Below, one piece after another: positions 1 through 64,000 of a stretch of 64,000 nt of DNA. The stretch lies in contig JAFCMP010000001.1 of assembly GCA_017506865.1 (NCBI GenBank), positions 2,387,432 to 2,451,431 on the forward strand, given 5' to 3'. Under the pieces are notes generated by a model, which was not told the origin of the DNA, did no database searches, and worked only from the letters and a program-made list of their open reading frames with translations. This DNA is from Tribonema minus (Eukaryota; Sar; Xanthophyceae; Tribonematales; Tribonemataceae). The position numbers and the translations under genes were made by a program. Numbering within the stretch: position 1 is the stretch's first letter; the number at the start of each line of letters is the position of its first letter.

Positions 1-2190
1 CACGCCGACACCTGTGAGCGCGAGCCCCGCTCCTGCGATGACGCCGCCCACCGCGCCCAGCAGCAGCCCCGGTATGCCGCTCGTCTTGAGGCCCATGATG
101 GGCGCCGCGACGACCATCGCCGCGCCGCCGCCGACGCCCTTCACCACCGCGCCGACGCCGCTGGCGAGGCCCTGCGCATTGGCAGTTACAGAAGGGGAAA
201 ATGAAGTTAATGGACGGGCATGGATGCGGACAGCAGTTTCCTCGTATTCATTGGACCAGCGCATTGATGTTGGCTACAATAGGGACATTACTGCCTAGTG
301 ACAGAGTAGACATGCGTCATCCATTGAAGACGTTCAAAAATGTAAATATGTACACCAGGACCCTTGGGACATAGTCTACATGTAATGCCACATTGCAAAT
401 AGGTGTGACCATACAAACATCAATTCAAACAACCGCTGCACCCATGCGAGTTCCACAAGATGCCTGACCTGAATTGGCGCCAATGAAGGTTTCAAGACCA
501 TAATTGTCGCTTAATGCCTTTGCGGACATTCACGTCAGCGGATCTACAACAGCTACAAGCCAACCAGCCACTTGCGGATTTAACCCCTCTGCAGCAGCAA
601 CACGGACCTCGTGCGTTGCTGCCAAGGCACTATTACTTGGTCTGCCAACGTGTACAAATTATAGATCCTTGGAGCAAGACATTCAATGTTGATCAGCAGC
701 CACAGCCGCGTGCGGGGCACACGTAGCAGCACACCCAGCTTGTCAGGCTACAGTTTGATATCTCAAAACGTAATGCAAGTGCGACACAGCTATACTGTCT
801 TGTCATGAATCAGGCCAGCAGGGCACCTAAATCAAATCAGCCGTTTGTGAGCTGCAGCTGAGCACCTCATAAGGAACATTGAAATATTCACGGCCTACAC
901 TCACTCAAGACCCCTTACATAACACATGCCAGGCCCACAAAGGCAAGCCTCCTCAACACTCATTTCCGTCACTTCACCTGCTGAAGTTTGGCCAATCTGA
1001 GGTGTGGCGAGCCCACACCTTTATTAGCTGTGGTGCGGGCTGGTCTGCTTTTTTTCTTTACACAGTTGACTGGCATCGTTTCCTTGTTTGATCCACAGTT
1101 ATGAGCACTTGTTCGAACTAGTACCCAAGAAACACAAGCGGCTGCACACATTTGTCTGCGCCAGCAGCGATGTCTAGAGTGTGCAGTGTTCTTCTACACG
1201 CACAACCAGCTTCAAGAATCGCCACTTTGATCTGGGTATTGGGCAGCGCCTGCTGGAGTGCGTCAGCAGTGCTGCACAGAATCTGCTGATTTATTACATG
1301 CATGAGCGGCTTTATGATCACAACTTAGCGTAAAATTGTGCAACAAATATGGTCCATGCTATAGCACTAGGACGACATGAAATATGCCAGGACTCCGTCA
1401 CCAAAGTGGTTCATGTGGTGTGAACACTCACATCAATGGCGTGCTTGGGCTTCTTGAGATGCATCAGGTCCTCCTCGACGTGGCCTGGGTGGCTGACGGC
1501 CTGGTTGTCCTCACCATCGCCCGGTTGAGTGGCACCGACGTACATTGTGCTGTATCTGAAAACAGGTGGTGAATTTCGCATGCGAACTGAACCAATAAAG
1601 ACGATGAAGAGGCCAGTTTCAGCGAAGAATGAAAGCGCATACTGCATCGAACTCCACGTGCAACTGGCACACAGTCAACGCAATGAAGGCAGTTGTCGTT
1701 GCGGTGCGCAAATCACGTGCGCGTGCATGTTGAATTGTTCACCACCACGTCACTGGCGCTGCCTGCCTGCCTGGAGTCTACAGCACATTATTCACACGCA
1801 AGCAACACTGCACACAGCCGCGCCGGCATTGCTCCAGGGAGCCAGCACACGCGTTTGTCGAGATTTCATGCAGCGGAGAATCCTTCACATCGACTTCGCC
1901 TCAGCGGGTTGGATACCGTCTGGCTGCACGCGTGAAGAATCGCAAGAATGAGGTGTAATGCGCAACCAGGGCTGCAACTTACATGCAGTCACTCTGCTGC
2001 TAGCTAGCTAGCCTGCACACACACATGTGTGATATCCTCGGATTTTGCCGAGCAGTTTAAAACACCCACTCACCGAGGTTCCGTAGCTGATGCAGAGACG
2101 ACGAAGCTTGGTCAGCAGCGAGACTTGCAGATGAAGGCTCTTGACGACGGCACCACCGTTGTCAGGTTGTGTGTGTGTGTGTGTGTCTAG
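1..2190 (-). CDS. 3' part of a gene with a glycine-rich helical-repeat exon (VPS13-C-terminus-like, tentative)
   Basis: Four exons on the minus strand join in frame: 2190-2074, 1923-1889, 1555-1432 and 171 to the window edge (phases 0/0, 0/2, 2/0, 0). Donors are gtgagt, gtgaag and gtgagt; the acceptor at 172-173 follows a pyrimidine tract. The second exon is only 35 nt. The 1555-1432 exon ends with the motif LKKPKHAID and joins directly to GLASGVGAVVKG, which is followed by a pattern of small residues (APIMGLKTSGIPGLLLGAVG). That alternation of Gly/Ala with a 'P-x-x-G' turn resembles the C-terminal segments of VPS13-type and related algal proteins, but I cannot confirm the family. The 5' end is not resolved: no in-frame ATG precedes the exon at 2190, and (GT)9 on the plus strand lies inside it. 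The gene would continue left of the window. It is head-to-head with SF1. Confidence 0.42.
2169..2186. repeat. (GT)9 microsatellite
   Basis: Nine GT units. It lies 118 nt upstream of the SF1 start codon and inside the proposed minus-strand exon, where it would encode alternating Thr-His. Confidence 0.9.
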
Positions 2191-2303
2191 CTGCTGAGGG
2201 GCAATAGATCGAGTCCTTCATATCGCGACATGGATGGGGGTATGTATATCTAAGGTAGGTATCTATTTCAAGTGCCTGCTAGCAAACCCACGCAGGCAGG
2301 ACG

Positions 2304-5300
2304 ATGGCGAGGGCTAAGGCAGCGAAGGGCAAGAAGAAGTCGCCGGCGAAGGCAGCAGCGGTTCCGGAGCCTGAGCCGGCTGCAGCAGAGCCAGTCGACG
2401 CTGAGGAGAAAGCAGTTGAGGCCGCACCAGAGCCCAAGCCTGTCGACCCTGTGGTGGCTGAGCCTGCACCTGCTGAGCCTGAGTCTCCTGCAGCTCCTGA
2501 CCCGGAGGACACCTATCACTATGAGGCCGAGCAAGAGAGGCAGGCGGAACTGAAACACATGCATCAGCCCATGAGAGTGTGGTATGGGAAAGTGGGCGGG
2601 GTAAAGATCCAGAGCTGGGGCGCCTTTCCAAGGTTCTGGCAAGATCTGGACAAGTGGTCTCCTTACAAGCAGGTGAATTTTTTGCGCGGATCACCACAGT
2701 GCAACTGCCGGCTTGATTGATGTGGTGCAGACAATAGGGAATCTGCCTTTCGCATCCTTCCGATGCACTCCTGACGGACGACCTACTGTACAATAGAGCT
2801 CTTTAGGGCCGCTGCACCCTGAAGGTTTGGTGTATGATCGTTCATCGGTTGGCCACTTTACTCATCGTGCCGCTTTCCAAACACATTTATTTGCTCATGG
2901 TGAAGTTACGACATCTACTAATGCCTTCCATGCATCACTGCAGACCTTGTAGACTTTCCGTGTCCATGTATCTGCAGAGCACCGGAGCTCTGTCAGTGTA
3001 GCTGTAATTGAATTTACACGTTGTCAGATGCATGTCTCAGTTGATGTGATACTTCGAAGTGTTCAGGGCACGGGCTCAACAGGATTGCAACACCCTTTTG
3101 CACAACGCACGTTTGCTCGGGTACCTAGTTGACAACTCCAGCTGGCATCATTGATAGCTCGGCAGTGCGCATCTGAGCTGGAAACGGACAGCGCTCTCTA
3201 CATGGGCCGTGGTTGTCCAATTGTCAACAGCTGGCGATGTCTGCCATAGTGGAGCCACGCAAGTACGGTGCACATCAAACTTTGCCTCTTTAGACAAGCG
3301 GTCAGGTCTGACACCATGTACGCCACCCCCTGCAACCCCCCACCGCAGGTCAAGAAAGCCTACCTCATGCACCTGGAAGGAATGGAGGTGGACCTGGAGG
3401 CCATCGCCGGCGCCGCCGCCGCCGCCAACGGGGCCGCCACGCCAGCGGACGCCGCAGCCGGCAATGGCGCTGCCGCCCCCAAGGCGGAGAGCGCAGTAGA
3501 GCCGAAGGCCGAGGAGGAGGCCGTCGCCGCAGATGCCATGGCCGTGGACGAGCCCGTGAAGCCGGAGGAGACGGCGAGGCCGGAGGAGACTGTGAAGCCG
3601 GAGGAGGAGGTGAAGCCGGAGGCGATGGCGGTGGACGCGGCGGCAGCAGATGGCGTTGATGTAAAGCCCGAGGACAATGGCGCCGCCGCCGATGGTGTCA
3701 AGCCGGAGGTCACGGCAGCGGCAGACGGCGAGGTGTGCGCAGATGGTGGCGCGGCGCCGCTGCTCACTGACGCTGCGATGGTCGATGCGGGCGTCAGCGC
3801 TCCGTGCGCTGCGGCGACGGCGACGGCGGGCGGCAGCGAGGCGCCGTCCGCGTCCGATGCGGGCACCGGGCTGGAGGAGGTGAGCGGCTCACTTGATGTT
3901 TTTTTGTGTCAGGGTGTGTCAGCTGTGTCGTCATGTCTCGCAGTAAGGGGTGTGTTCGCTGTGTTGGCGCGTTTTGGTGTCGGATGAGGGCGCTGGTGAC
4001 ACCACGCTGAGCTTATGGTTGAAGTTTGGGCAACTCGGTTGCTGTTGGCGCATCTGCTTTTTGCACTTGACATCCCCTTGTTTGACTAGAGGGTGCGTCA
4101 ATGGGTCAGGGCAACACGCGTCAAAGGCTGAGTTGGCCACCTCTTTGCATGACGACCCCAAGCGCGACCCCACCAGCAATCGCTGGTCGGCTACTCATGA
4201 CATTGCCTGCCGCACCAGCAGCGCAGCCATGATCAGCGCGATGCTTACACGATTTCAAAGCTGCATCGTCCAGCGCGACTGTCGCACGGGCGTTGCGCCA
4301 ACCCCTCCCACACCTGCCGCTGGAGGGCGCACACGGCGGCTTTCACCGAACAGCGGACGCCGACTCGAGGTGGCGGTGTGAGACGCCTTGCGCCCGCCAA
4401 CAGAACTTCAACTGCCGCTTACGCACTTCAACCTCTTGGACGTTTTTGCGCACTTCAACTCCTCATGTGCCTGTTGCGGCAAGCGCGTTCGCGCACGCTC
4501 TGGAGACACGCATATACCTACCCTCGCGATGCACTCGCTGGCCATCGCATCCCCACGAACTCCCCCTAAACCCCGCTTACCCCCCCCCCCGCCGCCGGCT
4601 CTACTTAGCGCGCACGCCCCAATTCAACGCGCGCGCTCGCACGCAGCTCTCCCATCCTAAACCCAATCATACCTACCCCACAACGCGCAGGACGGCGAGG
4701 CCGGCACGAAGCGCAAGCGCAAGAACCGCTGGGGCGAGGCCAAGAAGTCGCGCTGGGGCGACAAGGCGCCCGGCGACGCCCCCACAGGCGTCAGCACCCC
4801 GGAGGAGGCGGCGGCGGCTGCAGCAGCAGCGGCGGCGGCGGCGGTGGCGGCAGCGGCGGGCGAGAAGCCGTCGCGACGCAATAGGTGGAGCGCGGAGAAT
4901 GCGGTGCCTAACCTGGCGTCGCTCGCGGCGGGGGGGATACCGGGGCTGCCGCCGGACCTGACGCAGGAGCAGATCCAGGAGACGCTCGTGCTGCAGATGC
5001 GGCTCAAGCAGGTGACGGAGAGGATGGCGACGGTCGCGCAGGATGCGCTGGAGCGCGAGAACGACCCCAACAAGACGCCGTCGCCGCCGCCGCGCTACAA
5101 CTCGGACGGCAAGCGCATGAACACGCGCGAGGTGCGTACGCGTGCGCATGCTGCGCGCAACAGAAGACGGATGCCAGTCGTGTGCTGCTAGACGGGTTGT
5201 AGTCTGTCCGCGGGCTTGTGTAACTGTCGTAACCGCCAGGCATGCATCGGCAATGACTATGTACCTGCCATATTCGCCATCAGAGCCGTGATCGTGGACT

Positions 5301-8300
5301 GCCTGAAATGAGCCAGCTCTGGGTTTGCGCTGTAAACGCTGTAGCGTGTCAGTGGTCAACAGAGTGCCATGAAGCCTTGCAGCCGCAGCGCAGCAGCCGG
5401 CGCGCCGCCGCCGCCTGTTGGCACTCAGATGGCAGTGGCTCGTCGGCTCACAGCGTACCGCAGGAAAAGTGGCCCGACAGCGTGCTGCCGCCGTTGAGGA
5501 CGCGTCTTTGTGCCATTCGACAGAAGTAGGCTCACTGTAGTCACAATGCTGAAGTTGTGTGGGCAGATGGCCGTGGTGCCAGTGCACCCCCCATACCCCG
5601 GACGTTCCAGTGCGTGTGGCGCCGCTGCGTGCAGGTCAGGTCCGCCGCCGTCAAAATGTTGGCCCTCATCTTAACCCCACCTTTAACCCTAACGCTAATC
5701 TTAAACCCAGTTGACCATGCTCATGCATGGGGACATGCGTAATGCTTCATGGACCCTCATTCGTGCGCGCCATGCCGAGGGCCACGACTCGGCCACTGAC
5801 TCACTTGCGTGTTGTGCATCCAGGCCCCCGCTGTTTGCGGGCGGCGGCGGGCTTCCTGGACCCTTGTCGTGCACAGTGCGCAGATGACCGCTACTCACTG
5901 ACCTATTTTAAGCGCGTCGCGTCAACGACATCTGATTGGTCCTCGAGTCACTCAAACACTCACTCGTTCACTCGTGTGCCGCGTCGGGTGCGCATGCGTG
6001 AGCGCGGACCTGAGCGCAGCAACGCCATCTGCTCGGCCCTTGATTTTTTCACATACTCACCTACTCACTCACTCACGCATGCATTGCATCCATCAGGTGC
6101 GCATGCGCGAGGCGCTGGACCTGGAGCGCGGCAACATCATCGAGGACATGATCAAGCTCAACCCGCTGTACCAGCCGCCGGTGGACTACGTGAAGCGCAA
6201 GCCCTCGCGCAAGCTATACATACCCATCCGCGAGTACCCCGGCTACAACTTCATCGGCCTCATCATCGGGCCGCGCGGGAACACGCAGAAGCGCATGGAG
6301 CGCGAGAGGTGAGCTGAGCGCTGCCGCTGCCGCCGCTGCTGCCGTGTGACTCGCCTTCTGACGCCAACTTCAACCCTGAAGCCAGTCACGCGTCGCTGAC
6401 CTGTGCGACGCACCTCTCGAAACCTCCCGCTGCTCATCTGTGCAGCGGCTGCAGGATTGCCATCCGCGGGCGCGGCAGCACTGACACTGCGTGCTGCGTA
6501 TCTTTGAGCCCCGTGACGCGGTCTATGTATGCCACCCCCCCCCCCTGCCCATGCGTCGTTCGTGATGGTTTGCCCCCCCGCTACCTCTCCTCTCAGTGCC
6601 ATGCACGCGTCACTCACCCGTATCATGCGCTGCTAGATGCTGTATTGCTCAACGGCGCAGCATTACTGCCGTCGGCAGCGTGAAACCACCATGTATACTG
6701 CACACATCAGCAAGCCTAGCCCTAACCCTGACCCTGCATTGTGCGCCCCCATGCCCATCGATGGCGTTTTGATAACGCGTGCGACTCGCCTTCTGACACT
6801 AACTCTGAACCCTGCTGCCAGTCACGCGTCGCCGACCTGTGACATGCACTTGTCAAAACCTGGCACTACTTCTCTCTGCAGCGGCTGCAAGATTGCCATT
6901 CGTGGGCGCGGCAGCGTGAAGGAGGGCGCGCGCCGCACGGGCGTCAAGTCGGTGGACGAGGAGGACGACCTGCACGTGTACGTGCAGGGCGACACGGAGG
7001 AGCAGGTGGAGAAGGCCGCCGCAGAGGTGAGCGCAAAGTTCATACTTCAAGAAATATGCACATTTATTTCCAAGAAGTGTAAACATGTACTTTTTTTTCG
7101 AATTATAGGCGACAGACGAGCAGGACAATCTGCACGTGTACGTGCAGGGCGACACGGAGGAGCAGGTGGAGAAGGCTGCTGCAGAGGTGAGCGCAACATT
7201 GTATACTTCGAAGTACACATTTGCTTTTAAGAAGTGTAAGAATGTACTCTGAGTGATAGGCAGTGGACGAGCAGGACAATCTGCACGTGTACGTGCAGGG
7301 CGACACGGAGGAGCTGGTGGAGAAGGCCGCCGCAGAGGTGAGCGCGGACTGTGTGTATGTATATTCTATACTTTTGAAAGTATACGAGTGTACTTTGAGG
7401 TTGGTCCTACATCATAGTCGGCGGATGAGGGAGGAGAATGACCTGCTTATGTCAGTACAGGGCGATACGGAGACGCAGGTGGACAAGGTCGCCGCGGAGG
7501 CAAAGTGGTACTCCTTGTATCCATACCCTAAAGCTGTACTTTGACTTGCTTCAAGTACTTGCAGGCATCGTGTAGACCGTACGCAAAGCGCCTTCATAGG
7601 CAAGTACACTCCAGTTGAAGTGCCCGGGAAGGGCACGTCACGTCCGCATGTTGCCACCGCTTGGCGTTATAGATGCGCGTAGGTCACTGCCTCGCGCTCC
7701 AAGGGGCAGCGACAGAAGTGCGGAGTTCACACCAGAAAGCTCTGCACTGCGCTGCCAAACATGTACCCGCAGCCGAAGCATGCGCTACCCTCTGCGCACC
7801 ACCGACCGCTGACTCTCAGACTCCGCCCGCATGAGTCATGAATCAGCCAAGGGCTGCAGCGCCCACCCCCTGACCGCTTCCCAACTTCACATGAATTGCC
7901 TCAACACGCATCGATGACCCCCCCTCCCCCCCCCCACCGCTGCCACCACGTCACATTGCCAACCCCAACTTTGCTGACTCCCCCCTCCCCCCCCCCCAAC
8001 CTACCTCTTGTGAAATCCAGGTGGCGGGCCTGCTGCGCCCCGTAGACGACGACCTGAACGAGCACAAGCAGAAGCAGCTGCGCGAGCTCGCGCTGATCAA
8101 CGGCACGCTGCGCGACGACGAGTTCTGCCACATCTGCGGCGAGAAGGGCCACCGCCAGTATGAGGTACGTATGCTTGTGCGTGCACGAATTTGCAAGTTC
8201 TTGGAATTGTTTTTGCATCATGGGCGCCAATGAGTTTTGCCACATCTGCGACGAGAAGGGGCACCGCCAGTATGAGGAAAGTGCGTATGCCTGCACATAT

Positions 8301-11300
8301 CTGGTGCGGTTTCCATCACGTGTTGCCATTAAGCATCACTGTGACGACTGTAAAACGCTACAACTGCAGCGAGAAAGGGGCACTGCCAATATGAGGTAGT
8401 TCTACGTATGTATGCACTACACGCAGTGTTGGTGTTTCCGTGATCATGTTTTTTTACCATGAGTATCGACACGTCCCGTCACATCAGCGCTGAGACAAGG
8501 GCACCGCCACGTCGAAGTACAAACGGATTATATGCCGTGCAGATGTAGTGATTCCGTGTTCCATGTTCGTTGACCGTGAGTATGGACCGGTTCTGTCGCA
8601 TGATTGCTGGGAAGGAGCGCTGCCAGTAGGAGATACGTATATTCACGCAAACCAGTACCGTTACAGCACGAATTCGCCCCCATGCGGCGACCAATGTGCA
8701 TATTTCTTGTATGATGATCAACATTGGCCCTTTGAGGTCAACTGCAGACATTTGGAATCCATGATCTAATCTCTCCTCCTCGCTTCCCCTCCCCCCCCAT
8801 TCCCCCCCCCGCTCCCCATCTTTCAAACAGTGCCCCAAGCGCGCCGCGCAGAGCCGCCCCGCCGTGGAGGTGCGCTGCGCCATCTGCGGCGACACGAGCC
8901 ACCCCACGCGCGACTGCAGGCAGGCGCCGGGTGGCGGCGGCGGCGCCGCGGACCCCACCAAGGCAGCAGCGCTCGACAACGTAAGTTCAAGTTTGAAGTA
9001 GTTCGAAGTATGAGATTCACACAGGGTTCCTGGCTAAACCTCCGCCCTTGCGCCTCGAGGGTTTAGCCCCGCCGTTGCGCCCCCTTGCACCCCAGGGGGG
9101 TGCTATAAGGGTGAGGCGCATGCGGCTAAACTCCCTGCTGTATATAGCCATATATAGCCATATCTACAACAAATCATCGCTCGGCGACACACATGCATCA
9201 CAGAGAGGACCCGCTGCAGCCTCGGAACCCCATTCGCGGCTTTCTTTTGCACCCGAAAGGTCGCGAACCAATAGGATTAGGGTTAGGGCTAGGGTTAGGC
9301 CAGAGTAAGAGTTGGGGTTAGGGGTAGTGCACTGTTGGAGCTTTCCTGGCATGATTGCATGGTAAAACCTAGCAAGTACCCAATGATGACCAAGGCGCTT
9401 TGAAGCCCCGTATTTGCTTGAGCTACAGCGTTCTGCGCGCCAAAGGGTTGCGCCGTTGCGCCCCAGGGCTAAACTAGGTTTAGCCTCAGGGGGGAGGCTA
9501 AACATGTTGCGCCCACCCCCTTATAGTTTAACCGGGAATTCTGGTTTCACAATCAGCCTTTGGGTATTAAACTTTACTTTGTTCAAGTATTTACACTAAA
9601 AAAAGTTGTAGTTTGGCAGGCGCCGCGGACCCCACCAAGGCAGCAGCGCTCGACAACGAAAGTACTACTTGAAGTAGCCTGAAGTATGAGTGTCACGATT
9701 AGGCTTTCAATACTTAAAGGAGTACATGCTTCAGGACGCTGAAATGTGTATAAGCAGTACAGTTGTAGTTTGGTAGGCGCTGCGGACCCCACTAAGGCAG
9801 CAGCGCTCGACAACGTGATTACTAGTCTGGAGTATGAGTTGACAAATAAATAGGCCTTAAGTTGTAGAAGTATACTGTAACACGTTGAAGTACAAACAGT
9901 ACAGTTGTTATTTGATAGGTGCCGTAGACCGTAGCGCTCGGCAACGCACATGCCAGTCTGCAGCAAACGGGGTGTTCGGTATTGTACTTCAGTACAAGTG
10001 CAGGTGAAGGCGAGGCATGTCAAGCTTGGGCGCCACAGACCCCTCCAAGGCTGCAGCGCTCGGCAATGTGAGTAGTGACTTTGAACTGAAGTTGGGTTAA
10101 CACAAAAATACCATAGATGCAGGTTCATCGGTATGCGCTGTTGCTGCGGAGCCCACCAAGTTTTCAGCGATCAAGAGTGCAACTATTGTTTGTCATGACT
10201 GCTATCACGTATTGCAGGTACGGATGGTTCGTGTGCAGTGCGACCTGACACGCGCCGCTCCTACGCTTCATGCGCTTTCAGCAGCAGATGCATCGTTGGT
10301 ATAGAACCTTGTATTTCACCCCTCCATAAACGCACTGCTTCTAACTGTGCCCCCCCCCCCCCCCCCCCCGCCCCCCTCCCCCCTTCGCCCCCCCCATTCA
10401 TGTTCAACAGGAGTACCTCAACTTCATGGCGGAGCTCGGCGACCCCAACGCCGCCGCTCAGGCCGCGCATCAGCAGGCCAGCGGCCCGCGCCCCTCGCAG
10501 CAGCAGCAGCAGGCGGCGACGCTGTTCGGCGGCAAGGGCGGCGGCGGCGCTGCGCCGCTGCAGCAGCAGCTGGCCGAGCTGCAGGCGCGCGCGACGCAGC
10601 AGAACGCCGCCGCGGCGGCGGCGGGCGCGAAGCCCTCGCGCCACATCGTGTACACGCCGCCGACGTCCGCCGCCGCCGCCGCCGCCACGTCCGCGGCGCC
10701 GGCGGCGGCGCCCAGGGTCAAGCACATCGTATACGAGCCGCCCAAGGCGCGCGCGCAGATGCCGCCGCCGCAGCCGCAGCAGCAGCAGCAGCGGTCGCTG
10801 TCGTACGGCGCGCCGCCGCCGATGCCCCAGCCGCCGCGCCCGTACATGTCGCCGCCGCCGTTCATCCCGCCGCCGCACCTCGCGCCCGCCCCCGCGCCCT
10901 CGCCCTACGGCGCGTACCCCGGGGCCGCGCCCAGCGCGCCCCCCCCGCTGCCCAAGGCCCCCGGCGCCGCCGGCGGCAAGCCGCCGCAGTTTGCGCCGCC
11001 CCCCGCCGGCGCGCCGCCCGGCGGCTACGGCGCGCCGCCGCTGCCGCCGCAGCAGCACACGCAGCCGCCGCTGCCGGGACAGCCGCCGCTGCCCGGCGGC
11101 GGCGGCGCGCCCGCGGTGCAGTACGTGGATCAGTTCGGTAACCCGCTAAACCCGGCGTTCGCCGCGCAGTTCGCACCCGTGCAGTACGTCGACCAGTTCG
11201 GCAACCCCGTCACGGCGTTTGGCACGCCGCTGCCGCCGCCGTCGAGCGGCGCCGGCGGCGGCGGCGCTGGCGCGACTCCCTACTATGGGGCGCCGCCGCC

Positions 11301-11460
11301 GCTGCCGGGGTACTCACCGCCGCCGCCGCTGCCGCAGCCCGGCGGCGGCGGCGCGCAGCCGCCGCTGCCGCCGCAGGACGGGCAGCCACCGCTGCCGCCG
11401 CAGCAGTCGGGACAGCCGCCGCTGCCGCCGCCACCGCTGCCGGTAATTGCTAACTACTGA
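2304..11460 (+). CDS. SF1: Splicing factor 1 / branch-point binding protein (SF1/BBP)
   Basis: Eight exons: 2304-2672, 3349-3879, 4691-5131, 6097-6308, 6882-7026, 8021-8164, 8831-8980, 10411-11460. They sum to 3042 nt (1013 aa), and all phases agree. SF1/BBP binds the intron branch-point sequence early in spliceosome assembly in the nucleus. Residues 1-300 are an Ala/Glu/Pro-rich extension not usual for the family. Then come basic Trp-containing ULM-like motifs ([16 protein letters not shown]), the [17 protein letters not shown] helix-hairpin region, and a KH domain with the GPRG loop at ~505-508. The QUA2-like segment [11 protein letters not shown] follows, then two CX2CX4HX4C zinc knuckles; the first ([14 protein letters not shown]) is split by an intron. 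After [10 protein letters not shown] comes a ~330-residue Pro/Gln/Gly tail. That tail contains HIVY(T/E)PP twice and QYVDQFGNP twice. Phases support joining exons 1-2 to the rest, but a separate upstream gene cannot be fully excluded. Confidence 0.9.
7109..7186 (+). repeat. In-frame duplicate of the 3' end of SF1 exon 5 (copy 1)
   Basis: This 78-nt copy of the exon-5 end lies in the following intron. It is bounded by an AG acceptor (tttcgaattatag) and the same gtgagcgca donor as the real exon. It is open in phase 0-0 and encodes a 26-residue near-copy containing [20 protein letters not shown]. If included it would repeat the last part of the KH/QUA2 region. It could be a cassette exon or an unused pseudo-exon; the standard protein skips it. 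Confidence 0.8.
7260..7337 (+). repeat. In-frame duplicate of the 3' end of SF1 exon 5 (copy 2)
   Basis: A second 78-nt copy, again AG-bounded (gagtgatag) with a gtgagcgcg donor and open in phase 0-0. Its unit spacing from copy 1 is 151 nt. It differs from copy 1 by a few codons (for example EELVEK for EEQVEK). Confidence 0.8.
7418..7499 (+). repeat. Degenerate third copy of the SF1 exon-5 end
   Basis: The match to the exon end is weaker (motif [20 protein letters not shown]). The frame is shifted relative to its AG, and the donor has changed from gtgagc to gcaaag. It looks like the oldest and most decayed member of the array. Confidence 0.65.
8229..8635 (+). repeat. Decaying tandem copies of the SF1 zinc-knuckle exon end
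   Basis: After the real exon end (GEKGHRQYE, 8164) the intron holds similar segments at about 8229-8278 ([15 protein letters not shown], donor changed to gaaagt), 8366-8396 (followed by gtagtt), 8489-8517 and 8585-8631. Similarity falls with each copy. None rebuilds a full exon with both splice sites. Confidence 0.6.
9022..9543. mobile_element. Non-autonomous hAT-like element (MITE) in SF1 intron 7
   Basis: The left end CAGGGTTCCTGGCTAAAC and the inverted right end CAGAATTCCCGGTTAAAC match at 14 of 18 positions. The flanks are gattcaca (9014-9021) and gtttcaca (9544-9551), 7 of 8 identical, which fits an 8-bp target duplication. CAGRG-type termini with 8-bp duplications are typical of hAT elements. 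The neighbouring tandem unit (9659-9720) shows the uninterrupted sequence, an 'empty site'. Inside are further inverted GGCTAAAC/GTTTAGCC blocks and a telomere-like stretch at 9271-9300. No transposase is present. Confidence 0.6.
9616..10175 (+). repeat. Tandem copies of the SF1 exon-7 3' end
   Basis: The real exon end encodes [12 protein letters not shown] and is followed by gtaagt (8981). Copies of this exon edge recur at about 9616-9658, 9776-9814, 9918-9946, 10024-10067 and 10140-10175, each followed by similar intron sequence (gaagta... motifs). The donor is changed in the first copies (aaagta, tgatta) and GT-like again in the 10067 copy (gtgagta). Spacing is about 110-160 nt. Confidence 0.75.
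10340..10410 (+). promoter_or_regulatory. Branch site, poly-C tract and acceptor of the last SF1 intron
   Basis: The branch-site-like ttctaactg (10339-10347) is followed by about 20 consecutive C, further C-rich sequence and the acceptor ttcaacag at 10410. This is the clearest example of the C-run polypyrimidine tracts that precede acceptors in this window. Confidence 0.6.
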
Positions 11461-12544
11461 CTAGCTGCCCGTGTTTGCTGCCCGCGTTGCGTGGTTCAGC
11501 AGTCAGGACTGCGTTTCGGCAGGCGATGTGTTAATCGGCAGGTGGAGCTGTCAGGGCGTGCATTGGCGGCCCGAGCATGATCTGATCTTCAATTTCGTGT
11601 GAGAATGATGCTGACCATTGCTGGTGAACAGAGCAGACCACAGAGCAGTGCATGTCAACACCTCACATTCACCTCTGACACATCATATGCGAGGCATACA
11701 CTAGATGCGGTGTTTGTTGTGAACTCCTGTGCCCTCGTTTGCTCCACTGAGGCTTCAGGTTGGCGCGAGCTGTCTCTTTCATGTTTGCTTGCCATGCTGA
11801 CGTGTTTGCTGACATGCAAGTAATGCCGATGTTGACGCTAGTCAATACCGTTGATAGCCATCATATACTGGCAATAACCTTGATGCTGACCAGATTCTAA
11901 TATGCGCTGGCACCTTGATACTGACCGGAGTGAAGTTTTTTTTGCATGCACTAACTCTTCGACCAGACTGATTCTAATGTGCACTGGCTTCCACTGTGTG
12001 TGCCTGCTAGCGCCACAAGCGACCTGCAAGTTTGGTCCCGCCAGGATGGCCACCGACGCTCCACCCCCCTGGGTGCCTCTGTCCCATGACGACGCTAACA
12101 ATCTCTCCCCGCTGTTGCTCCTTCTGTCCGTGCATTTTGCTTGCTGCTGCCACTGCCCCTTCCCCCTTTCTCTGCTGCCCCGCCCTGCCCCCCCCAAATG
12201 TGCTTGACGTTTTAGCAGCAGTGAAGCGGGGCACGGCAATTCAGGTGAACATCAGCGCTGGACTCGGCACTGGCGCGCTGCTGCCGAGTGCTGCTGCTGC
12301 TTCTGCCGACGACAGGTCTCGCGCCACTGACCCCGGCCCCTTGCCGGCGACTGACGTGCTGCTTTGATCGTGACGCACAAGCGGGAGGGAGCGATGGCGT
12401 GTGCACTTGCTCGCAGGTAATGGCACATGCCAGCCAACAGGAGGGGGACTCGGCGTTGTGGGGAGCACCAGAACTTCGAGAAGACATATGGCAAAGGGAG
12501 GGGGGGGTCTGTTGGGGGGTTTGGAGGGGTGACTTTGGACCACA

Positions 12545-13934
12545 TGCAGTGAATATGTTGTGGGTAGGGTGACGATGCCGTGGTGAAGTCGACCAGACGA
12601 AGTCATCACCTCCATATACACCACTGCGGTTTGCGCAAGAGAATTATCCCTTTTTGGTGTCAATTGTTGTCGTTGCTGATGATGGCCACCTTTGCCAGTG
12701 CCAGCAACTTTTTTGGTGCAGACTGAGGCAGCTTTGTGTGCTTCAGGTGTTCTTGCAGCAACTGCATGCATGTTGGTGCGCCCATGTCAATTGGGCAACG
12801 CGTCATGGCAATGTGTGAAGTGGTGCGACCACTCTGTCTAGGGCTGCTCCGACTGCGTTGTTGTGCAGCATGTGCTACTTGACTTTTCCCCATGTTTTTG
12901 CCACTGGCTGTGTTGAGTTTTTGGCTGCGCCAGTTGTGTCATGCGCGCGGCCTTGTCCTCTCGTCGAAATGCTTTGCATGATTCGTATTCGGCGTGCTTG
13001 CCAGTGCAATCTTCAGTGCGTCATGAGTGAGCAGGCGATCAATCGAGCGTCGTCACCATCCGCTAGTCTCATAGCATGCCATTCAAAGTATGGGCCCCCA
13101 AGGCCTTGGCAGTGTGCGCCTTCATACAAGCACATCAATCACCGCTTGATGCGTCTACGACATACCGGTACATATTGGCATAATGAAAGCTTTCAGGTGC
13201 GGTCTTGTGCAAATAATGGACACGCTGCCGACGTGCATCTCACCGCACTCCTGTTGGTGCTCCCATGGTTTTGCACTGGGCCAGGTGCCCATTTTTTGCA
13301 TGTGGACGCCCAAGGTGCCATCGATGAGTGTCGTACAGGTAGTGTACCAAGATGCCATTTCGCAATGTCATTCGTCAACGCATATTGAAACACTTGCATG
13401 GTGTTCACAAGATGCATGTAGACTCTACGAGTGGTAGCAAGCTGGACATTGACATTCACTGGGCTGTTTCACGCCTAAGCGAGAATAAATCAAAATTACC
13501 CAGATGCGTTGTCTTGACAACAACTGAGGCGCATGACTGCAGCCTAGCCCTATGAGCACTCGTTGCACTAGCATGTGGTGCTATAAGTTGATCAACCCCC
13601 CCAACCGCATCATGAGGTCACAAGCATTCTTGAGATGCACACAAAGAGCGGGCGTGACTTGCTGACAAATGTCACAAGTAATTTTTGTTTTTGCATCACT
13701 CAGCTTTTTGAAACTGATGTGATCTACACAGTCTTTGACTGAGGTAGTGGCAACAGCAAACATGATTTACTGCCTCTTCATTCTGCAAAACCTAGCCTGC
13801 TTCACCGTGATGAGCAAGTGCGCTTATGCGCTTACTTGAGAAGTGAGGCAGTCTGCCACAACTGCTTTCACCGGCATGTCGGGTCTGTGAAAGGTCACAG
13901 GTCATATCATATGACTCAGATGTGCGAGCTCGGC
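12545..13934 (-). repeat. Diverged dispersed repeat, copy A (decayed coding-like sequence)
   Basis: It is collinear with 18805-20085, with matching blocks in the same order: the start block (gtgggtag..tgacgatgccgtg), the block around 12660-12830, gccattcaaagtatgg, the block around 13195-13330, actgcagcctagcc, and the end block ggtcacaggtc. On the minus strand short peptides are conserved between copies, such as LPQSAPKKLLALAKV versus LPESAPNKLSSLAKV and HGIVTLPT versus HGIVILPT. Frames are broken. It may be a decayed gene family or a mobile element; I do not recognise the family. Confidence 0.55.
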
Positions 13935-14451
13935 TAAACAGGCAGCAGCAGAAGAAGCTGTGCCATGTTGAGAGTTGTCGTGTCTGGTTACAAAGCCCAA
14001 CAGTGTCCCGCACACAGTTGAAGTATGACTCAGGGGGAGGCAATGGCAATGGCAATATCCCCTAGGTCGAACCAGCCAGATAAGGGGCTGCAGCATGCTT
14101 AACGCCAAGAGCACAAGAGCACAGGCACAATGTCTATACACCCAACAGAAAGCGGTTGGTTGGCCCTCATGTAGGCTTTTCTCATTGATGAACATTTTTG
14201 CTCGTCGACCGCATGGAAAAAGCACAGTGTAACCACCGCTGAGACCGTAAACATTCCCAGGAGATGTATATGTGGTGGTCAATGCCTCTGGCCGCCCCGC
14301 GCCAGCAGCCATGAGCACGGTTGCTGGGCCAGACTGGGAACACAATGTCATATGCGAGTCTGGCAACACGCACAATGTCACCTGGTTGAGCTTGCGGCGA
14401 TCATGTGCAGCTACTAGTTATCTTCATACTCGTCTTGCTCCCAAGGCCTGC

Positions 14452-15012
14452 CTAAGTCTGGGGGGGCTGAAGGTGCAGTTCCACTGACAATTTGGCGAAG
14501 TCCATGACGACGGTCAGCCGAGAATCGCGAACGAAGGTAGTACCCAAGACATTAGCATCCCCGAAGCGCTTGCCGGCAGGCGCTCTGTAAGCTGTTATGC
14601 GGGTGCCGTGAACGTTGACTCCCATGGCCTTCGGGGCGCGCTCATCTTCAAGCGCGTCAAGGGTGGAGTTCGATAGGTAAGTGAGAGGGACTGTAGTATT
14701 AATGATGAATACTACTCGCTTGCTGACTGGTGGTTGAATACATTCGTTGGTCACGGTGGCGATCACAAAAGGGCGCCACCAGGGGCCTCGCACAACGCCG
14801 TGCAGCGAAAAACCAGTCTCTCGTGGATCAGCATCCGCCAGAAAGCCTGTCTCCTTCAGGCCAAAAGCCACAGCGCGCAGCACAGGCTCTGTAACATCAG
14901 GGAGGGTGATGTCCACCACCGTGGACACCACCGTGATCTCCACCACCGATGTCCACCACCGTGATGTCCACCACCGACTGTGGTGGCAAATAATCTTTGT
15001 CCTTCGATGCAA
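14452..15012 (-). pseudogene. Retropepsin-like fragment with altered catalytic motif
   Basis: An open minus-strand stretch of about 186 codons contains VVFIINTTVPLTYLSNSTLD. The layout (hydrophobic strand, D-T-G-like triad, then TYLS) resembles retropepsin-like aspartic protease segments of retroelements and related host genes. The triad reads N-T-T instead of D-T-G, so it would not be catalytic. The N-terminal part runs into a short tandem repeat (ccaccgatgt-like units, 14906-14980). I see no reverse transcriptase or integrase nearby. Family assignment is tentative. Confidence 0.35.
14906..14980. repeat. Short tandem repeat of tccaccaccg(a/t)gat units
   Basis: Five to six imperfect copies of a 12-15 nt unit (gtccaccaccgtgatg-like). 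On the minus strand it encodes a repeat of Trp/Thr/Ser-Val residues. Confidence 0.7.
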
Positions 15013-15236
15013 TCATTATGTGCCCTCCTGTACCGATCCCAGCCATCGCCTTGAGAGCTCCACCTCTGCTAGTCCTTCGTTGGCTGCCTGCTTTCGGTAG
15101 TAGTGGTTCGAGCTATGTAGAATATAACGCAACTTCACTTTCAAAAGAAGAATAAACGCAAGATGTGTGTTTTTGTATTGGTGATTATTACTTGCATAGC
15201 GCGCTGACAAGACTGCGGCTAGCTGCGAGCATCGCG

Positions 15237-15482
15237 TCAATTATCTGCACGATAATTAAAGTGCTTTCGCTCCGGTTCTGGTACGGCATAGCCGTGGAGT
15301 CGATCAAGGAGACTGTGCTTGCTGGACAAGGCCAGGGGAAAGCGCTGAGAGAGCGGCTTGAGAAGCCACGCCCAGCTCACGTCGTCCTCCGGCAATTGAA
15401 TACCCCGCCAGTCAGCCAGAGTGGAGTTTGAAAGTCTGTAGTGGCAGTGGGCAAGCCACCATGTGCGCCTTCCCAGGTACAT
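15237..15482 (-). pseudogene. Second retropepsin-like fragment
   Basis: The minus-strand stretch begins RLSNSTLADWRGIQLP, matching the LSNSTL core of the fragment at 14452-15012, and then diverges. It lacks the preceding triad strand. It is probably a remnant of the same family. Confidence 0.25.
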
Positions 15483-16264
15483 GCATGAGAGCGCATGATG
15501 TTGGTGCCTCCAAGCAAACTCGTGTTGCTACTTGTGCTTTGAATGGGCCTGGCTTCATTGCCAGTATGATGTCGCTACCCCTCGCGTGCACGTACTTAGT
15601 GTCAGTGAACCATTAGCATCCATGGCGCCAGCGTGTCTCGTCGATTACGCCATCAGGCACAGTTTTGACAGCAGTGCGCACACGCGGAGGTGAAGCAATT
15701 GGTGTAGATGCAGTTAAGTTGTTGGAGAGCGGTATTTTTACTCTGCCTGCAGCACGTCTCCTACATCAGCGCCTCTGTAATTGTCATATATTCCTGATGC
15801 GGTGTGGCACGTCAGCGCGCATTGGCTTGCATTTTCCCCGTGATGCTAGAGAGTGGTTGTGGGATGGCGGTGGCCGTGGGTGCCCACTGCCCCACGCGAA
15901 AACTGACCCTGGAGCGGTTCAGCACGGCCTACTGAGGGTGATGCTCAGGCTGCTAACGACTGCGCTCACATGTTCCATGCATGTCATCACGCACGGCAAT
16001 CAAAGCCCGCGCTGCTTGCTTGTGCCGCCGCCTGGTCTCGTGCCCTTGCATGTATGCTCCTACACGACGTTGCGGCGCCGCACGCTCCAACAGCGTGAGG
16101 TGCGGCGTGGCGCCATCGTCATGCACACGTTGAAGTGACCTCCACTGCCAGTGCGCCACACCTGGTCTGCGTGCTGCGCTATCCATTGTCTCGTAGCAGT
16201 GAGCTTCATCTGCTGTTGTGGCGCGCCTGAAAGCCCCAGCCACGTGTGAAGAGCAATCCTCCAA

Positions 16265-18096
16265 ATGAACGCATCTGTACCTATATACGGTACACCTGCG
16301 CAGACCCGTCACTTCTTTAACTGCATTCACTTCTGTGATGTTGCAGGGTACTTCACCAGAGCGCACTTGGAGCAGATCATGTGTGCGGCCCTGAGGGAAA
16401 GCGGCGCGCCGCCCGATTTGGATCAGCGCGTGTTGGACGACATGGTCATGACAAACGCAGCCCAGCTGCCCCTGATGCGGCCAGAGCAGCTGGCGGCCTT
16501 GTACAATAAGACCCGTGCCCTACCACACACAGCCACCAAGGCACTCATCCGTTCTGAGACTGGCATTGTGATAATCGGGCCGTTCGTCTCCAGTACGCCA
16601 GTCAGGTAACGTGAGGGTTGTCGGCCATAATGCGAGCTCTGCGCCGTGTCACACTTGAAGTTGAACCACGCAACTTGAACCACGAAGTGTGCTAACAATC
16701 AGGTGCTATACCGTTTGCGTGCCACCAGGTCTCGGTCTACACTGCTCATAGGTATGAAGTTGCCAAAAGGAAAGATGCTGCTTGTGAAGGTGCCGTCGTC
16801 ACGAGAGGACGCAAAACGAGAGCGCAACGTCTATGAGCAGCTGTGGAGTGGGCCTTTGCCACCGCCCCACCTCGTTGGGCCAGCAGAGTACTTGGACAGG
16901 GCTTTCCACTCTCATGACGCGAATCGACACAATGAAATGGAGTTGAGCGGTAAGTAACGGTGGTGACAAAGGCGCCATCGACTTTATTCATGAAAATATG
17001 GGCGTCAGGGTGGCAATACTTGTCGGTATTGTGTGTCCAATCTGATCCAAACTTCCTTTGGTCTGGTGTACTCGTGTGGGTGCTTGAAGCCTTCTGCGCG
17101 CTTCCTTGGCTGTGGGCACAATCATTGATCACATGAAATGGGGTGTGGACCCGCTTTTGGTACAACATACTTCGAAGTACTTCGAAGTATCGGTTAGGCT
17201 AGTCAAAACACTTCAAGTTGCCATTGCTCGCAGTTTACACTCAAAGTTTCCAGTGCAACTAGGTAGCTTCATGATGTCGTACGCATTTCAATCACTTCAC
17301 TACTGACACTCGAGTGCCTGCACATTGCTGCTCGCAGGCCATGGGCATTTGTTGAAGTACGCCCTCGCGATCCCCAAGTACCAAATTGCACTGCAGGATG
17401 TGCCGCGGCCCCATGACCCGGAGTTTGCGCTCGCAACGGGCCGCCAGATTCGCTGCGCAATGGAGTTCATGCACGACAAAGGGCTAGGGCACACTGATGT
17501 GAAGGCTTCAAACATTTTCTTGGATGGAGAGGGTGATGATACTTTGATGTACTTCAGTCGTATGACAACTTGAACCTGTATGACATGCGGCCCGCATTAC
17601 GGGTCGCATGATGCTCTGCTGCCAACCCGTCCAAACGCCCTTTGCCAACAGAGTGTACATTGGCTGTGCTATACTTCTAACATACAAATCCTCGTGCATT
17701 CACACATCACCTCTTGAACATTAATCACTGCATTGTTGGCGCTTCGTTTAGCGCTCATCAGCTGCCGTGCCATGATATTCACGGCGCCTCTGCGCAGGCA
17801 CGCGCTACCTGGGCGACTTTGGCTCAAGCGTAGAGCTGGGCCAAGAACTTCAAGAAGTGACGTACTCACACCTGCCAGGTGGCGGCCCAGCGGTGGTACG
17901 TGTCTCCATCGACCATGCATCCACTGCGCTGGACTTTTTTGCGCTGGCGGTGACACTGCTGGACACAGTCGGCGCGACAAAACGCACTGTGCACTATCCT
18001 GACCCAGTTGCGCTTGTGGCCATCGCTCAGGAGCTGGAGAACAAGGAGCTGAGCGAGTTTGTGGTCACGCTGATTCAGCCAGTGCTGCACGGCTAG
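16265..18096 (+). CDS. Divergent small protein-kinase-like protein
   Basis: Exons: 16347-16605, 16729-16949, 17338-17532, 17798-18096 (stop TAG). The start is either a 25-nt first exon at 16265-16289 spliced by a 57-nt intron (332 aa) or the same ATG read through (351 aa); both stay in frame. Kinase features in order are the ATP-lysine strand KMLLVKVP, helix-C glutamate in RERNVYEQL, the catalytic loop GHTDVKASNIF, and the Mg-binding loop YLGDFGSS, formed exactly across the last splice (DGEG|TRYLGDFG). A helix-F-like segment (STALDFFALAVTLLD) follows, then an early end. Catalytic Asp, Lys and Asn and the DFG are kept; HRD has become HTD, no glycine-rich loop is obvious, and the C-lobe is short. 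Activity is therefore uncertain. No subfamily can be named. Confidence 0.65.
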
Positions 18097-21000
18097 GGCC
18101 CTGGTGGCCGTCTTGTGCGTCCAGGTGGTGTGACTGCAGTTGTGCGCATTGTGGTACGTACGTGTACAGCACTCAGGATAGGTTCCTAGATTTGTGCGAT
18201 TACATCGACAACAGCGGACGCTAGTGACAGGTCCCTAAACCCTACAGACAAGGTACCTGGCCTCCCATGGGGCGTTCATGTATGATCAAACACAAGTCCA
18301 TGTTTATCACGATGCCTGCAGCATGCGTCTTCATTCACAGCACCTGAGCGCACATACATTGTCGATGCCTGCTTAGGGCAGCACAGCAAAAAAAAAAATG
18401 CCAAGCTTTGATTGCAGAGAGAATGCATCAATGCACTTACTGCAACGTTGCCTGGCATACTCTCTCGCGTTCCGAGTCAAAATTTGCTTTCATCGGCACT
18501 GCAAGCACCTGGCTGCAAGCACCTGGCACAGGGGTTGCACGCATCGTCACATAGCACCGGTGTGACATCGCATGGGACATCTCGTGGCTGAAACCATCAA
18601 ATTGTGTACAACATCAGATTTGTATGTGTGAGTATGTTCAATGAAAATTGCAGTGTGGCATCAGGTACAAAAATGTTTATGCTGCTTTGTTCCAGCGTCA
18701 ATTTTAGTGTTGCTAGCTAGACTATACCAATGTGTACCAGGTGATAAAGTTTTATAACCTATCTATAAGAAAGTGTGTCACAATGTACTATATCGCGTGC
18801 GTTGAAAAGGTGTGGGTAGGATGACGATGCCGTGTCGAGGCCGATCAGATGAATTCTTCAATTCCACACACACGGCTGCGCTCTGCGCAATCAATGCTCT
18901 GCGTTTTGATGTCGATTGTCTGTTGCTGCTGATGATGGTCACCTTCGCCAGTGACGACAACTTGTTTGGCGCAGACTCAGGCAGGAAAATATTGCACTCA
19001 CAACGCTGCGTCGCATTATAAATTTGGCTTCAGACGGCAAGGCTGTGTGCATTCAGGCATTGTCACTGCAATTGCATGCATTTCGGTGCATGCACATCAA
19101 TTCTGCACGCGTCATGGCATTATGTGAAGTCATGCGACCACTCTGTCTAGTAGGGCTGCTCTCAATAAAGCGTCTCACGCAGCTGGTGCGACTTGTCTGT
19201 TTTTAGCCACTGGTCATGATGATTATTTGGCTGGCGCCTGTGACACGTGTGCTGCATTGTCCTCTCGATGAACTGCCATTAATCATTCATATGCCGTGTG
19301 CTTGTGCCTGAGTGAGCTGGTGATCATACAAATAAAACATTGTTACTTAATCCCTAGTTTCATGAATCAATAGCACGCCATTCAAAGTATGGCCCCCTTT
19401 TTTCTTGCATGTGCGCCATTTCGTACGACTAAGAGTGGATCAATCACCACTTGTGTCAGGCCACAGTATGGTACATCTGGCACTATGGAGCTTTCAGCTG
19501 CCGCTGTTGTGCACATTGTTGACATGTTGCCGGTGTGCATCCCAGCGCAGTCCTGTGCTCCCCAATGCATTGAAGCCATGCATGCTGTTGCTGGTCGTCC
19601 ATCTTTGCCTGTGAATGCTCAGGCGCTGTCGATGAGTGTCATACAGGTACCGAGATGCATCGTGCTGACAACACCTGGGGCGCACCTGGGGCGCACAACT
19701 GCAGCCTAGCCTTTGCGAGCACTGGTTGTGTTAACAAGTGCTGCATATGTAACTTGATTCATCCTCCCAACAGCATCATCAGGTCACCAACATTCTTGTG
19801 AGGCATGAGTTCTTGAAGCACAGCACAGGAACAAACATCTTCCCATCTACACGGCTCTTTGCAGAACTGAGGTGATGGTCACGACAGAACTGAGGTGATG
19901 GTCACGACATTTTTGTTTAACTGCCTGAAGGTATGTTTTGTGCTAGTCTAGCCTGCTTCTTTGTGATGAGCAGGTGCGCACACTTGAGAAGTGAGGCAGA
20001 CCACCACTGCTTTTCACTGCGTCTAGGTTCAGCGCAAGGTCACAGGTCGTGTTGTATGTCGTTTGAGATCATCTGGGCCTCTCGCATCTTTGTTGACAAG
20101 AAAGCGTACTTCGAAGTAGATGGTTTCTTTGCAAGAAGTTGAGCAAATCTCAAGTGGTTGCTGGGCGCTGATGCTTTGGAGTAGACGCCGCTTTCATCGA
20201 CTTGTGCACTCACTTGTTAAGCCTATTGCTGTAAAAAAAATTGTCTGGCGCTCACACGCATAATGGGCCAGACCTTGCCTGACAGAGCCTGAGGGTACTA
20301 TCAGTACCTCTCATTCATTCTCGCTCATGCGCAAAAAAGCCCAGATGAATGGCATCTACTACTGTAGTAATTTTCATTAATTCTAGCTCAAGGCGCGAAA
20401 AAGCCAAGCTGGTGGATGATATGGTCTTGCAATTGGAACCTACATGTGTCTTTGTGATACAGTGTCACTGGTTGTGACGTTTTTCAGCACAACCCGTCAT
20501 CATCTGGAATCACGGGTAAAGGACCCGTAGCTTTTGATACCAGCGCTGGGTACATGGACACAACAGAGCACTGTGACACACCAGAGAGCATGCACTCATA
20601 TTCTGAAAGTCAGCGGTGGCTTAGTTGGCCCCCGGGGGGAAGGGGGGGGCGAAATTATGTTGCCTACTACGGTATTGTGTGGGCGTTGACCAGTCACGCA
20701 CACAGTGGCAGATGAAGCCTATTGTGCATGCATCGATCGACTTGGGAGTGGAGTTGCGTTCTTTAAAGCTCATGGTAAAACAAGGAGTAAATAGGGCCGC
20801 AAGGGAGGCTGGTCAACTCAATAGTGCAAACATCAAACATCCAGGGCGCATGTACGCCTGCAGTAACACCACGCATGCCACAAATTGGACACATTGCACG
20901 CTTGGCATTTGCTGGACATTCATCACATGTACCATCGCTCCAGTAACCTATCAGACGAGCATTTACTTACTACTGTTGTTAACCAAGAACGTACGCAAAA

Positions 21001-22335
21001 AGCGCTCTGATGGTGCAGCACAGATGTGGCCGATATCCCCATTGCCAGTGTTAAGTTTTTATCTGCACGTGAACTACAATTAAACTCTATGTCGAAGTGT
21101 TGCTTTTTGAACGGTGCATGGTCAGGTTGTGACAGGGGTCGGGTTATGTTATATTGAAATCGGTCAGAACCAACCCTTACACTGAGTTTCAACGCTGAAC
21201 ACGAGGTATGCAACAGTGTGGCAGTCTAACACAATCGCCATGCCTGATAATGCTGTCGATCGGTGGGCCCTCAGAGAACAGGAACACGCCACGCACCCTG
21301 CACCCATGATTCCAGCTCAGGCTGGCCAGATCTGCTTCAAACATTTGGTGGCGATATAATAGCAGTGCTACAGCTCAGTAGCCATGCCACGTCATCGGCA
21401 ACGCCAGTGACCGAAGCGACAAAAGCTACTAGTAAGCAAAGTGCGATACAACACACATGCCCCTGCAAGCTCACCCAGCCACATCACATCTCACCACTTG
21501 ACCACCGCACGTTTTTTTTTTCAAATTCATCACAACCATTGCGCGTCAGATGTCAACATTGCATTCATGAGTCATCTTCCCGATGAGAACTGTTCTAGCT
21601 TACTGAGCACAGCCTAGGCAACTTGAAGGAAAAGTGTGCACGGGTATCAAGCGGTTTTGGTGCGTGGCAATAACTGCCACCGCTTGTGCCAGCTACACTA
21701 AAAGCAGGATACAGCATTGACACAGACAATATGAAACAAGACAAGCAACAATCTTAGCAAAATCTAATTCAACTTTGTACCTGAGAGGCCACTGGACAGC
21801 TGCAATTATGTACAGGAGAAGAACAGGCGCCGCCATCGCCATATTCTGCAGCTAGTCGGTGTGACCAATGGCATGTTGGAAAAGTAGGATGCTTGGAACA
21901 AGTCCGGGGAGAGGAGACAGAGTCCAGACTAGAAGTCGAGCTGCTGCGAAGCGTGAAGTTATTGTCTTAAAAGCACAGGTCCAGGCTGCATTCACCTAAA
22001 GGGCACGAATAAGGTGCAATCGTATAAGTGCAATAAAGCACGGTGGAACCTACTAAGTATGGTGCAACCAGGTGACCTTTCCAGACACCCACAATACAGC
22101 TCTGTACTCCCCTATCACAGCGATGCCAACCAGCTGCTGCCGCATGGTACAAAATATCCTGTGTGGAAGAGAAAATCTCTCCAGTGTACGCGTTTGCTTG
22201 AAATGTCGGACAGGGTGGCACATACATGGAGTCTGCATCAACAACAGGGCCTGGCGATGCCCCGCTTGGCATACAGTAAAAGCAACCGTAGAGGAGACGC
22301 GCGCGAAGCACGCAAATAAAAGTCACCTGTGGCGA
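18097..22335. other. 4.2 kb without a confident gene
   Basis: It lies between the kinase-like gene and the 3' end of the minus-strand membrane-protein gene. It contains dispersed repeat copy B (18805-20085) and several ACTTCGAAGT palindromes. I see no coherent exon set or RNA gene. Confidence 0.5.
18805..20085 (-). repeat. Diverged dispersed repeat, copy B
   Basis: This is the counterpart of 12545-13934. Matching landmarks are gtgggtaggatgacgatgcc (18812), gccattcaaagtatgg (19378), cgatgagtgtcatacaggta (19630), actgcagcctagcc (19700) and ggtcacaggtc (20039). By eye, identity is about three quarters in blocks separated by indels. Confidence 0.55.
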
Positions 22336-25300
22336 CTACGACGTCGGTGCATCTTCAACTTCAACTTGAACTGCATCAACCTCAGACTCTGTCAGCCGTG
22401 AGCTGCGGTGGAGGATACCAAACATGGACGTCTGCTGTACTGGGCCATCTTGAGCTCTGACACTGGTGAGCACCAGAATGGCTTGGCCCAATGCCAGGAC
22501 GAGGAGCAGCACGTTGAGCGCTATGAGCAGGTTGCCGATGATAGCCTCGCTCTGCTCATCCGTGTAGCTGACTTGCATGAGCAGTGACAGGAAGTAAGTG
22601 ACAAAGATGATGCTGTAACCTGTGGGGCCAGGGCCAGGCAGGGACGACAGGCAGTGGAGGAGCATCAGTCAGCAGTGCAATGACATTGGTGAGGCGCTAT
22701 GAGCAGGTTGCCGATGTGTAGCCGACTTGCAAGAGCAGTGATAAGAATAACTGTCAAAAAGACGCGGCAGCCTGTGCGGTCGACGGTCAGGGCCAGGCAG
22801 GGAAGACATGCAATGGAGGAGCATCAGTCAGCATTTCAATGACATCGGTGAGACGTACTACCTACATTCTGTATCACTGGCAGGCAAGATCCGCCACCTG
22901 CAGTCAAACACAAATTGATAATACTATACTTCGAAGTACTATAGTATTGATGCTATTAGCTGCTTCATCGTTGGCTCACCGAGTTTGTACAGCCACATGT
23001 CGGACCTCTCCCCGTGCGGGCGCACGCTCTCGTAAACGAACCCCGTAAAGAAGGCAAAGACGCACGCGACGGCGCTCTGCCCGGGCGTTCCAGGCATGAT
23101 GAAGACGAGCAAGCCTGTCAGCATCAGCCGGCGCAGACACTCCACCACTTCCCAGTGGAACGCGTGGGCTCTGTACGGCTCCCACAGGAAGGAAGATGCC
23201 TTGGCGAGCTCCGACGTCCGCCCGTGGTCTCTGTGCGCCCCGAAGCAGCGCCACAGCGTGCTCATGTAGAGGGCGGGGATGCCGATGGGGTAGATGAGGA
23301 CCATGACGCCGGCGAAGATGCGATACGCTGTGTGCTCCGGCGTGTAGCACTCTATGGAGTAGTCCGCGCGCAAGTAGCTCTTGCTGATGTACATCAGCTC
23401 GTCACATGCGAAGGTCTGGAATACCGTCACCGAGACCCCGGCAAAGATGAGAAAGGTGAATGCCAGCGCCGCGTTTCGATCTTTCTCTACTAGGCGCTGC
23501 AGAAGGGCATGCGGCTGCCGCGGCGTGCGCTCCGACCGTGCTCGAGCGATCAAGTACAGGCGGGGGACGAATATGAGGGCGATAACCGCTAGCGGCGTCA
23601 GCGTGGCCATGAGCAGCCTGCCGTAGAAGTCGACCTTCATTGCGCAGCCAGGCGACGTGACCCACCGCAGGTCCAGCGAGACGAGGCTCATGCTGTTGAG
23701 GAATTCCGTGTACGACAGCGGCAAACTGGCACCCGTGATGCTCACGTACTGCGTCAGCACCTGCAGCACGACGATGGGCACCCGAAGCCGCCTCATCAGC
23801 TCCAACACGATGCGAGCTACCCTGGACCGGATGTCTGTGGGCTTTGCACCGCCAGCATTCTCCGAGGCGCCGCCCACAGCCCTCACCAGGACCCATAATA
23901 GGAACACGGCCGTGACGGCGACTACTGCCATGACAACGAAGGCAATAGCGACGGCTGTATTGGTGCACTCGACGCAGCGGTACCCGACCAGCGCGCCGTA
24001 GTTGTCGCTGCAGACCGCACAATCTGCAAGCGGCAAAAGCAAACAGCAGCGTCAGTTCACCGTCGTTGGGCACCAGCGATGTGGACGTTCTCAAGCAGCG
24101 TCAGGTCGCCGACGTCGGGCACCAGCGATGCGGACATTCACTGTCAACAGTTTCATTATCTGATTCAGCGTTTAACTTCACTCAATGGCTTACATGGTCC
24201 CTTGTAGCCAGCAGCGCAGTATTCGTCGACCGAGGCAGCAGCTGCGCCGCCACTACACGCAGCACTGTTCCAACACTGCCGAACGACTTCCTGGGTCAAT
24301 GTCTCCCTCCAAAATCCGTTGTCGAGAGTAAGCGTGGTGCTGGTCACTCCAACTCCAGTGCATACGAGCCCTGTAGTGTCACACCCCTTGCACGTAAAAG
24401 TGCCTTCCGCGGGGGCTGCTCCGATGTACTGACTGTCACTGCAGCACTCCCTGCATATAGCACCAGCACAATAATTGCCAGTGGTGGTTAGAAAGCTGGC
24501 ATGCAAGCAGTAGTTGCGACTCACTGACAGGCTGCTGCAGCAGTTTATCTGAACTCCGAGTCTGGACTACCGTCAGCTGAATGCCATGAGGAGTCGACTT
24601 GAAGACACCAGGCGTCACATGAGTCAAAGTGTGCTGCTGTTTGTCTCACATTCTAAGCAGAGGCGTGCACTTGAGCGCTTTCTACTTCACATACCATCCA
24701 CTGTCGTAGCCGGTAGACACATCCACGCAGGAAGCTCCAACGCCGGAGTTCTGCCCGCCGGCATAGCAGCAGTTGGCGCTGTTGTTGGTGAAGATGGTTG
24801 CGCTGTCGACCTTCGCAAAGAGAGCACTGCCAGTACCCTCCTGTAGGAACGCCCCCCCGGCAGTGTTTTCGGCAATGTTACCGACAAACTGGCATCCCCT
24901 GAAACTGATCATGATGGCAGTGGTCTCCAGTATCGGCAAGGTGATGGCCACCGCCCCTCCTCGAGGACTGGCATTGGCACGGAATGTACAGTCCTCCACA
25001 GTCACTGTGGCAGATGCGTCTAAAACAAAGGCTCCTCCTAGCTGCCCTGCATTTTTCACAGACCAGCATATATGTAGTAAAGAGGCATATAAAAAATGAG
25101 TAAGATACTATGTGCTAGCGTAACATGCCTTCTGGCAGAAGCGAGAGCCCACATGTGCTTCAAGACATCACCATATAATAGTACTGCTTCTGGTGCAAAC
25201 ATCGAACAAGGAACCTCAGTTGAACTGCAGTGATCACAAACTTTGCTTGATGGTTTCATGGTGCGAAGGGGGCGGCTGCCGCCCTTTTTGGCAGCAGCAT

Positions 25301-26909
25301 AGGCGGAGATCGATGAAGAAATACTAATATAAAAAGAATATAATGACATACACTTGCAACGTTTTCTTCTATAGATACTAGCAGAAACTTGCGACCTGTG
25401 CAACAGAGACAAACGCATTGCACCAGCCACACGTGTTGCAGAGCGATGCTGGCGGATAGACTTCCTGATCAACACTATGCCATAATGATTTGCTATGACA
25501 TGATGTCATGATCGTCAAAGCTTACTTTCACCTGCATAATTCTCTGTAAACTCAGAGCCGGTGCAGTTCAGCATCCCGCTGTTCCACTGGTAGATGGCAC
25601 CACCATGCTTTTGAACTGGTAAAAGTGAAGTTGTAAGTGAAGTTGCAAGCAACAGGGGTAGAGAGCAATGTTTTGTCAGGCATGATCACTTGAAGTTTGT
25701 CACAACAACAATTTCAGAGACACTGTCGCCAAGTGTCTGGCATATACAAAGGACAACACGCCACCACGCCACGGAAGGGTGGATGCGGTAGCAGCGGCAA
25801 CGCAATGAAAATAGATATGCCCATAGCTGCAGCCTCACCTGAGTTCGATGTGAAGTTGCACGACGTGATTGTGGCTTCACCATAGTTCTCCATGGCACCA
25901 CCGAGCGAAGGACCTTTCGATGCAAAGATGCAACATTGAGAGGTTAGTGGACGTTTGTCAGGACACTTGCAAGCCAGGTCTGGCATGACACATTTGACCC
26001 ATCTACCCCGACTGCATCTTGAACTTTCGTACGACCCAGATGCAGCAGCTGGTGTGAAGATGACCAACAGCAGGGCCTGGACTACCACGCACAAGAAAAA
26101 CACAGTCTGGGCACAATGCTGATGTGAGTGTGAGTGCGGTGATACTTCGAAGTATGTTGTTGAGGGGGGAATGAACAAATGAGGGGAGGGGTCCTGGTCC
26201 CCGACCAAATCAGTTTCCGGGCACTGGCGCCTCAAATGTAGTACTACTAATAGGAGACATCATTCTAACCAGTGATCTCCTCAACACTGACCAAGGTGTA
26301 TTTAAATCGACTACGAGTTTCAAAGTGTTTGATCATCCTTCCTGAGCTGTAAATTACACTGAGCTGACTGGCAACGGGTCGGCGTGCGCACTGCGATCAA
26401 CTACATTTCTAGTAGTTGCCTGTGGCAATGGTGACTATTCAGCTAAGTAGTGCTTCCAAAGGGTATGATATGGGAGAGTCTGCAGGTGAAGACACGTGCT
26501 TCTTTAGGGCATTCTACACCCTGATTGGGTGCATGACACCATTTCAGTCACCTGGAGAGCCTATATGCTGAATGCACAAGGTTAAGATTTGGGTAGAAAT
26601 ATTTTTTTCATATATATAGCTAGAAATGTGGTGGGAAAGGGGGCTTTCCTCCACCCATGGGGTTCTTATGTCAACATGTCTGGTTGTTTTGGCAGCTTAT
26701 GCTTAACGTCACTGCATCAACAAATACGTCAACATTGAAAAATTCACCACCACCATGACACCAGGCATGGCCCGTCTATCAATCCTGCTTGCAGGAACAC
26801 AGCTTCGGTGGCGCTGACAAACCATTACATAGACAGCTCTACCGTCTGCCAGCAGTAGCGCAGCGAGATTGCTAGGAGCTATATTGGAGAACAACAGTCA
26901 TGGCTTTCA

Positions 26910-26955
<46 letters not shown>

Positions 26956-29900
26956 CTGCAACATTGCCAGTTGCAGCGCAAGCAGCTCTAGGAGGTGCAG
27001 TAGAATGTGCATGCCACCTCCGCCAAATTGGAACAATAAGCTTTTTGCACTACGATGAGGCAGCCGATGGACACTGACAGCCTCAGCAGAACTGCTAAGC
27101 CTTCAAGTTGCAGCGCAGCTTTCGGATGACCCATTTAGCACATGTACACTCATGACATCGCATGCGCACATCGCTCTAGCCATGTACGCACAACGAAATG
27201 CAGCATTTGCACTTGCAGACAACGCCAATGCAACAAAGTTAATCAACATCTGTTGCAACATTCTGTCTACATTAGTACTTCCATGTTGACGACCCTGACC
27301 TGTGTTGTTTGTAAACACAGAGCCGGTGCAGTACAATATCCCGCCCTCCTGTTGAAAGAGGGCACCACCAGATCCAACAACTGAAATGAGGGAAGCGACA
27401 GCAGAGGAGCGGAGCATAGCGGTCAAACATGATCCCTCCACCACAATGATTTGACATATTGAAAGGCAGTGGTGCTGGAGCATGCATCTAGGATGACAGA
27501 GGGGCAGGTTCACCCGAATGCACCGTTTTTACAGGGGTTGAAAAAGGAAGTAGCCACTTGGCGGTGTGCTCTGCCTTGGCTAACGGGTAGCAGACGCGTT
27601 GGCAAAATTGCGGTGGTGATGTTTGTTTCGCATGAGGGATGTGCATGCTTCGCATGGTATGGGTCTGCTACATGCTGGAGCAACCAGGCAAAAGCCATCA
27701 CGCTGCCAACTCACAGGGTGGGTGTGATAGAAGTGGCAACGAGCCAAGAGTTGATACACGCAGAGCTGCAGCAGTAGCAGCCTCAGGCTCACCTGCGTTT
27801 GACGTGAAGTGGCAAGACGTGAACCAGGCTTCACCGGAATTCTGGGAGGCACCGCCATAGTTCGCTTTGATGCAAGCAACACGCAACATTGTAAAACGTC
27901 AGTGGACAGCTATAGCTCCAGCATAACAACTCACACGCACGTGATGCCGCAGGGCTGGCATGCATGTTACATTCTTCCTCCACACCTAGCAGGCAAGTGG
28001 TATCTGTCCCTGCTGGCCTGGGAGTGTCATGTCCTGAAGAATCAAAGTCAACTAGGCATTCAAACCTCCCGCAACTTTTTCAATTTGAGGACACATTTTT
28101 GCGTTGTGAGGCAATGACGGACAGTAACAGGCTCAGCACTGTTGACACTTGTACACAGCTTAGGCTTTGAAAACCCATTTGGCTCACAATTTTTATTATA
28201 TCACATGACACTTTGTTCTTGCTATGGACCGACGAGGCAATACAGTGCAACGCAATGCTAACAGGTTGACTTGATAATAAAGCCCACTTGTTGTGAGATG
28301 AAGATTATGCCAACGACCCTGACCTGTATTTTCAGCAAACACACACTGGTGCAGTTCAATGTCCCTCCGCGCTGTGTGGTAGTTGACTTCATGATAAACC
28401 CCTACAAGCAACTGCTGTTACATCATGACTGTGCTGCAGACACTGACCTTTATTTTCCGCAAACACACAGCCGGTGCAGTTCAATGTCCCACCATCACCC
28501 TGGTGAATGCCACCACCAGCACCTGAGACTGGTGAAGGTGAAGTTGCAAGTGAAGTAGGAACCGTTGTGACAGCAGCGGGGCGCAGTGTGTCAGGCACGA
28601 TAATTGAAACGTCGACACAAAAGGAAATATTGCAAGACAGTTTGCTGAACATGCGGCATACAGAGGAAACACAACACGAGTGGGCAACACATTGCGCAGG
28701 GTTGTTGTAGAGCTCAGCCCATCGCTGGCGCATGTGTTTTCTGAGCGCATATTTGCGCATGTCGTGAGGCGCTGATGGGGAGGGACGCAAGCCCCGTGTC
28801 GGCGCTTCTGTGTGTGACGCCGCCCTGATTGAGGCTGCCGCAGCAGCTTGTACAGATACGCTCGCTTGCTGCCATAAGCCGTCGGGGCTCATCCGACTAT
28901 CAATATCTACACACTGCTGCCCCATGAGAGAGTGAATGTGATGACAGCGGCAATGCTGATGTTCCCAGAGTTGCAGCCTCACCTGAGTTTGACGTGAAGT
29001 TGCAGGATGTGATTGTGGCGCTACCATAGTTGTCCATGGCACCGCCGTAGGACCCTTTCAAAGCAAGGATGCAACATGCAACATCCAAAGTTAATGGACA
29101 TCTGTAGGATGAAAGTGGCGGCTCATGCTTGCAATTTTAAGTATGGCATGACACGTTTTCAAATAATTCCCCTGCTGTATGCTGCACCGTGACCACCACA
29201 TGCATCTGGTGTAGAGGCAACCAACAACATGACATAACATAACATAACATGAGTATATCAGGCATATGAACACAATAATTTGGACACAGCGCTAATGGGT
29301 TGCGAGTGCGATAAACCGCTGCTGAGCAGGCATACGTCCCCACATGTCGAAAATGACCTGTTTAACTTACTGACTTTGTCTGCCCACCAGCTCACATCAC
29401 TGTTGCTGCTACAACCACTTCTGCATGTCCATCTGCCTGTAGACCCTCACATGGTGCAGTCCGCTGCTCAAAAATGGCTTGCCAAAAAATATTTACCAAA
29501 CTTTGACATGGTGCGGATCAGTCACATGAGCAGCAGTGTCACACCAGATGGCATGAGACGGCAAACAGCAGCCCCCCCAGCTCTTGAAGTGCATCTCCGC
29601 CAACTTCAAGTCACTGAATTGCGTTTCGTAGTAGGTGCGCGTGCTGGAGCGCCATGTCCCTTTTTTAGTTCACTTGACAGAAATGGACGTGTTCTCGAAA
29701 GTTCTTCTCGTGTACATTGACGCAACCGGCAGAAAGAGTTCGTTTTCTGGCCCGAGATTTTGTATTGAACCAATGTTCAACTTCACCTCAAACCCCTTGA
29801 ATCATTGATTTGCACTTCTCTTGTAGTACGTACTACCAAGACCACCGTTAGTGCGCACGTGATCTGCTTTTCAAAAGCGAAATAAAAAAGAGCCCGCCCC

Positions 29901-32900
29901 CAAACAGATAAGACGTACCGTCGATCCGGCATCCACCCATTGGCGGTGGGGACTGACCGATCATATGATAATGGCAGCACCACTGGCAGGTGTGCCCACT
30001 ATCTACAGAGAGGTCTTATCAGCTACAAATATGGGCGTTTCAAAACAACTGGTCCGTGCCGCTGCACAGTGATATGTGCCTGCCAGCGCTGCAAGATATC
30101 GCCATCACTGCTGGCAGGATCTCGCCTAATGTACTACTTAGTAAGCACTGACTCAAAGGAAGGAGCAATCAAAATCAAGGTCTTTAGCCAATTATAGCCG
30201 CTCTTCCATTAGCTTCCATGCCGTCCATCCTGTCATACATTAATATACACTGACCGAGAGTGTGTTGACATGCACAGTGCAAGTATCAGTGGGATAAAGC
30301 TGCCAAAGTTCCAGTCCAATCAGAGGCGCTGCAATGAGACATACACTCCACATCTATCATTTTGATTTGATGACACTTTTGCGCAGCACGATGGGACGCA
30401 ATGGGCAGTAACAGCCTCAGAAGAACTGCTGACACTGGCAACACAGGGTTTCGGGAAACTCATTTGGACACGTATTCATGGTTGCACATGCACTAATTGT
30501 TTGAGTAATTTGTAGACAAGGAAAATGCAGCAGCATTGCCCTTGCAGAGCGGTGCCAACTGGCAAACGTCACGGTTGTTGAACAAGCAACAAACATTTAT
30601 CATGACACCAGCACAACGCTGACGATACTGACCATGATTGTCCACAAACACACTGTCGGTGAAGTTTGATATCCCCCCGCGCTTCTGGTAGATGGCACCA
30701 CCGGCGTCTTGAGCTAGTGAATGGACAAACAACGGCAACGGAGCGGAGCATACCATGTCAGGTATGATTACTTCACCATGATCACATACTGCAACAAGGC
30801 GGCTGTTGCTGAGCATCTGTCGTGATGATATAGAGGACACCACGCTACTGAGTGGATGTGATGGTAGCGGCAACAAAACAAATAATAGATACGCTGAAGG
30901 CTGCAGCCTCAGGCTCACCTAAGTTTGACATGCAGTTAAAGCACGCGACCAAGAATTCATGATTGTCGATGGCACTACTGTAGAAACCTTTTGATGTGAA
31001 AACATCTCAACGTATTGCACAGCTAAACAGTAGTATGCAGACTAAACTTGCCATGTAGGTGTGGCATGACACATTTTCACGAAGTTTTCGTTTGTATTAT
31101 GATTGATGCAGCTGGTGTAGAGGCGACCAACAGCAGGCGTGCTATGTCGTGAGCAACACAGTCATGAATCAACTCTTGCGTTGATGTCACACATGACTGA
31201 CCAGTGGCATTCACAGAACGGAAAGTTGCCGTACTTTACGTGAGCGCAATTCGTCAGGTACTAGTAGAATAAAACCATCAATGATGTGAAGCTTTTTGTG
31301 GCGGTCTGATGCAGCCGTAACAGCAACATGTACCTTGGTTGAATTAGATCCGGCGTACAACGTCGGACACTGGTAGCAACGCCCGGCTCTCGACTTCAAT
31401 GCATTGATGTAGCAGAGCCCTCAGGGTTCCTTGCAACATGTTTGAGTCAAGGTGCCCAAGATGAGCACAAGTGGCGAGTCACCACCACGGCCCAGTGCCC
31501 TTGCCAAATTAACAATCCGTCTATGCCTGCTCCAGCAAGCTCTGCGCAACCTTTTGCTACAGTATTTTATTCGAGCTTCGGGCTTCCCCACAAACAAGCC
31601 TACTAATGTCAACTTTTCCGCTCTAGTGCCTGCTGTCTGCCTGACAGTGACTACTCTTTGTGCGGACGCCTGCTCACATCAGCAGCTCCACCACCTTGGA
31701 GTCATGTTACCTTCGTGTGCCTGTGCTGGAGCGTCATGTCCTCAAGAAGTACAGTACAGTATGTTTATAGTCGGATAAGCCCCGATGGGCTACTGATAGA
31801 GACCAAGCATCAATGTACAGGGCGCCACCTCACTCAGGACGGCGTTCACGTTGCACACAAAAGCGCCGGCCGATGCAGGATTTACATCTCTCCCTGCCAT
31901 CAGCGCACCACGCACATACGCAAATATGCGCTCAGCAGTCGATCCGGCAACAAAATCACCTGAAGGAGGCATGTCCTACATTGTGCCTGTCACTGGCAGC
32001 ACCAGGCGCAGCCACTACCTACAGAGAGGTTGTAGTATGCATGCAACGGTGGTCCTGTCAACACACGCTGGTGCGTGCCAATGCGCAGTGACATCTGCCT
32101 GCCCATGCTGTGTGATGTTGCTACCACACATGATGTCATCCATTGTCAAGCACAAAGTGACATGAAGGCCGTTGTCATCCTCCGCATGCCACAGACGACT
32201 CTACACACTGGCCGGCAACATGTCAATGCGCATTTCAATATCCAGAAGGCATACCTGCCAGGTTGCCTTACATGAGAGGCGGTGCAGTGAAATATGCACC
32301 ACCTCCGCAAGTGTTTCAATGTGAGTGTGAGGATTGATTTGTGCACTGTGAGGCGGTTGATGGGCAGCAACGGCTTCAGAAGAACTGCCGACACTCGCAG
32401 CACAGGTGTTTGATCACCCAAGTCCGCACATACAATGCGTTGGTGACTTCATGACACGCTGTTCATGTTACTCATGGACAAAGCAACACAGTCATTACAC
32501 TTGAGAAGCAGTGCTGACGGATTACACGGCAATGACTCTTGTAAAGCAGTGCTGACAGATTGCCTTCATAATGAAGCTCACAAGCACCCGTTGTTACTTC
32601 ATGACCACGCTGAAGACACTGACCTGCATTTTCTGCAAACAAGCAGTCGGTGCAGTTCAATGTCCCATCAAATTCCAGGTAGATGGCACCACCATCCTGG
32701 TCAGCTGGTGCAGGTGCAAGCAACAGCAGCGGCCCGAAGCGTAGTGTGTCAGGCATGATCACTCCACACACAGCTGCACACTGAGTGACACTGCTGCTGA
32801 GTATCCGGCATGCAGAGGGCCACATGCGTGCGGCACTGTAAGAGGTCCGAGTCGATGCGCTGGCAGCGGCAACATAACATATTCCAAACTGTACACTGAC

Positions 32901-35900
32901 CTCATTGCATTCCGCACTACCCGGTACCCAAAGGCTTATAAAGCACAGCGCTGTGCTTGATGCTGCTCAATTTGATCATTTGCGCGGTTTGCTAAGGATC
33001 TCCTGGCATGACCTATGGTTAGCGGTGGTAGTTTAAAAAAACAAGCTTGCACACATGTGCAAGAGATAACTGAGAGCCTCACTTACTCCCTCAGGCTGTA
33101 TGTTAGACCACAAGCAGATATGCCCAGAGCTCTGCAGCCTCACCTGAGTTCAATGCAAAGTCGCAGGATGCCAACAAGCCTGCACCGTGGTGGCAGATGG
33201 CACCACCGTAGGAACCTTTCAATGCAGCGATGCAACATGCAACATCATGAAGTTAGTGGACTGTCACGGCTACAGCATCAAAACAAATACTTCTAGCAGT
33301 AGTACTAGGAGTAGTACCAGAGACCAATGACTCACACTTGCGACATACTATGATATGTACAATATAGGGCTGGCATGTCACATTTTCCCATCTGTGTTGT
33401 GAATTATCCACCAGACCCAGCTAGTGCAGAGTTGACCATCACAGGAGTACAACGCACATGAATTGAACAGCTTGAATGTCGCAGTCATGAACGTGAGTGC
33501 CGTGCCACGTTGCTGGGCATCAGTATCATATGTATCTACATGATATATTCGCATGTACCAGTAGCAGGGCCGAGAGACCGCTCCAAAACCTGTGAGCGTG
33601 ATGGATCTGCAGAGCGGCGAAGCAGGCCCATGAGCCATTGATTGACTAGGGTTCGTTTACATGATGGGACATACGCAGAAGTAGCAACAAGAGCAGCAAC
33701 AGCTGCTGCTGCAGCAGCTCGTCATACCGGCTGCGCTCAGCCTGCTGCTGCTGCTGCTGCTAGTGGTAGCGGTGCTGCTGCCGCTGGTATGTACTGTTTG
33801 GCAGTGCTGCTGGCTGGTACTGCTGCCATTGCGGCTACTTGTGGTGCTGTGCGCTGCTGCTACGCTGCTACGTCTCTTTACTGAACGCCACACATGTTGT
33901 GCACATGATATCTGCCTGCCCGCACCGTAAGATATCGCCATCACCAGGATCGCGTGTAATGCAAACACTGACTCAAAGGAGAAATCGAACAATGTCATGA
34001 AGACGTCTTTGTGGCCGTCCTTCCCATGCTGTGGATTTCTCTACACTAGCTGGCAACAAGTCGACGCGCACAGTGCAAGTAGGATATGCCTGCCAGACTG
34101 CCATCACAACGGAGACGGCGCAGTTACTGTAGCATAAGCACACCATCTGCGCCATGTATTGATACAATTGAGGACTCTTTTTGTAGGCAGCACGAGGCAG
34201 TTGATCGACAGTAACCACCTCAGAAGAACTGCTGACACTACTCACAACGCAAGTTCGATCAACTTACCCCACCTCGATTAACTTCACCCACCTGTGGGCC
34301 ACCTCACATACATGTTCATGATTCGCATGTGCTCATTGTTAATGCACAAGGAAAACTGCAGTTATCACCCTTGCAGACAATGCTCACAGAACGACATGAT
34401 GATGAAACCAAGAAGCATCCGTTGGGACATCATGGCAACTTGAAGTCTGACCTGAATTTTCCGCAAACACACAGCCGGTGCAGCTCGATGTCCCGGAGTC
34501 CTGGCAGATGGCACCACCATATGTGCCTGATGGAGAGTTAAGCAACAGCAGCGAGGCGGAACATAGCGCGTCAGCCAAAGCCACTTTGACAACACAAAAC
34601 TGCATACTAAGCAACACCGTTGCTGAGAATCTCGCATGAATATACAGAGGACAACATGCTGCTCCCAGGCAGGGCAATCTATAAGCAGCAGGTAGTCACA
34701 TACACTCACATATACTACTACATCGTCACATGGCATATATCATCACAAGCCTATTGTGAACCTTTCATCTTACTGTGTCTGATCACCAGTTCACCTCACA
34801 TTGCTGCAGTGCTGCAACTACTCCTTCGAGTCCACCTGCGTGTACACCCTCGCATGGTCACTGGCTGTGCAGTCCCCTCAAGGATGTCATACTAGCAATT
34901 TGGAATGTATCACTTGTTGCCCCGCTGTGGGTCATCCACAACAACGACACTGTCACGCCCAGACAGCATGATACAGTAAATGTAGTACGGCAGACAGCAA
35001 CCACCAGCTCTAGACAATTGCAGCTCCGCAACCAGGCAGCCGAGTGCACCATGGCATTTAATACCTGAGCTGGAGCGTCATGTCCTCAAGTAATGCAGCA
35101 GTCGACCCGAAGTTCACCATGATGAGACTGACCGTTGATGGCAGCACCCGTACTCGCCTATTATCTACAGAGGTCTTGTCGCCGACACCGGTGGGCTGAT
35201 TGACAAGCGTTGGTCCGTGCCTCTGCACACTGATGACTGATAACTGAACGCCGATGCCGTAACAGAGCGCTATCAGCAGACTCTCACGATATGCATATAG
35301 TGAGCTTCCCAAACTGTACACTGACCACCTTGCATTGCGCGCTACCCGAAGGCTTGCAAAGCACAGGATGTGCTTACTACAGTTTACGCGATTTGACCAT
35401 TGGCGCGGTTTGCTAGGCTGAGGGTTCTGCTGGCACGACCTATGGTTAGCGATCGTAACAAGAAGCTTCCACACCTGTGCAAGATAACCACCAAACACTG
35501 ACTCAAATGCAGGAGAAACCAAATGTGACGTTCTTGTGGTCCTTCCCATGCAATAAATCACTGTACACTGGCTGAGAACTTGTCAACATGCACATTGCAA
35601 ACAGTATAAATATCGTTTACCTGCAAAGTCCCAGTTGCATGAGGAGCCAGATTTCGATTTCGGACACTTCATGCAGCACAAGGCAGTTTAGGCACAGCAC
35701 CAACCTCTGAGCACAGCACAGCAACAGTCACTGACGGTCTCAGAAGAACTGCTGATATGTTTGCGGCACAGATATCTTGCAACTGATTTCACATAAATTA
35801 ACAATTGCGATGAAGGTTCCAGGTGCACCCATTATTCTATGCATGCATGAACAAGAAAACACGGTCATTATAATATACTTTCCCAAATAAATGCTGACCG

Positions 35901-38119
35901 ACTGAATTGATGATGAGCTTACAAGCATCAGTTGCTTCACCATGGCCATATTAGAGACACTGACCTTCATTTTTCGCAAACACGCAGTCAATGCAGGTCA
36001 ATGTCCCGTCTTCATTCTGGTAGATGGCACCACCAGCATTGGCAGCTGGTGAAGGCAAAGCGACAGCAGCGCAGCGGAGCTTAGTATGTCAGGTGTGATC
36101 ACTTCGCCACAATTGAATTCTGAGGACACTGCTGCTGAGCATCCGACATGCAGAAGACAACATGCTGCCGCCCCATTAGAGGGTGAATGCTATATATGGT
36201 AGCGGCAATGGGACAAATGCAGGTACAATCAAAGCTGCAGCCTCACCTGAGTTTGACGTGAACTTGCAGGATGAGAACGAGGCTTCACCATGGTTGTCGA
36301 TGGCGCCACCGTAGGATCCTTTCAATGCAAGGATGCCACATGCAACATTGGTAAATTAGTGGCCGGCTACAGCATCAAAACAATGACTCACACTTGCAAC
36401 ATAGGTTCAAAGTTTGGCATGTCCCGGTCTCCAAATGATAAACAACTGTGTCGTGAATTGTCGTGCCACCAGATGCATCAGCTGGCACAGACTTCGGAAG
36501 CGGCCATCAGCAGGACGGACGACACTAGCATGAAACGGTTTGGATGCAATTATTGTGATATGAGGAGACACGTTGCTGAGCATCAGTATGCATCAAGAAA
36601 TGTCAAAGTACTAACCGAATCGTGGACCTACACTTATACCAAACTAGTGCTACTAGTAGGCCTGAAAGAGCGCAAACCTCTGGGCATGATGACCGTGTGG
36701 CAGGGTGCCTTTACACAATGCAATGTTCTGCAGAAGCAGCAAGTATTCATGATTGCGCATGCATTGTTGTTCAAACCATGGATGCACAAGAAACCGCAGC
36801 AACTACCGTTGTAGACAATGCTGACAGATCAGTAATACTTCCATGATAACACTGAAAGCGTCCGTTGTGACATCATTGCAATGCTGATGACCCTGACCTG
36901 TGTTTTCTAGAAACACACAGTCGGTGCAGTTCAATTTCCCACCGGCTTCCTGATAGATGGCACCACCAACCTCTTGACCTGGTAAACAAGCAAATAACAG
37001 CAGCGGAGCATAAGATGCCACTGGCAGGAATGATCACTTTGCCAGAATTACATACTTAAGGCAAGTGCTGCTGAGCATCTGAAATCATGATACAGTGGAC
37101 ACTGCTGCTGCCGAGTGGATGTGCTACTAGGCGCGGCGACAAAACAAATGCAGATACGCTTATAGCTGCAGCCATTGCAGCAACTGAGTTCTACCTGCAG
37201 CTGTAGGACATGATCACAAATTGTTCATGATTGTCGATGCCAAAGGTACCTTTGACCCCTCTCATATCTCAACAATGGTGAAAAGCTACAGCTGCTTCCT
37301 TATAATGACTCGATGCATTTGCACAGCAATTTCCGACCGTGTTTTAAACGGTGGATCCCACCACCAAGTTCAACTGTGTAGTCCAGAGGCGGCCAGTAAC
37401 AACAGTACTCAGCATAGGGCCAAAACTGTCTGAAAATAAGCTCCATGCATTGATAAGAGCGTTACGGTAGTAACACATGACTAGTCAGCTGGCCATTCGT
37501 ATGAAAACTACTGAACATATTTATGAATTCATGTGAGCAACTATTCATGGCCACTGCAACGCAACCAGCGCAGGCGTCAAGTTTCATGTGCCAGCCTGCT
37601 GCAGCCATGCAGCAACGACGTACCCTCATTGAACCAGAACCGGCTTGAAATGATGGACAGCAACCCTTGGCTCTTGACAAATGCAGCTCCACCCCAGGGG
37701 GCCTCAGTTGCGTCCGTCAGTGCGTGCCCGTTCTGGAGCGTCATGTCTTGAAGATGCACGGTCGACCCGGCATTCACCACGAGAAGGCGCGTTGTTGAAT
37801 GGCCGTCAATGACAGCGCCAGGTGCGCCCACAATCTTCAGAGAGGCCTTTTCCGCAACGACGATCGGCTCGTCAACGAGGACTGCTCCGCGCCACTGCAC
37901 AGTGACATCAGCGCCGGGGCACGCAGCGGCACTGACGAGATCAGCATACGACGCTTTGTCGTCGACAACCATGTCATTGACTCTTTTGGCAGTCGTGCAT
38001 GATGGTTCAGGTGCACCGGTGCTGGCCCAGAAGTGCGTCATCAGCACAAATCCCGCATGGCACCACGCGCGAAGTTGAAGACGACGCACGTGACCGCCGC
38101 CTCCACCTGCCAGTGGCAT
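22336..38119 (-). CDS. Large multipass membrane protein with exon-encoded beta-helix (Pmp-like) repeats
   Basis: Proposed exons, 5' to 3' on the minus strand: 38119-37624; 36978-36898; 36318-36247; 36045-35965; 34526-34452; 33215-33144; 32704-32624; 30987-30919; 30713-30633; 29054-28983; 28528-28448; 27864-27793; 27380-27300; 25913-25839; 25615-25532; 25046-24695; 24534-24194; 24023-22980; 22619-22336. They sum to 3594 nt (1197 aa) with every phase compatible. Residues 1-165 start a right-handed beta-helix (VHLQDMTLQNG). Fourteen 69-84-nt phase-1 exons each encode one coil of type A (GGAIYQ...LNCTDCVFxENTG) or type B (GGAMxNYGxATITSCNFTSNSG). Then come a longer beta-helix exon, a Cys-rich ephrin-receptor-like exon ending GYKGPYCAVC, and about eight hydrophobic spans (~765-1160). 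It is probably a surface protein with an extracellular beta-helix; its function is unknown. An ATG further upstream at 38482 is an alternative start. Confidence 0.8.
22980..24023 (-). other. Transmembrane exon of the beta-helix protein
   Basis: This is the largest exon (1044 nt). It begins with the last Cys pairs (CAVCSDN...GYRCVEC) and a strong hydrophobic span, then loops and further spans (e.g. ATLTPLAVIALIFVP, IFAGVMVLIYPIGIPALYMS). The conserved-looking DYSIECYTPEH loop precedes the IYPIGIP span, as in algal polymorphic-membrane-like proteins I recall. The donor (CTCG|gtgagc) joins in phase to the final exon (GT|TAC...). Confidence 0.8.
26912..26953. repeat. (CAG)14 microsatellite in an intron of the beta-helix gene
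   Basis: Fourteen uninterrupted CAG units on the plus strand (CTG on the coding strand). It lies between the coil exons at 27300-27380 and 25839-25913. Confidence 0.95.
27990..35260 (-). repeat. Decayed copies of beta-helix exons inside the introns of the same gene
   Basis: Besides the intact coil exons, the introns hold broken relatives. First-exon-like pieces occur at about 35060-35260 (GSTAALLEDMTLQ versus GSTVHLQDMTLQ), 31700-32110, 29640-30110 and 27990-28030, sharing a plus-strand 'gagcgtcatgtcct' block. A frameshifted type A copy lies at 28322-28384. A type B copy outside this interval, at about 37186-37250, has an in-frame stop and a lost donor. The order (first-exon-like, B, A) recurs, which suggests repeated duplication of a multi-exon block of roughly 3 kb. 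Confidence 0.6.
33690..33790. repeat. CTG/CAG-rich simple repeat in an intron
   Basis: Interrupted runs of gca, gct and ctg triplets. They create long Ala-rich open frames that have no other coding support. Confidence 0.7.
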
Positions 38120-39372
38120 GACTCCGAGTCCGCCCCTGCGTGGCGCCGCAGCAAAAGCAGCATAAGTGTCAGAGTTAACAGCGTCATGGGAGGGGGTCAC
38201 TAAACCCATGATGCTGGGACCAACTTGAACAATAGCCTGACAGACTGACAGTGTGCCACATTCAATTTGTAAGAAGTCAGCGCAGCAGAAAACATGAGCA
38301 GTCACTGTGTCGGAATTGAAAAGTTGAAATTTGCTGCGGGGAGTCCATACACTCACGATGCTGGGGCAATTATTAACATTATAATGTGGGCCGAATTGCG
38401 AGAACCGCTCATAATGAGGTACTACCGGCAACACCACACTGCGTACTTCAATCTCCCAATGGCATGATGCTCCAGGAGACAATTTCGTACACGTACTACG
38501 TGCACTGCATGCATTTGCAGAAGGTGATCAGCACTCAGTGATTGAATGGCGGTGACAGGCTGCCGTGCACGCGCGACTACTAGTATGTGATTCTGTGTGC
38601 GTGGGCATAGCATGATGGCGCCTAAGGCCTTAGCCCAGCAGGCTGCCAGCCTGTGAGGCCTGGGGCTGCCCATCCGAATCGGATGTGCCAGTGGTGTCAA
38701 CCAGCCTGAGGTTAGAGATGACTAGAGCACCTATTCTGAGCGGCGGCCCGGGGGGTTTGAGGTGACAATTAATTTAAACCAGCAGCTTAAACAAATACAA
38801 GGGCATCTTACGTTTCCATATCGTCACTGAGCAGCCTGACAATGCAAATAATATGCCATCAGTGATAACTTGAAGCAAGGCATGCCCAGGGGCACTAGAG
38901 TCAACCGCGGGTTCAACTGAAGTTCAACCGGGCTCCTGATAGGCTGTTCACAACAACTCGGCGTACTAAAGTTGGATTTTAAGGAGAAATTTAAGGTCGG
39001 GTGGCCAACTACGTGGCCGACTACCACTAGTAGCGCGTACGCGTGAGCTACTTAGTAGTACTAGTTACTGTAGTACCTGCAGGCTAAAAGGTGGCTCGAG
39101 CTGGATCAAGCAGCTGAGTGTTCAAGTTGTCGTGCACGTGTCGATTGTTTCGATGCAAACAGTGTTGCATCAGATTCTGCGCTATGCACAGATATCAGTG
39201 TCAATACTGAGAACAGTTTGACGAAGCCCACTCTGCTGCTACATTTACAAAAATGATATTACAACAACAAGAACATGAGAAATGATGGATGTGTTTGTCA
39301 CTCTTCTTCGACGAGTGGCGTAGTACGCTCGCTGACTGCATGCCACTCCTGCGCTTTGCAGCTGCAGTAGCT

Positions 39373-39938
39373 CTATAAGTTATACAGCTGCTGCTGCGGC
39401 TGCGCTGCTGCACAGAGGGATGCAGGGTGAATCGCGTGCCTGTCAAAGCTCCAACAGCGACAGGATGCTCATGGAGGTTGCGCCTGCAGTACTAGTAGTA
39501 CTCTGTGATCTCGTGTTGCAGTTAATTGCAGTTATTTGCAACTATAGCTGCGGCGCTCACCTGGATGTGGACTGGCTACTGAATGAACTGCCCTCACTGT
39601 TGACTGTTGACTGTTGTGCTCCTGCATTCTGCTGCTGCTGCGTCTGCCAAACCAGCGACGTTACGTTTGAACGGGACCCCCCAGATTTTCTGGTGCAGAA
39701 ATTTATTAGCTCACGTTGCAGAAAATTTTGATCATCACCTGTCACCTGCAGCATACATGACCCCATGTACACCCAACTTGCCAAGGTACTGCATGGAAAA
39801 ATGCCAGTAGTTGTATGGTGAGGCATGGGCACACTGCTCTGACGCAACAATTGCAGCACCAAACTGCATGCGCTGCCTCGAGACGCTGCTTTGTTTGTTG
39901 CGTGGAGGGACTAGGTCAGTTGCATACCCACCGCGCAT
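39373..39938 (-). CDS. Putative short Gln/Ser-rich protein
   Basis: Three exons: 39938-39739, 39689-39561, 39439-39373. They give 131 aa with compatible phases (ATG start, TAG stop). Donors are AG|gtgatg and AG|gtgagc; acceptors are tgcaccag and tttgacag. The N-terminal part includes YNYWHFSMQYLGKLGVHGVM, and the rest is low complexity (WQTQQQQNAGAQQST, ending QPQQQLYNL). I do not recognise a family. It sits between the beta-helix gene and cyclophilin on the same strand. Short exons in matching phase can arise by chance, so this is a weak model. Confidence 0.35.
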
Positions 39939-40275
39939 CGTCGCTGGTGCTCAACAAGAAAAAACAGAGCACACAGCTGCAACATGCAGCCAGCCAGCGG
40001 GTGACAAGCGCACAACAGGGCACAAGCCACACAGCAAACGAACAAAACCCCATCTGTGTTGTTTGTTCCATACATTATGAATAGGGCACTGGAATGCGCG
40101 CGCCGCCACGGGAGCAGCGGCACCTCTGCCGCTCTCGTAGCAGGGCGCAAGGGCGCGCCGGCGCCGCCTGTCTGTGTGATCCCAAGGGGTCACGGGGGCC
40201 GCCTCCTCCCGTCTCTGCGCCTCTTCGCGTGAGTGGCGTACCAGAAGAAGGCATACATACCTACATACCTACGCC

Positions 40276-43200
40276 TCACTCGTTCATGTCGATCTCGCCG
40301 CTGTCGGCGACCTTGACCTTGGCCTGCGGCCGGCCGCTCTGCGAGCCGAGCTTCTCGATGGACTTGACGACGTCCATGCCTTCCAGCACCTGCACGCGCA
40401 GGGTCGCCAGCAATGTCAACAGGCGTTAGATTCTGAAGCGGGCAGGGTGTGGCAGCATGCTCCACGAGAAATTGTTGTTGACAACGAGACAACGTCCATG
40501 CCCTCCAGCACCTGCACGCACGAGGTCGGCGGCAATGTCAACAGACGTTCGCATCTGAAGCAGGCAAAGTCTGCGGGGCGGGTCCAGGCCCCAGGCTCTG
40601 TGGAACTCACAGTGTGTTTACAACGGAACAACAGACAGTAGCGTCTGAAGCAGGCAAAGGTCAGTGTGCAAGCAGGGTGAAGCAACAGGCCCCGTGAGAA
40701 TGTCCGTTGTTCACACTGTGATGACAGGCGTTGGCGTCTGAAGCAGTCAAAGCTCAGTCCCCGGGCAGAGTGCCAGGATGTGAGGGAATCTCGGCTTTTA
40801 GCATCACCGCGGCCACTAGCACCAGCAATTTGTGCGAGGTCTGTTCAAATTGTGTGAGGTCAGTTCATATCTTGGAAGGGGCACAAGGCTCCACCACACA
40901 TAAAGCCACCTTTGAATAGAAAGGAAGTGTTGCTCGCTTTCCGTCAGACTGAGGCGCAAGCCAGCAGAAACTCTGTAGTCACTTCGGCCCTCGATCAATG
41001 GGAAACTTTGTGCGACTCCAGTATGGATACACCTTGCAGCCACCTCTCGGGCACAGCGGTCTTGTTTGTGTGCAGGGTGTGGGCTCTGACAAACGCAAGT
41101 TCTTGTTCCCTTATGCTCATCTTGCATTTGCGCCTACACTTGCGCCAAGAAGCGCTCCGCAGGGCGATGTTGTTATTCTTGCTGTGTCACGTGCAGCAAG
41201 CATCTCACCAAACGCACCCAAAAGCGATGCAAGCACCACTGATGTGAACACTGCCCCCTTCGTAAGCAGTGCCGTAGTATAATGTTTTCTGACAGCGCAG
41301 CATGCGACTGAGGCAGATAGTATGCATACATACGCACCTTGCCAAAGATGACGTGCTTGCCGTCGAGCCATGGCGTGGCCACTGTGGTGATGAAGAACTG
41401 GCTGCCTGTTGCAGTGGAAGTTGGCACCGTGCACAACAGCGAGGAACCAGTGTGAGCCAAGCGCTAGTGCATGCGTGAAGTCATCAGATAACTTGCAATT
41501 TACAAAGCAGGTATAAGCATGACAGTAGAAGTTGCTCTGCAGGTCTGGGCCAACTCTGACAAACAAAAAAACTGCATCATCAACAAGCATATACATGCTT
41601 CAAAAACAGCGTAGCGCAGGCGCCATCAGCGATTTGGTGTTGTCGATGACAACAACAGTGCTTGCTGACACTGCAACCCTCCCTAGTCCCTCGTGTGCCG
41701 TGCCCGTGTACACGTTCAGACATGGTCACTTGGCTCTAGCAGCTGATCCACTTCAAACACGTCTCAAGGGTAAAGCGCCCAGCACTGTAACACTAGCCTT
41801 GTTCACAAACAGCGCACTGTTGCATAGAATAGTGCAGGATGCCGCTGCTGGTGCGCAAACTGCAACCCTGTGTGGCGGAACCGTTTCAGAAGGCTGCAAG
41901 TGCGACAGAAGTGAGCATGCGAAGCCGTCCGACTGAGCATGAGCACTGCCACTCACCATTGGTGTTGGGCCCTGCAAGTTGGAAGCACCATCACATCATG
42001 CAGGCACAGCACAAGCAGCAGAAGCACCGTTGAATGAGACAATAATGAAGGGAGGTATCTGACCGGATTCAGCAGTTGCTGCCACGAGGATGTGGCGCTG
42101 AGCGTACTCTGAGCACTGCTGCGTGCTTGCGTGAAAGGAGGCAGCAGGCTGCTGTGCGCGTACATGGTGCAGAAACTTCCAGAGTACGAAACAAGAGGGA
42201 CAGTGCCCTTTCTGCCATCAAAGCGTGCTCTCAAAAGGTTTCGAGCACATGTCAAGGCTGCGTTAAACGCATGCGCTGACACAGTGGCAGAGGCAACCAA
42301 CGGCAGACAAAGGAGATGCCAAAGTCTTCAGCAAGCAGGCGCCCTTGCCGCAGTACAGCAAGTGGAGTACATTTGTGAAGTACACAGCAAGAAATCATAA
42401 CACCTCTGAACCTGTGCGATCGCACCAAAACGCACCTGCATTTGCCATGCTGTGACAGGAGCGGGAGTGGCCAAGCAGCACAGCAGCACAGAAAAAGAAA
42501 TGGCCGTGAGCACAAATTAGCGGGCTGTGTCATGTGAAGAGCATCGGCATCCGCAGAAGAGCCAGTGCAGTACGCGCCGGATGCTGCCGCCGACTTCTGC
42601 TTCAAATTTGCAGGTGCTGTGTGCAGTCTGCCACAGGATTCATGGCTGGAATGCAAAGTCACTGCTGCCTTGACTGCGCATCAGCGGACCACGCTTTACC
42701 ATTAGGGCTAGGGCTTTGGGTTAGATTACCAAGCAACGCATCCATGGCTGCCTTCGGGTTTGGGTTAGGCTCTCGCCTGCGCGATGCGCGCCCTATGTTG
42801 CATGAACCACGTCGAATGCAAGAGAGCTATGGAGACACGCGCACATGCAAGGCCAACGGCCCGACGCGTACCTCAACACTAGTCATGGCCGTCGATGCTT
42901 GAACACAGTAGCGGCATCTGCACTTACAGTCATCGCCGCTTCGAAAATTGTGATTGCGCACTCTGAGGTGCACGCGCTGGTGTCTGGTGGCTCGTGCACA
43001 AATAAAAATGCACTGAGCGGAGCAGCTGCACTGGCCAGCTCTTGCGGCGTTGCATGCCCCTATCAATCAAGCTGGAGCTTGCTTCGCACAGTGAAACTGA
43101 CGCAGTTTTTGACGAGTGCTTCAGGCTAGAAAACATAGAAGTACTTCAACGAAATTTTCTTTTGTCTTGACGAAAATGAGGTACAATGCGCAGCGCACCT

Positions 43201-46200
43201 GAGCATCCCAGGCTCCTTGTGCTTGAGCTCCTTGGGGAATGCCTCATCGTCAAACTGCACGAAGCACGGCACAAACATGATGGTGGTGACTCTCCAGTTC
43301 GGTACGGTAGGATGCTGCTGAGGAAAAAATACCCCTTTGCTGGCATTTCGCGCGCTGCGGGAACACGGCGGCGCGCATGCGTAGACTATGTAGCATTCTG
43401 CCAAATACGGGTAGAGGGGGCATGTACGCGCAGCGAGTCGCGCTTCTCAGATCACGCCTACGCCTCCTGCATGTCTCAACTTCAAGTGGGCAGAACGTCA
43501 CAGTCTCCACACGCGTGCGTATCAACCGCCGACCCAGCATCTGCTGCGTCGAAAAATTACTTTGCTTTCCTAGATGTATATCATCTACTGAATCTTGTAT
43601 TACAGTCGGCGACGATCGCCGCTGTTCGGACAGGCATTAAGCGTCGGACCGCAGATGCTGATGGAGGACAGCGCATTTCTCAGCTCAGAATGAGGCGGAG
43701 TCCTGCTGCTGTGTCTGTTTATGCTGGATTGTATTCCGATTGTCAACTGTAGCAGCAGATATGTTGGCCAGAAAAACAAGAGTTCAAACGTGTCCACTTG
43801 CATCCCTTGATTATTCATGCCCGTCAAAAAGTTGGTCAGCTACGCACTCACACTCGCAAAGCCAACAAAAACTGCAACATACGCGGGTCGCTTCAGACGC
43901 AAAACCGCGCTACCACAGTCACACAAGAAACTTCATCCTTGAAGTAGCAAGGCGCGTCAGCGCTCACCTTGCCGCCGTAGATGGACTCCCCGCCGGTGCC
44001 GGTGCCGTGCGTGAAGTCGCCGCCCTGGAGCATGAACTGTTGACAGCAAGCAGCACGGCAGTGCTCAGCATGCTGCACTTTCAAGCACCACAAGCATGTG
44101 CTTCACTCTGAAGCATCGCAATCATGAACTGCGGTGACAGCGAGCAACACAGCAGTGCTCAGCACGCTGCCTTTCAAGCACCACACGAGCATGGACTGCG
44201 GTGGCATCGACCAGCGCAGCGGGCACACGCGTATGGTTCACTTCTAAGGCATCGCGAGCATGAACTGCGGTGACAGCGAGCAGCACGGCAGCACTCATGA
44301 CGAAAGCGCTCGCAAGCGTATGCTTCACTCCTAAGCACCACAAGGAGCTTGGACTGCGTGACTGGCGCAGCGTGCACATGCGTGTGCTTCACTTTTTGAG
44401 CATTGCGAGCATGAACTGCGGTGACAGCGAGCGACGTGACAACGTGCGCTTCACTTCTCAGCACCAGCGAATGGCAGCAAACTACATTCTGGCGTGTGCA
44501 AAAAAAAATTTTATATATACATACAAAATATGGCTGCAGGCTCACAATACAACAGCAAATGCCGGCTTTCCCGGAGCAGAGTCCACACCGCCTAACTCTA
44601 ACTCTACACCTGAACCTCACCCTAACCCTCGATGGACTGAAGCCACCCCCGCGCACTTACAGAGCGCGATGCCGCAGCGAGCTACCAGTGCACAAGCCAG
44701 CAGCTTGCCGCCCGCACGCCATCGTTGCAGGATCTGACTGGCGAGACAAGCTTGCGCGGGCCAACGGAAGCGCTGCCGTACTGACCTAGCATGCAAAATG
44801 GCTGTAAGCCGCGGTACGCTGAGCCAAACCTACCCATATCGCGCTGACAGTGTGCGACAAACCCAGCGAGCACCTGACGCGTGCACCAGCCTGCCCCACG
44901 CGAGCCCTCAATGAACACAATGCCTGGAATCAGGTGTGACAGTCACACAGTCTGATGCGACAAGCGTGCAAGCCGATGGAAGTGCCGCCGTACCTGGGGG
45001 ATGATGCGGTGGAAGGACGACCCCTGGGAGCCGGAAACGACAGAGAGTACAGACGCGGCAAGGACGCGCATGGAAGTCGTCAGTAATGCCAACTGAGCAC
45101 TGCTGCTAAGGCATCCTAACACTTTTGAACGGGTGTGCCTGTATATCCGCTACGCAGCGGGCGGCCTGTATACGATGTTACAGGCACCTGCTGAACCACA
45201 CGTGTGACGCCTCGGGGGTGGAACTGCGGCGATGCATGCGGGGCATGGCAGCTCCCAGCGGCAGTGCACCGAAGCTGACTCCAGGATCCACGATGATGCC
45301 ACCGGCAATGACCGGTGGTATAACCATGGACCGTCATTGTGACAAGCCGATGCTTTACGCAGCGTGTAAACGATGATTGCTACATTTCGGTCGCGCCCGG
45401 TGTTGGTCGCAAGCTACGACTGCAGGAGGAAAGTCAGCTCACTACTTAATTTATATACAAATGCACGTTTGAAAAGGTATATTGACGGTGCTATTCGCTG
45501 AGTGCCTTGTGATGCCGAGCCTACAAAAATGAGACGCTCGTGGATCTCAAGTCCAAGTCATCGCTTGCCGGGCGCTAGGCGATGAGTCCGGTTCACGTGT
45601 GTAATATGGGCACCCGATGCCTCTCAGAGGCCCGCCATATGCGGGATGAGACTACCTAGGCGCAGTTCGAGACGAGCCCGCTCTGCGGTAGTTCTGACAA
45701 GTCATGTCTCAGCACCCGCCTGTATCATTGCTCAGCACAAGTACACACGGACGCCTGAGCACCAAGCACATAGCTAGCGTGTACTTCGCCAAGAGAGGCC
45801 GGTTGGCAGACGTGATGTGGCACACACATTTTGTCCACTTTCGCGTACGCGCTTGTTATAAGCCATCAGCCTTTCCAGTCTCGCAAGTGCGATACGCCTG
45901 TTTTCGATGCCCTAATTAGGAAGCACACTCGCGCACCTTGTAGGTCAGAGGCTTGTGGTAGACCTTGCCCACGCCCTTCTCCCCCGTGCACAGCGCGCGG
46001 AAGTTCTCCACCGTCTTGGGTACCGCCTCCCCGTACAGCCCCATCACGATGCGCCCGCCCGGCTTGCCGTCGATCTCCATGTCGAAGAACACCATCTTGG
46101 TGACCTGGCGGCGGCGGTGTGGGGCGCGCGCGTGGCAGCAGCAGGTAGGTATGTACGTGTGAAGCGACAAGACCGTGCGTGCGCACACAATGTGGTGCCG

Positions 46201-47244
46201 GAATTCAATACGTAGTATGAGTGCAGGCACAGCGTGCCTGAGGCGCGCGCTTCGTTGGCTTGAAAGACTTGGTGATAGCACTGTGCTGAGCGTCGCCTCG
46301 TGCAATAATGCGCCATTGCGCCGTGCCAGTCGTTCGGCTGCACTTCGGGTTTTAGGTGTTGGAGAGCCTGCGCAGGCGCCGCCGATTCCACTGGTGTTGT
46401 GGAAACAGCAGTCGGGAGGAGGGTCAGAACCCAATCATAACCTGCTGTGATGTGCACATGCATTGATTTGCGATGAAAGGGATATGCCACCTGAATCACA
46501 TGGATCACCTGCGTAAATAGTCTCCAGATTCGCCAAGCAATTCATGTTGGCCCACCTTACAGCTTTATTAGCAGTACGATCAGGGGGCGGATCACAACAA
46601 GTCAATTAAATCACCACATTTGGTGTTACAGAATATGATGGCGTGTTGCAACTAGATTACCAGTGTGCAGTTGTGAACTGCTGTTGATGCAACGAGTGTG
46701 CACCAGTCATCGGCAAAGAGGGCTGCGAGCGAAATTGATGCAGCTGGTGTGTGCTGCGGTGTGGTCGACAACCTTTGCAGGCGTCACCAGCTGGTACTCA
46801 CTCGACGAATACATTCCTGTCTAAAACGCAACAACTTCGTGCGTGTTTTCTAGCATCTCTTTCGATCAGCGCCTTCATGCCTCTGCTGGATGTTCCCTCG
46901 AACTCTGCTGACAACCGGCGAAAGCAGCTTAAAGCCGACACGCCGAAGGAAAGATACGTGCTACTTGGCAGACGCACGCCATCTGTGAGACCAGCAAATT
47001 GGCCCCATGGCGGCGCGAGCGCAGCAGGCGGAAAATGCGTGTTACCTTACTATGTATTCGACGGCCGCGAAAGACGCAGGCTCTTACGGCATGGCTTCGT
47101 GGTCAACTCTGCAGAAGATCCGGTGCGATCTTGAACAAAAGCAAAGCGAGAGGAAGCGAACCCCATGCGGCTTACCGAGTCCACAGCGGCCATGACCGAT
47201 GACACCGCGCACAGCACAAGAGCCAGAACACCGCACAGCTTCAT
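40276..47244 (-). CDS. PPIB: Secretory-pathway cyclophilin (peptidyl-prolyl isomerase B-like)
   Basis: Nine exons: 47244-47176, 46104-45937, 45023-44994, 44036-43968, 43254-43199, 42449-42436, 41971-41957, 41405-41338, 40389-40276. They sum to 603 nt (200 aa), all in phase. Exon 1 is a signal peptide ([20 protein letters not shown]), so the protein enters the ER. The cyclophilin core follows: [17 protein letters not shown], the catalytic [16 protein letters not shown] (Arg and Gln kept), [32 protein letters not shown], and the cyclosporin-binding Trp and His in [12 protein letters not shown]. There is no KDEL-type end (MNE stop). It catalyses cis-trans isomerisation of Xaa-Pro bonds during folding. 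The SMANAGPNTNG loop is built from two micro-exons of 14 and 15 nt. Introns are about 0.4-1.1 kb, so a 0.6-kb message spans 7 kb. Confidence 0.93.
40390..40770 (-). repeat. Tandem copies of the last cyclophilin exon edge and upstream intron
   Basis: At 40488-40512 the first ~23 nt of the last exon (VLEGMDVV) recur with an intact gtgcag acceptor. The adjoining intron segment (cgtctgaagcaggcaaag-like) recurs about four times (40425, 40550, 40645, 40733). Confidence 0.6.
44031..44440 (-). repeat. Tandem copies of the cyclophilin FMLQGGD-exon acceptor edge
   Basis: The real edge reads catgaactgttgacagcaa on the plus strand (acceptor side). Similar sequence returns at about 44126, 44193, 44261, 44350 and 44411 (catgaactgcggtgacagcg), with accompanying gcatgcttcact/aagcacc blocks. 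Period is roughly 65-90 nt. Confidence 0.65.
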
Positions 47245-47937
47245 GATGGCCTGCACACACCGAGAGCACACAAGGCGTGGGAGAGGCAGGTAAACTGCCT
47301 GCTTCACGGGGTCCTTTTTGCGCCCGGCACGCCCAGACGCCTGATGAGCAAGTCAGCGAGCGCGCGTCGCGTCACTGTCAAGAGGTCATGGCTCACCTTG
47401 GAAGGGAGAAGTAGTAAGGCAGGCTGGCTGTGTTCTCTCGATGATTGATGAGGTGCGCGCGAGCGAGCTCGACTGCCAACGATTGTAGCCGATCGACTTC
47501 GAGCTTGACCCAACCAAACTTGACCCAACCAAACGAGCGGCAATCATAGCATCATAGCACCAGCTTGCAGGGCCAGGCAAGCCAAGCAGCAGGTAAGCAA
47601 CTGCAGGGGACATGGCAAATCAACATACAACCAGGTACGACTGTCTCATCCAACAACAGCCCACAAAACTGCACACATCGCATCGCGTCACCCCTTCACA
47701 TGTATAAACCAACTTTTCCAACAGTGTAATTCAGTCATATCATGCCCAGCACCATGATGAAACGCAACGCACAAGCAAGCTAAGCAGCAGATAGTCAACA
47801 GCAGGAGTTGCGACAAATCGACGCACAACCAGTCACATCGGTCTCATTTGACAACATCCCACAAACAGCACACATATATATCCAGCCTGCCAAACCGACG
47901 GCACCAGCGCGGCGCACCAATCTCTACAATCATGTGA

Positions 47938-48963
47938 TCAGTACTGAGAATTCATGAACGCAAGCAGCTCCGCGCGCCCGCGCTCGCGCGCCCTGTCGTC
48001 CGCCGTCTTGTCGATCTTCATCTTGATAACTTCGCCTGTGATGACGCTCCGCTTGACGCCGGGCGCGTCGCCGTCGCTGTCGTCGCCGCCCTTCCTGTGC
48101 TTTCCGCTCTGTGCAGCAGCCACAACACGCAGAGCGCGCAACCGAATTTGAGCATGTTGGCCCCGCCAAACAGGGCTACCAGCAGTGATCGAAGGCTGCA
48201 AGAAGCGCTTCCAGGCTTATTAAAAGCGCTGACAGCCAGCGATGCAGTTTCGGCCGCAAGCATCGTGCAGAGAAATGAGTTGAGGTTTTGGCCTGAATGA
48301 GCCAACCTCGTTTGCCATGAGCTTCTAACAGCAGCCGGCGGATGCCCGCATTGAGGCGCAGCTGTAAACGCATCGTTGGCTCTGTCAAACAGCGACGCCA
48401 CAGCGCAGCCCGCAGCAGTTGGCGGTCAACATCAATTGAAACAATATCATACACCACAAAGTCCATGGCTGTTGCGGATATATATGTTGGCAACGAGTGC
48501 GTGCAAAACCTGCAGCAACCTAGACAATATTTGCAGAAACGGGGTGCATCACTTCGCCAGAGTGGATGCTTTGTATGCAAGCAGGTATGGTCATGTCATT
48601 GCTCAGCAATACCAATGTGCAGCAACCTGATGCAAGCGAAGTGCGTCCCTTGCGTACCTTGCCATGCTTCCGCTTGTGGTGCTTGTGCTTCTTGCTGCTG
48701 CTGTCGCGCTTGTCGTGCTTGCGGCTGCTGTGCTTCTTCTTGAGTTTCTTAGAACTGCTGCTGTGGCTCTTCATTGCCTTCTTCTTCTTGGGGCTAGGAC
48801 TCCGGCTCCTGCTACTTTCACTGCTGCCGCTACTACTGCTGCTGCTGCCGCTGCTGCTACTGCTGCGGGCGCGTTTCTTCGTGTCCCGCTTACTGCGTCG
48901 GCCCCTACTGCCGCTGCTGCTCCTGCTGCTGGATCGCCGGCTGGCTTTCTCTCGACCTATCCG
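47938..48963 (-). CDS. RS/Lys-rich nuclear protein, 3' exons
   Basis: Two exons are supported: about 48963-48658 and 48108-47938 (TGA stop), joined in phase 0. The first encodes an Arg/Ser then Lys/His-rich tract (SRSRSPSPKKKK, KKHKHHKRKHGK) with a gtacgc donor. The second encodes SGKHRKGGDDSDGD followed by a conserved-looking end containing SVITGEVIKMKIDKTADD and ELLAFMNSQY. RS and basic tracts are typical of splicing-associated nuclear proteins; the exact family is not recognised. The 5' exon(s) are unresolved. An open frame starting at ATG 49142 (MLKKYCYPCHLQ) lies upstream but needs a frame change to join. The gene is divergent from ICT1, with which it would share an upstream region near 49400-49480. 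Confidence 0.55.
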
Positions 48964-49482
48964 CTCTCACGGTGGCCGCAGCAATGTGCCGGAGTGTGCG
49001 GCGGGTTCCCGAGCACTCCAAACAGGAAGCATCAAGGAACGGTGCGTGAGCCTGAAGGCTGGCAATGAGGTCAACTTTAGATGCCGAGCGGCGAGCGCAC
49101 ATTGACACCTGAAGATGGCAGGGGTAGCAGTACTTCTTCAACATGCTCACCTCGTCCTGTCCTGCTTTCTGAGCTCCTGCCCTCGCCGCTGCCCTTGGCA
49201 ACAGCTGCAGCTTGGTGTGTCCCCATCCAGAATTCCGCGCAGCGGTAGTCCAATAGCCAGGAGCCAACAGCTCGAAAGGGCTTAGGCACTTTGCCGCCTC
49301 GGGATCTTCACTAGATCTGACAACTCCTGTGTGTGTGGGTGTTTCGAGAACCTCAACTTCCTCAACTTTCTGACGAAACTTCAATCACGTCATGACCGAA
49401 ACAGTTCACAGCTCTGTGCTCTCTTTGCCGCTGGCGCTACAAGTCTCGGCATCACATCTGCAGAGCGTCAGGTACTGGTCGC

Positions 49483-52455
49483 ATGGCACTCAGGCGTGCC
49501 GTCCTCTGCGCGATGATGGCGCGACTGGCCTTATCGTTCAGCCTCAGAGCTGGTGGCGGCGTGCAGGTGGTGCGACAGCTGAGCACCATACCCTCACGGC
49601 GACAACCGCAGTGTATCAACTCCCTATTGCAACCATCACAGCGACTTCTGCTGCGGGCGGGACCGCTTCATATGAGTGATCGAGGTGAGTGGAAGAGCGC
49701 CCGGCTCAGAGGAAGGTTATGCACCATAAACGACAGCCAGGTGTGTCTGCCGTGTATAGAGAATCAAGATGAAGCCCGGTTTGACGATGCCAATGACTGG
49801 AACATGACAATTGCAAAGAGGCCCCTTGTGTATTCATGCTGACCAATTTTGACAACTTTAAACAGGCCCAGCCTGTATATCAATGCTGATAACTGTGCAA
49901 TGCGTTCTGGACTGTACCACAAATCGCGCATTGCGAGCTGCAGGCGCGCGCACTACGATTACTAAAGGACAGCGGCAGCACATGACACTTTGCGCTAAGA
50001 GAAAAGCGGTCCTTGACTTAAGCAAGTGTGAGGTGTTGAAGGCGCTCCTGTCGTCAGCAGTCATGCTTCCGCGTGCAACATCAGTACCTGAAGCCACGCA
50101 AGTCTGCTGCTCACCAGCCTCGCCGGTGCTGGTCTACTGCACCCCGCAGCAATGGCGTCTGGCGCTGCACAGGTACACATTCCGGAGGACCGGTTGCAAA
50201 TATCATTCACCAGGAGCAGCGGCGCTGGCGGTCAAAATGTTAACAAGGCAAGTGTCTATGCAGCGGCGCCTACTTGGCTACTTCACCATGCCCACGTTCA
50301 CAGTCGGGCAATGAGTGTGAGTTGCCGTGGCATCAGCAATACTCATAACACTGGTGGTGTTGAAAGCGTTGACATGGGCAGGCAGCATGGCCGTCATCGC
50401 AATAGTTGTGGCAACTGTCACCCTAGCCACGAAAGGAATCCGCAGCACCTGATGAGCTTTGCCAGTCATCAGCGAGACTCATGCAGCACAGAGCATTGCA
50501 ATGGGCAGCAGCGCTTCCTGAACCAATGCTTGTCATTGAACACCAGAAACCAAGAGCCGTTCTTGCTGTCTTTTGCACACTGCAAGCACCATGACCGCCT
50601 TTGCGGCCTCCCACGTGTCACGAGGGATGGGGTGGCAGCAGCAGAGAGCGCGGCTTATGTTGAAGTGCATGGTCTCACGAGCTTTGACCGCAGCTGCTTT
50701 ATTTGTGATCTATCAAGGTACCTGCTTGCAGGACCCACTCAGTGCAGCGGCATGCCCCCCCCCCCCCCTCCCCCCACACACACAGACATGGGAATCACAT
50801 TTCAAAGAAGCTGAGCAAGTGCCGTGCGTCGTTCGTCATTGCTCGTGCGCGCATGCAGGTGAACACAAAGGTAGAGGTTCGATTCGTGGTGGACGAAGCG
50901 GACTGGCTGGAGTACGACGTCAGGCAGCGGCTCAAGGAGTATCAGGTATGCGCACAAGGCACACGAGGGTGACTGCAAGGCAGCAAAGACCGTGTAGAAG
51001 TGTGCGTTGGCAATGGTGTGCGTTGGGGCATGCGGCGCACCTGTGTGGCCTCATGCTGCGGGTCCACCACGAGCTCCGTGTTTGTGAGAGGCTGATGTGA
51101 AGGTGACGCGCTCACCGAAGCGGCCGGGAGCTTATGTGAGCCTAAGTAGTCGCAGGGTCAGGGGCACGGCTAGGTTTAGGGTTAGGGTCACTACGTCCCG
51201 TTGTGTCGCAGACTGCTGTGCGGTGCACGTGCTTCATTGTGCGTTCATGCTGTCACTACGCGTACACGATGAAGCCACAGCACGGCGCTGAGTCGCCTGA
51301 TGTCATCCGTTGTGCATACATCGAGGGACGCTGCGATAATTGCGGCTGTAGGCTGTCTCGACGGCATTGACAGGAGCAGCAGGCGCCTGCGTCACTACGC
51401 TGTGCTGGCGGCGCTGACACTCTCTGCCCGGCGGCTGTGCTTCTGCGCAGGCGGGACGCGTGAACAAGACGGGCGAGCTCATTGTGACATGTCAGGTGAG
51501 CGGCGCAGCCACATACCTCAAAGCTGTATGCTCATGGATACAATCGTACGTGTGGTAATACATTCATGAACATGTCATATACAATCATGCAGTGTTGCAA
51601 GCGCCTACAAATCTGCATGACACATGCAGCTGACGCCCACCGTCGCGGGCAAGGGATCACGAGCCAGCGCAGAGCGGCTGCTGCACAACATCAACGAGTG
51701 CTGCTGAGCGTCAGCAAGTCATGCACCGCGGAGTCGGCTCTGCTCATCGCAAGCAGGCCCCACCACAATCGTGGAGCTGTACACTGTGTGCCTACTACGT
51801 AGTATTCCAGGCAAATGAAGTATTGCAACATGACACATCTTGCTCCGCGCTGTCATACGACGCTCCCCCCCACACGCACGCAGGAGCACTGCACGCAGAT
51901 GGTGAACCGCATAGGGGCGATCGCGAAGCTGCGCAAGATGGTCGCCAATGCACTGCTTGCACATGTGCTCATCACACCTCGCATCCGGCCCCCGTAAAGA
52001 CTGTAGATCGTTTTGTCCTCATCTTGACCACATGGTGTACATGCGTTGGCGCTACCCGCACACGCGCAGGAGCACCGCCCGCAGAAGTCAAGCTGCATGG
52101 AGGCAATCGCGAAGCTGCGCGAGATGGTCGCGGACGCGCTGCTGGCACACGTGCTAATCAAAGCTAGCGTCTGGACTTGAAGAACGTATGAATTGTTTTG
52201 TGCTCAATCCCTTATCTTGACCAAGTACACGCGTCTGCGCTCCCCGCACGCGCGCAGGAGCACCGCACGCAGAAGGCGAACCGCATGGAGGCGATCGGGA
52301 AGCTGCGCGAGATGATCGCTGACGCGCTGCTAGCGCCCAAGGAGCGCGCCATGCGCGTGGGCATCGGCGAGGCCACCAAGCGCCAGCGCCGCGACGACAA
52401 GCGCTTCCGCAGCAAGGTCAAGGCGACGCGCGGGCGCGTCCGCTCCGACGATTGA
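49483..52455 (+). CDS. ICT1: ICT1-like peptidyl-tRNA hydrolase / release-factor-domain protein, organelle-targeted
   Basis: Five exons: 49483-49684, 50150-50247, 50859-50945, 51451-51495, 52258-52455. They total 630 nt (209 aa). The first ~67 residues are Arg/Ser/Leu-rich with few acidic residues (MALRRAVLCAMMARLALSFS), a likely organelle-targeting peptide. The core is HIPEDRLQISFTRSSGAGGQ with the catalytic GGQ, then NVNK|VNTKVEVRFVVDE, RVNKTGELIVTCQ and HRTQKANRMEAIGKLREMI. A basic C-terminal tail follows (KRQRRDDKRFRSK). Family members release stalled peptides from organellar ribosomes. Intron 2 has a GC donor (AACAAG|gcaagt). Two extra in-frame terminal exons lie before the last exon (see repeats). 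Confidence 0.9.
51884..52245 (+). repeat. Two tandem duplicates of the ICT1 terminal exon
   Basis: Copy a starts at 51884 after cacgcacgcag and reads EHCTQMVNRIGAIAKLRKMV, ending at its own TAA after ITPRIRPP. Copy b starts at 52070 after cacgcgcag and reads EHRPQKSSCMEAIAKLREMV, ending at its own TGA after KASVWT. The canonical exon starts at 52258. Spacing is 186 and 188 nt. All three share the acceptor and the same phase, so each could end the protein. Copies a and b lack the basic tail. Confidence 0.8.
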
Positions 52456-53543
52456 AGCGAGGCATTCAAAACTGCATGAGGGCTTCATGAACGAGGACGC
52501 GCATCGTTCATGAATGAACCGGGGCCGCGCGCGCCCCGCGTCATTCATGAACGGTGGTTGAGAGGACGCGCGCCTGGCCGGGGCGTGATCTGGCCATGCA
52601 GGGGGGGGGGGGGGCGCGGTGTTCAACGTCACCCCTGGGCATTCCCAGTTGTCCCGATGACGCGAATGCTTTCAAGCTCGTGCAGAGCTCGACGACCGGC
52701 TGTCTGTTGCGTCTAGATGTGTGCAGTGCCATCGGAGCACTGACGCTATGACTCACACAGCTTTGGTGGCGCGGGCCGCTGTGTCGCGTGTGTGGACATA
52801 GCGTCGTGCGGCGGCGCAATGGCGCAATGGCCCGTGAAGGTCTTTAGGGCCGCCGTTGCCACGTTGTTATTGTGAGCAGGGTTGCAGTGCGCTCTGCAAC
52901 GGTGGCGGCAAGGAGGCTAGCCTCACCTGTGAGGTTTTGAGCATCATGCAGAGGCTGCTGTGCGTAGCGGTCAGCAATGCGCAGGGCACAGATAGGTCTC
53001 TCTTGGTCATTTGGTGTCGGCTGGTGGTGGGACCGGTCGAAAACGGGAGGGTGCGGGTGTGCGACGATCGGCATGGCTCAAGACTTTATGTACAAACTGT
53101 AGAGGATGACAGCTTTGCCGGCGGATGTGTGGCACCTCCACACACGCAAACTAATGTAACCATCACATTAGTGGACGTGCTTCCCAACGGGGTGCATCCC
53201 CATGTTGCGTGCCTTTGTGCCTTTGTGCTTATCGGTGTCTGCTGCAGATGCTCGCTTCCTTCATTGACACTTTAAAATAAAGAAGGAAGCACTTTGTTGT
53301 GTTGTTGCGCCTCTTTCAAAGGTGCATACCGTCCAGGTCAACACTTTGCATGTGCATAAGCGGACGTGCAGACATTGATGTCTCCTGCTGCACTGGGCCC
53401 TTGAGTGCAGCGTACTCTGTGTTGTTGATGATGATGATCACCAATGCGGCATTGCTAAGTCAATCATTGACAACTTCAAGGTGAACACCTCTTGAAGTTG
53501 CACCAGTTGGCAAAACTTGAACTTCTGGGGGAACTCTTAGGCC
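52456..53543. other. Intergenic region between ICT1 and the Rab gene
   Basis: It holds the hairpin at 52505-52553, a G12 run near 52602, and an aataaa at about 53275 that could be a poly(A) signal. Just upstream of the Rab start is a near-palindrome (aacttcaaggtg..cacctcttgaagtt, about 53470-53500). No gene is recognised. Confidence 0.5.
52505..52553. terminator. Perfect hairpin just downstream of the ICT1 stop
   Basis: A 13-bp perfect inverted repeat (cgttcatgaatga at 52505-52517; tcattcatgaacg at 52541-52553) encloses a second GC stem (ggggc/gcccc). It lies 50 nt after the stop codon, so it is probably in the 3' UTR. It may influence mRNA stability or 3' processing, or be a small foldback element; the function is inferred. 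Confidence 0.5.
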
Positions 53544-56500
53544 ATGCTGCAGCCTAAGTCACTGAAGCCCAGGTCCATCGCGGCTTTGTATGGTGGCGTG
53601 CAGAGCTCCAGCAGCGCCCTTGGCTCGTCATTCAACCTGGGAAGTAGCGTCGGCAGCAGCAGCAATCAGGGCACACCACCTGCATCCGAAAGGCGACAAC
53701 TGCCAGATGCTGAGCACCATGACCTGCAGAGCTGCGGCTCGCCCGCGTCCATAGGCTCGACAGGAGCCTACGCCTTCAGGTATACTTGCACCACTGCTCA
53801 CTGTATGGTGTTGTGCGGTATGCTGGAACAGACGTGGCGACAAACATGTCACTTGGACTTGTGCATGCTCAGCTATGATGCTGCTGTGCTTGCGGCCTGC
53901 AGCAGCGATGACGGCGCGCTATCTCCTGGCGCTGGCGATGGCGACGGCGTGCTTATGACAGATGAGGAGGGCAGCTTGTCACCTGATGGCAGGTACGCAA
54001 AGTGCTTGCTAAGCTTCGCACGGTCCAGCACATCACCTTTATGAATATATGTACATACATCAATCACCTGCGACTGTACAAGGACGTCGTTGTCAGTGCA
54101 CGTGTTGTATGTGAGGCAGCGTACTCAGCACTTCTGAGATATCACCTGTAGCTCAGCGCCTGACACATGGCATCATTGCTCTCAATCAGCCGTGGCGATC
54201 ACGACTCGGTTTAGCACCTGCCGGCCTCAGAGGCTTACTGTCCATGCCCATATGCGGGATCGAAACAGTATCAGTATTGGCAATTACTGGCGCTCGGCAT
54301 AGAGTACCACCAATGTGTAGCCAAAAACCGCAGCAGGCGTCGTTGCCATGTCTAGAGGCGTACGCACTGGCAATGCCTGAGATGCATGCGCGGCGCACCA
54401 CAGCTGGCCTGCTTCCCTATTCCCTGCTGCAGCTCTCTTGACATGTGACTTCCTGCCATCGAAATCTCATGCCTGCAGCGCATCGCAAGGTCCCTCCCGA
54501 TCTATGTAACGACACACTAGATGTGTTCTCAGCTGCTCAAGCGCAGCACATGCACTACCGGTGGCATGTGCGCGCTGCAGCAGTGCTCACCCTGTCCATT
54601 CCTGATGACGCAGACGGAGGAGCGCCGGCAGCCGCGCGGCGCGCCGCCCGTCGTCCGCATCCGCATCGCCCCCATCGCCGCCGCGGCGCGCGAGCGCTGC
54701 CGCGCAGCAGCAGCAGCAGCAGGAGGGCGGCGCATTAGGTGGCAAGTCGCATGCACGGAACAGCAGCAGCGGCAGCTTCGTTCCCGCTCTGCAGCAGCGC
54801 TCTGAGTCGCCGGAGGCGGCGCCAGCAGCGGCAACGGCGTCAGTGGCAGCGGCGGCGGCAGCGGCGGCCGTGGGCGCGCACAGCAGGAGCCCGCTGCGCA
54901 GCACGCGGCAACGGCGCGGACGCGAATGGGAGGCCGCTGCGCAGAGCCCTGGAGGCAGAGCTGGCGCTGTTGGTGGTCCCGACGCTGTCAGCGACGGCGC
55001 TGGCGCAGAGGCGCGCAGCGGTGCGGCGGAGGGCGCGATCGGCGCAGCGCAGCGCTCAGTGCCCAGCCCTAACCCTAGTAACGGCAGCCAAGGGGTGAGG
55101 GGGGCGGGGGGGGAGGGGGGCAGCGGCGCGGATGCGGCAGCAGGGGGGTTGCACGTGGAGACAGCGGGGGAGGGGGGAGGGGGGGTGAGGGGGGGCAATG
55201 GGGATGAGCCGGGGAGCCCACTCGCGGCGACGGTGCTGCCGCATCCAACCGTCACGTGCAAGGTGCTGGTGGTGGGCAACGCCAAGTGCGGCAAGACGAG
55301 GTGCGTCCATAGGTTGAAGTTTGATGGTGAAGTATATGGTAGCCAGCGAGAAGCGCTGTGCAGCTGCAGTGCGGACTGCGGCAGGACGAGGTGCATCAAG
55401 TTGAAGTTTGCTGTTGAAGGGGGGCAGAAGGCGGGTGCAGAAGGAGATGTCGCGGCGTCTATCGGCGGCGCCAGTGGTTGAGGTTTGGTGTTGGCGCGTA
55501 CAAATTCGCACTTCGGGAGCAGTGCAGATTGCGAGCGCGCATTGGTAGTAGCGATGCGGCTACATCCATCGGCCACGCGTGCAGGGCGACGCCGCTGCCA
55601 CCTGCTGCTTCACCCAGCAGCGATTTGCGGTGTGGTGATGGGACAGTGTACATGCGTCCGAGCAGGCGTTCCGTATCAACGTCGCGATGCGCGTTAGCGC
55701 GACGAAGTGGCGCGGCTGCCGTGTTGTAGCTGCAGTCGCCTTTGCGAGTTGCACAACAGAGGCAGCGTCGCTTGGGAGGTGCTTGGGGTGCCATTGCTTA
55801 TGGTTTGGTTAACTGTTTTGAAGCTTTCGGCCCTCCTGCCTTGGGGGTGTGGTTGTGGTTGTGATCTTGTTGGGGAAGCGGTGAAATCAAGTGCTCAGGT
55901 TGACAGTTTCGCGATGCCAGATGCGTTGAGTAAGGCATGCGGGGAGTGGGGTGAAGACGCGTGCGCTTTGCACCTGTGCATAGTATCACAATGCATGTAC
56001 CTGCATATGTACCGCAGCAGGGATCGCCGTGCATCTGTTTACAGGTTGACGCCTCATATCTCGCCGTGAGCTATGGACCCCAGCAGCTTCGTGACATGGT
56101 GGCAGAGGAGTGCATGGCGCAACCAACATGCCGCCACGCCGGCGCGATGCTCAGACGAACCTCAAACTTCAACGAGAAGTTGCCGGGCAATGCCCGAAAC
56201 CATGCATGCGGCACGGCACATGGAGATTTTAACAGCAGTGCATGTACTTCCAGGTAGCATGACACGCGCGTGCCGCCGCTGCCGTCGCTGACGTTATCCC
56301 CCCCCCCCCCCCCCCCTTCCCCCTCCCCCTTTCCCCCCCATATCTCTTCCCGCAGCATCATCCAGCGTTACGTCCACGGGCGGTTCACGAGCGAGTACAC
56401 CACGACCGTGGGGGCGGACTACTTGAAGAAGGACGTGCTGGCGCCAGACGGAACGTGCGTGCGGCTTCAGGTGGGTGACTCGCCCTTGCTGCCTACTTCA

Positions 56501-59500
56501 AGAAATGCGCGTGCGGCTGCAGGTGGGGTGACTCTCCTTTGTTGCCTACTTGAAGAAGGTGGCTGACTCTCCCTTGCTGCCTACTTGATGAAGGACGTAA
56601 TGGGCGCCCGACGGCACGTGTGTGCGGCTGCAGGTGGGTGACTCTCTCTTGTTGCCTACTTCAAGAAGGTGGGTGACTCTCCCTTGCTGCCTACTTCAAG
56701 AGGGACGTACGTGCGTGCGGCTGCAGGTCAGAGACTCTCACTCTTTCCGCGCGCGTGCTGCCGATTCTGCGAGCACGATTCACCATGTAAGCATTTGAGA
56801 GTCATTTGATGTCGCTACTCTCAGCGCCGCGCGCGCTGCGATCGTGCTGGAAGGGTTGGGCTGGCGCGCAGCTGTAACTCCCAAGCCTAAGTGTGTAACC
56901 CAAGATGCAGCCCTACCCGCGCTCGGAGTGCCGTACATCAACCGGCTGGAGCCGAGCGTCAGTCACTTCCTTCGCAGAGAGCACAGCCCCCCATGCTGAC
57001 ATCCTGTCCAATGTGCAATCAGTCCTCATCGCTCAGCTCCTCGCCGAACTGCGCTGAGCACTGCTGCACCGTACAATTGCGTGCCCCCCGCCGCAGCTGT
57101 GGGACATTGCGGGACAGGACCGTTTCGCGCGGCTGACGCGCGCGTACTTCCGCCGCGCCAGGGCCGCTGTCGTCGTGTGCGACATCACGCGCGAGGTGCG
57201 TGGCTTGAAGTTATATGTCTGGCTTGAAGTTCTCGCGCTCGTACATCCATATGTGTCGCTGCGTGGCACTTATCGCTTGAAGTTACCCAGAGCAGCCATC
57301 ATCGTGTACGACATCACGCGCGAGGTGTGTGGCTTGAAGTTCTCTGTCCGGTTTGAAGTTCTCGCACTCGTACATCATGTGTCGCGAGGCGCGTGGCGCG
57401 CACCGCTTGAAGTTACCTAGGGCCACCGTCGTCGTGTGCGACATCACGAGCGAGGTGCGTGGCTTGAAGTTATCTCTCTGGCTTGAGGTTTTCATGCTTG
57501 TGCATCATCTGTTGCGAGGTGCGCGGCGCACACCGCTTGAAGTTACCCAGGGCCGCCGTCGTCGTGTGCGACATATTGCGCGAGATGCGTGGCGTGCGCG
57601 CCGCGGTCTGGCTTGAAGTTATTGTGCTTGAACTTGAACTCTATATACCCACATGGTGTGTGGCGCGCGTCGCAATCCGACTTGCGTGAAGTTGACGTGC
57701 TTGTACAGATACAATGTGAACCAGCAGCGACATGACGGGCGAGGTGCGCGTTGCGGCCTAGCTTGCGATGATCATACCATATGAAGGGTAAACTTCAAGT
57801 ATCTCAGATAAAAAAAATGTCACTTTGAAATATGTCTGCTGTGTTAGTCGAGGGGCTGTCAAGCCCCTGGCAGGCGCTGCACGCGCACGATATGCCATGC
57901 AAGAGCCTGCGGCTCCCACGTCAGGTACACATTGCAGCCCATAAACAGCATACGGGATGTTGTACGAACGCTGTTTGTGGTGGTCGAAGGTGATCAAGGT
58001 TCGGCAGACGCAGCGCGCTATGTGCAGGCAAGCGGCAGCACTCCACCCTTCAGTTACGGCCGGGTCTAGCAGCTACGGCGAGGTGCAGCATGACTAGGAT
58101 TAGGGTTAGCGTCAAGGCTAGGGCAGCGGGCCCTGGAACAGGTGTGCTGCATGCGCGTTGCCACGGGACCTGTATGAGACAGCGCTGGTCGCAATTTATC
58201 ACGTCTTGTCTCCCTTCACGTGGCTTCTAGAAGCCAACTATTTGCCGCTGCCTCAGCGCCGCCGCGGGGCACCGTAGGTGCGAGAGCAGCGCCAGCAACG
58301 ACGGCGCTAGGCAGACAGCACATGTCTGTCGCGTTTTTCCCTCTCTTGGCACCCTGTGGCGTCTGGTCCCCCTATGATGCGTCGCAGCCGTTGCAGTGCA
58401 CTTCACTTCTTGATCTTCGGGGTTGCCAAAGGGCGCATGTACGAGCGGTGTCAGTGTCGGCCGCGACTTCTCACGTGTCTCCGTTCTTGTGGCGTCTGAA
58501 AACAAACTATGTGTCACTGCCTCGGCGCCGCCGCAGGGCACATTTTTTGTCGCGTTTCTCTCTCCACTCTTGCACCCTTTGGCATCTGGTAACCTATTGT
58601 GCGTCGCTGCCGTTGCAGGGCACGTACGAAGCGGTGTCGCGCTAGTTTCGTCACGTTCTTCTCTCTCGACGCCCTGTGGCATCTAAAACCCTACCGCGTA
58701 TATGCTGCTGCCGTTGCAGGGCACATGCTTTGTCACATTTCTTCTTGCTCGGCACCCTGTGGATTCTAGAAACCAACTATTTGTCGCCGTTGCAGGGCAC
58801 GTACGAGGCGGTGTCGCGCTGGAAGGACGAGCTCGACGTGTGGTGCACCACCGAGGGGTGCAAAATACCCGTCTTCCTCATCGCCAACAAGGTGAGCGAG
58901 AGCGGACACTGGTATGCAGCGCTGTGCCGGCGCGATGTAGCGCTGACATGTACCCGTCTGTTCTCATTGCCAGCAAGGTGAGCGCGTACTGGTGTGAAGT
59001 TGCGCTGTGCTGGCGCGTTATAGCGCTGCCGGGCGCTCAATGAAGGTGGGAGGTTTTTACATCAGGATCTGCACCGTATTTGTGTTGCTGTGAGCACTGC
59101 GAAGGCCGCATTGGCTGCGACTGTCTGCAGTTCTGGGCTCAGTGTATTCTTTAGAGTGCTTCAAGTACAAGATTGATAATATGCGCGCCTTCACACTGGG
59201 GCCCTGTGCTGCGACCGCACCAGTGTGCATGCCGCCGTTGCTGCAAACAAAAGGTTTGACTTGCCTACGGCTGTGCGCGCATCGTTGTGTTGGCCACTAT
59301 GGCCCGCCACGGTGCAGACTTCTTCACCAGCACTTGAAGTTGCGTGCTACATCGCTCACATCAATTTCTGCACGGGTTGCCTGCCTCCATGCAGTGCGAC
59401 CTCCTCACGGACGCCCAGGAGTCCTTTCTCATGGGCGCCAAGATGGAGAAGACGTGCCGCGAGAAGAACTTTGAGGCATGGTACATCACCTCCGCCAAGG

Positions 59501-62360
59501 TATGTACGTATGCATGCGCTGAGCGCGCTGAGAGATAAATACTTGAAACGTATATTCTTCGAAGTATATATATATAGTGAATGGATAAGAACTTTGACGC
59601 GCGCCGGGGTGCACCCGCATGCGCTGACTAGAAATCAAGGAGAACTTTGAGGCGTGGTACATCACCTCCGCCAAGGTATGTGCGTGTGCACTGACTGCGT
59701 CGAGGAAAAATAGATGAGAACTTCAAGGTATGGTACATCATTTCGGCCAAAGCGCGTGCGCAGGCGCCGACTACGCCGCGGGTCTAAAGGAAAACTTCAT
59801 GGCGTGGCACATCGCCTCCGCCAAGGTACGAATGTACACGCTGTCTGCGCCGCCCGAAGACGGCTGAGGCAAGAATACCTCACCCTCATCCCAAAATGGT
59901 ACTACGTGGTTCACAGTTCCCGGCTGTATTTTTGAAAAATGCACAACGCGCGAACCTGCTGACCGATTTGCTTCAAAGTGCATCGTATACAGTATGTCAG
60001 TCTCTAGATGACCTGCCGATGGTGCTGGTGGATTCGATGCACGCATGACATCTGCCCCTGGAGGCATGCAAGCGCCTGCCCCCCCATTTGACATCGGTTT
60101 GTTTAGTGGCGCTCCTGCTGCCAGCACTGGCTGCCGCTCTGTCGCTGTTACGAGATGACACATTCGCATATTGCTGCTGCTTCCATGCCACAAAAGCTGC
60201 AAGGAGCTAGGCTCGCTGAGAAAAACTGACAGTGCGATGTGAGAATACCGGACAGCGTTTCAGATGCCCAGACAGCAACATACGGCAGTGCGATGGGCTG
60301 CACGTTGAAGGTCTCGCCGCGGAGTGCACGGTGGAGGCAGCGCGGCTCATCATCCGCTCGGGGGTTAGGGTGACACTTATTCAGAATTTGATGCAACTCC
60401 TCAAGTCAGATGCTTGGCGCAGGGCGCGGGCTCTACTTGAGTTGTATGGTTACACTGCCTGTGACACAACGTTTGCGGGGGCATGAGCGCCCAGAATCAG
60501 TGCCTTTACGGGGGCATGAGCGCCCAAAATCAGTGCCTTCAGCGCTGTAGACAGAGGCAGTGTAACTCAAGTAGAGCCCGCGCCCTGCGCCAAGCATTTG
60601 ACTCGAGAACTTGGACCAAATTCTCAATAAAAGTCACCCTAACCCCCGAGTGGATGATGAGCCGCGCCTCCACCGTGCACTCCGCGGCGAGACCTTTAAG
60701 GTGTAGCCTATCGTCGGCAGGCACATGTTAGGGGCTCAGCCTCTTGAACTTGTAAGGTTCAGCCACTTGAACTGTTAGGGTTCCAGTCGCTTGAGGTCTC
60801 GGCACCAGCGGCCCACGGCGTGCTTGCGCTGGCAGCCGTGGTGGACGCGTCAACAGCAGTTGAGCGCTGCTGCCCCCTTGATGCCGGCGACCAGGATCTC
60901 CTGCGCCTCGCTCCGCTGCGCGAAGGACAGCGCCGCTCCCTACTCATGCTGCTGCCACTACCTTACCGTGCAACTTCGAGAGCACGCGTGTGTGCGTTGC
61001 GTGTGCGGTTCGCGCACCTCAAGCCTGTGCCCCCAGCCCTTGGGGGGTACTAACCCTACTCAGCCCCCATGTATACCCTGCCCTGCGCGCGCCTGCCGCG
61101 CTGCACGACATGGCTTGAGAGGCAGGGCTGCGCACTGCCTCCCGCACTGTGCCGCAAGATCGCTGTGCTGATGGTCACTGCTTAGCACTGCTGACACGTC
61201 ATAATACCTCACTGTGGCTGACAAGCGCCTCTTGCTCTGAGTGTTGCTGACATTCGTGCCATTGCTCTTCTCTAGTGGCTCAAATTGTGGTGCCCAGACT
61301 GTAGAGCCTTGCGCTTTGAGCACCTCGGACACCTGTGCCTTCGCTGTCCTCTCCTTTGACTCACACTGTAGTGCCTCGGGTCTGTGCGCTTCTTTTGTGG
61401 CTCATACTGTGGTGCCTTGGGCTCTCCTCTTTTGTGGCTCATATTGTGGTGCCTCAAGCTCTGAGCACCTCTGTTGTGGCTCATGCCAAAGTGGCTCTGG
61501 CTCTGAGTGCTGCTAACACCCGTTTCATCACTCCGGCGCTGTTTCCCCACGCAGGGCGGCGACAACATTGCCACGGCCATGTCCAACCTGCTTGTCAAGG
61601 TGAGGCAGGTATCTCGGACGCTGCTCAGTGGCCACTGCATGTGCGGCACCGTGCGTACCGTATATACATGGGCATTGCTTGCGTGTGCTCAATTGCCAGC
61701 TGCGTGTGCAGAGGCATCAGCGCCGTCAGCACGAACTTCCAGCTGCACTTCTGAACTGTCACGGACTGCGGGGCCTTCCCCGATGCGAATGCAAATGCGG
61801 GGTCTACCTGCGCCTCAGCGTCTGAGCGCAGGTGCAGGCAACACCGAATGAGTTCATTCAGTGAAGGTGCTTCCTCAGAGGGTTCTGTTCGATTCGTGGT
61901 GTAGTTCTCATGTTGTGCATACTGTTTAGGCTGCCGCTGATGCCGCTGCACAGCAATGCGCTCTGCCATGTAGCAAAGCCTTCAGGGCAGCGAGACTCCC
62001 GGGTTATGCAGCTCCGCTGCCGCCTACAGAAGAGGGCGACTGCACATGGCTGCTGCTGGTGGTAGTGCTGCTGTTACATGCGCCTGCACTTCGTGCAAGA
62101 AGCAGTTGTGCGCGCGTGAAACACCTTATTTGGCCCCACCTAACTCAAGCGCTCCTGCTGGATCTACTCCTGTGCGCAATCAGGTGTTGGAGAGAGACAG
62201 CCAAGCAGCAGCAGCGGCGGCGGCGGCAGTGGCGGCGCCTGCTGCAGCAGACTCAGCACAAGCGCCAGCGTCCGGCCCCCAGGCTGCTAGTGAGCCGTTT
62301 AAACTGGACCCTAGTGTGCTCGCGCACGACCACCGGAATGGCGATAAAGGGTGCTGCTGA
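53544..62360 (+). CDS. RAB32: Rab32-like small GTPase with a long N-terminal extension
   Basis: Nine exons: 53544-53779, 53903-53992, 54614-55300, 56356-56470, 57097-57195, 58796-58891, 59395-59499, 61555-61599, 62184-62360. They total 1650 nt (549 aa), all phases compatible. Residues 1-~325 are low complexity (Ser/Gly/Ala/Gln-rich). The GTPase follows: G1 VVGNAKCGKTS, switch I YTTTVGADY, G3 LWDIAGQDRF, G4 LIANKCDLL, G5 ITSAKGGDN. WDIAGQ and the SIIQRYVHGRF/VRLQ pattern place it in the Rab32/38 group, which acts in traffic to lysosome-related organelles and mitochondrial contacts. The protein ends GDKGCC, a di-cysteine geranylgeranylation signal for membrane anchoring. The usual WDIAGQE glutamate is Asp. 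Five introns carry tandem copies of neighbouring exon edges. Confidence 0.92.
55381..55425 (+). repeat. Copy of the Rab exon-3 end (P-loop) in intron 3
   Basis: The real edge GCAAGACGAG|gtgcgtccataggttgaagtt recurs as GCAGGACGAG|gtgcatcaagttgaagttt, about 90 nt downstream. Confidence 0.6.
56506..56735 (+). repeat. Tandem copies of the Rab exon-4 end in intron 4
   Basis: The real edge encodes GTCVRLQ and is followed by gtgggtgactcgcccttgct. The block gtg(c)ggctgcag|gtgggtgactct...ttgctgcctacttcaagaag is repeated three to four times to about 56735. One unit (56600-56635) also keeps the preceding GCCCGACGGCACGTG coding part. Confidence 0.75.
57289..57590 (+). repeat. Three tandem copies of the Rab exon-5 end in intron 5
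   Basis: The real edge encodes AAVVVCDITRE|gtgcgtggcttgaagtt. Copies end at about 57325 (IIVYDITRE, gtgtgt), 57452 (VVVCDITSE, gtgcgt) and 57585 (VVVCDILRE, donor lost: atgcgt). The period is about 128-130 nt. Unlike the SF1 copies, the nearest AG in these units is out of phase with the coding frame. Confidence 0.8.
58255..58790 (+). repeat. Tandem copies of the Rab exon-6 start upstream of the real exon
   Basis: Units of about 90-130 nt combine a ttctctctc..gcaccctgtggcatctg block with a gttgcag acceptor and the start of the exon (GGCACGTACGA). They occur near 58270, 58395, 58535, 58617 and 58713 before the true exon at 58796. The 58617 copy reads GTYEAVSR and then meets TAG. Confidence 0.7.
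58962..58978 (+). repeat. Copy of the Rab exon-6 end (LIANK) in intron 6
   Basis: TCATCGCCAACAAG|gtgagcgag recurs as TCATTGCCAGCAAG|gtgagcgcg. Following intron sequence (actggt..gcgctgtgc.ggcgcg) is also repeated. Confidence 0.65.
59584..59825 (+). repeat. Tandem copies of the Rab exon-7 end (ITSAK) in intron 7
   Basis: After the real edge (EKNFEAWYITSAK, 59499), copies lie at 59640-59675 (ENFEAWYITSAK|gtatgt), about 59716-59751 (degenerate, GC after the exon edge) and 59790-59825 (ENFMAWHIASAK|gtacga). A weak fragment is at 59584. The first and last are preceded by AG in phase 0 and are 36 nt long, so they could act as cassette exons repeating the G5 loop. Confidence 0.8.
60279..60727. repeat. 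Large inverted repeat (foldback) in Rab intron 7
   Basis: Arms at about 60279-60463 and 60552-60727 are near-identical in inverted orientation (ggtctcgccgcggagtgcac versus gtgcactccgcggcgagacc; gcgcgggctctacttgagtt versus aactcaagtagagcccgcgc). The ~90-nt spacer contains a direct repeat (gggggcatgagcgcccaraa). It may be a foldback/MITE-like element or a source of hairpin RNA. No coding content is recognised. Confidence 0.8.
61255..61510. repeat. Imperfect ~50-60-nt tandem repeat in Rab intron 7
   Basis: Five to six units centred on (t)gtggctcatactgtggtgcc followed by ctctgagcac-like sequence. It lies immediately upstream of the exon at 61555. Confidence 0.6.
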
Positions 62361-63522
62361 GCGCGATAGGGCAGGGTCTCAGAGGGCGCTGGTTGAGTGT
62401 TGCCATATATGGTACTTGAAGTAGTGTTGTTTGGAGTTTACGCGGTATCTCTCTCGCTCTGTTGATAAGCTCGTTGCCATCGGCACCAATGTACGTTTGG
62501 TCGCATGTAATCTGGGACAGCGCGCTTGTGGCGTCATGCTGGTTGGGTGTGTGCTTGCTGATCTTTTGCTTGGTGAGATGTTTCTAGCAGGTTCAGCGCT
62601 CTGCACCGCAGCGCATGTCGCAAGTGTGCGACAGGCCTTCGGCGCTCATGCCTTCATACCTCCATGCTGACTGCATGCTCAACTCTGCGTGTACCCTGTG
62701 ATGTATCGACTGAGTGACACATGCTTTCATTGCGCGGAGCTGTATGTCTGTGCTCACGCGCCGTGAATAGCCGGTCATGGACCAAGCAGCAATACTGCTG
62801 TGTGCATCGCGATTCACATGCTGCGCAGGACAGGCAGCGGGCAGCATCAAGGGAACCGCTTTGCGCAACTGTGTCTAAGCATCGCACTTGGTGATTGTGA
62901 CATTTAGGCATCACATTTGGTGATTGATGGTGATGTGATACAAGTTTTGGCCGATGCTTCCCGGCATTGGTCGAGTGCGTTCGCGGTAGCAACCCATACT
63001 TGTCAATCGGATACGGCAGTTGCAGCGGTCGCGCATAATCATTGGCGAAGGTGGTACAGGTGGCAACAATGCGGCGTGCCGCCGGTCAAGCGCGGCCAGT
63101 GATGTGACAACTTTTGGTGGATCGCAGCGACGACAGCGCGTGGCAATTGTTAATGGGCGGCGCCAGCAGTTGCAGCAGGCGACAGCAATCGCACGCGCGG
63201 TGCAGCAGCATGGAATGCGGCAACAATGGCATGCGTTTGCAGTCCGCTTTGCACAGTGGCCGCAGCGCGCATCAGGGGGGCATTTTCAAGTGCACGTGGC
63301 GGGGGGGGGGGGCATTTTCACGTGCACGTGGCGCGGGGGGGGGGGGGGGGGATTAAAAAGAGCGATTGACTCCTCTTCTTCTTCTCAGTCCCGGGCACGA
63401 CGAGGAAAGCTCCTCTACCAAGCCGAAGCCAGCTCTCAAGGCAGTGCTCGTGAGGCGTAGTATGTAGCGCGAGGTGTAATAACCCATCCACAGACAGCGC
63501 TTGCCATCGGCCCCTTGCTCTG
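62361..63522. other. Intergenic region
   Basis: No gene recognised. Around 63280-63350 there are two copies of a cattttcacgtgcacgtggcg block separated by G runs of 11-14 nt. Confidence 0.5.
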
Positions 63523-63857
63523 ATGGCGTTTGACCCGCAGGCACCGTCATCAGGTGCTGGTGCCTCTGCTGCGGAGGAGGTGCTGTACTTGCAGGTTGTG
63601 GATCAATCCACAGACACGTTTTACAAGGACGAAGGAGGGCGCCAGGCCCACATCCAGGTTGACGTGAAGATCACCAACCCCAAGGGGCTGGATCTTAGCC
63701 GCATTCCTCTAGTGCTGCAGCTGCACTACGAGAATGGATACGCCGTGCAGAACCAGGAGATACTGGCCACCATCATGGCGCAGCACCTGGAGACCGACAA
63801 CAGGGGAGGAGCGGTCATCCGTTTCAGGATCGAGGAAGTGTCGAAAAATCACAGAAG
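63523..63857 (+). CDS. First exon of an unrecognised gene (partial)
   Basis: An ATG-initiated exon of 111 codons plus two nt ends at AG|gtgaac and runs on beyond the window. After a short Ala/Ser-rich start, the sequence has alternating hydrophobic and polar residues suggestive of beta-strands (EVLYLQVVDQSTDTFYKDEG, AHIQVDVKITNPKGLDL, VIRFRIEEVSKNHRR). Codon composition and lack of simple repeats argue that it is real. I do not recognise the family. Confidence 0.65.
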
Positions 63858-64000
63858 GTGAACCATGCCAACAACACAAACGCATCTGTTCTCACGTCAC
63901 AGCAGCAGACATGCTACTACGTTAAGCATGCAACATACATATTGCATGCCACATATAGTCTGCTGCAGAGCTGGCCGCATGTATCACGAAGTTGGCACGG

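Follow-up and report, generated by a model that had tools for sequence, protein, structure and literature searches.

Tandem arrays of exon-edge copies in the introns of the xanthophyte Tribonema minus

We analyzed a window of 64,000 nucleotides of DNA from Tribonema minus (contig JAFCMP010000001.1, forward-strand positions 2,387,432 to 2,451,431). The window contains genes for SF1 and Rab32, both named from database relatives, a cyclophilin gene, and a gene for an ICT1-like protein with an RF-1 domain. On the minus strand, between 22300 and 38600, reading frames resemble one long membrane-protein gene, two tested pieces of which matched no Pfam family. Several older direct duplications, approximately 0.9 to 1.2 kb apart, lie in this gene (27291/28439, 27784/28974 and 35923/36856). 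A further tandem duplication (47574-47678 and 47772-47875, 75% identity), with no known exon edge, is located just 3' of a minus-strand serine-arginine-rich reading frame, and short tandem repeats occupy 61263-61484, in a region without an identified gene.

Comparison of the window with itself, without low-complexity masking, produced 45 direct as opposed to 6 inverted pairs (at least 40 bits, no more than 500 bases apart). An earlier note on this DNA had described exon edges duplicated in tandem, together with their splice sites, inside the adjoining introns of several unrelated genes. This was confirmed: direct self-copies were found in the adjoining intron at 15 splice junctions of five genes (Table 1). 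The introns that the note numbered 5, 6, and 7 in SF1, which follow exons 3, 4, and 5 in the present model, all carry arrays. The note's count of up to six copies was too high for the window, where the largest array has five units including the exon (Rab exon 3); elsewhere in the genome, a TCP1 junction has seven copies.

Table 1. Splice junctions in the window with direct self-copies in the adjoining intron. Copies that span or touch a junction are listed at a threshold of 28 bits; some are weak.
Feature	Position	Strand	Details
SF1 exon 2 start, copy (acceptor side)	5984..6029	+	Exon begins 6097; 83% identity, 43 bits
SF1 intron end, acceptor and exon 3 start, copy	6343..6479	+	True unit 6778-6915, exon 3 begins 6882; 138 aligned columns, 83% identity
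SF1 exon 3 end and donor, three copies	6952..7500	+	Exon ends 7026; copies 7115-7239, 7263-7345, 7431-7500
SF1 exon 4 end and donor (8164)	8109..8398	+	Copies 8221-8296, 8357-8398; third 8611-8640 at 28 bits
SF1 exon 5 end and donor (8980)	8942..10073	+	Copies 9619-9696, 9776-9834, 10029-10073
Membrane-protein gene, acceptor-type duplication	22562..22855	-	Exon starts about 22618; copy 22716-22833; absent from the earlier note
Cyclophilin last exon (exon 8) acceptor	40366..40758	-	Exon begins 40389; upstream copy 40488-40566, plus another that has decayed further
Cyclophilin exon 4 acceptor (44036)	44028..44435	-	Intron-end and acceptor units repeated at 44123-44185, 44256-44297 and further
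ICT1/RF-1 last exon acceptor	51867..52334	+	Exon begins 52258; upstream copies 51868-51960, 52017-52146; period 188; RF-1 domain
Rab32 exon 1 donor (55300), one copy	55287..55419	+	Self-comparison
Rab32 exon 2 donor (56470), three copies	56419..56742	+	Self-comparison
Rab32 exon 3 donor (57195), four copies	57158..57748	+	Period about 130
Rab32 exon 4 acceptor (58796)	58527..58820	+	Copies 58572-58643, 58656-58724; more repeats from 58187
Rab32 exon 4 donor (58891), one copy	58866..59028	+	Self-comparison
Rab32 exon 5 donor (59499), three copies	59462..59836	+	Self-comparison

The exon models of SF1, Rab32, cyclophilin, and ICT1 were built by hand. The end of SF1 exon 1 and the start of SF1 exon 6 are placed one base early, the placed end of ICT1 exon 4 lacks a GT, and one cyclophilin intron, where a small exon is missing, was excluded; the junction tests tolerate 9 to 12 nt. 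The 18 modelled introns of the window hold 12 array clusters, of which 11 span a junction, as opposed to 2.4 expected. The remaining cluster, at the cyclophilin exon 4 acceptor, extends 9 nt into the exon. Since the window had been picked by the earlier reader, an independent sample was needed.

We searched the T. minus assembly (158 Mb in 554 contigs) with the Pfam profiles for Ras, TCP1, proteasome, and kinesin. Sixty-seven introns were inferred between profile-contiguous exons, with splice sites picked by score, phase, and continuity; the five inferred TCP1-eta junctions match database protein P0001 by inspection. The Ras and TCP1 loci comprise the best 30 of 80 and the best 30 of 56 matches, respectively, plus L064 to L067, of which L065, L066, and L067 were chosen because repeats were visible in the match tables. 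For proteasome and kinesin, compact stretches were picked by size (11 from a table of 45 matches and 7 from one of 132), and some repeats were visible there as well. A conservative subset omits the loci where repeats had been noticed in the match tables (13 of the 67 introns). Clusters that merge several duplications were counted once. Two nuclear stretches containing stops, G000:C334:714136-714324 (L032) and C112:516888-517037 (L033), resemble the plastid RuBisCO large-subunit gene and probably represent nuclear insertions of plastid DNA.

Tandem arrays were present in 33 of the 67 introns and spanned a junction in 22, making up about 24% of total intron length. As the earlier note had proposed for the genome as a whole, they occur in Ras, TCP1, proteasome, and kinesin genes alike. 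In 263 kb including the window, 268 direct pairs were found as opposed to 3 inverted ones (at least 45 bits, no more than 700 bp apart), and the direct pairs cover 14.7% of the bases. A copy in the edge's own intron was found for 29 of 134 exon edges (15/78 in Ras and TCP1, 14/56 in proteasome and kinesin); in three further cases, the copy fails to reach within 12 nt of the edge. Controls gave 5/134 for exon interiors and 1/134 for the minus strand, and none of 492 unrelated exon edges matched an intron. In the conservative subset, 17 of 108 edges had an own-intron copy. The TCP1-eta gene has arrays within one intron and none at its junctions. In the window, copies and exon differ by 5 to 28%, which makes assembly artefacts, raised in the earlier note as a possible source, unlikely.

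Twenty-five of the 39 arrays in the independent set span a junction, as opposed to 8.4 under random placement in the present introns; 5 of the others touch an exon piece and 9 are internal to the intron. Thus, the enrichment at exon boundaries on which the earlier note had staked its claim was present in introns other than those it had seen. Donor and acceptor edges were hit about equally (11 and 14 arrays). When arrays were detected from intron sequence alone, 21 of 32 held an exon-edge copy, with 7.7 expected, or 9.3 after correction for intron length before duplication. This count of 21/32 was unchanged after exclusion of three introns with weak splice scores. The corresponding count in the conservative subset was 11 of 20, with 3.6 and 5.4 expected (p = 1e-4 and 0.004).

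An alternative length correction applied to all clusters raised the expectation to 14.8 to 16.9 of 39 (p = 2e-4 and 0.003). With the same correction, Ras and TCP1 alone gave 10 observed arrays as opposed to 6.7 to 9.1 expected, which is not significant (p = 0.07 and 0.42). With a threshold of 80 bits, a junction was spanned by 9 of 12 arrays in these two families, with 4.7 to 5.2 expected. We conclude that the junction preference is real and amounts to 1.5 to 3 fold, its size depending on how long introns were at the time of duplication.

The shortest period within clusters ranged from 70 to 213 bp (5 to 95%), with a median of 126 bp. Junction-spanning copies contain a median of 47 to 48 nt of exon-derived sequence, and their exon-side ends fall mostly 35 to 66 nt inside the exon. 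Local alignments extend a median of 39 nt into the intron at donors and 57 nt at acceptors. Whole-unit alignments showed units of different age: some tandem steps are recent, as for units 1 and 2 at the C77 donor, and in other, older units nothing but the core of the junction can still be recognised. The decay of similarity along arrays that the earlier note had reported was borne out: identity fell with distance from the exon (Spearman rho = -0.63 across 21 arrays with several copies, 5 of which come from the window), a value reached in 0 of 2,000 within-array permutations. The nearest copy was the most similar one in just 12 of these 21 arrays, with 8.2 expected by chance.

These observations are probably best explained by the growth of introns through repeated local tandem duplications, each of about 70 to 210 bp, which cross junctions about 1.5 to 3 times as often as random placement would. 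Selection would preserve the functional exon edge, so that each new copy, born at the functional junction, would come to adjoin that edge from inside the intron. Older copies would then sit farther off and decay without constraint. An array would thus resemble a conveyor belt running from the exon edge into the intron. The junction excess would stem from a mutational preference, for example breaks or template switches near exon borders, rather than from selection or from a past in which introns were much shorter. We propose more tentatively, and at somewhat less than even likelihood, that duplication is aimed at junctions, perhaps through a tie to transcription or splicing, that it is ongoing and has been the chief contributor to recent intron growth, and that it leaves near-identical decoy splice sites behind. 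If so, the splicing machinery must bypass decoys that are nearly identical to the real sites.

A link to splicing may be unnecessary if breaks are simply more frequent inside GC-rich exons. Duplications internal to exons would be purged and those reaching from exon into intron would survive; a higher break rate combined with such selective loss would give an identical picture. In line with this, the GC content was 63 to 65% in exon tails and heads as opposed to 53 to 55% in intron heads and middles (60% in intron tails), and the exon-side ends of copies lie well within the exon, as described above. We regard this account as the less likely one, with a real minority chance of being correct.

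If introns were only about 150 to 200 nt long at the time of most duplications, any 130-bp duplication touching the intron had to cross a junction. Uniform placement would then predict 20.5 (150 nt) or 17.3 (200 nt) of the 32 intron-detected arrays to hold an exon edge, close to the 21 observed. The arrays do lengthen introns, as the earlier note had suggested. However, array-bearing introns have a median length of 938 nt, and subtraction of the array-added length leaves 564 nt, similar to the 592 nt of the 34 array-free introns; at such lengths, only the 9.3 arrays given above are expected. Older arrays that are no longer detectable could hide a shorter past. Short ancestral introns thus lower the junction excess and do not abolish it, and we consider them unlikely to be its full explanation.

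Alternatively, duplication could be even along the gene, with exon-edge copies remaining visible for longer since the exon copy is frozen by selection. Exon-derived parts of the arrays do align better than intron-derived parts, and in simulations at a middle setting junction arrays were detected at a rate of 0.80 as opposed to 0.63. The effect is too small, however. Uniform duplication beside a conserved exon produced 25 to 28% junction arrays in simulations, and 26 to 38% when intron-derived DNA decayed 1.5 to 2.5 times faster, as opposed to the 25/39 observed. Even under the harshest setting, junction and exon-touching arrays together reached 51 to 53%, compared with 30/39 in the data. Nor did the junction preference disappear when exon sequence was left out of detection, as the intron-only counts above show; at 60 bits, the mean identity of intron-detected arrays with an exon edge (79.4%) was like that of the others (77.9%). 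Pure detection bias was therefore rejected as a sufficient cause, and even duplication appears improbable.

The earlier note had also suggested that the copies offer new cassette or terminal exons, and that splice sites are lost in many distal copies. Such losses were less common than claimed. Among the junction-alignable copies, to which the counts are restricted, GT was kept in 22/28 donor copies (20 to 23 expected from flank identity) and AG in 25/28 acceptor copies (18 to 24 expected). Moreover, 17/28 donor and 22/28 acceptor copies scored above the 10th percentile of real sites. Two copies of SF1 exon 3 (7109-7186 and 7260-7337) are open 78-nt pieces preceded by AG and followed by GT, and judging from these features could be spliced as cassette exons. 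They are the exception, however. An acceptor-like site was found at the far edge of 6/28 donor-type copies, compared with 18% of random windows, and a donor at the far edge of 0/28 acceptor-type copies, compared with 1.6%; the second splice site thus occurs at chance level. Thirteen indels in the exon-derived parts shift the frame and two do not. On the second-site and indel counts, a general role as cassette or alternative terminal exons under selection is unsupported, and we consider it very unlikely.

Codon positions bear on the same question. Differences between exons and copies fell 50, 72, and 139 times on positions 1, 2, and 3, and 53% were synonymous as opposed to 27% expected. Changes specific to single copies showed a third-position excess as well (19, 28, and 45 in 12 arrays, p = 0.004), which could reflect constraint on some copies. 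Since position 2 was not spared relative to position 1, we attribute most of the excess to silent substitutions that the exon acquired between one copy birth and the next, although all copies agreed against the exon at just one site, which is of no help to this reading. When two intronic copies were compared with each other, their exon-derived parts were 0.85 to 0.86 alike and their intron-derived parts 0.71 to 0.72. In a simple neutral simulation, the intron parts came out at about 0.80. The observed gap between exon and intron parts exceeds the simulated one and counts against full neutrality, with constraint or conversion as candidate causes of the exon-part similarity; some of the gap may come from units that contain less intron sequence than the 60 nt used in the comparison. 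Overall, the copies look like debris of intron growth rather than cassette exons, and most would be neutral.

For the exon-edge units, an origin from introner-like mobile elements or another dispersed repeat carrying junction pieces was rejected as extremely unlikely: although hexamers of the TTGAAG type are frequent close to donors and also where donor copies end on the exon side (7/28 as opposed to 8%), the SF1 exon 3 array matches the genome once, at its own locus (in a search that skips very common words), unrelated exon edges yielded no intron match, and intron ends form no inverted repeats clearly beyond shuffles. Specifically, the longest exact inverted match between intron ends was 7.92 compared with 7.77 when ends were swapped among introns, and matches of at least 10 nt occurred in 11% compared with 7%. 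As a candidate breakpoint motif, the TTGAAG type was unenriched at the ends of acceptor copies (2/28 as opposed to 6%). In 85 introns (67 from the genome sample and 18 from the window), TTGAAG and TTAGGG favour the 5' half (75/96 and 34/47), CTTCAAC and CCCTAA favour the 3' half (16/25 and 18/28), and CTTCAA is evenly spread (25/53 in the 3' half). This head-to-head arrangement would be expected if repeats were added at each end of a break, or it may simply reflect the purine-pyrimidine asymmetry that introns usually show.

The origin of intron sequence is an old question, and its source is usually invisible because introns diverge fast. In T. minus, the conserved exon edge provides a built-in reference that makes steps of growth, and their order, visible in 22 of the 67 sampled introns. 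Real donors and acceptors are also copied in these introns, often at a strength equal to that of the originals, which offers a natural test of splice-site choice among near-identical neighbours. The arrays may mislead gene prediction in this genome. Among the database matches listed, no near-identical protein was found for SF1 or Rab32 (best 73% and 70%); TCP1-eta is present at 100%.

Tandem exon duplication likewise places duplicated exon sequence next to its source, and whole exons are copied with both splice sites. In contrast, the copies in T. minus as a rule carry one edge and one site, SF1 exon 3 being the exception. Intron gain by tandem duplication is a related process, for which PMC4974935 cites Rogers 1989 and Gao and Lynch 2009. 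An intron gained from an exonic AGGT segment would equal one repeat period and be derived from the exon. This was not what we found in T. minus, where the arrays fill part of introns several periods long, lie beside the exon, and are composed of units that include intron sequence.

Introners are described as transposable elements that insert copies into many genes and add intron sequence genome-wide (PMC9860276, PNAS 2022); the main text of that paper does not mention Tribonema. Whereas introners are dispersed across many genes, the T. minus units are local, a comparison that covers exon-edge units only. Single cases of intron gain through duplication of an intron-exon piece appear in two published reports (PMC4974935, PMC2891723), the latter on Drosophila. 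In the potato case, an intron-exon structure was tandemly duplicated, an event of the type that would yield an acceptor-type copy in T. minus. The potato and Drosophila events create a new intron, however, whereas the T. minus copies lengthen an existing one and then decay.

Neither T. minus introns nor dense arrays of exon edges were described in the open-licence papers among the matches listed. Single boundary-spanning repeats are known; the density and junction preference of those in T. minus did not appear in the literature searched. A close parallel is found in human genes, where tandem repeats overlapping exon-intron boundaries are able to alter splicing (PMC2812944, Genome Biology 2009). 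These boundary tandem repeats (PMC2812944; Zhuo et al.) are variable and are reported with recently duplicated genes, 27 intron modifications, and novel introns. They are direct repeats whose unit spans the boundary, a description that fits the T. minus arrays. Unlike the human repeats, however, those of T. minus form decayed arrays, occur at about a fifth of the sampled edges, lie in conserved gene families, and leave the intron in place.
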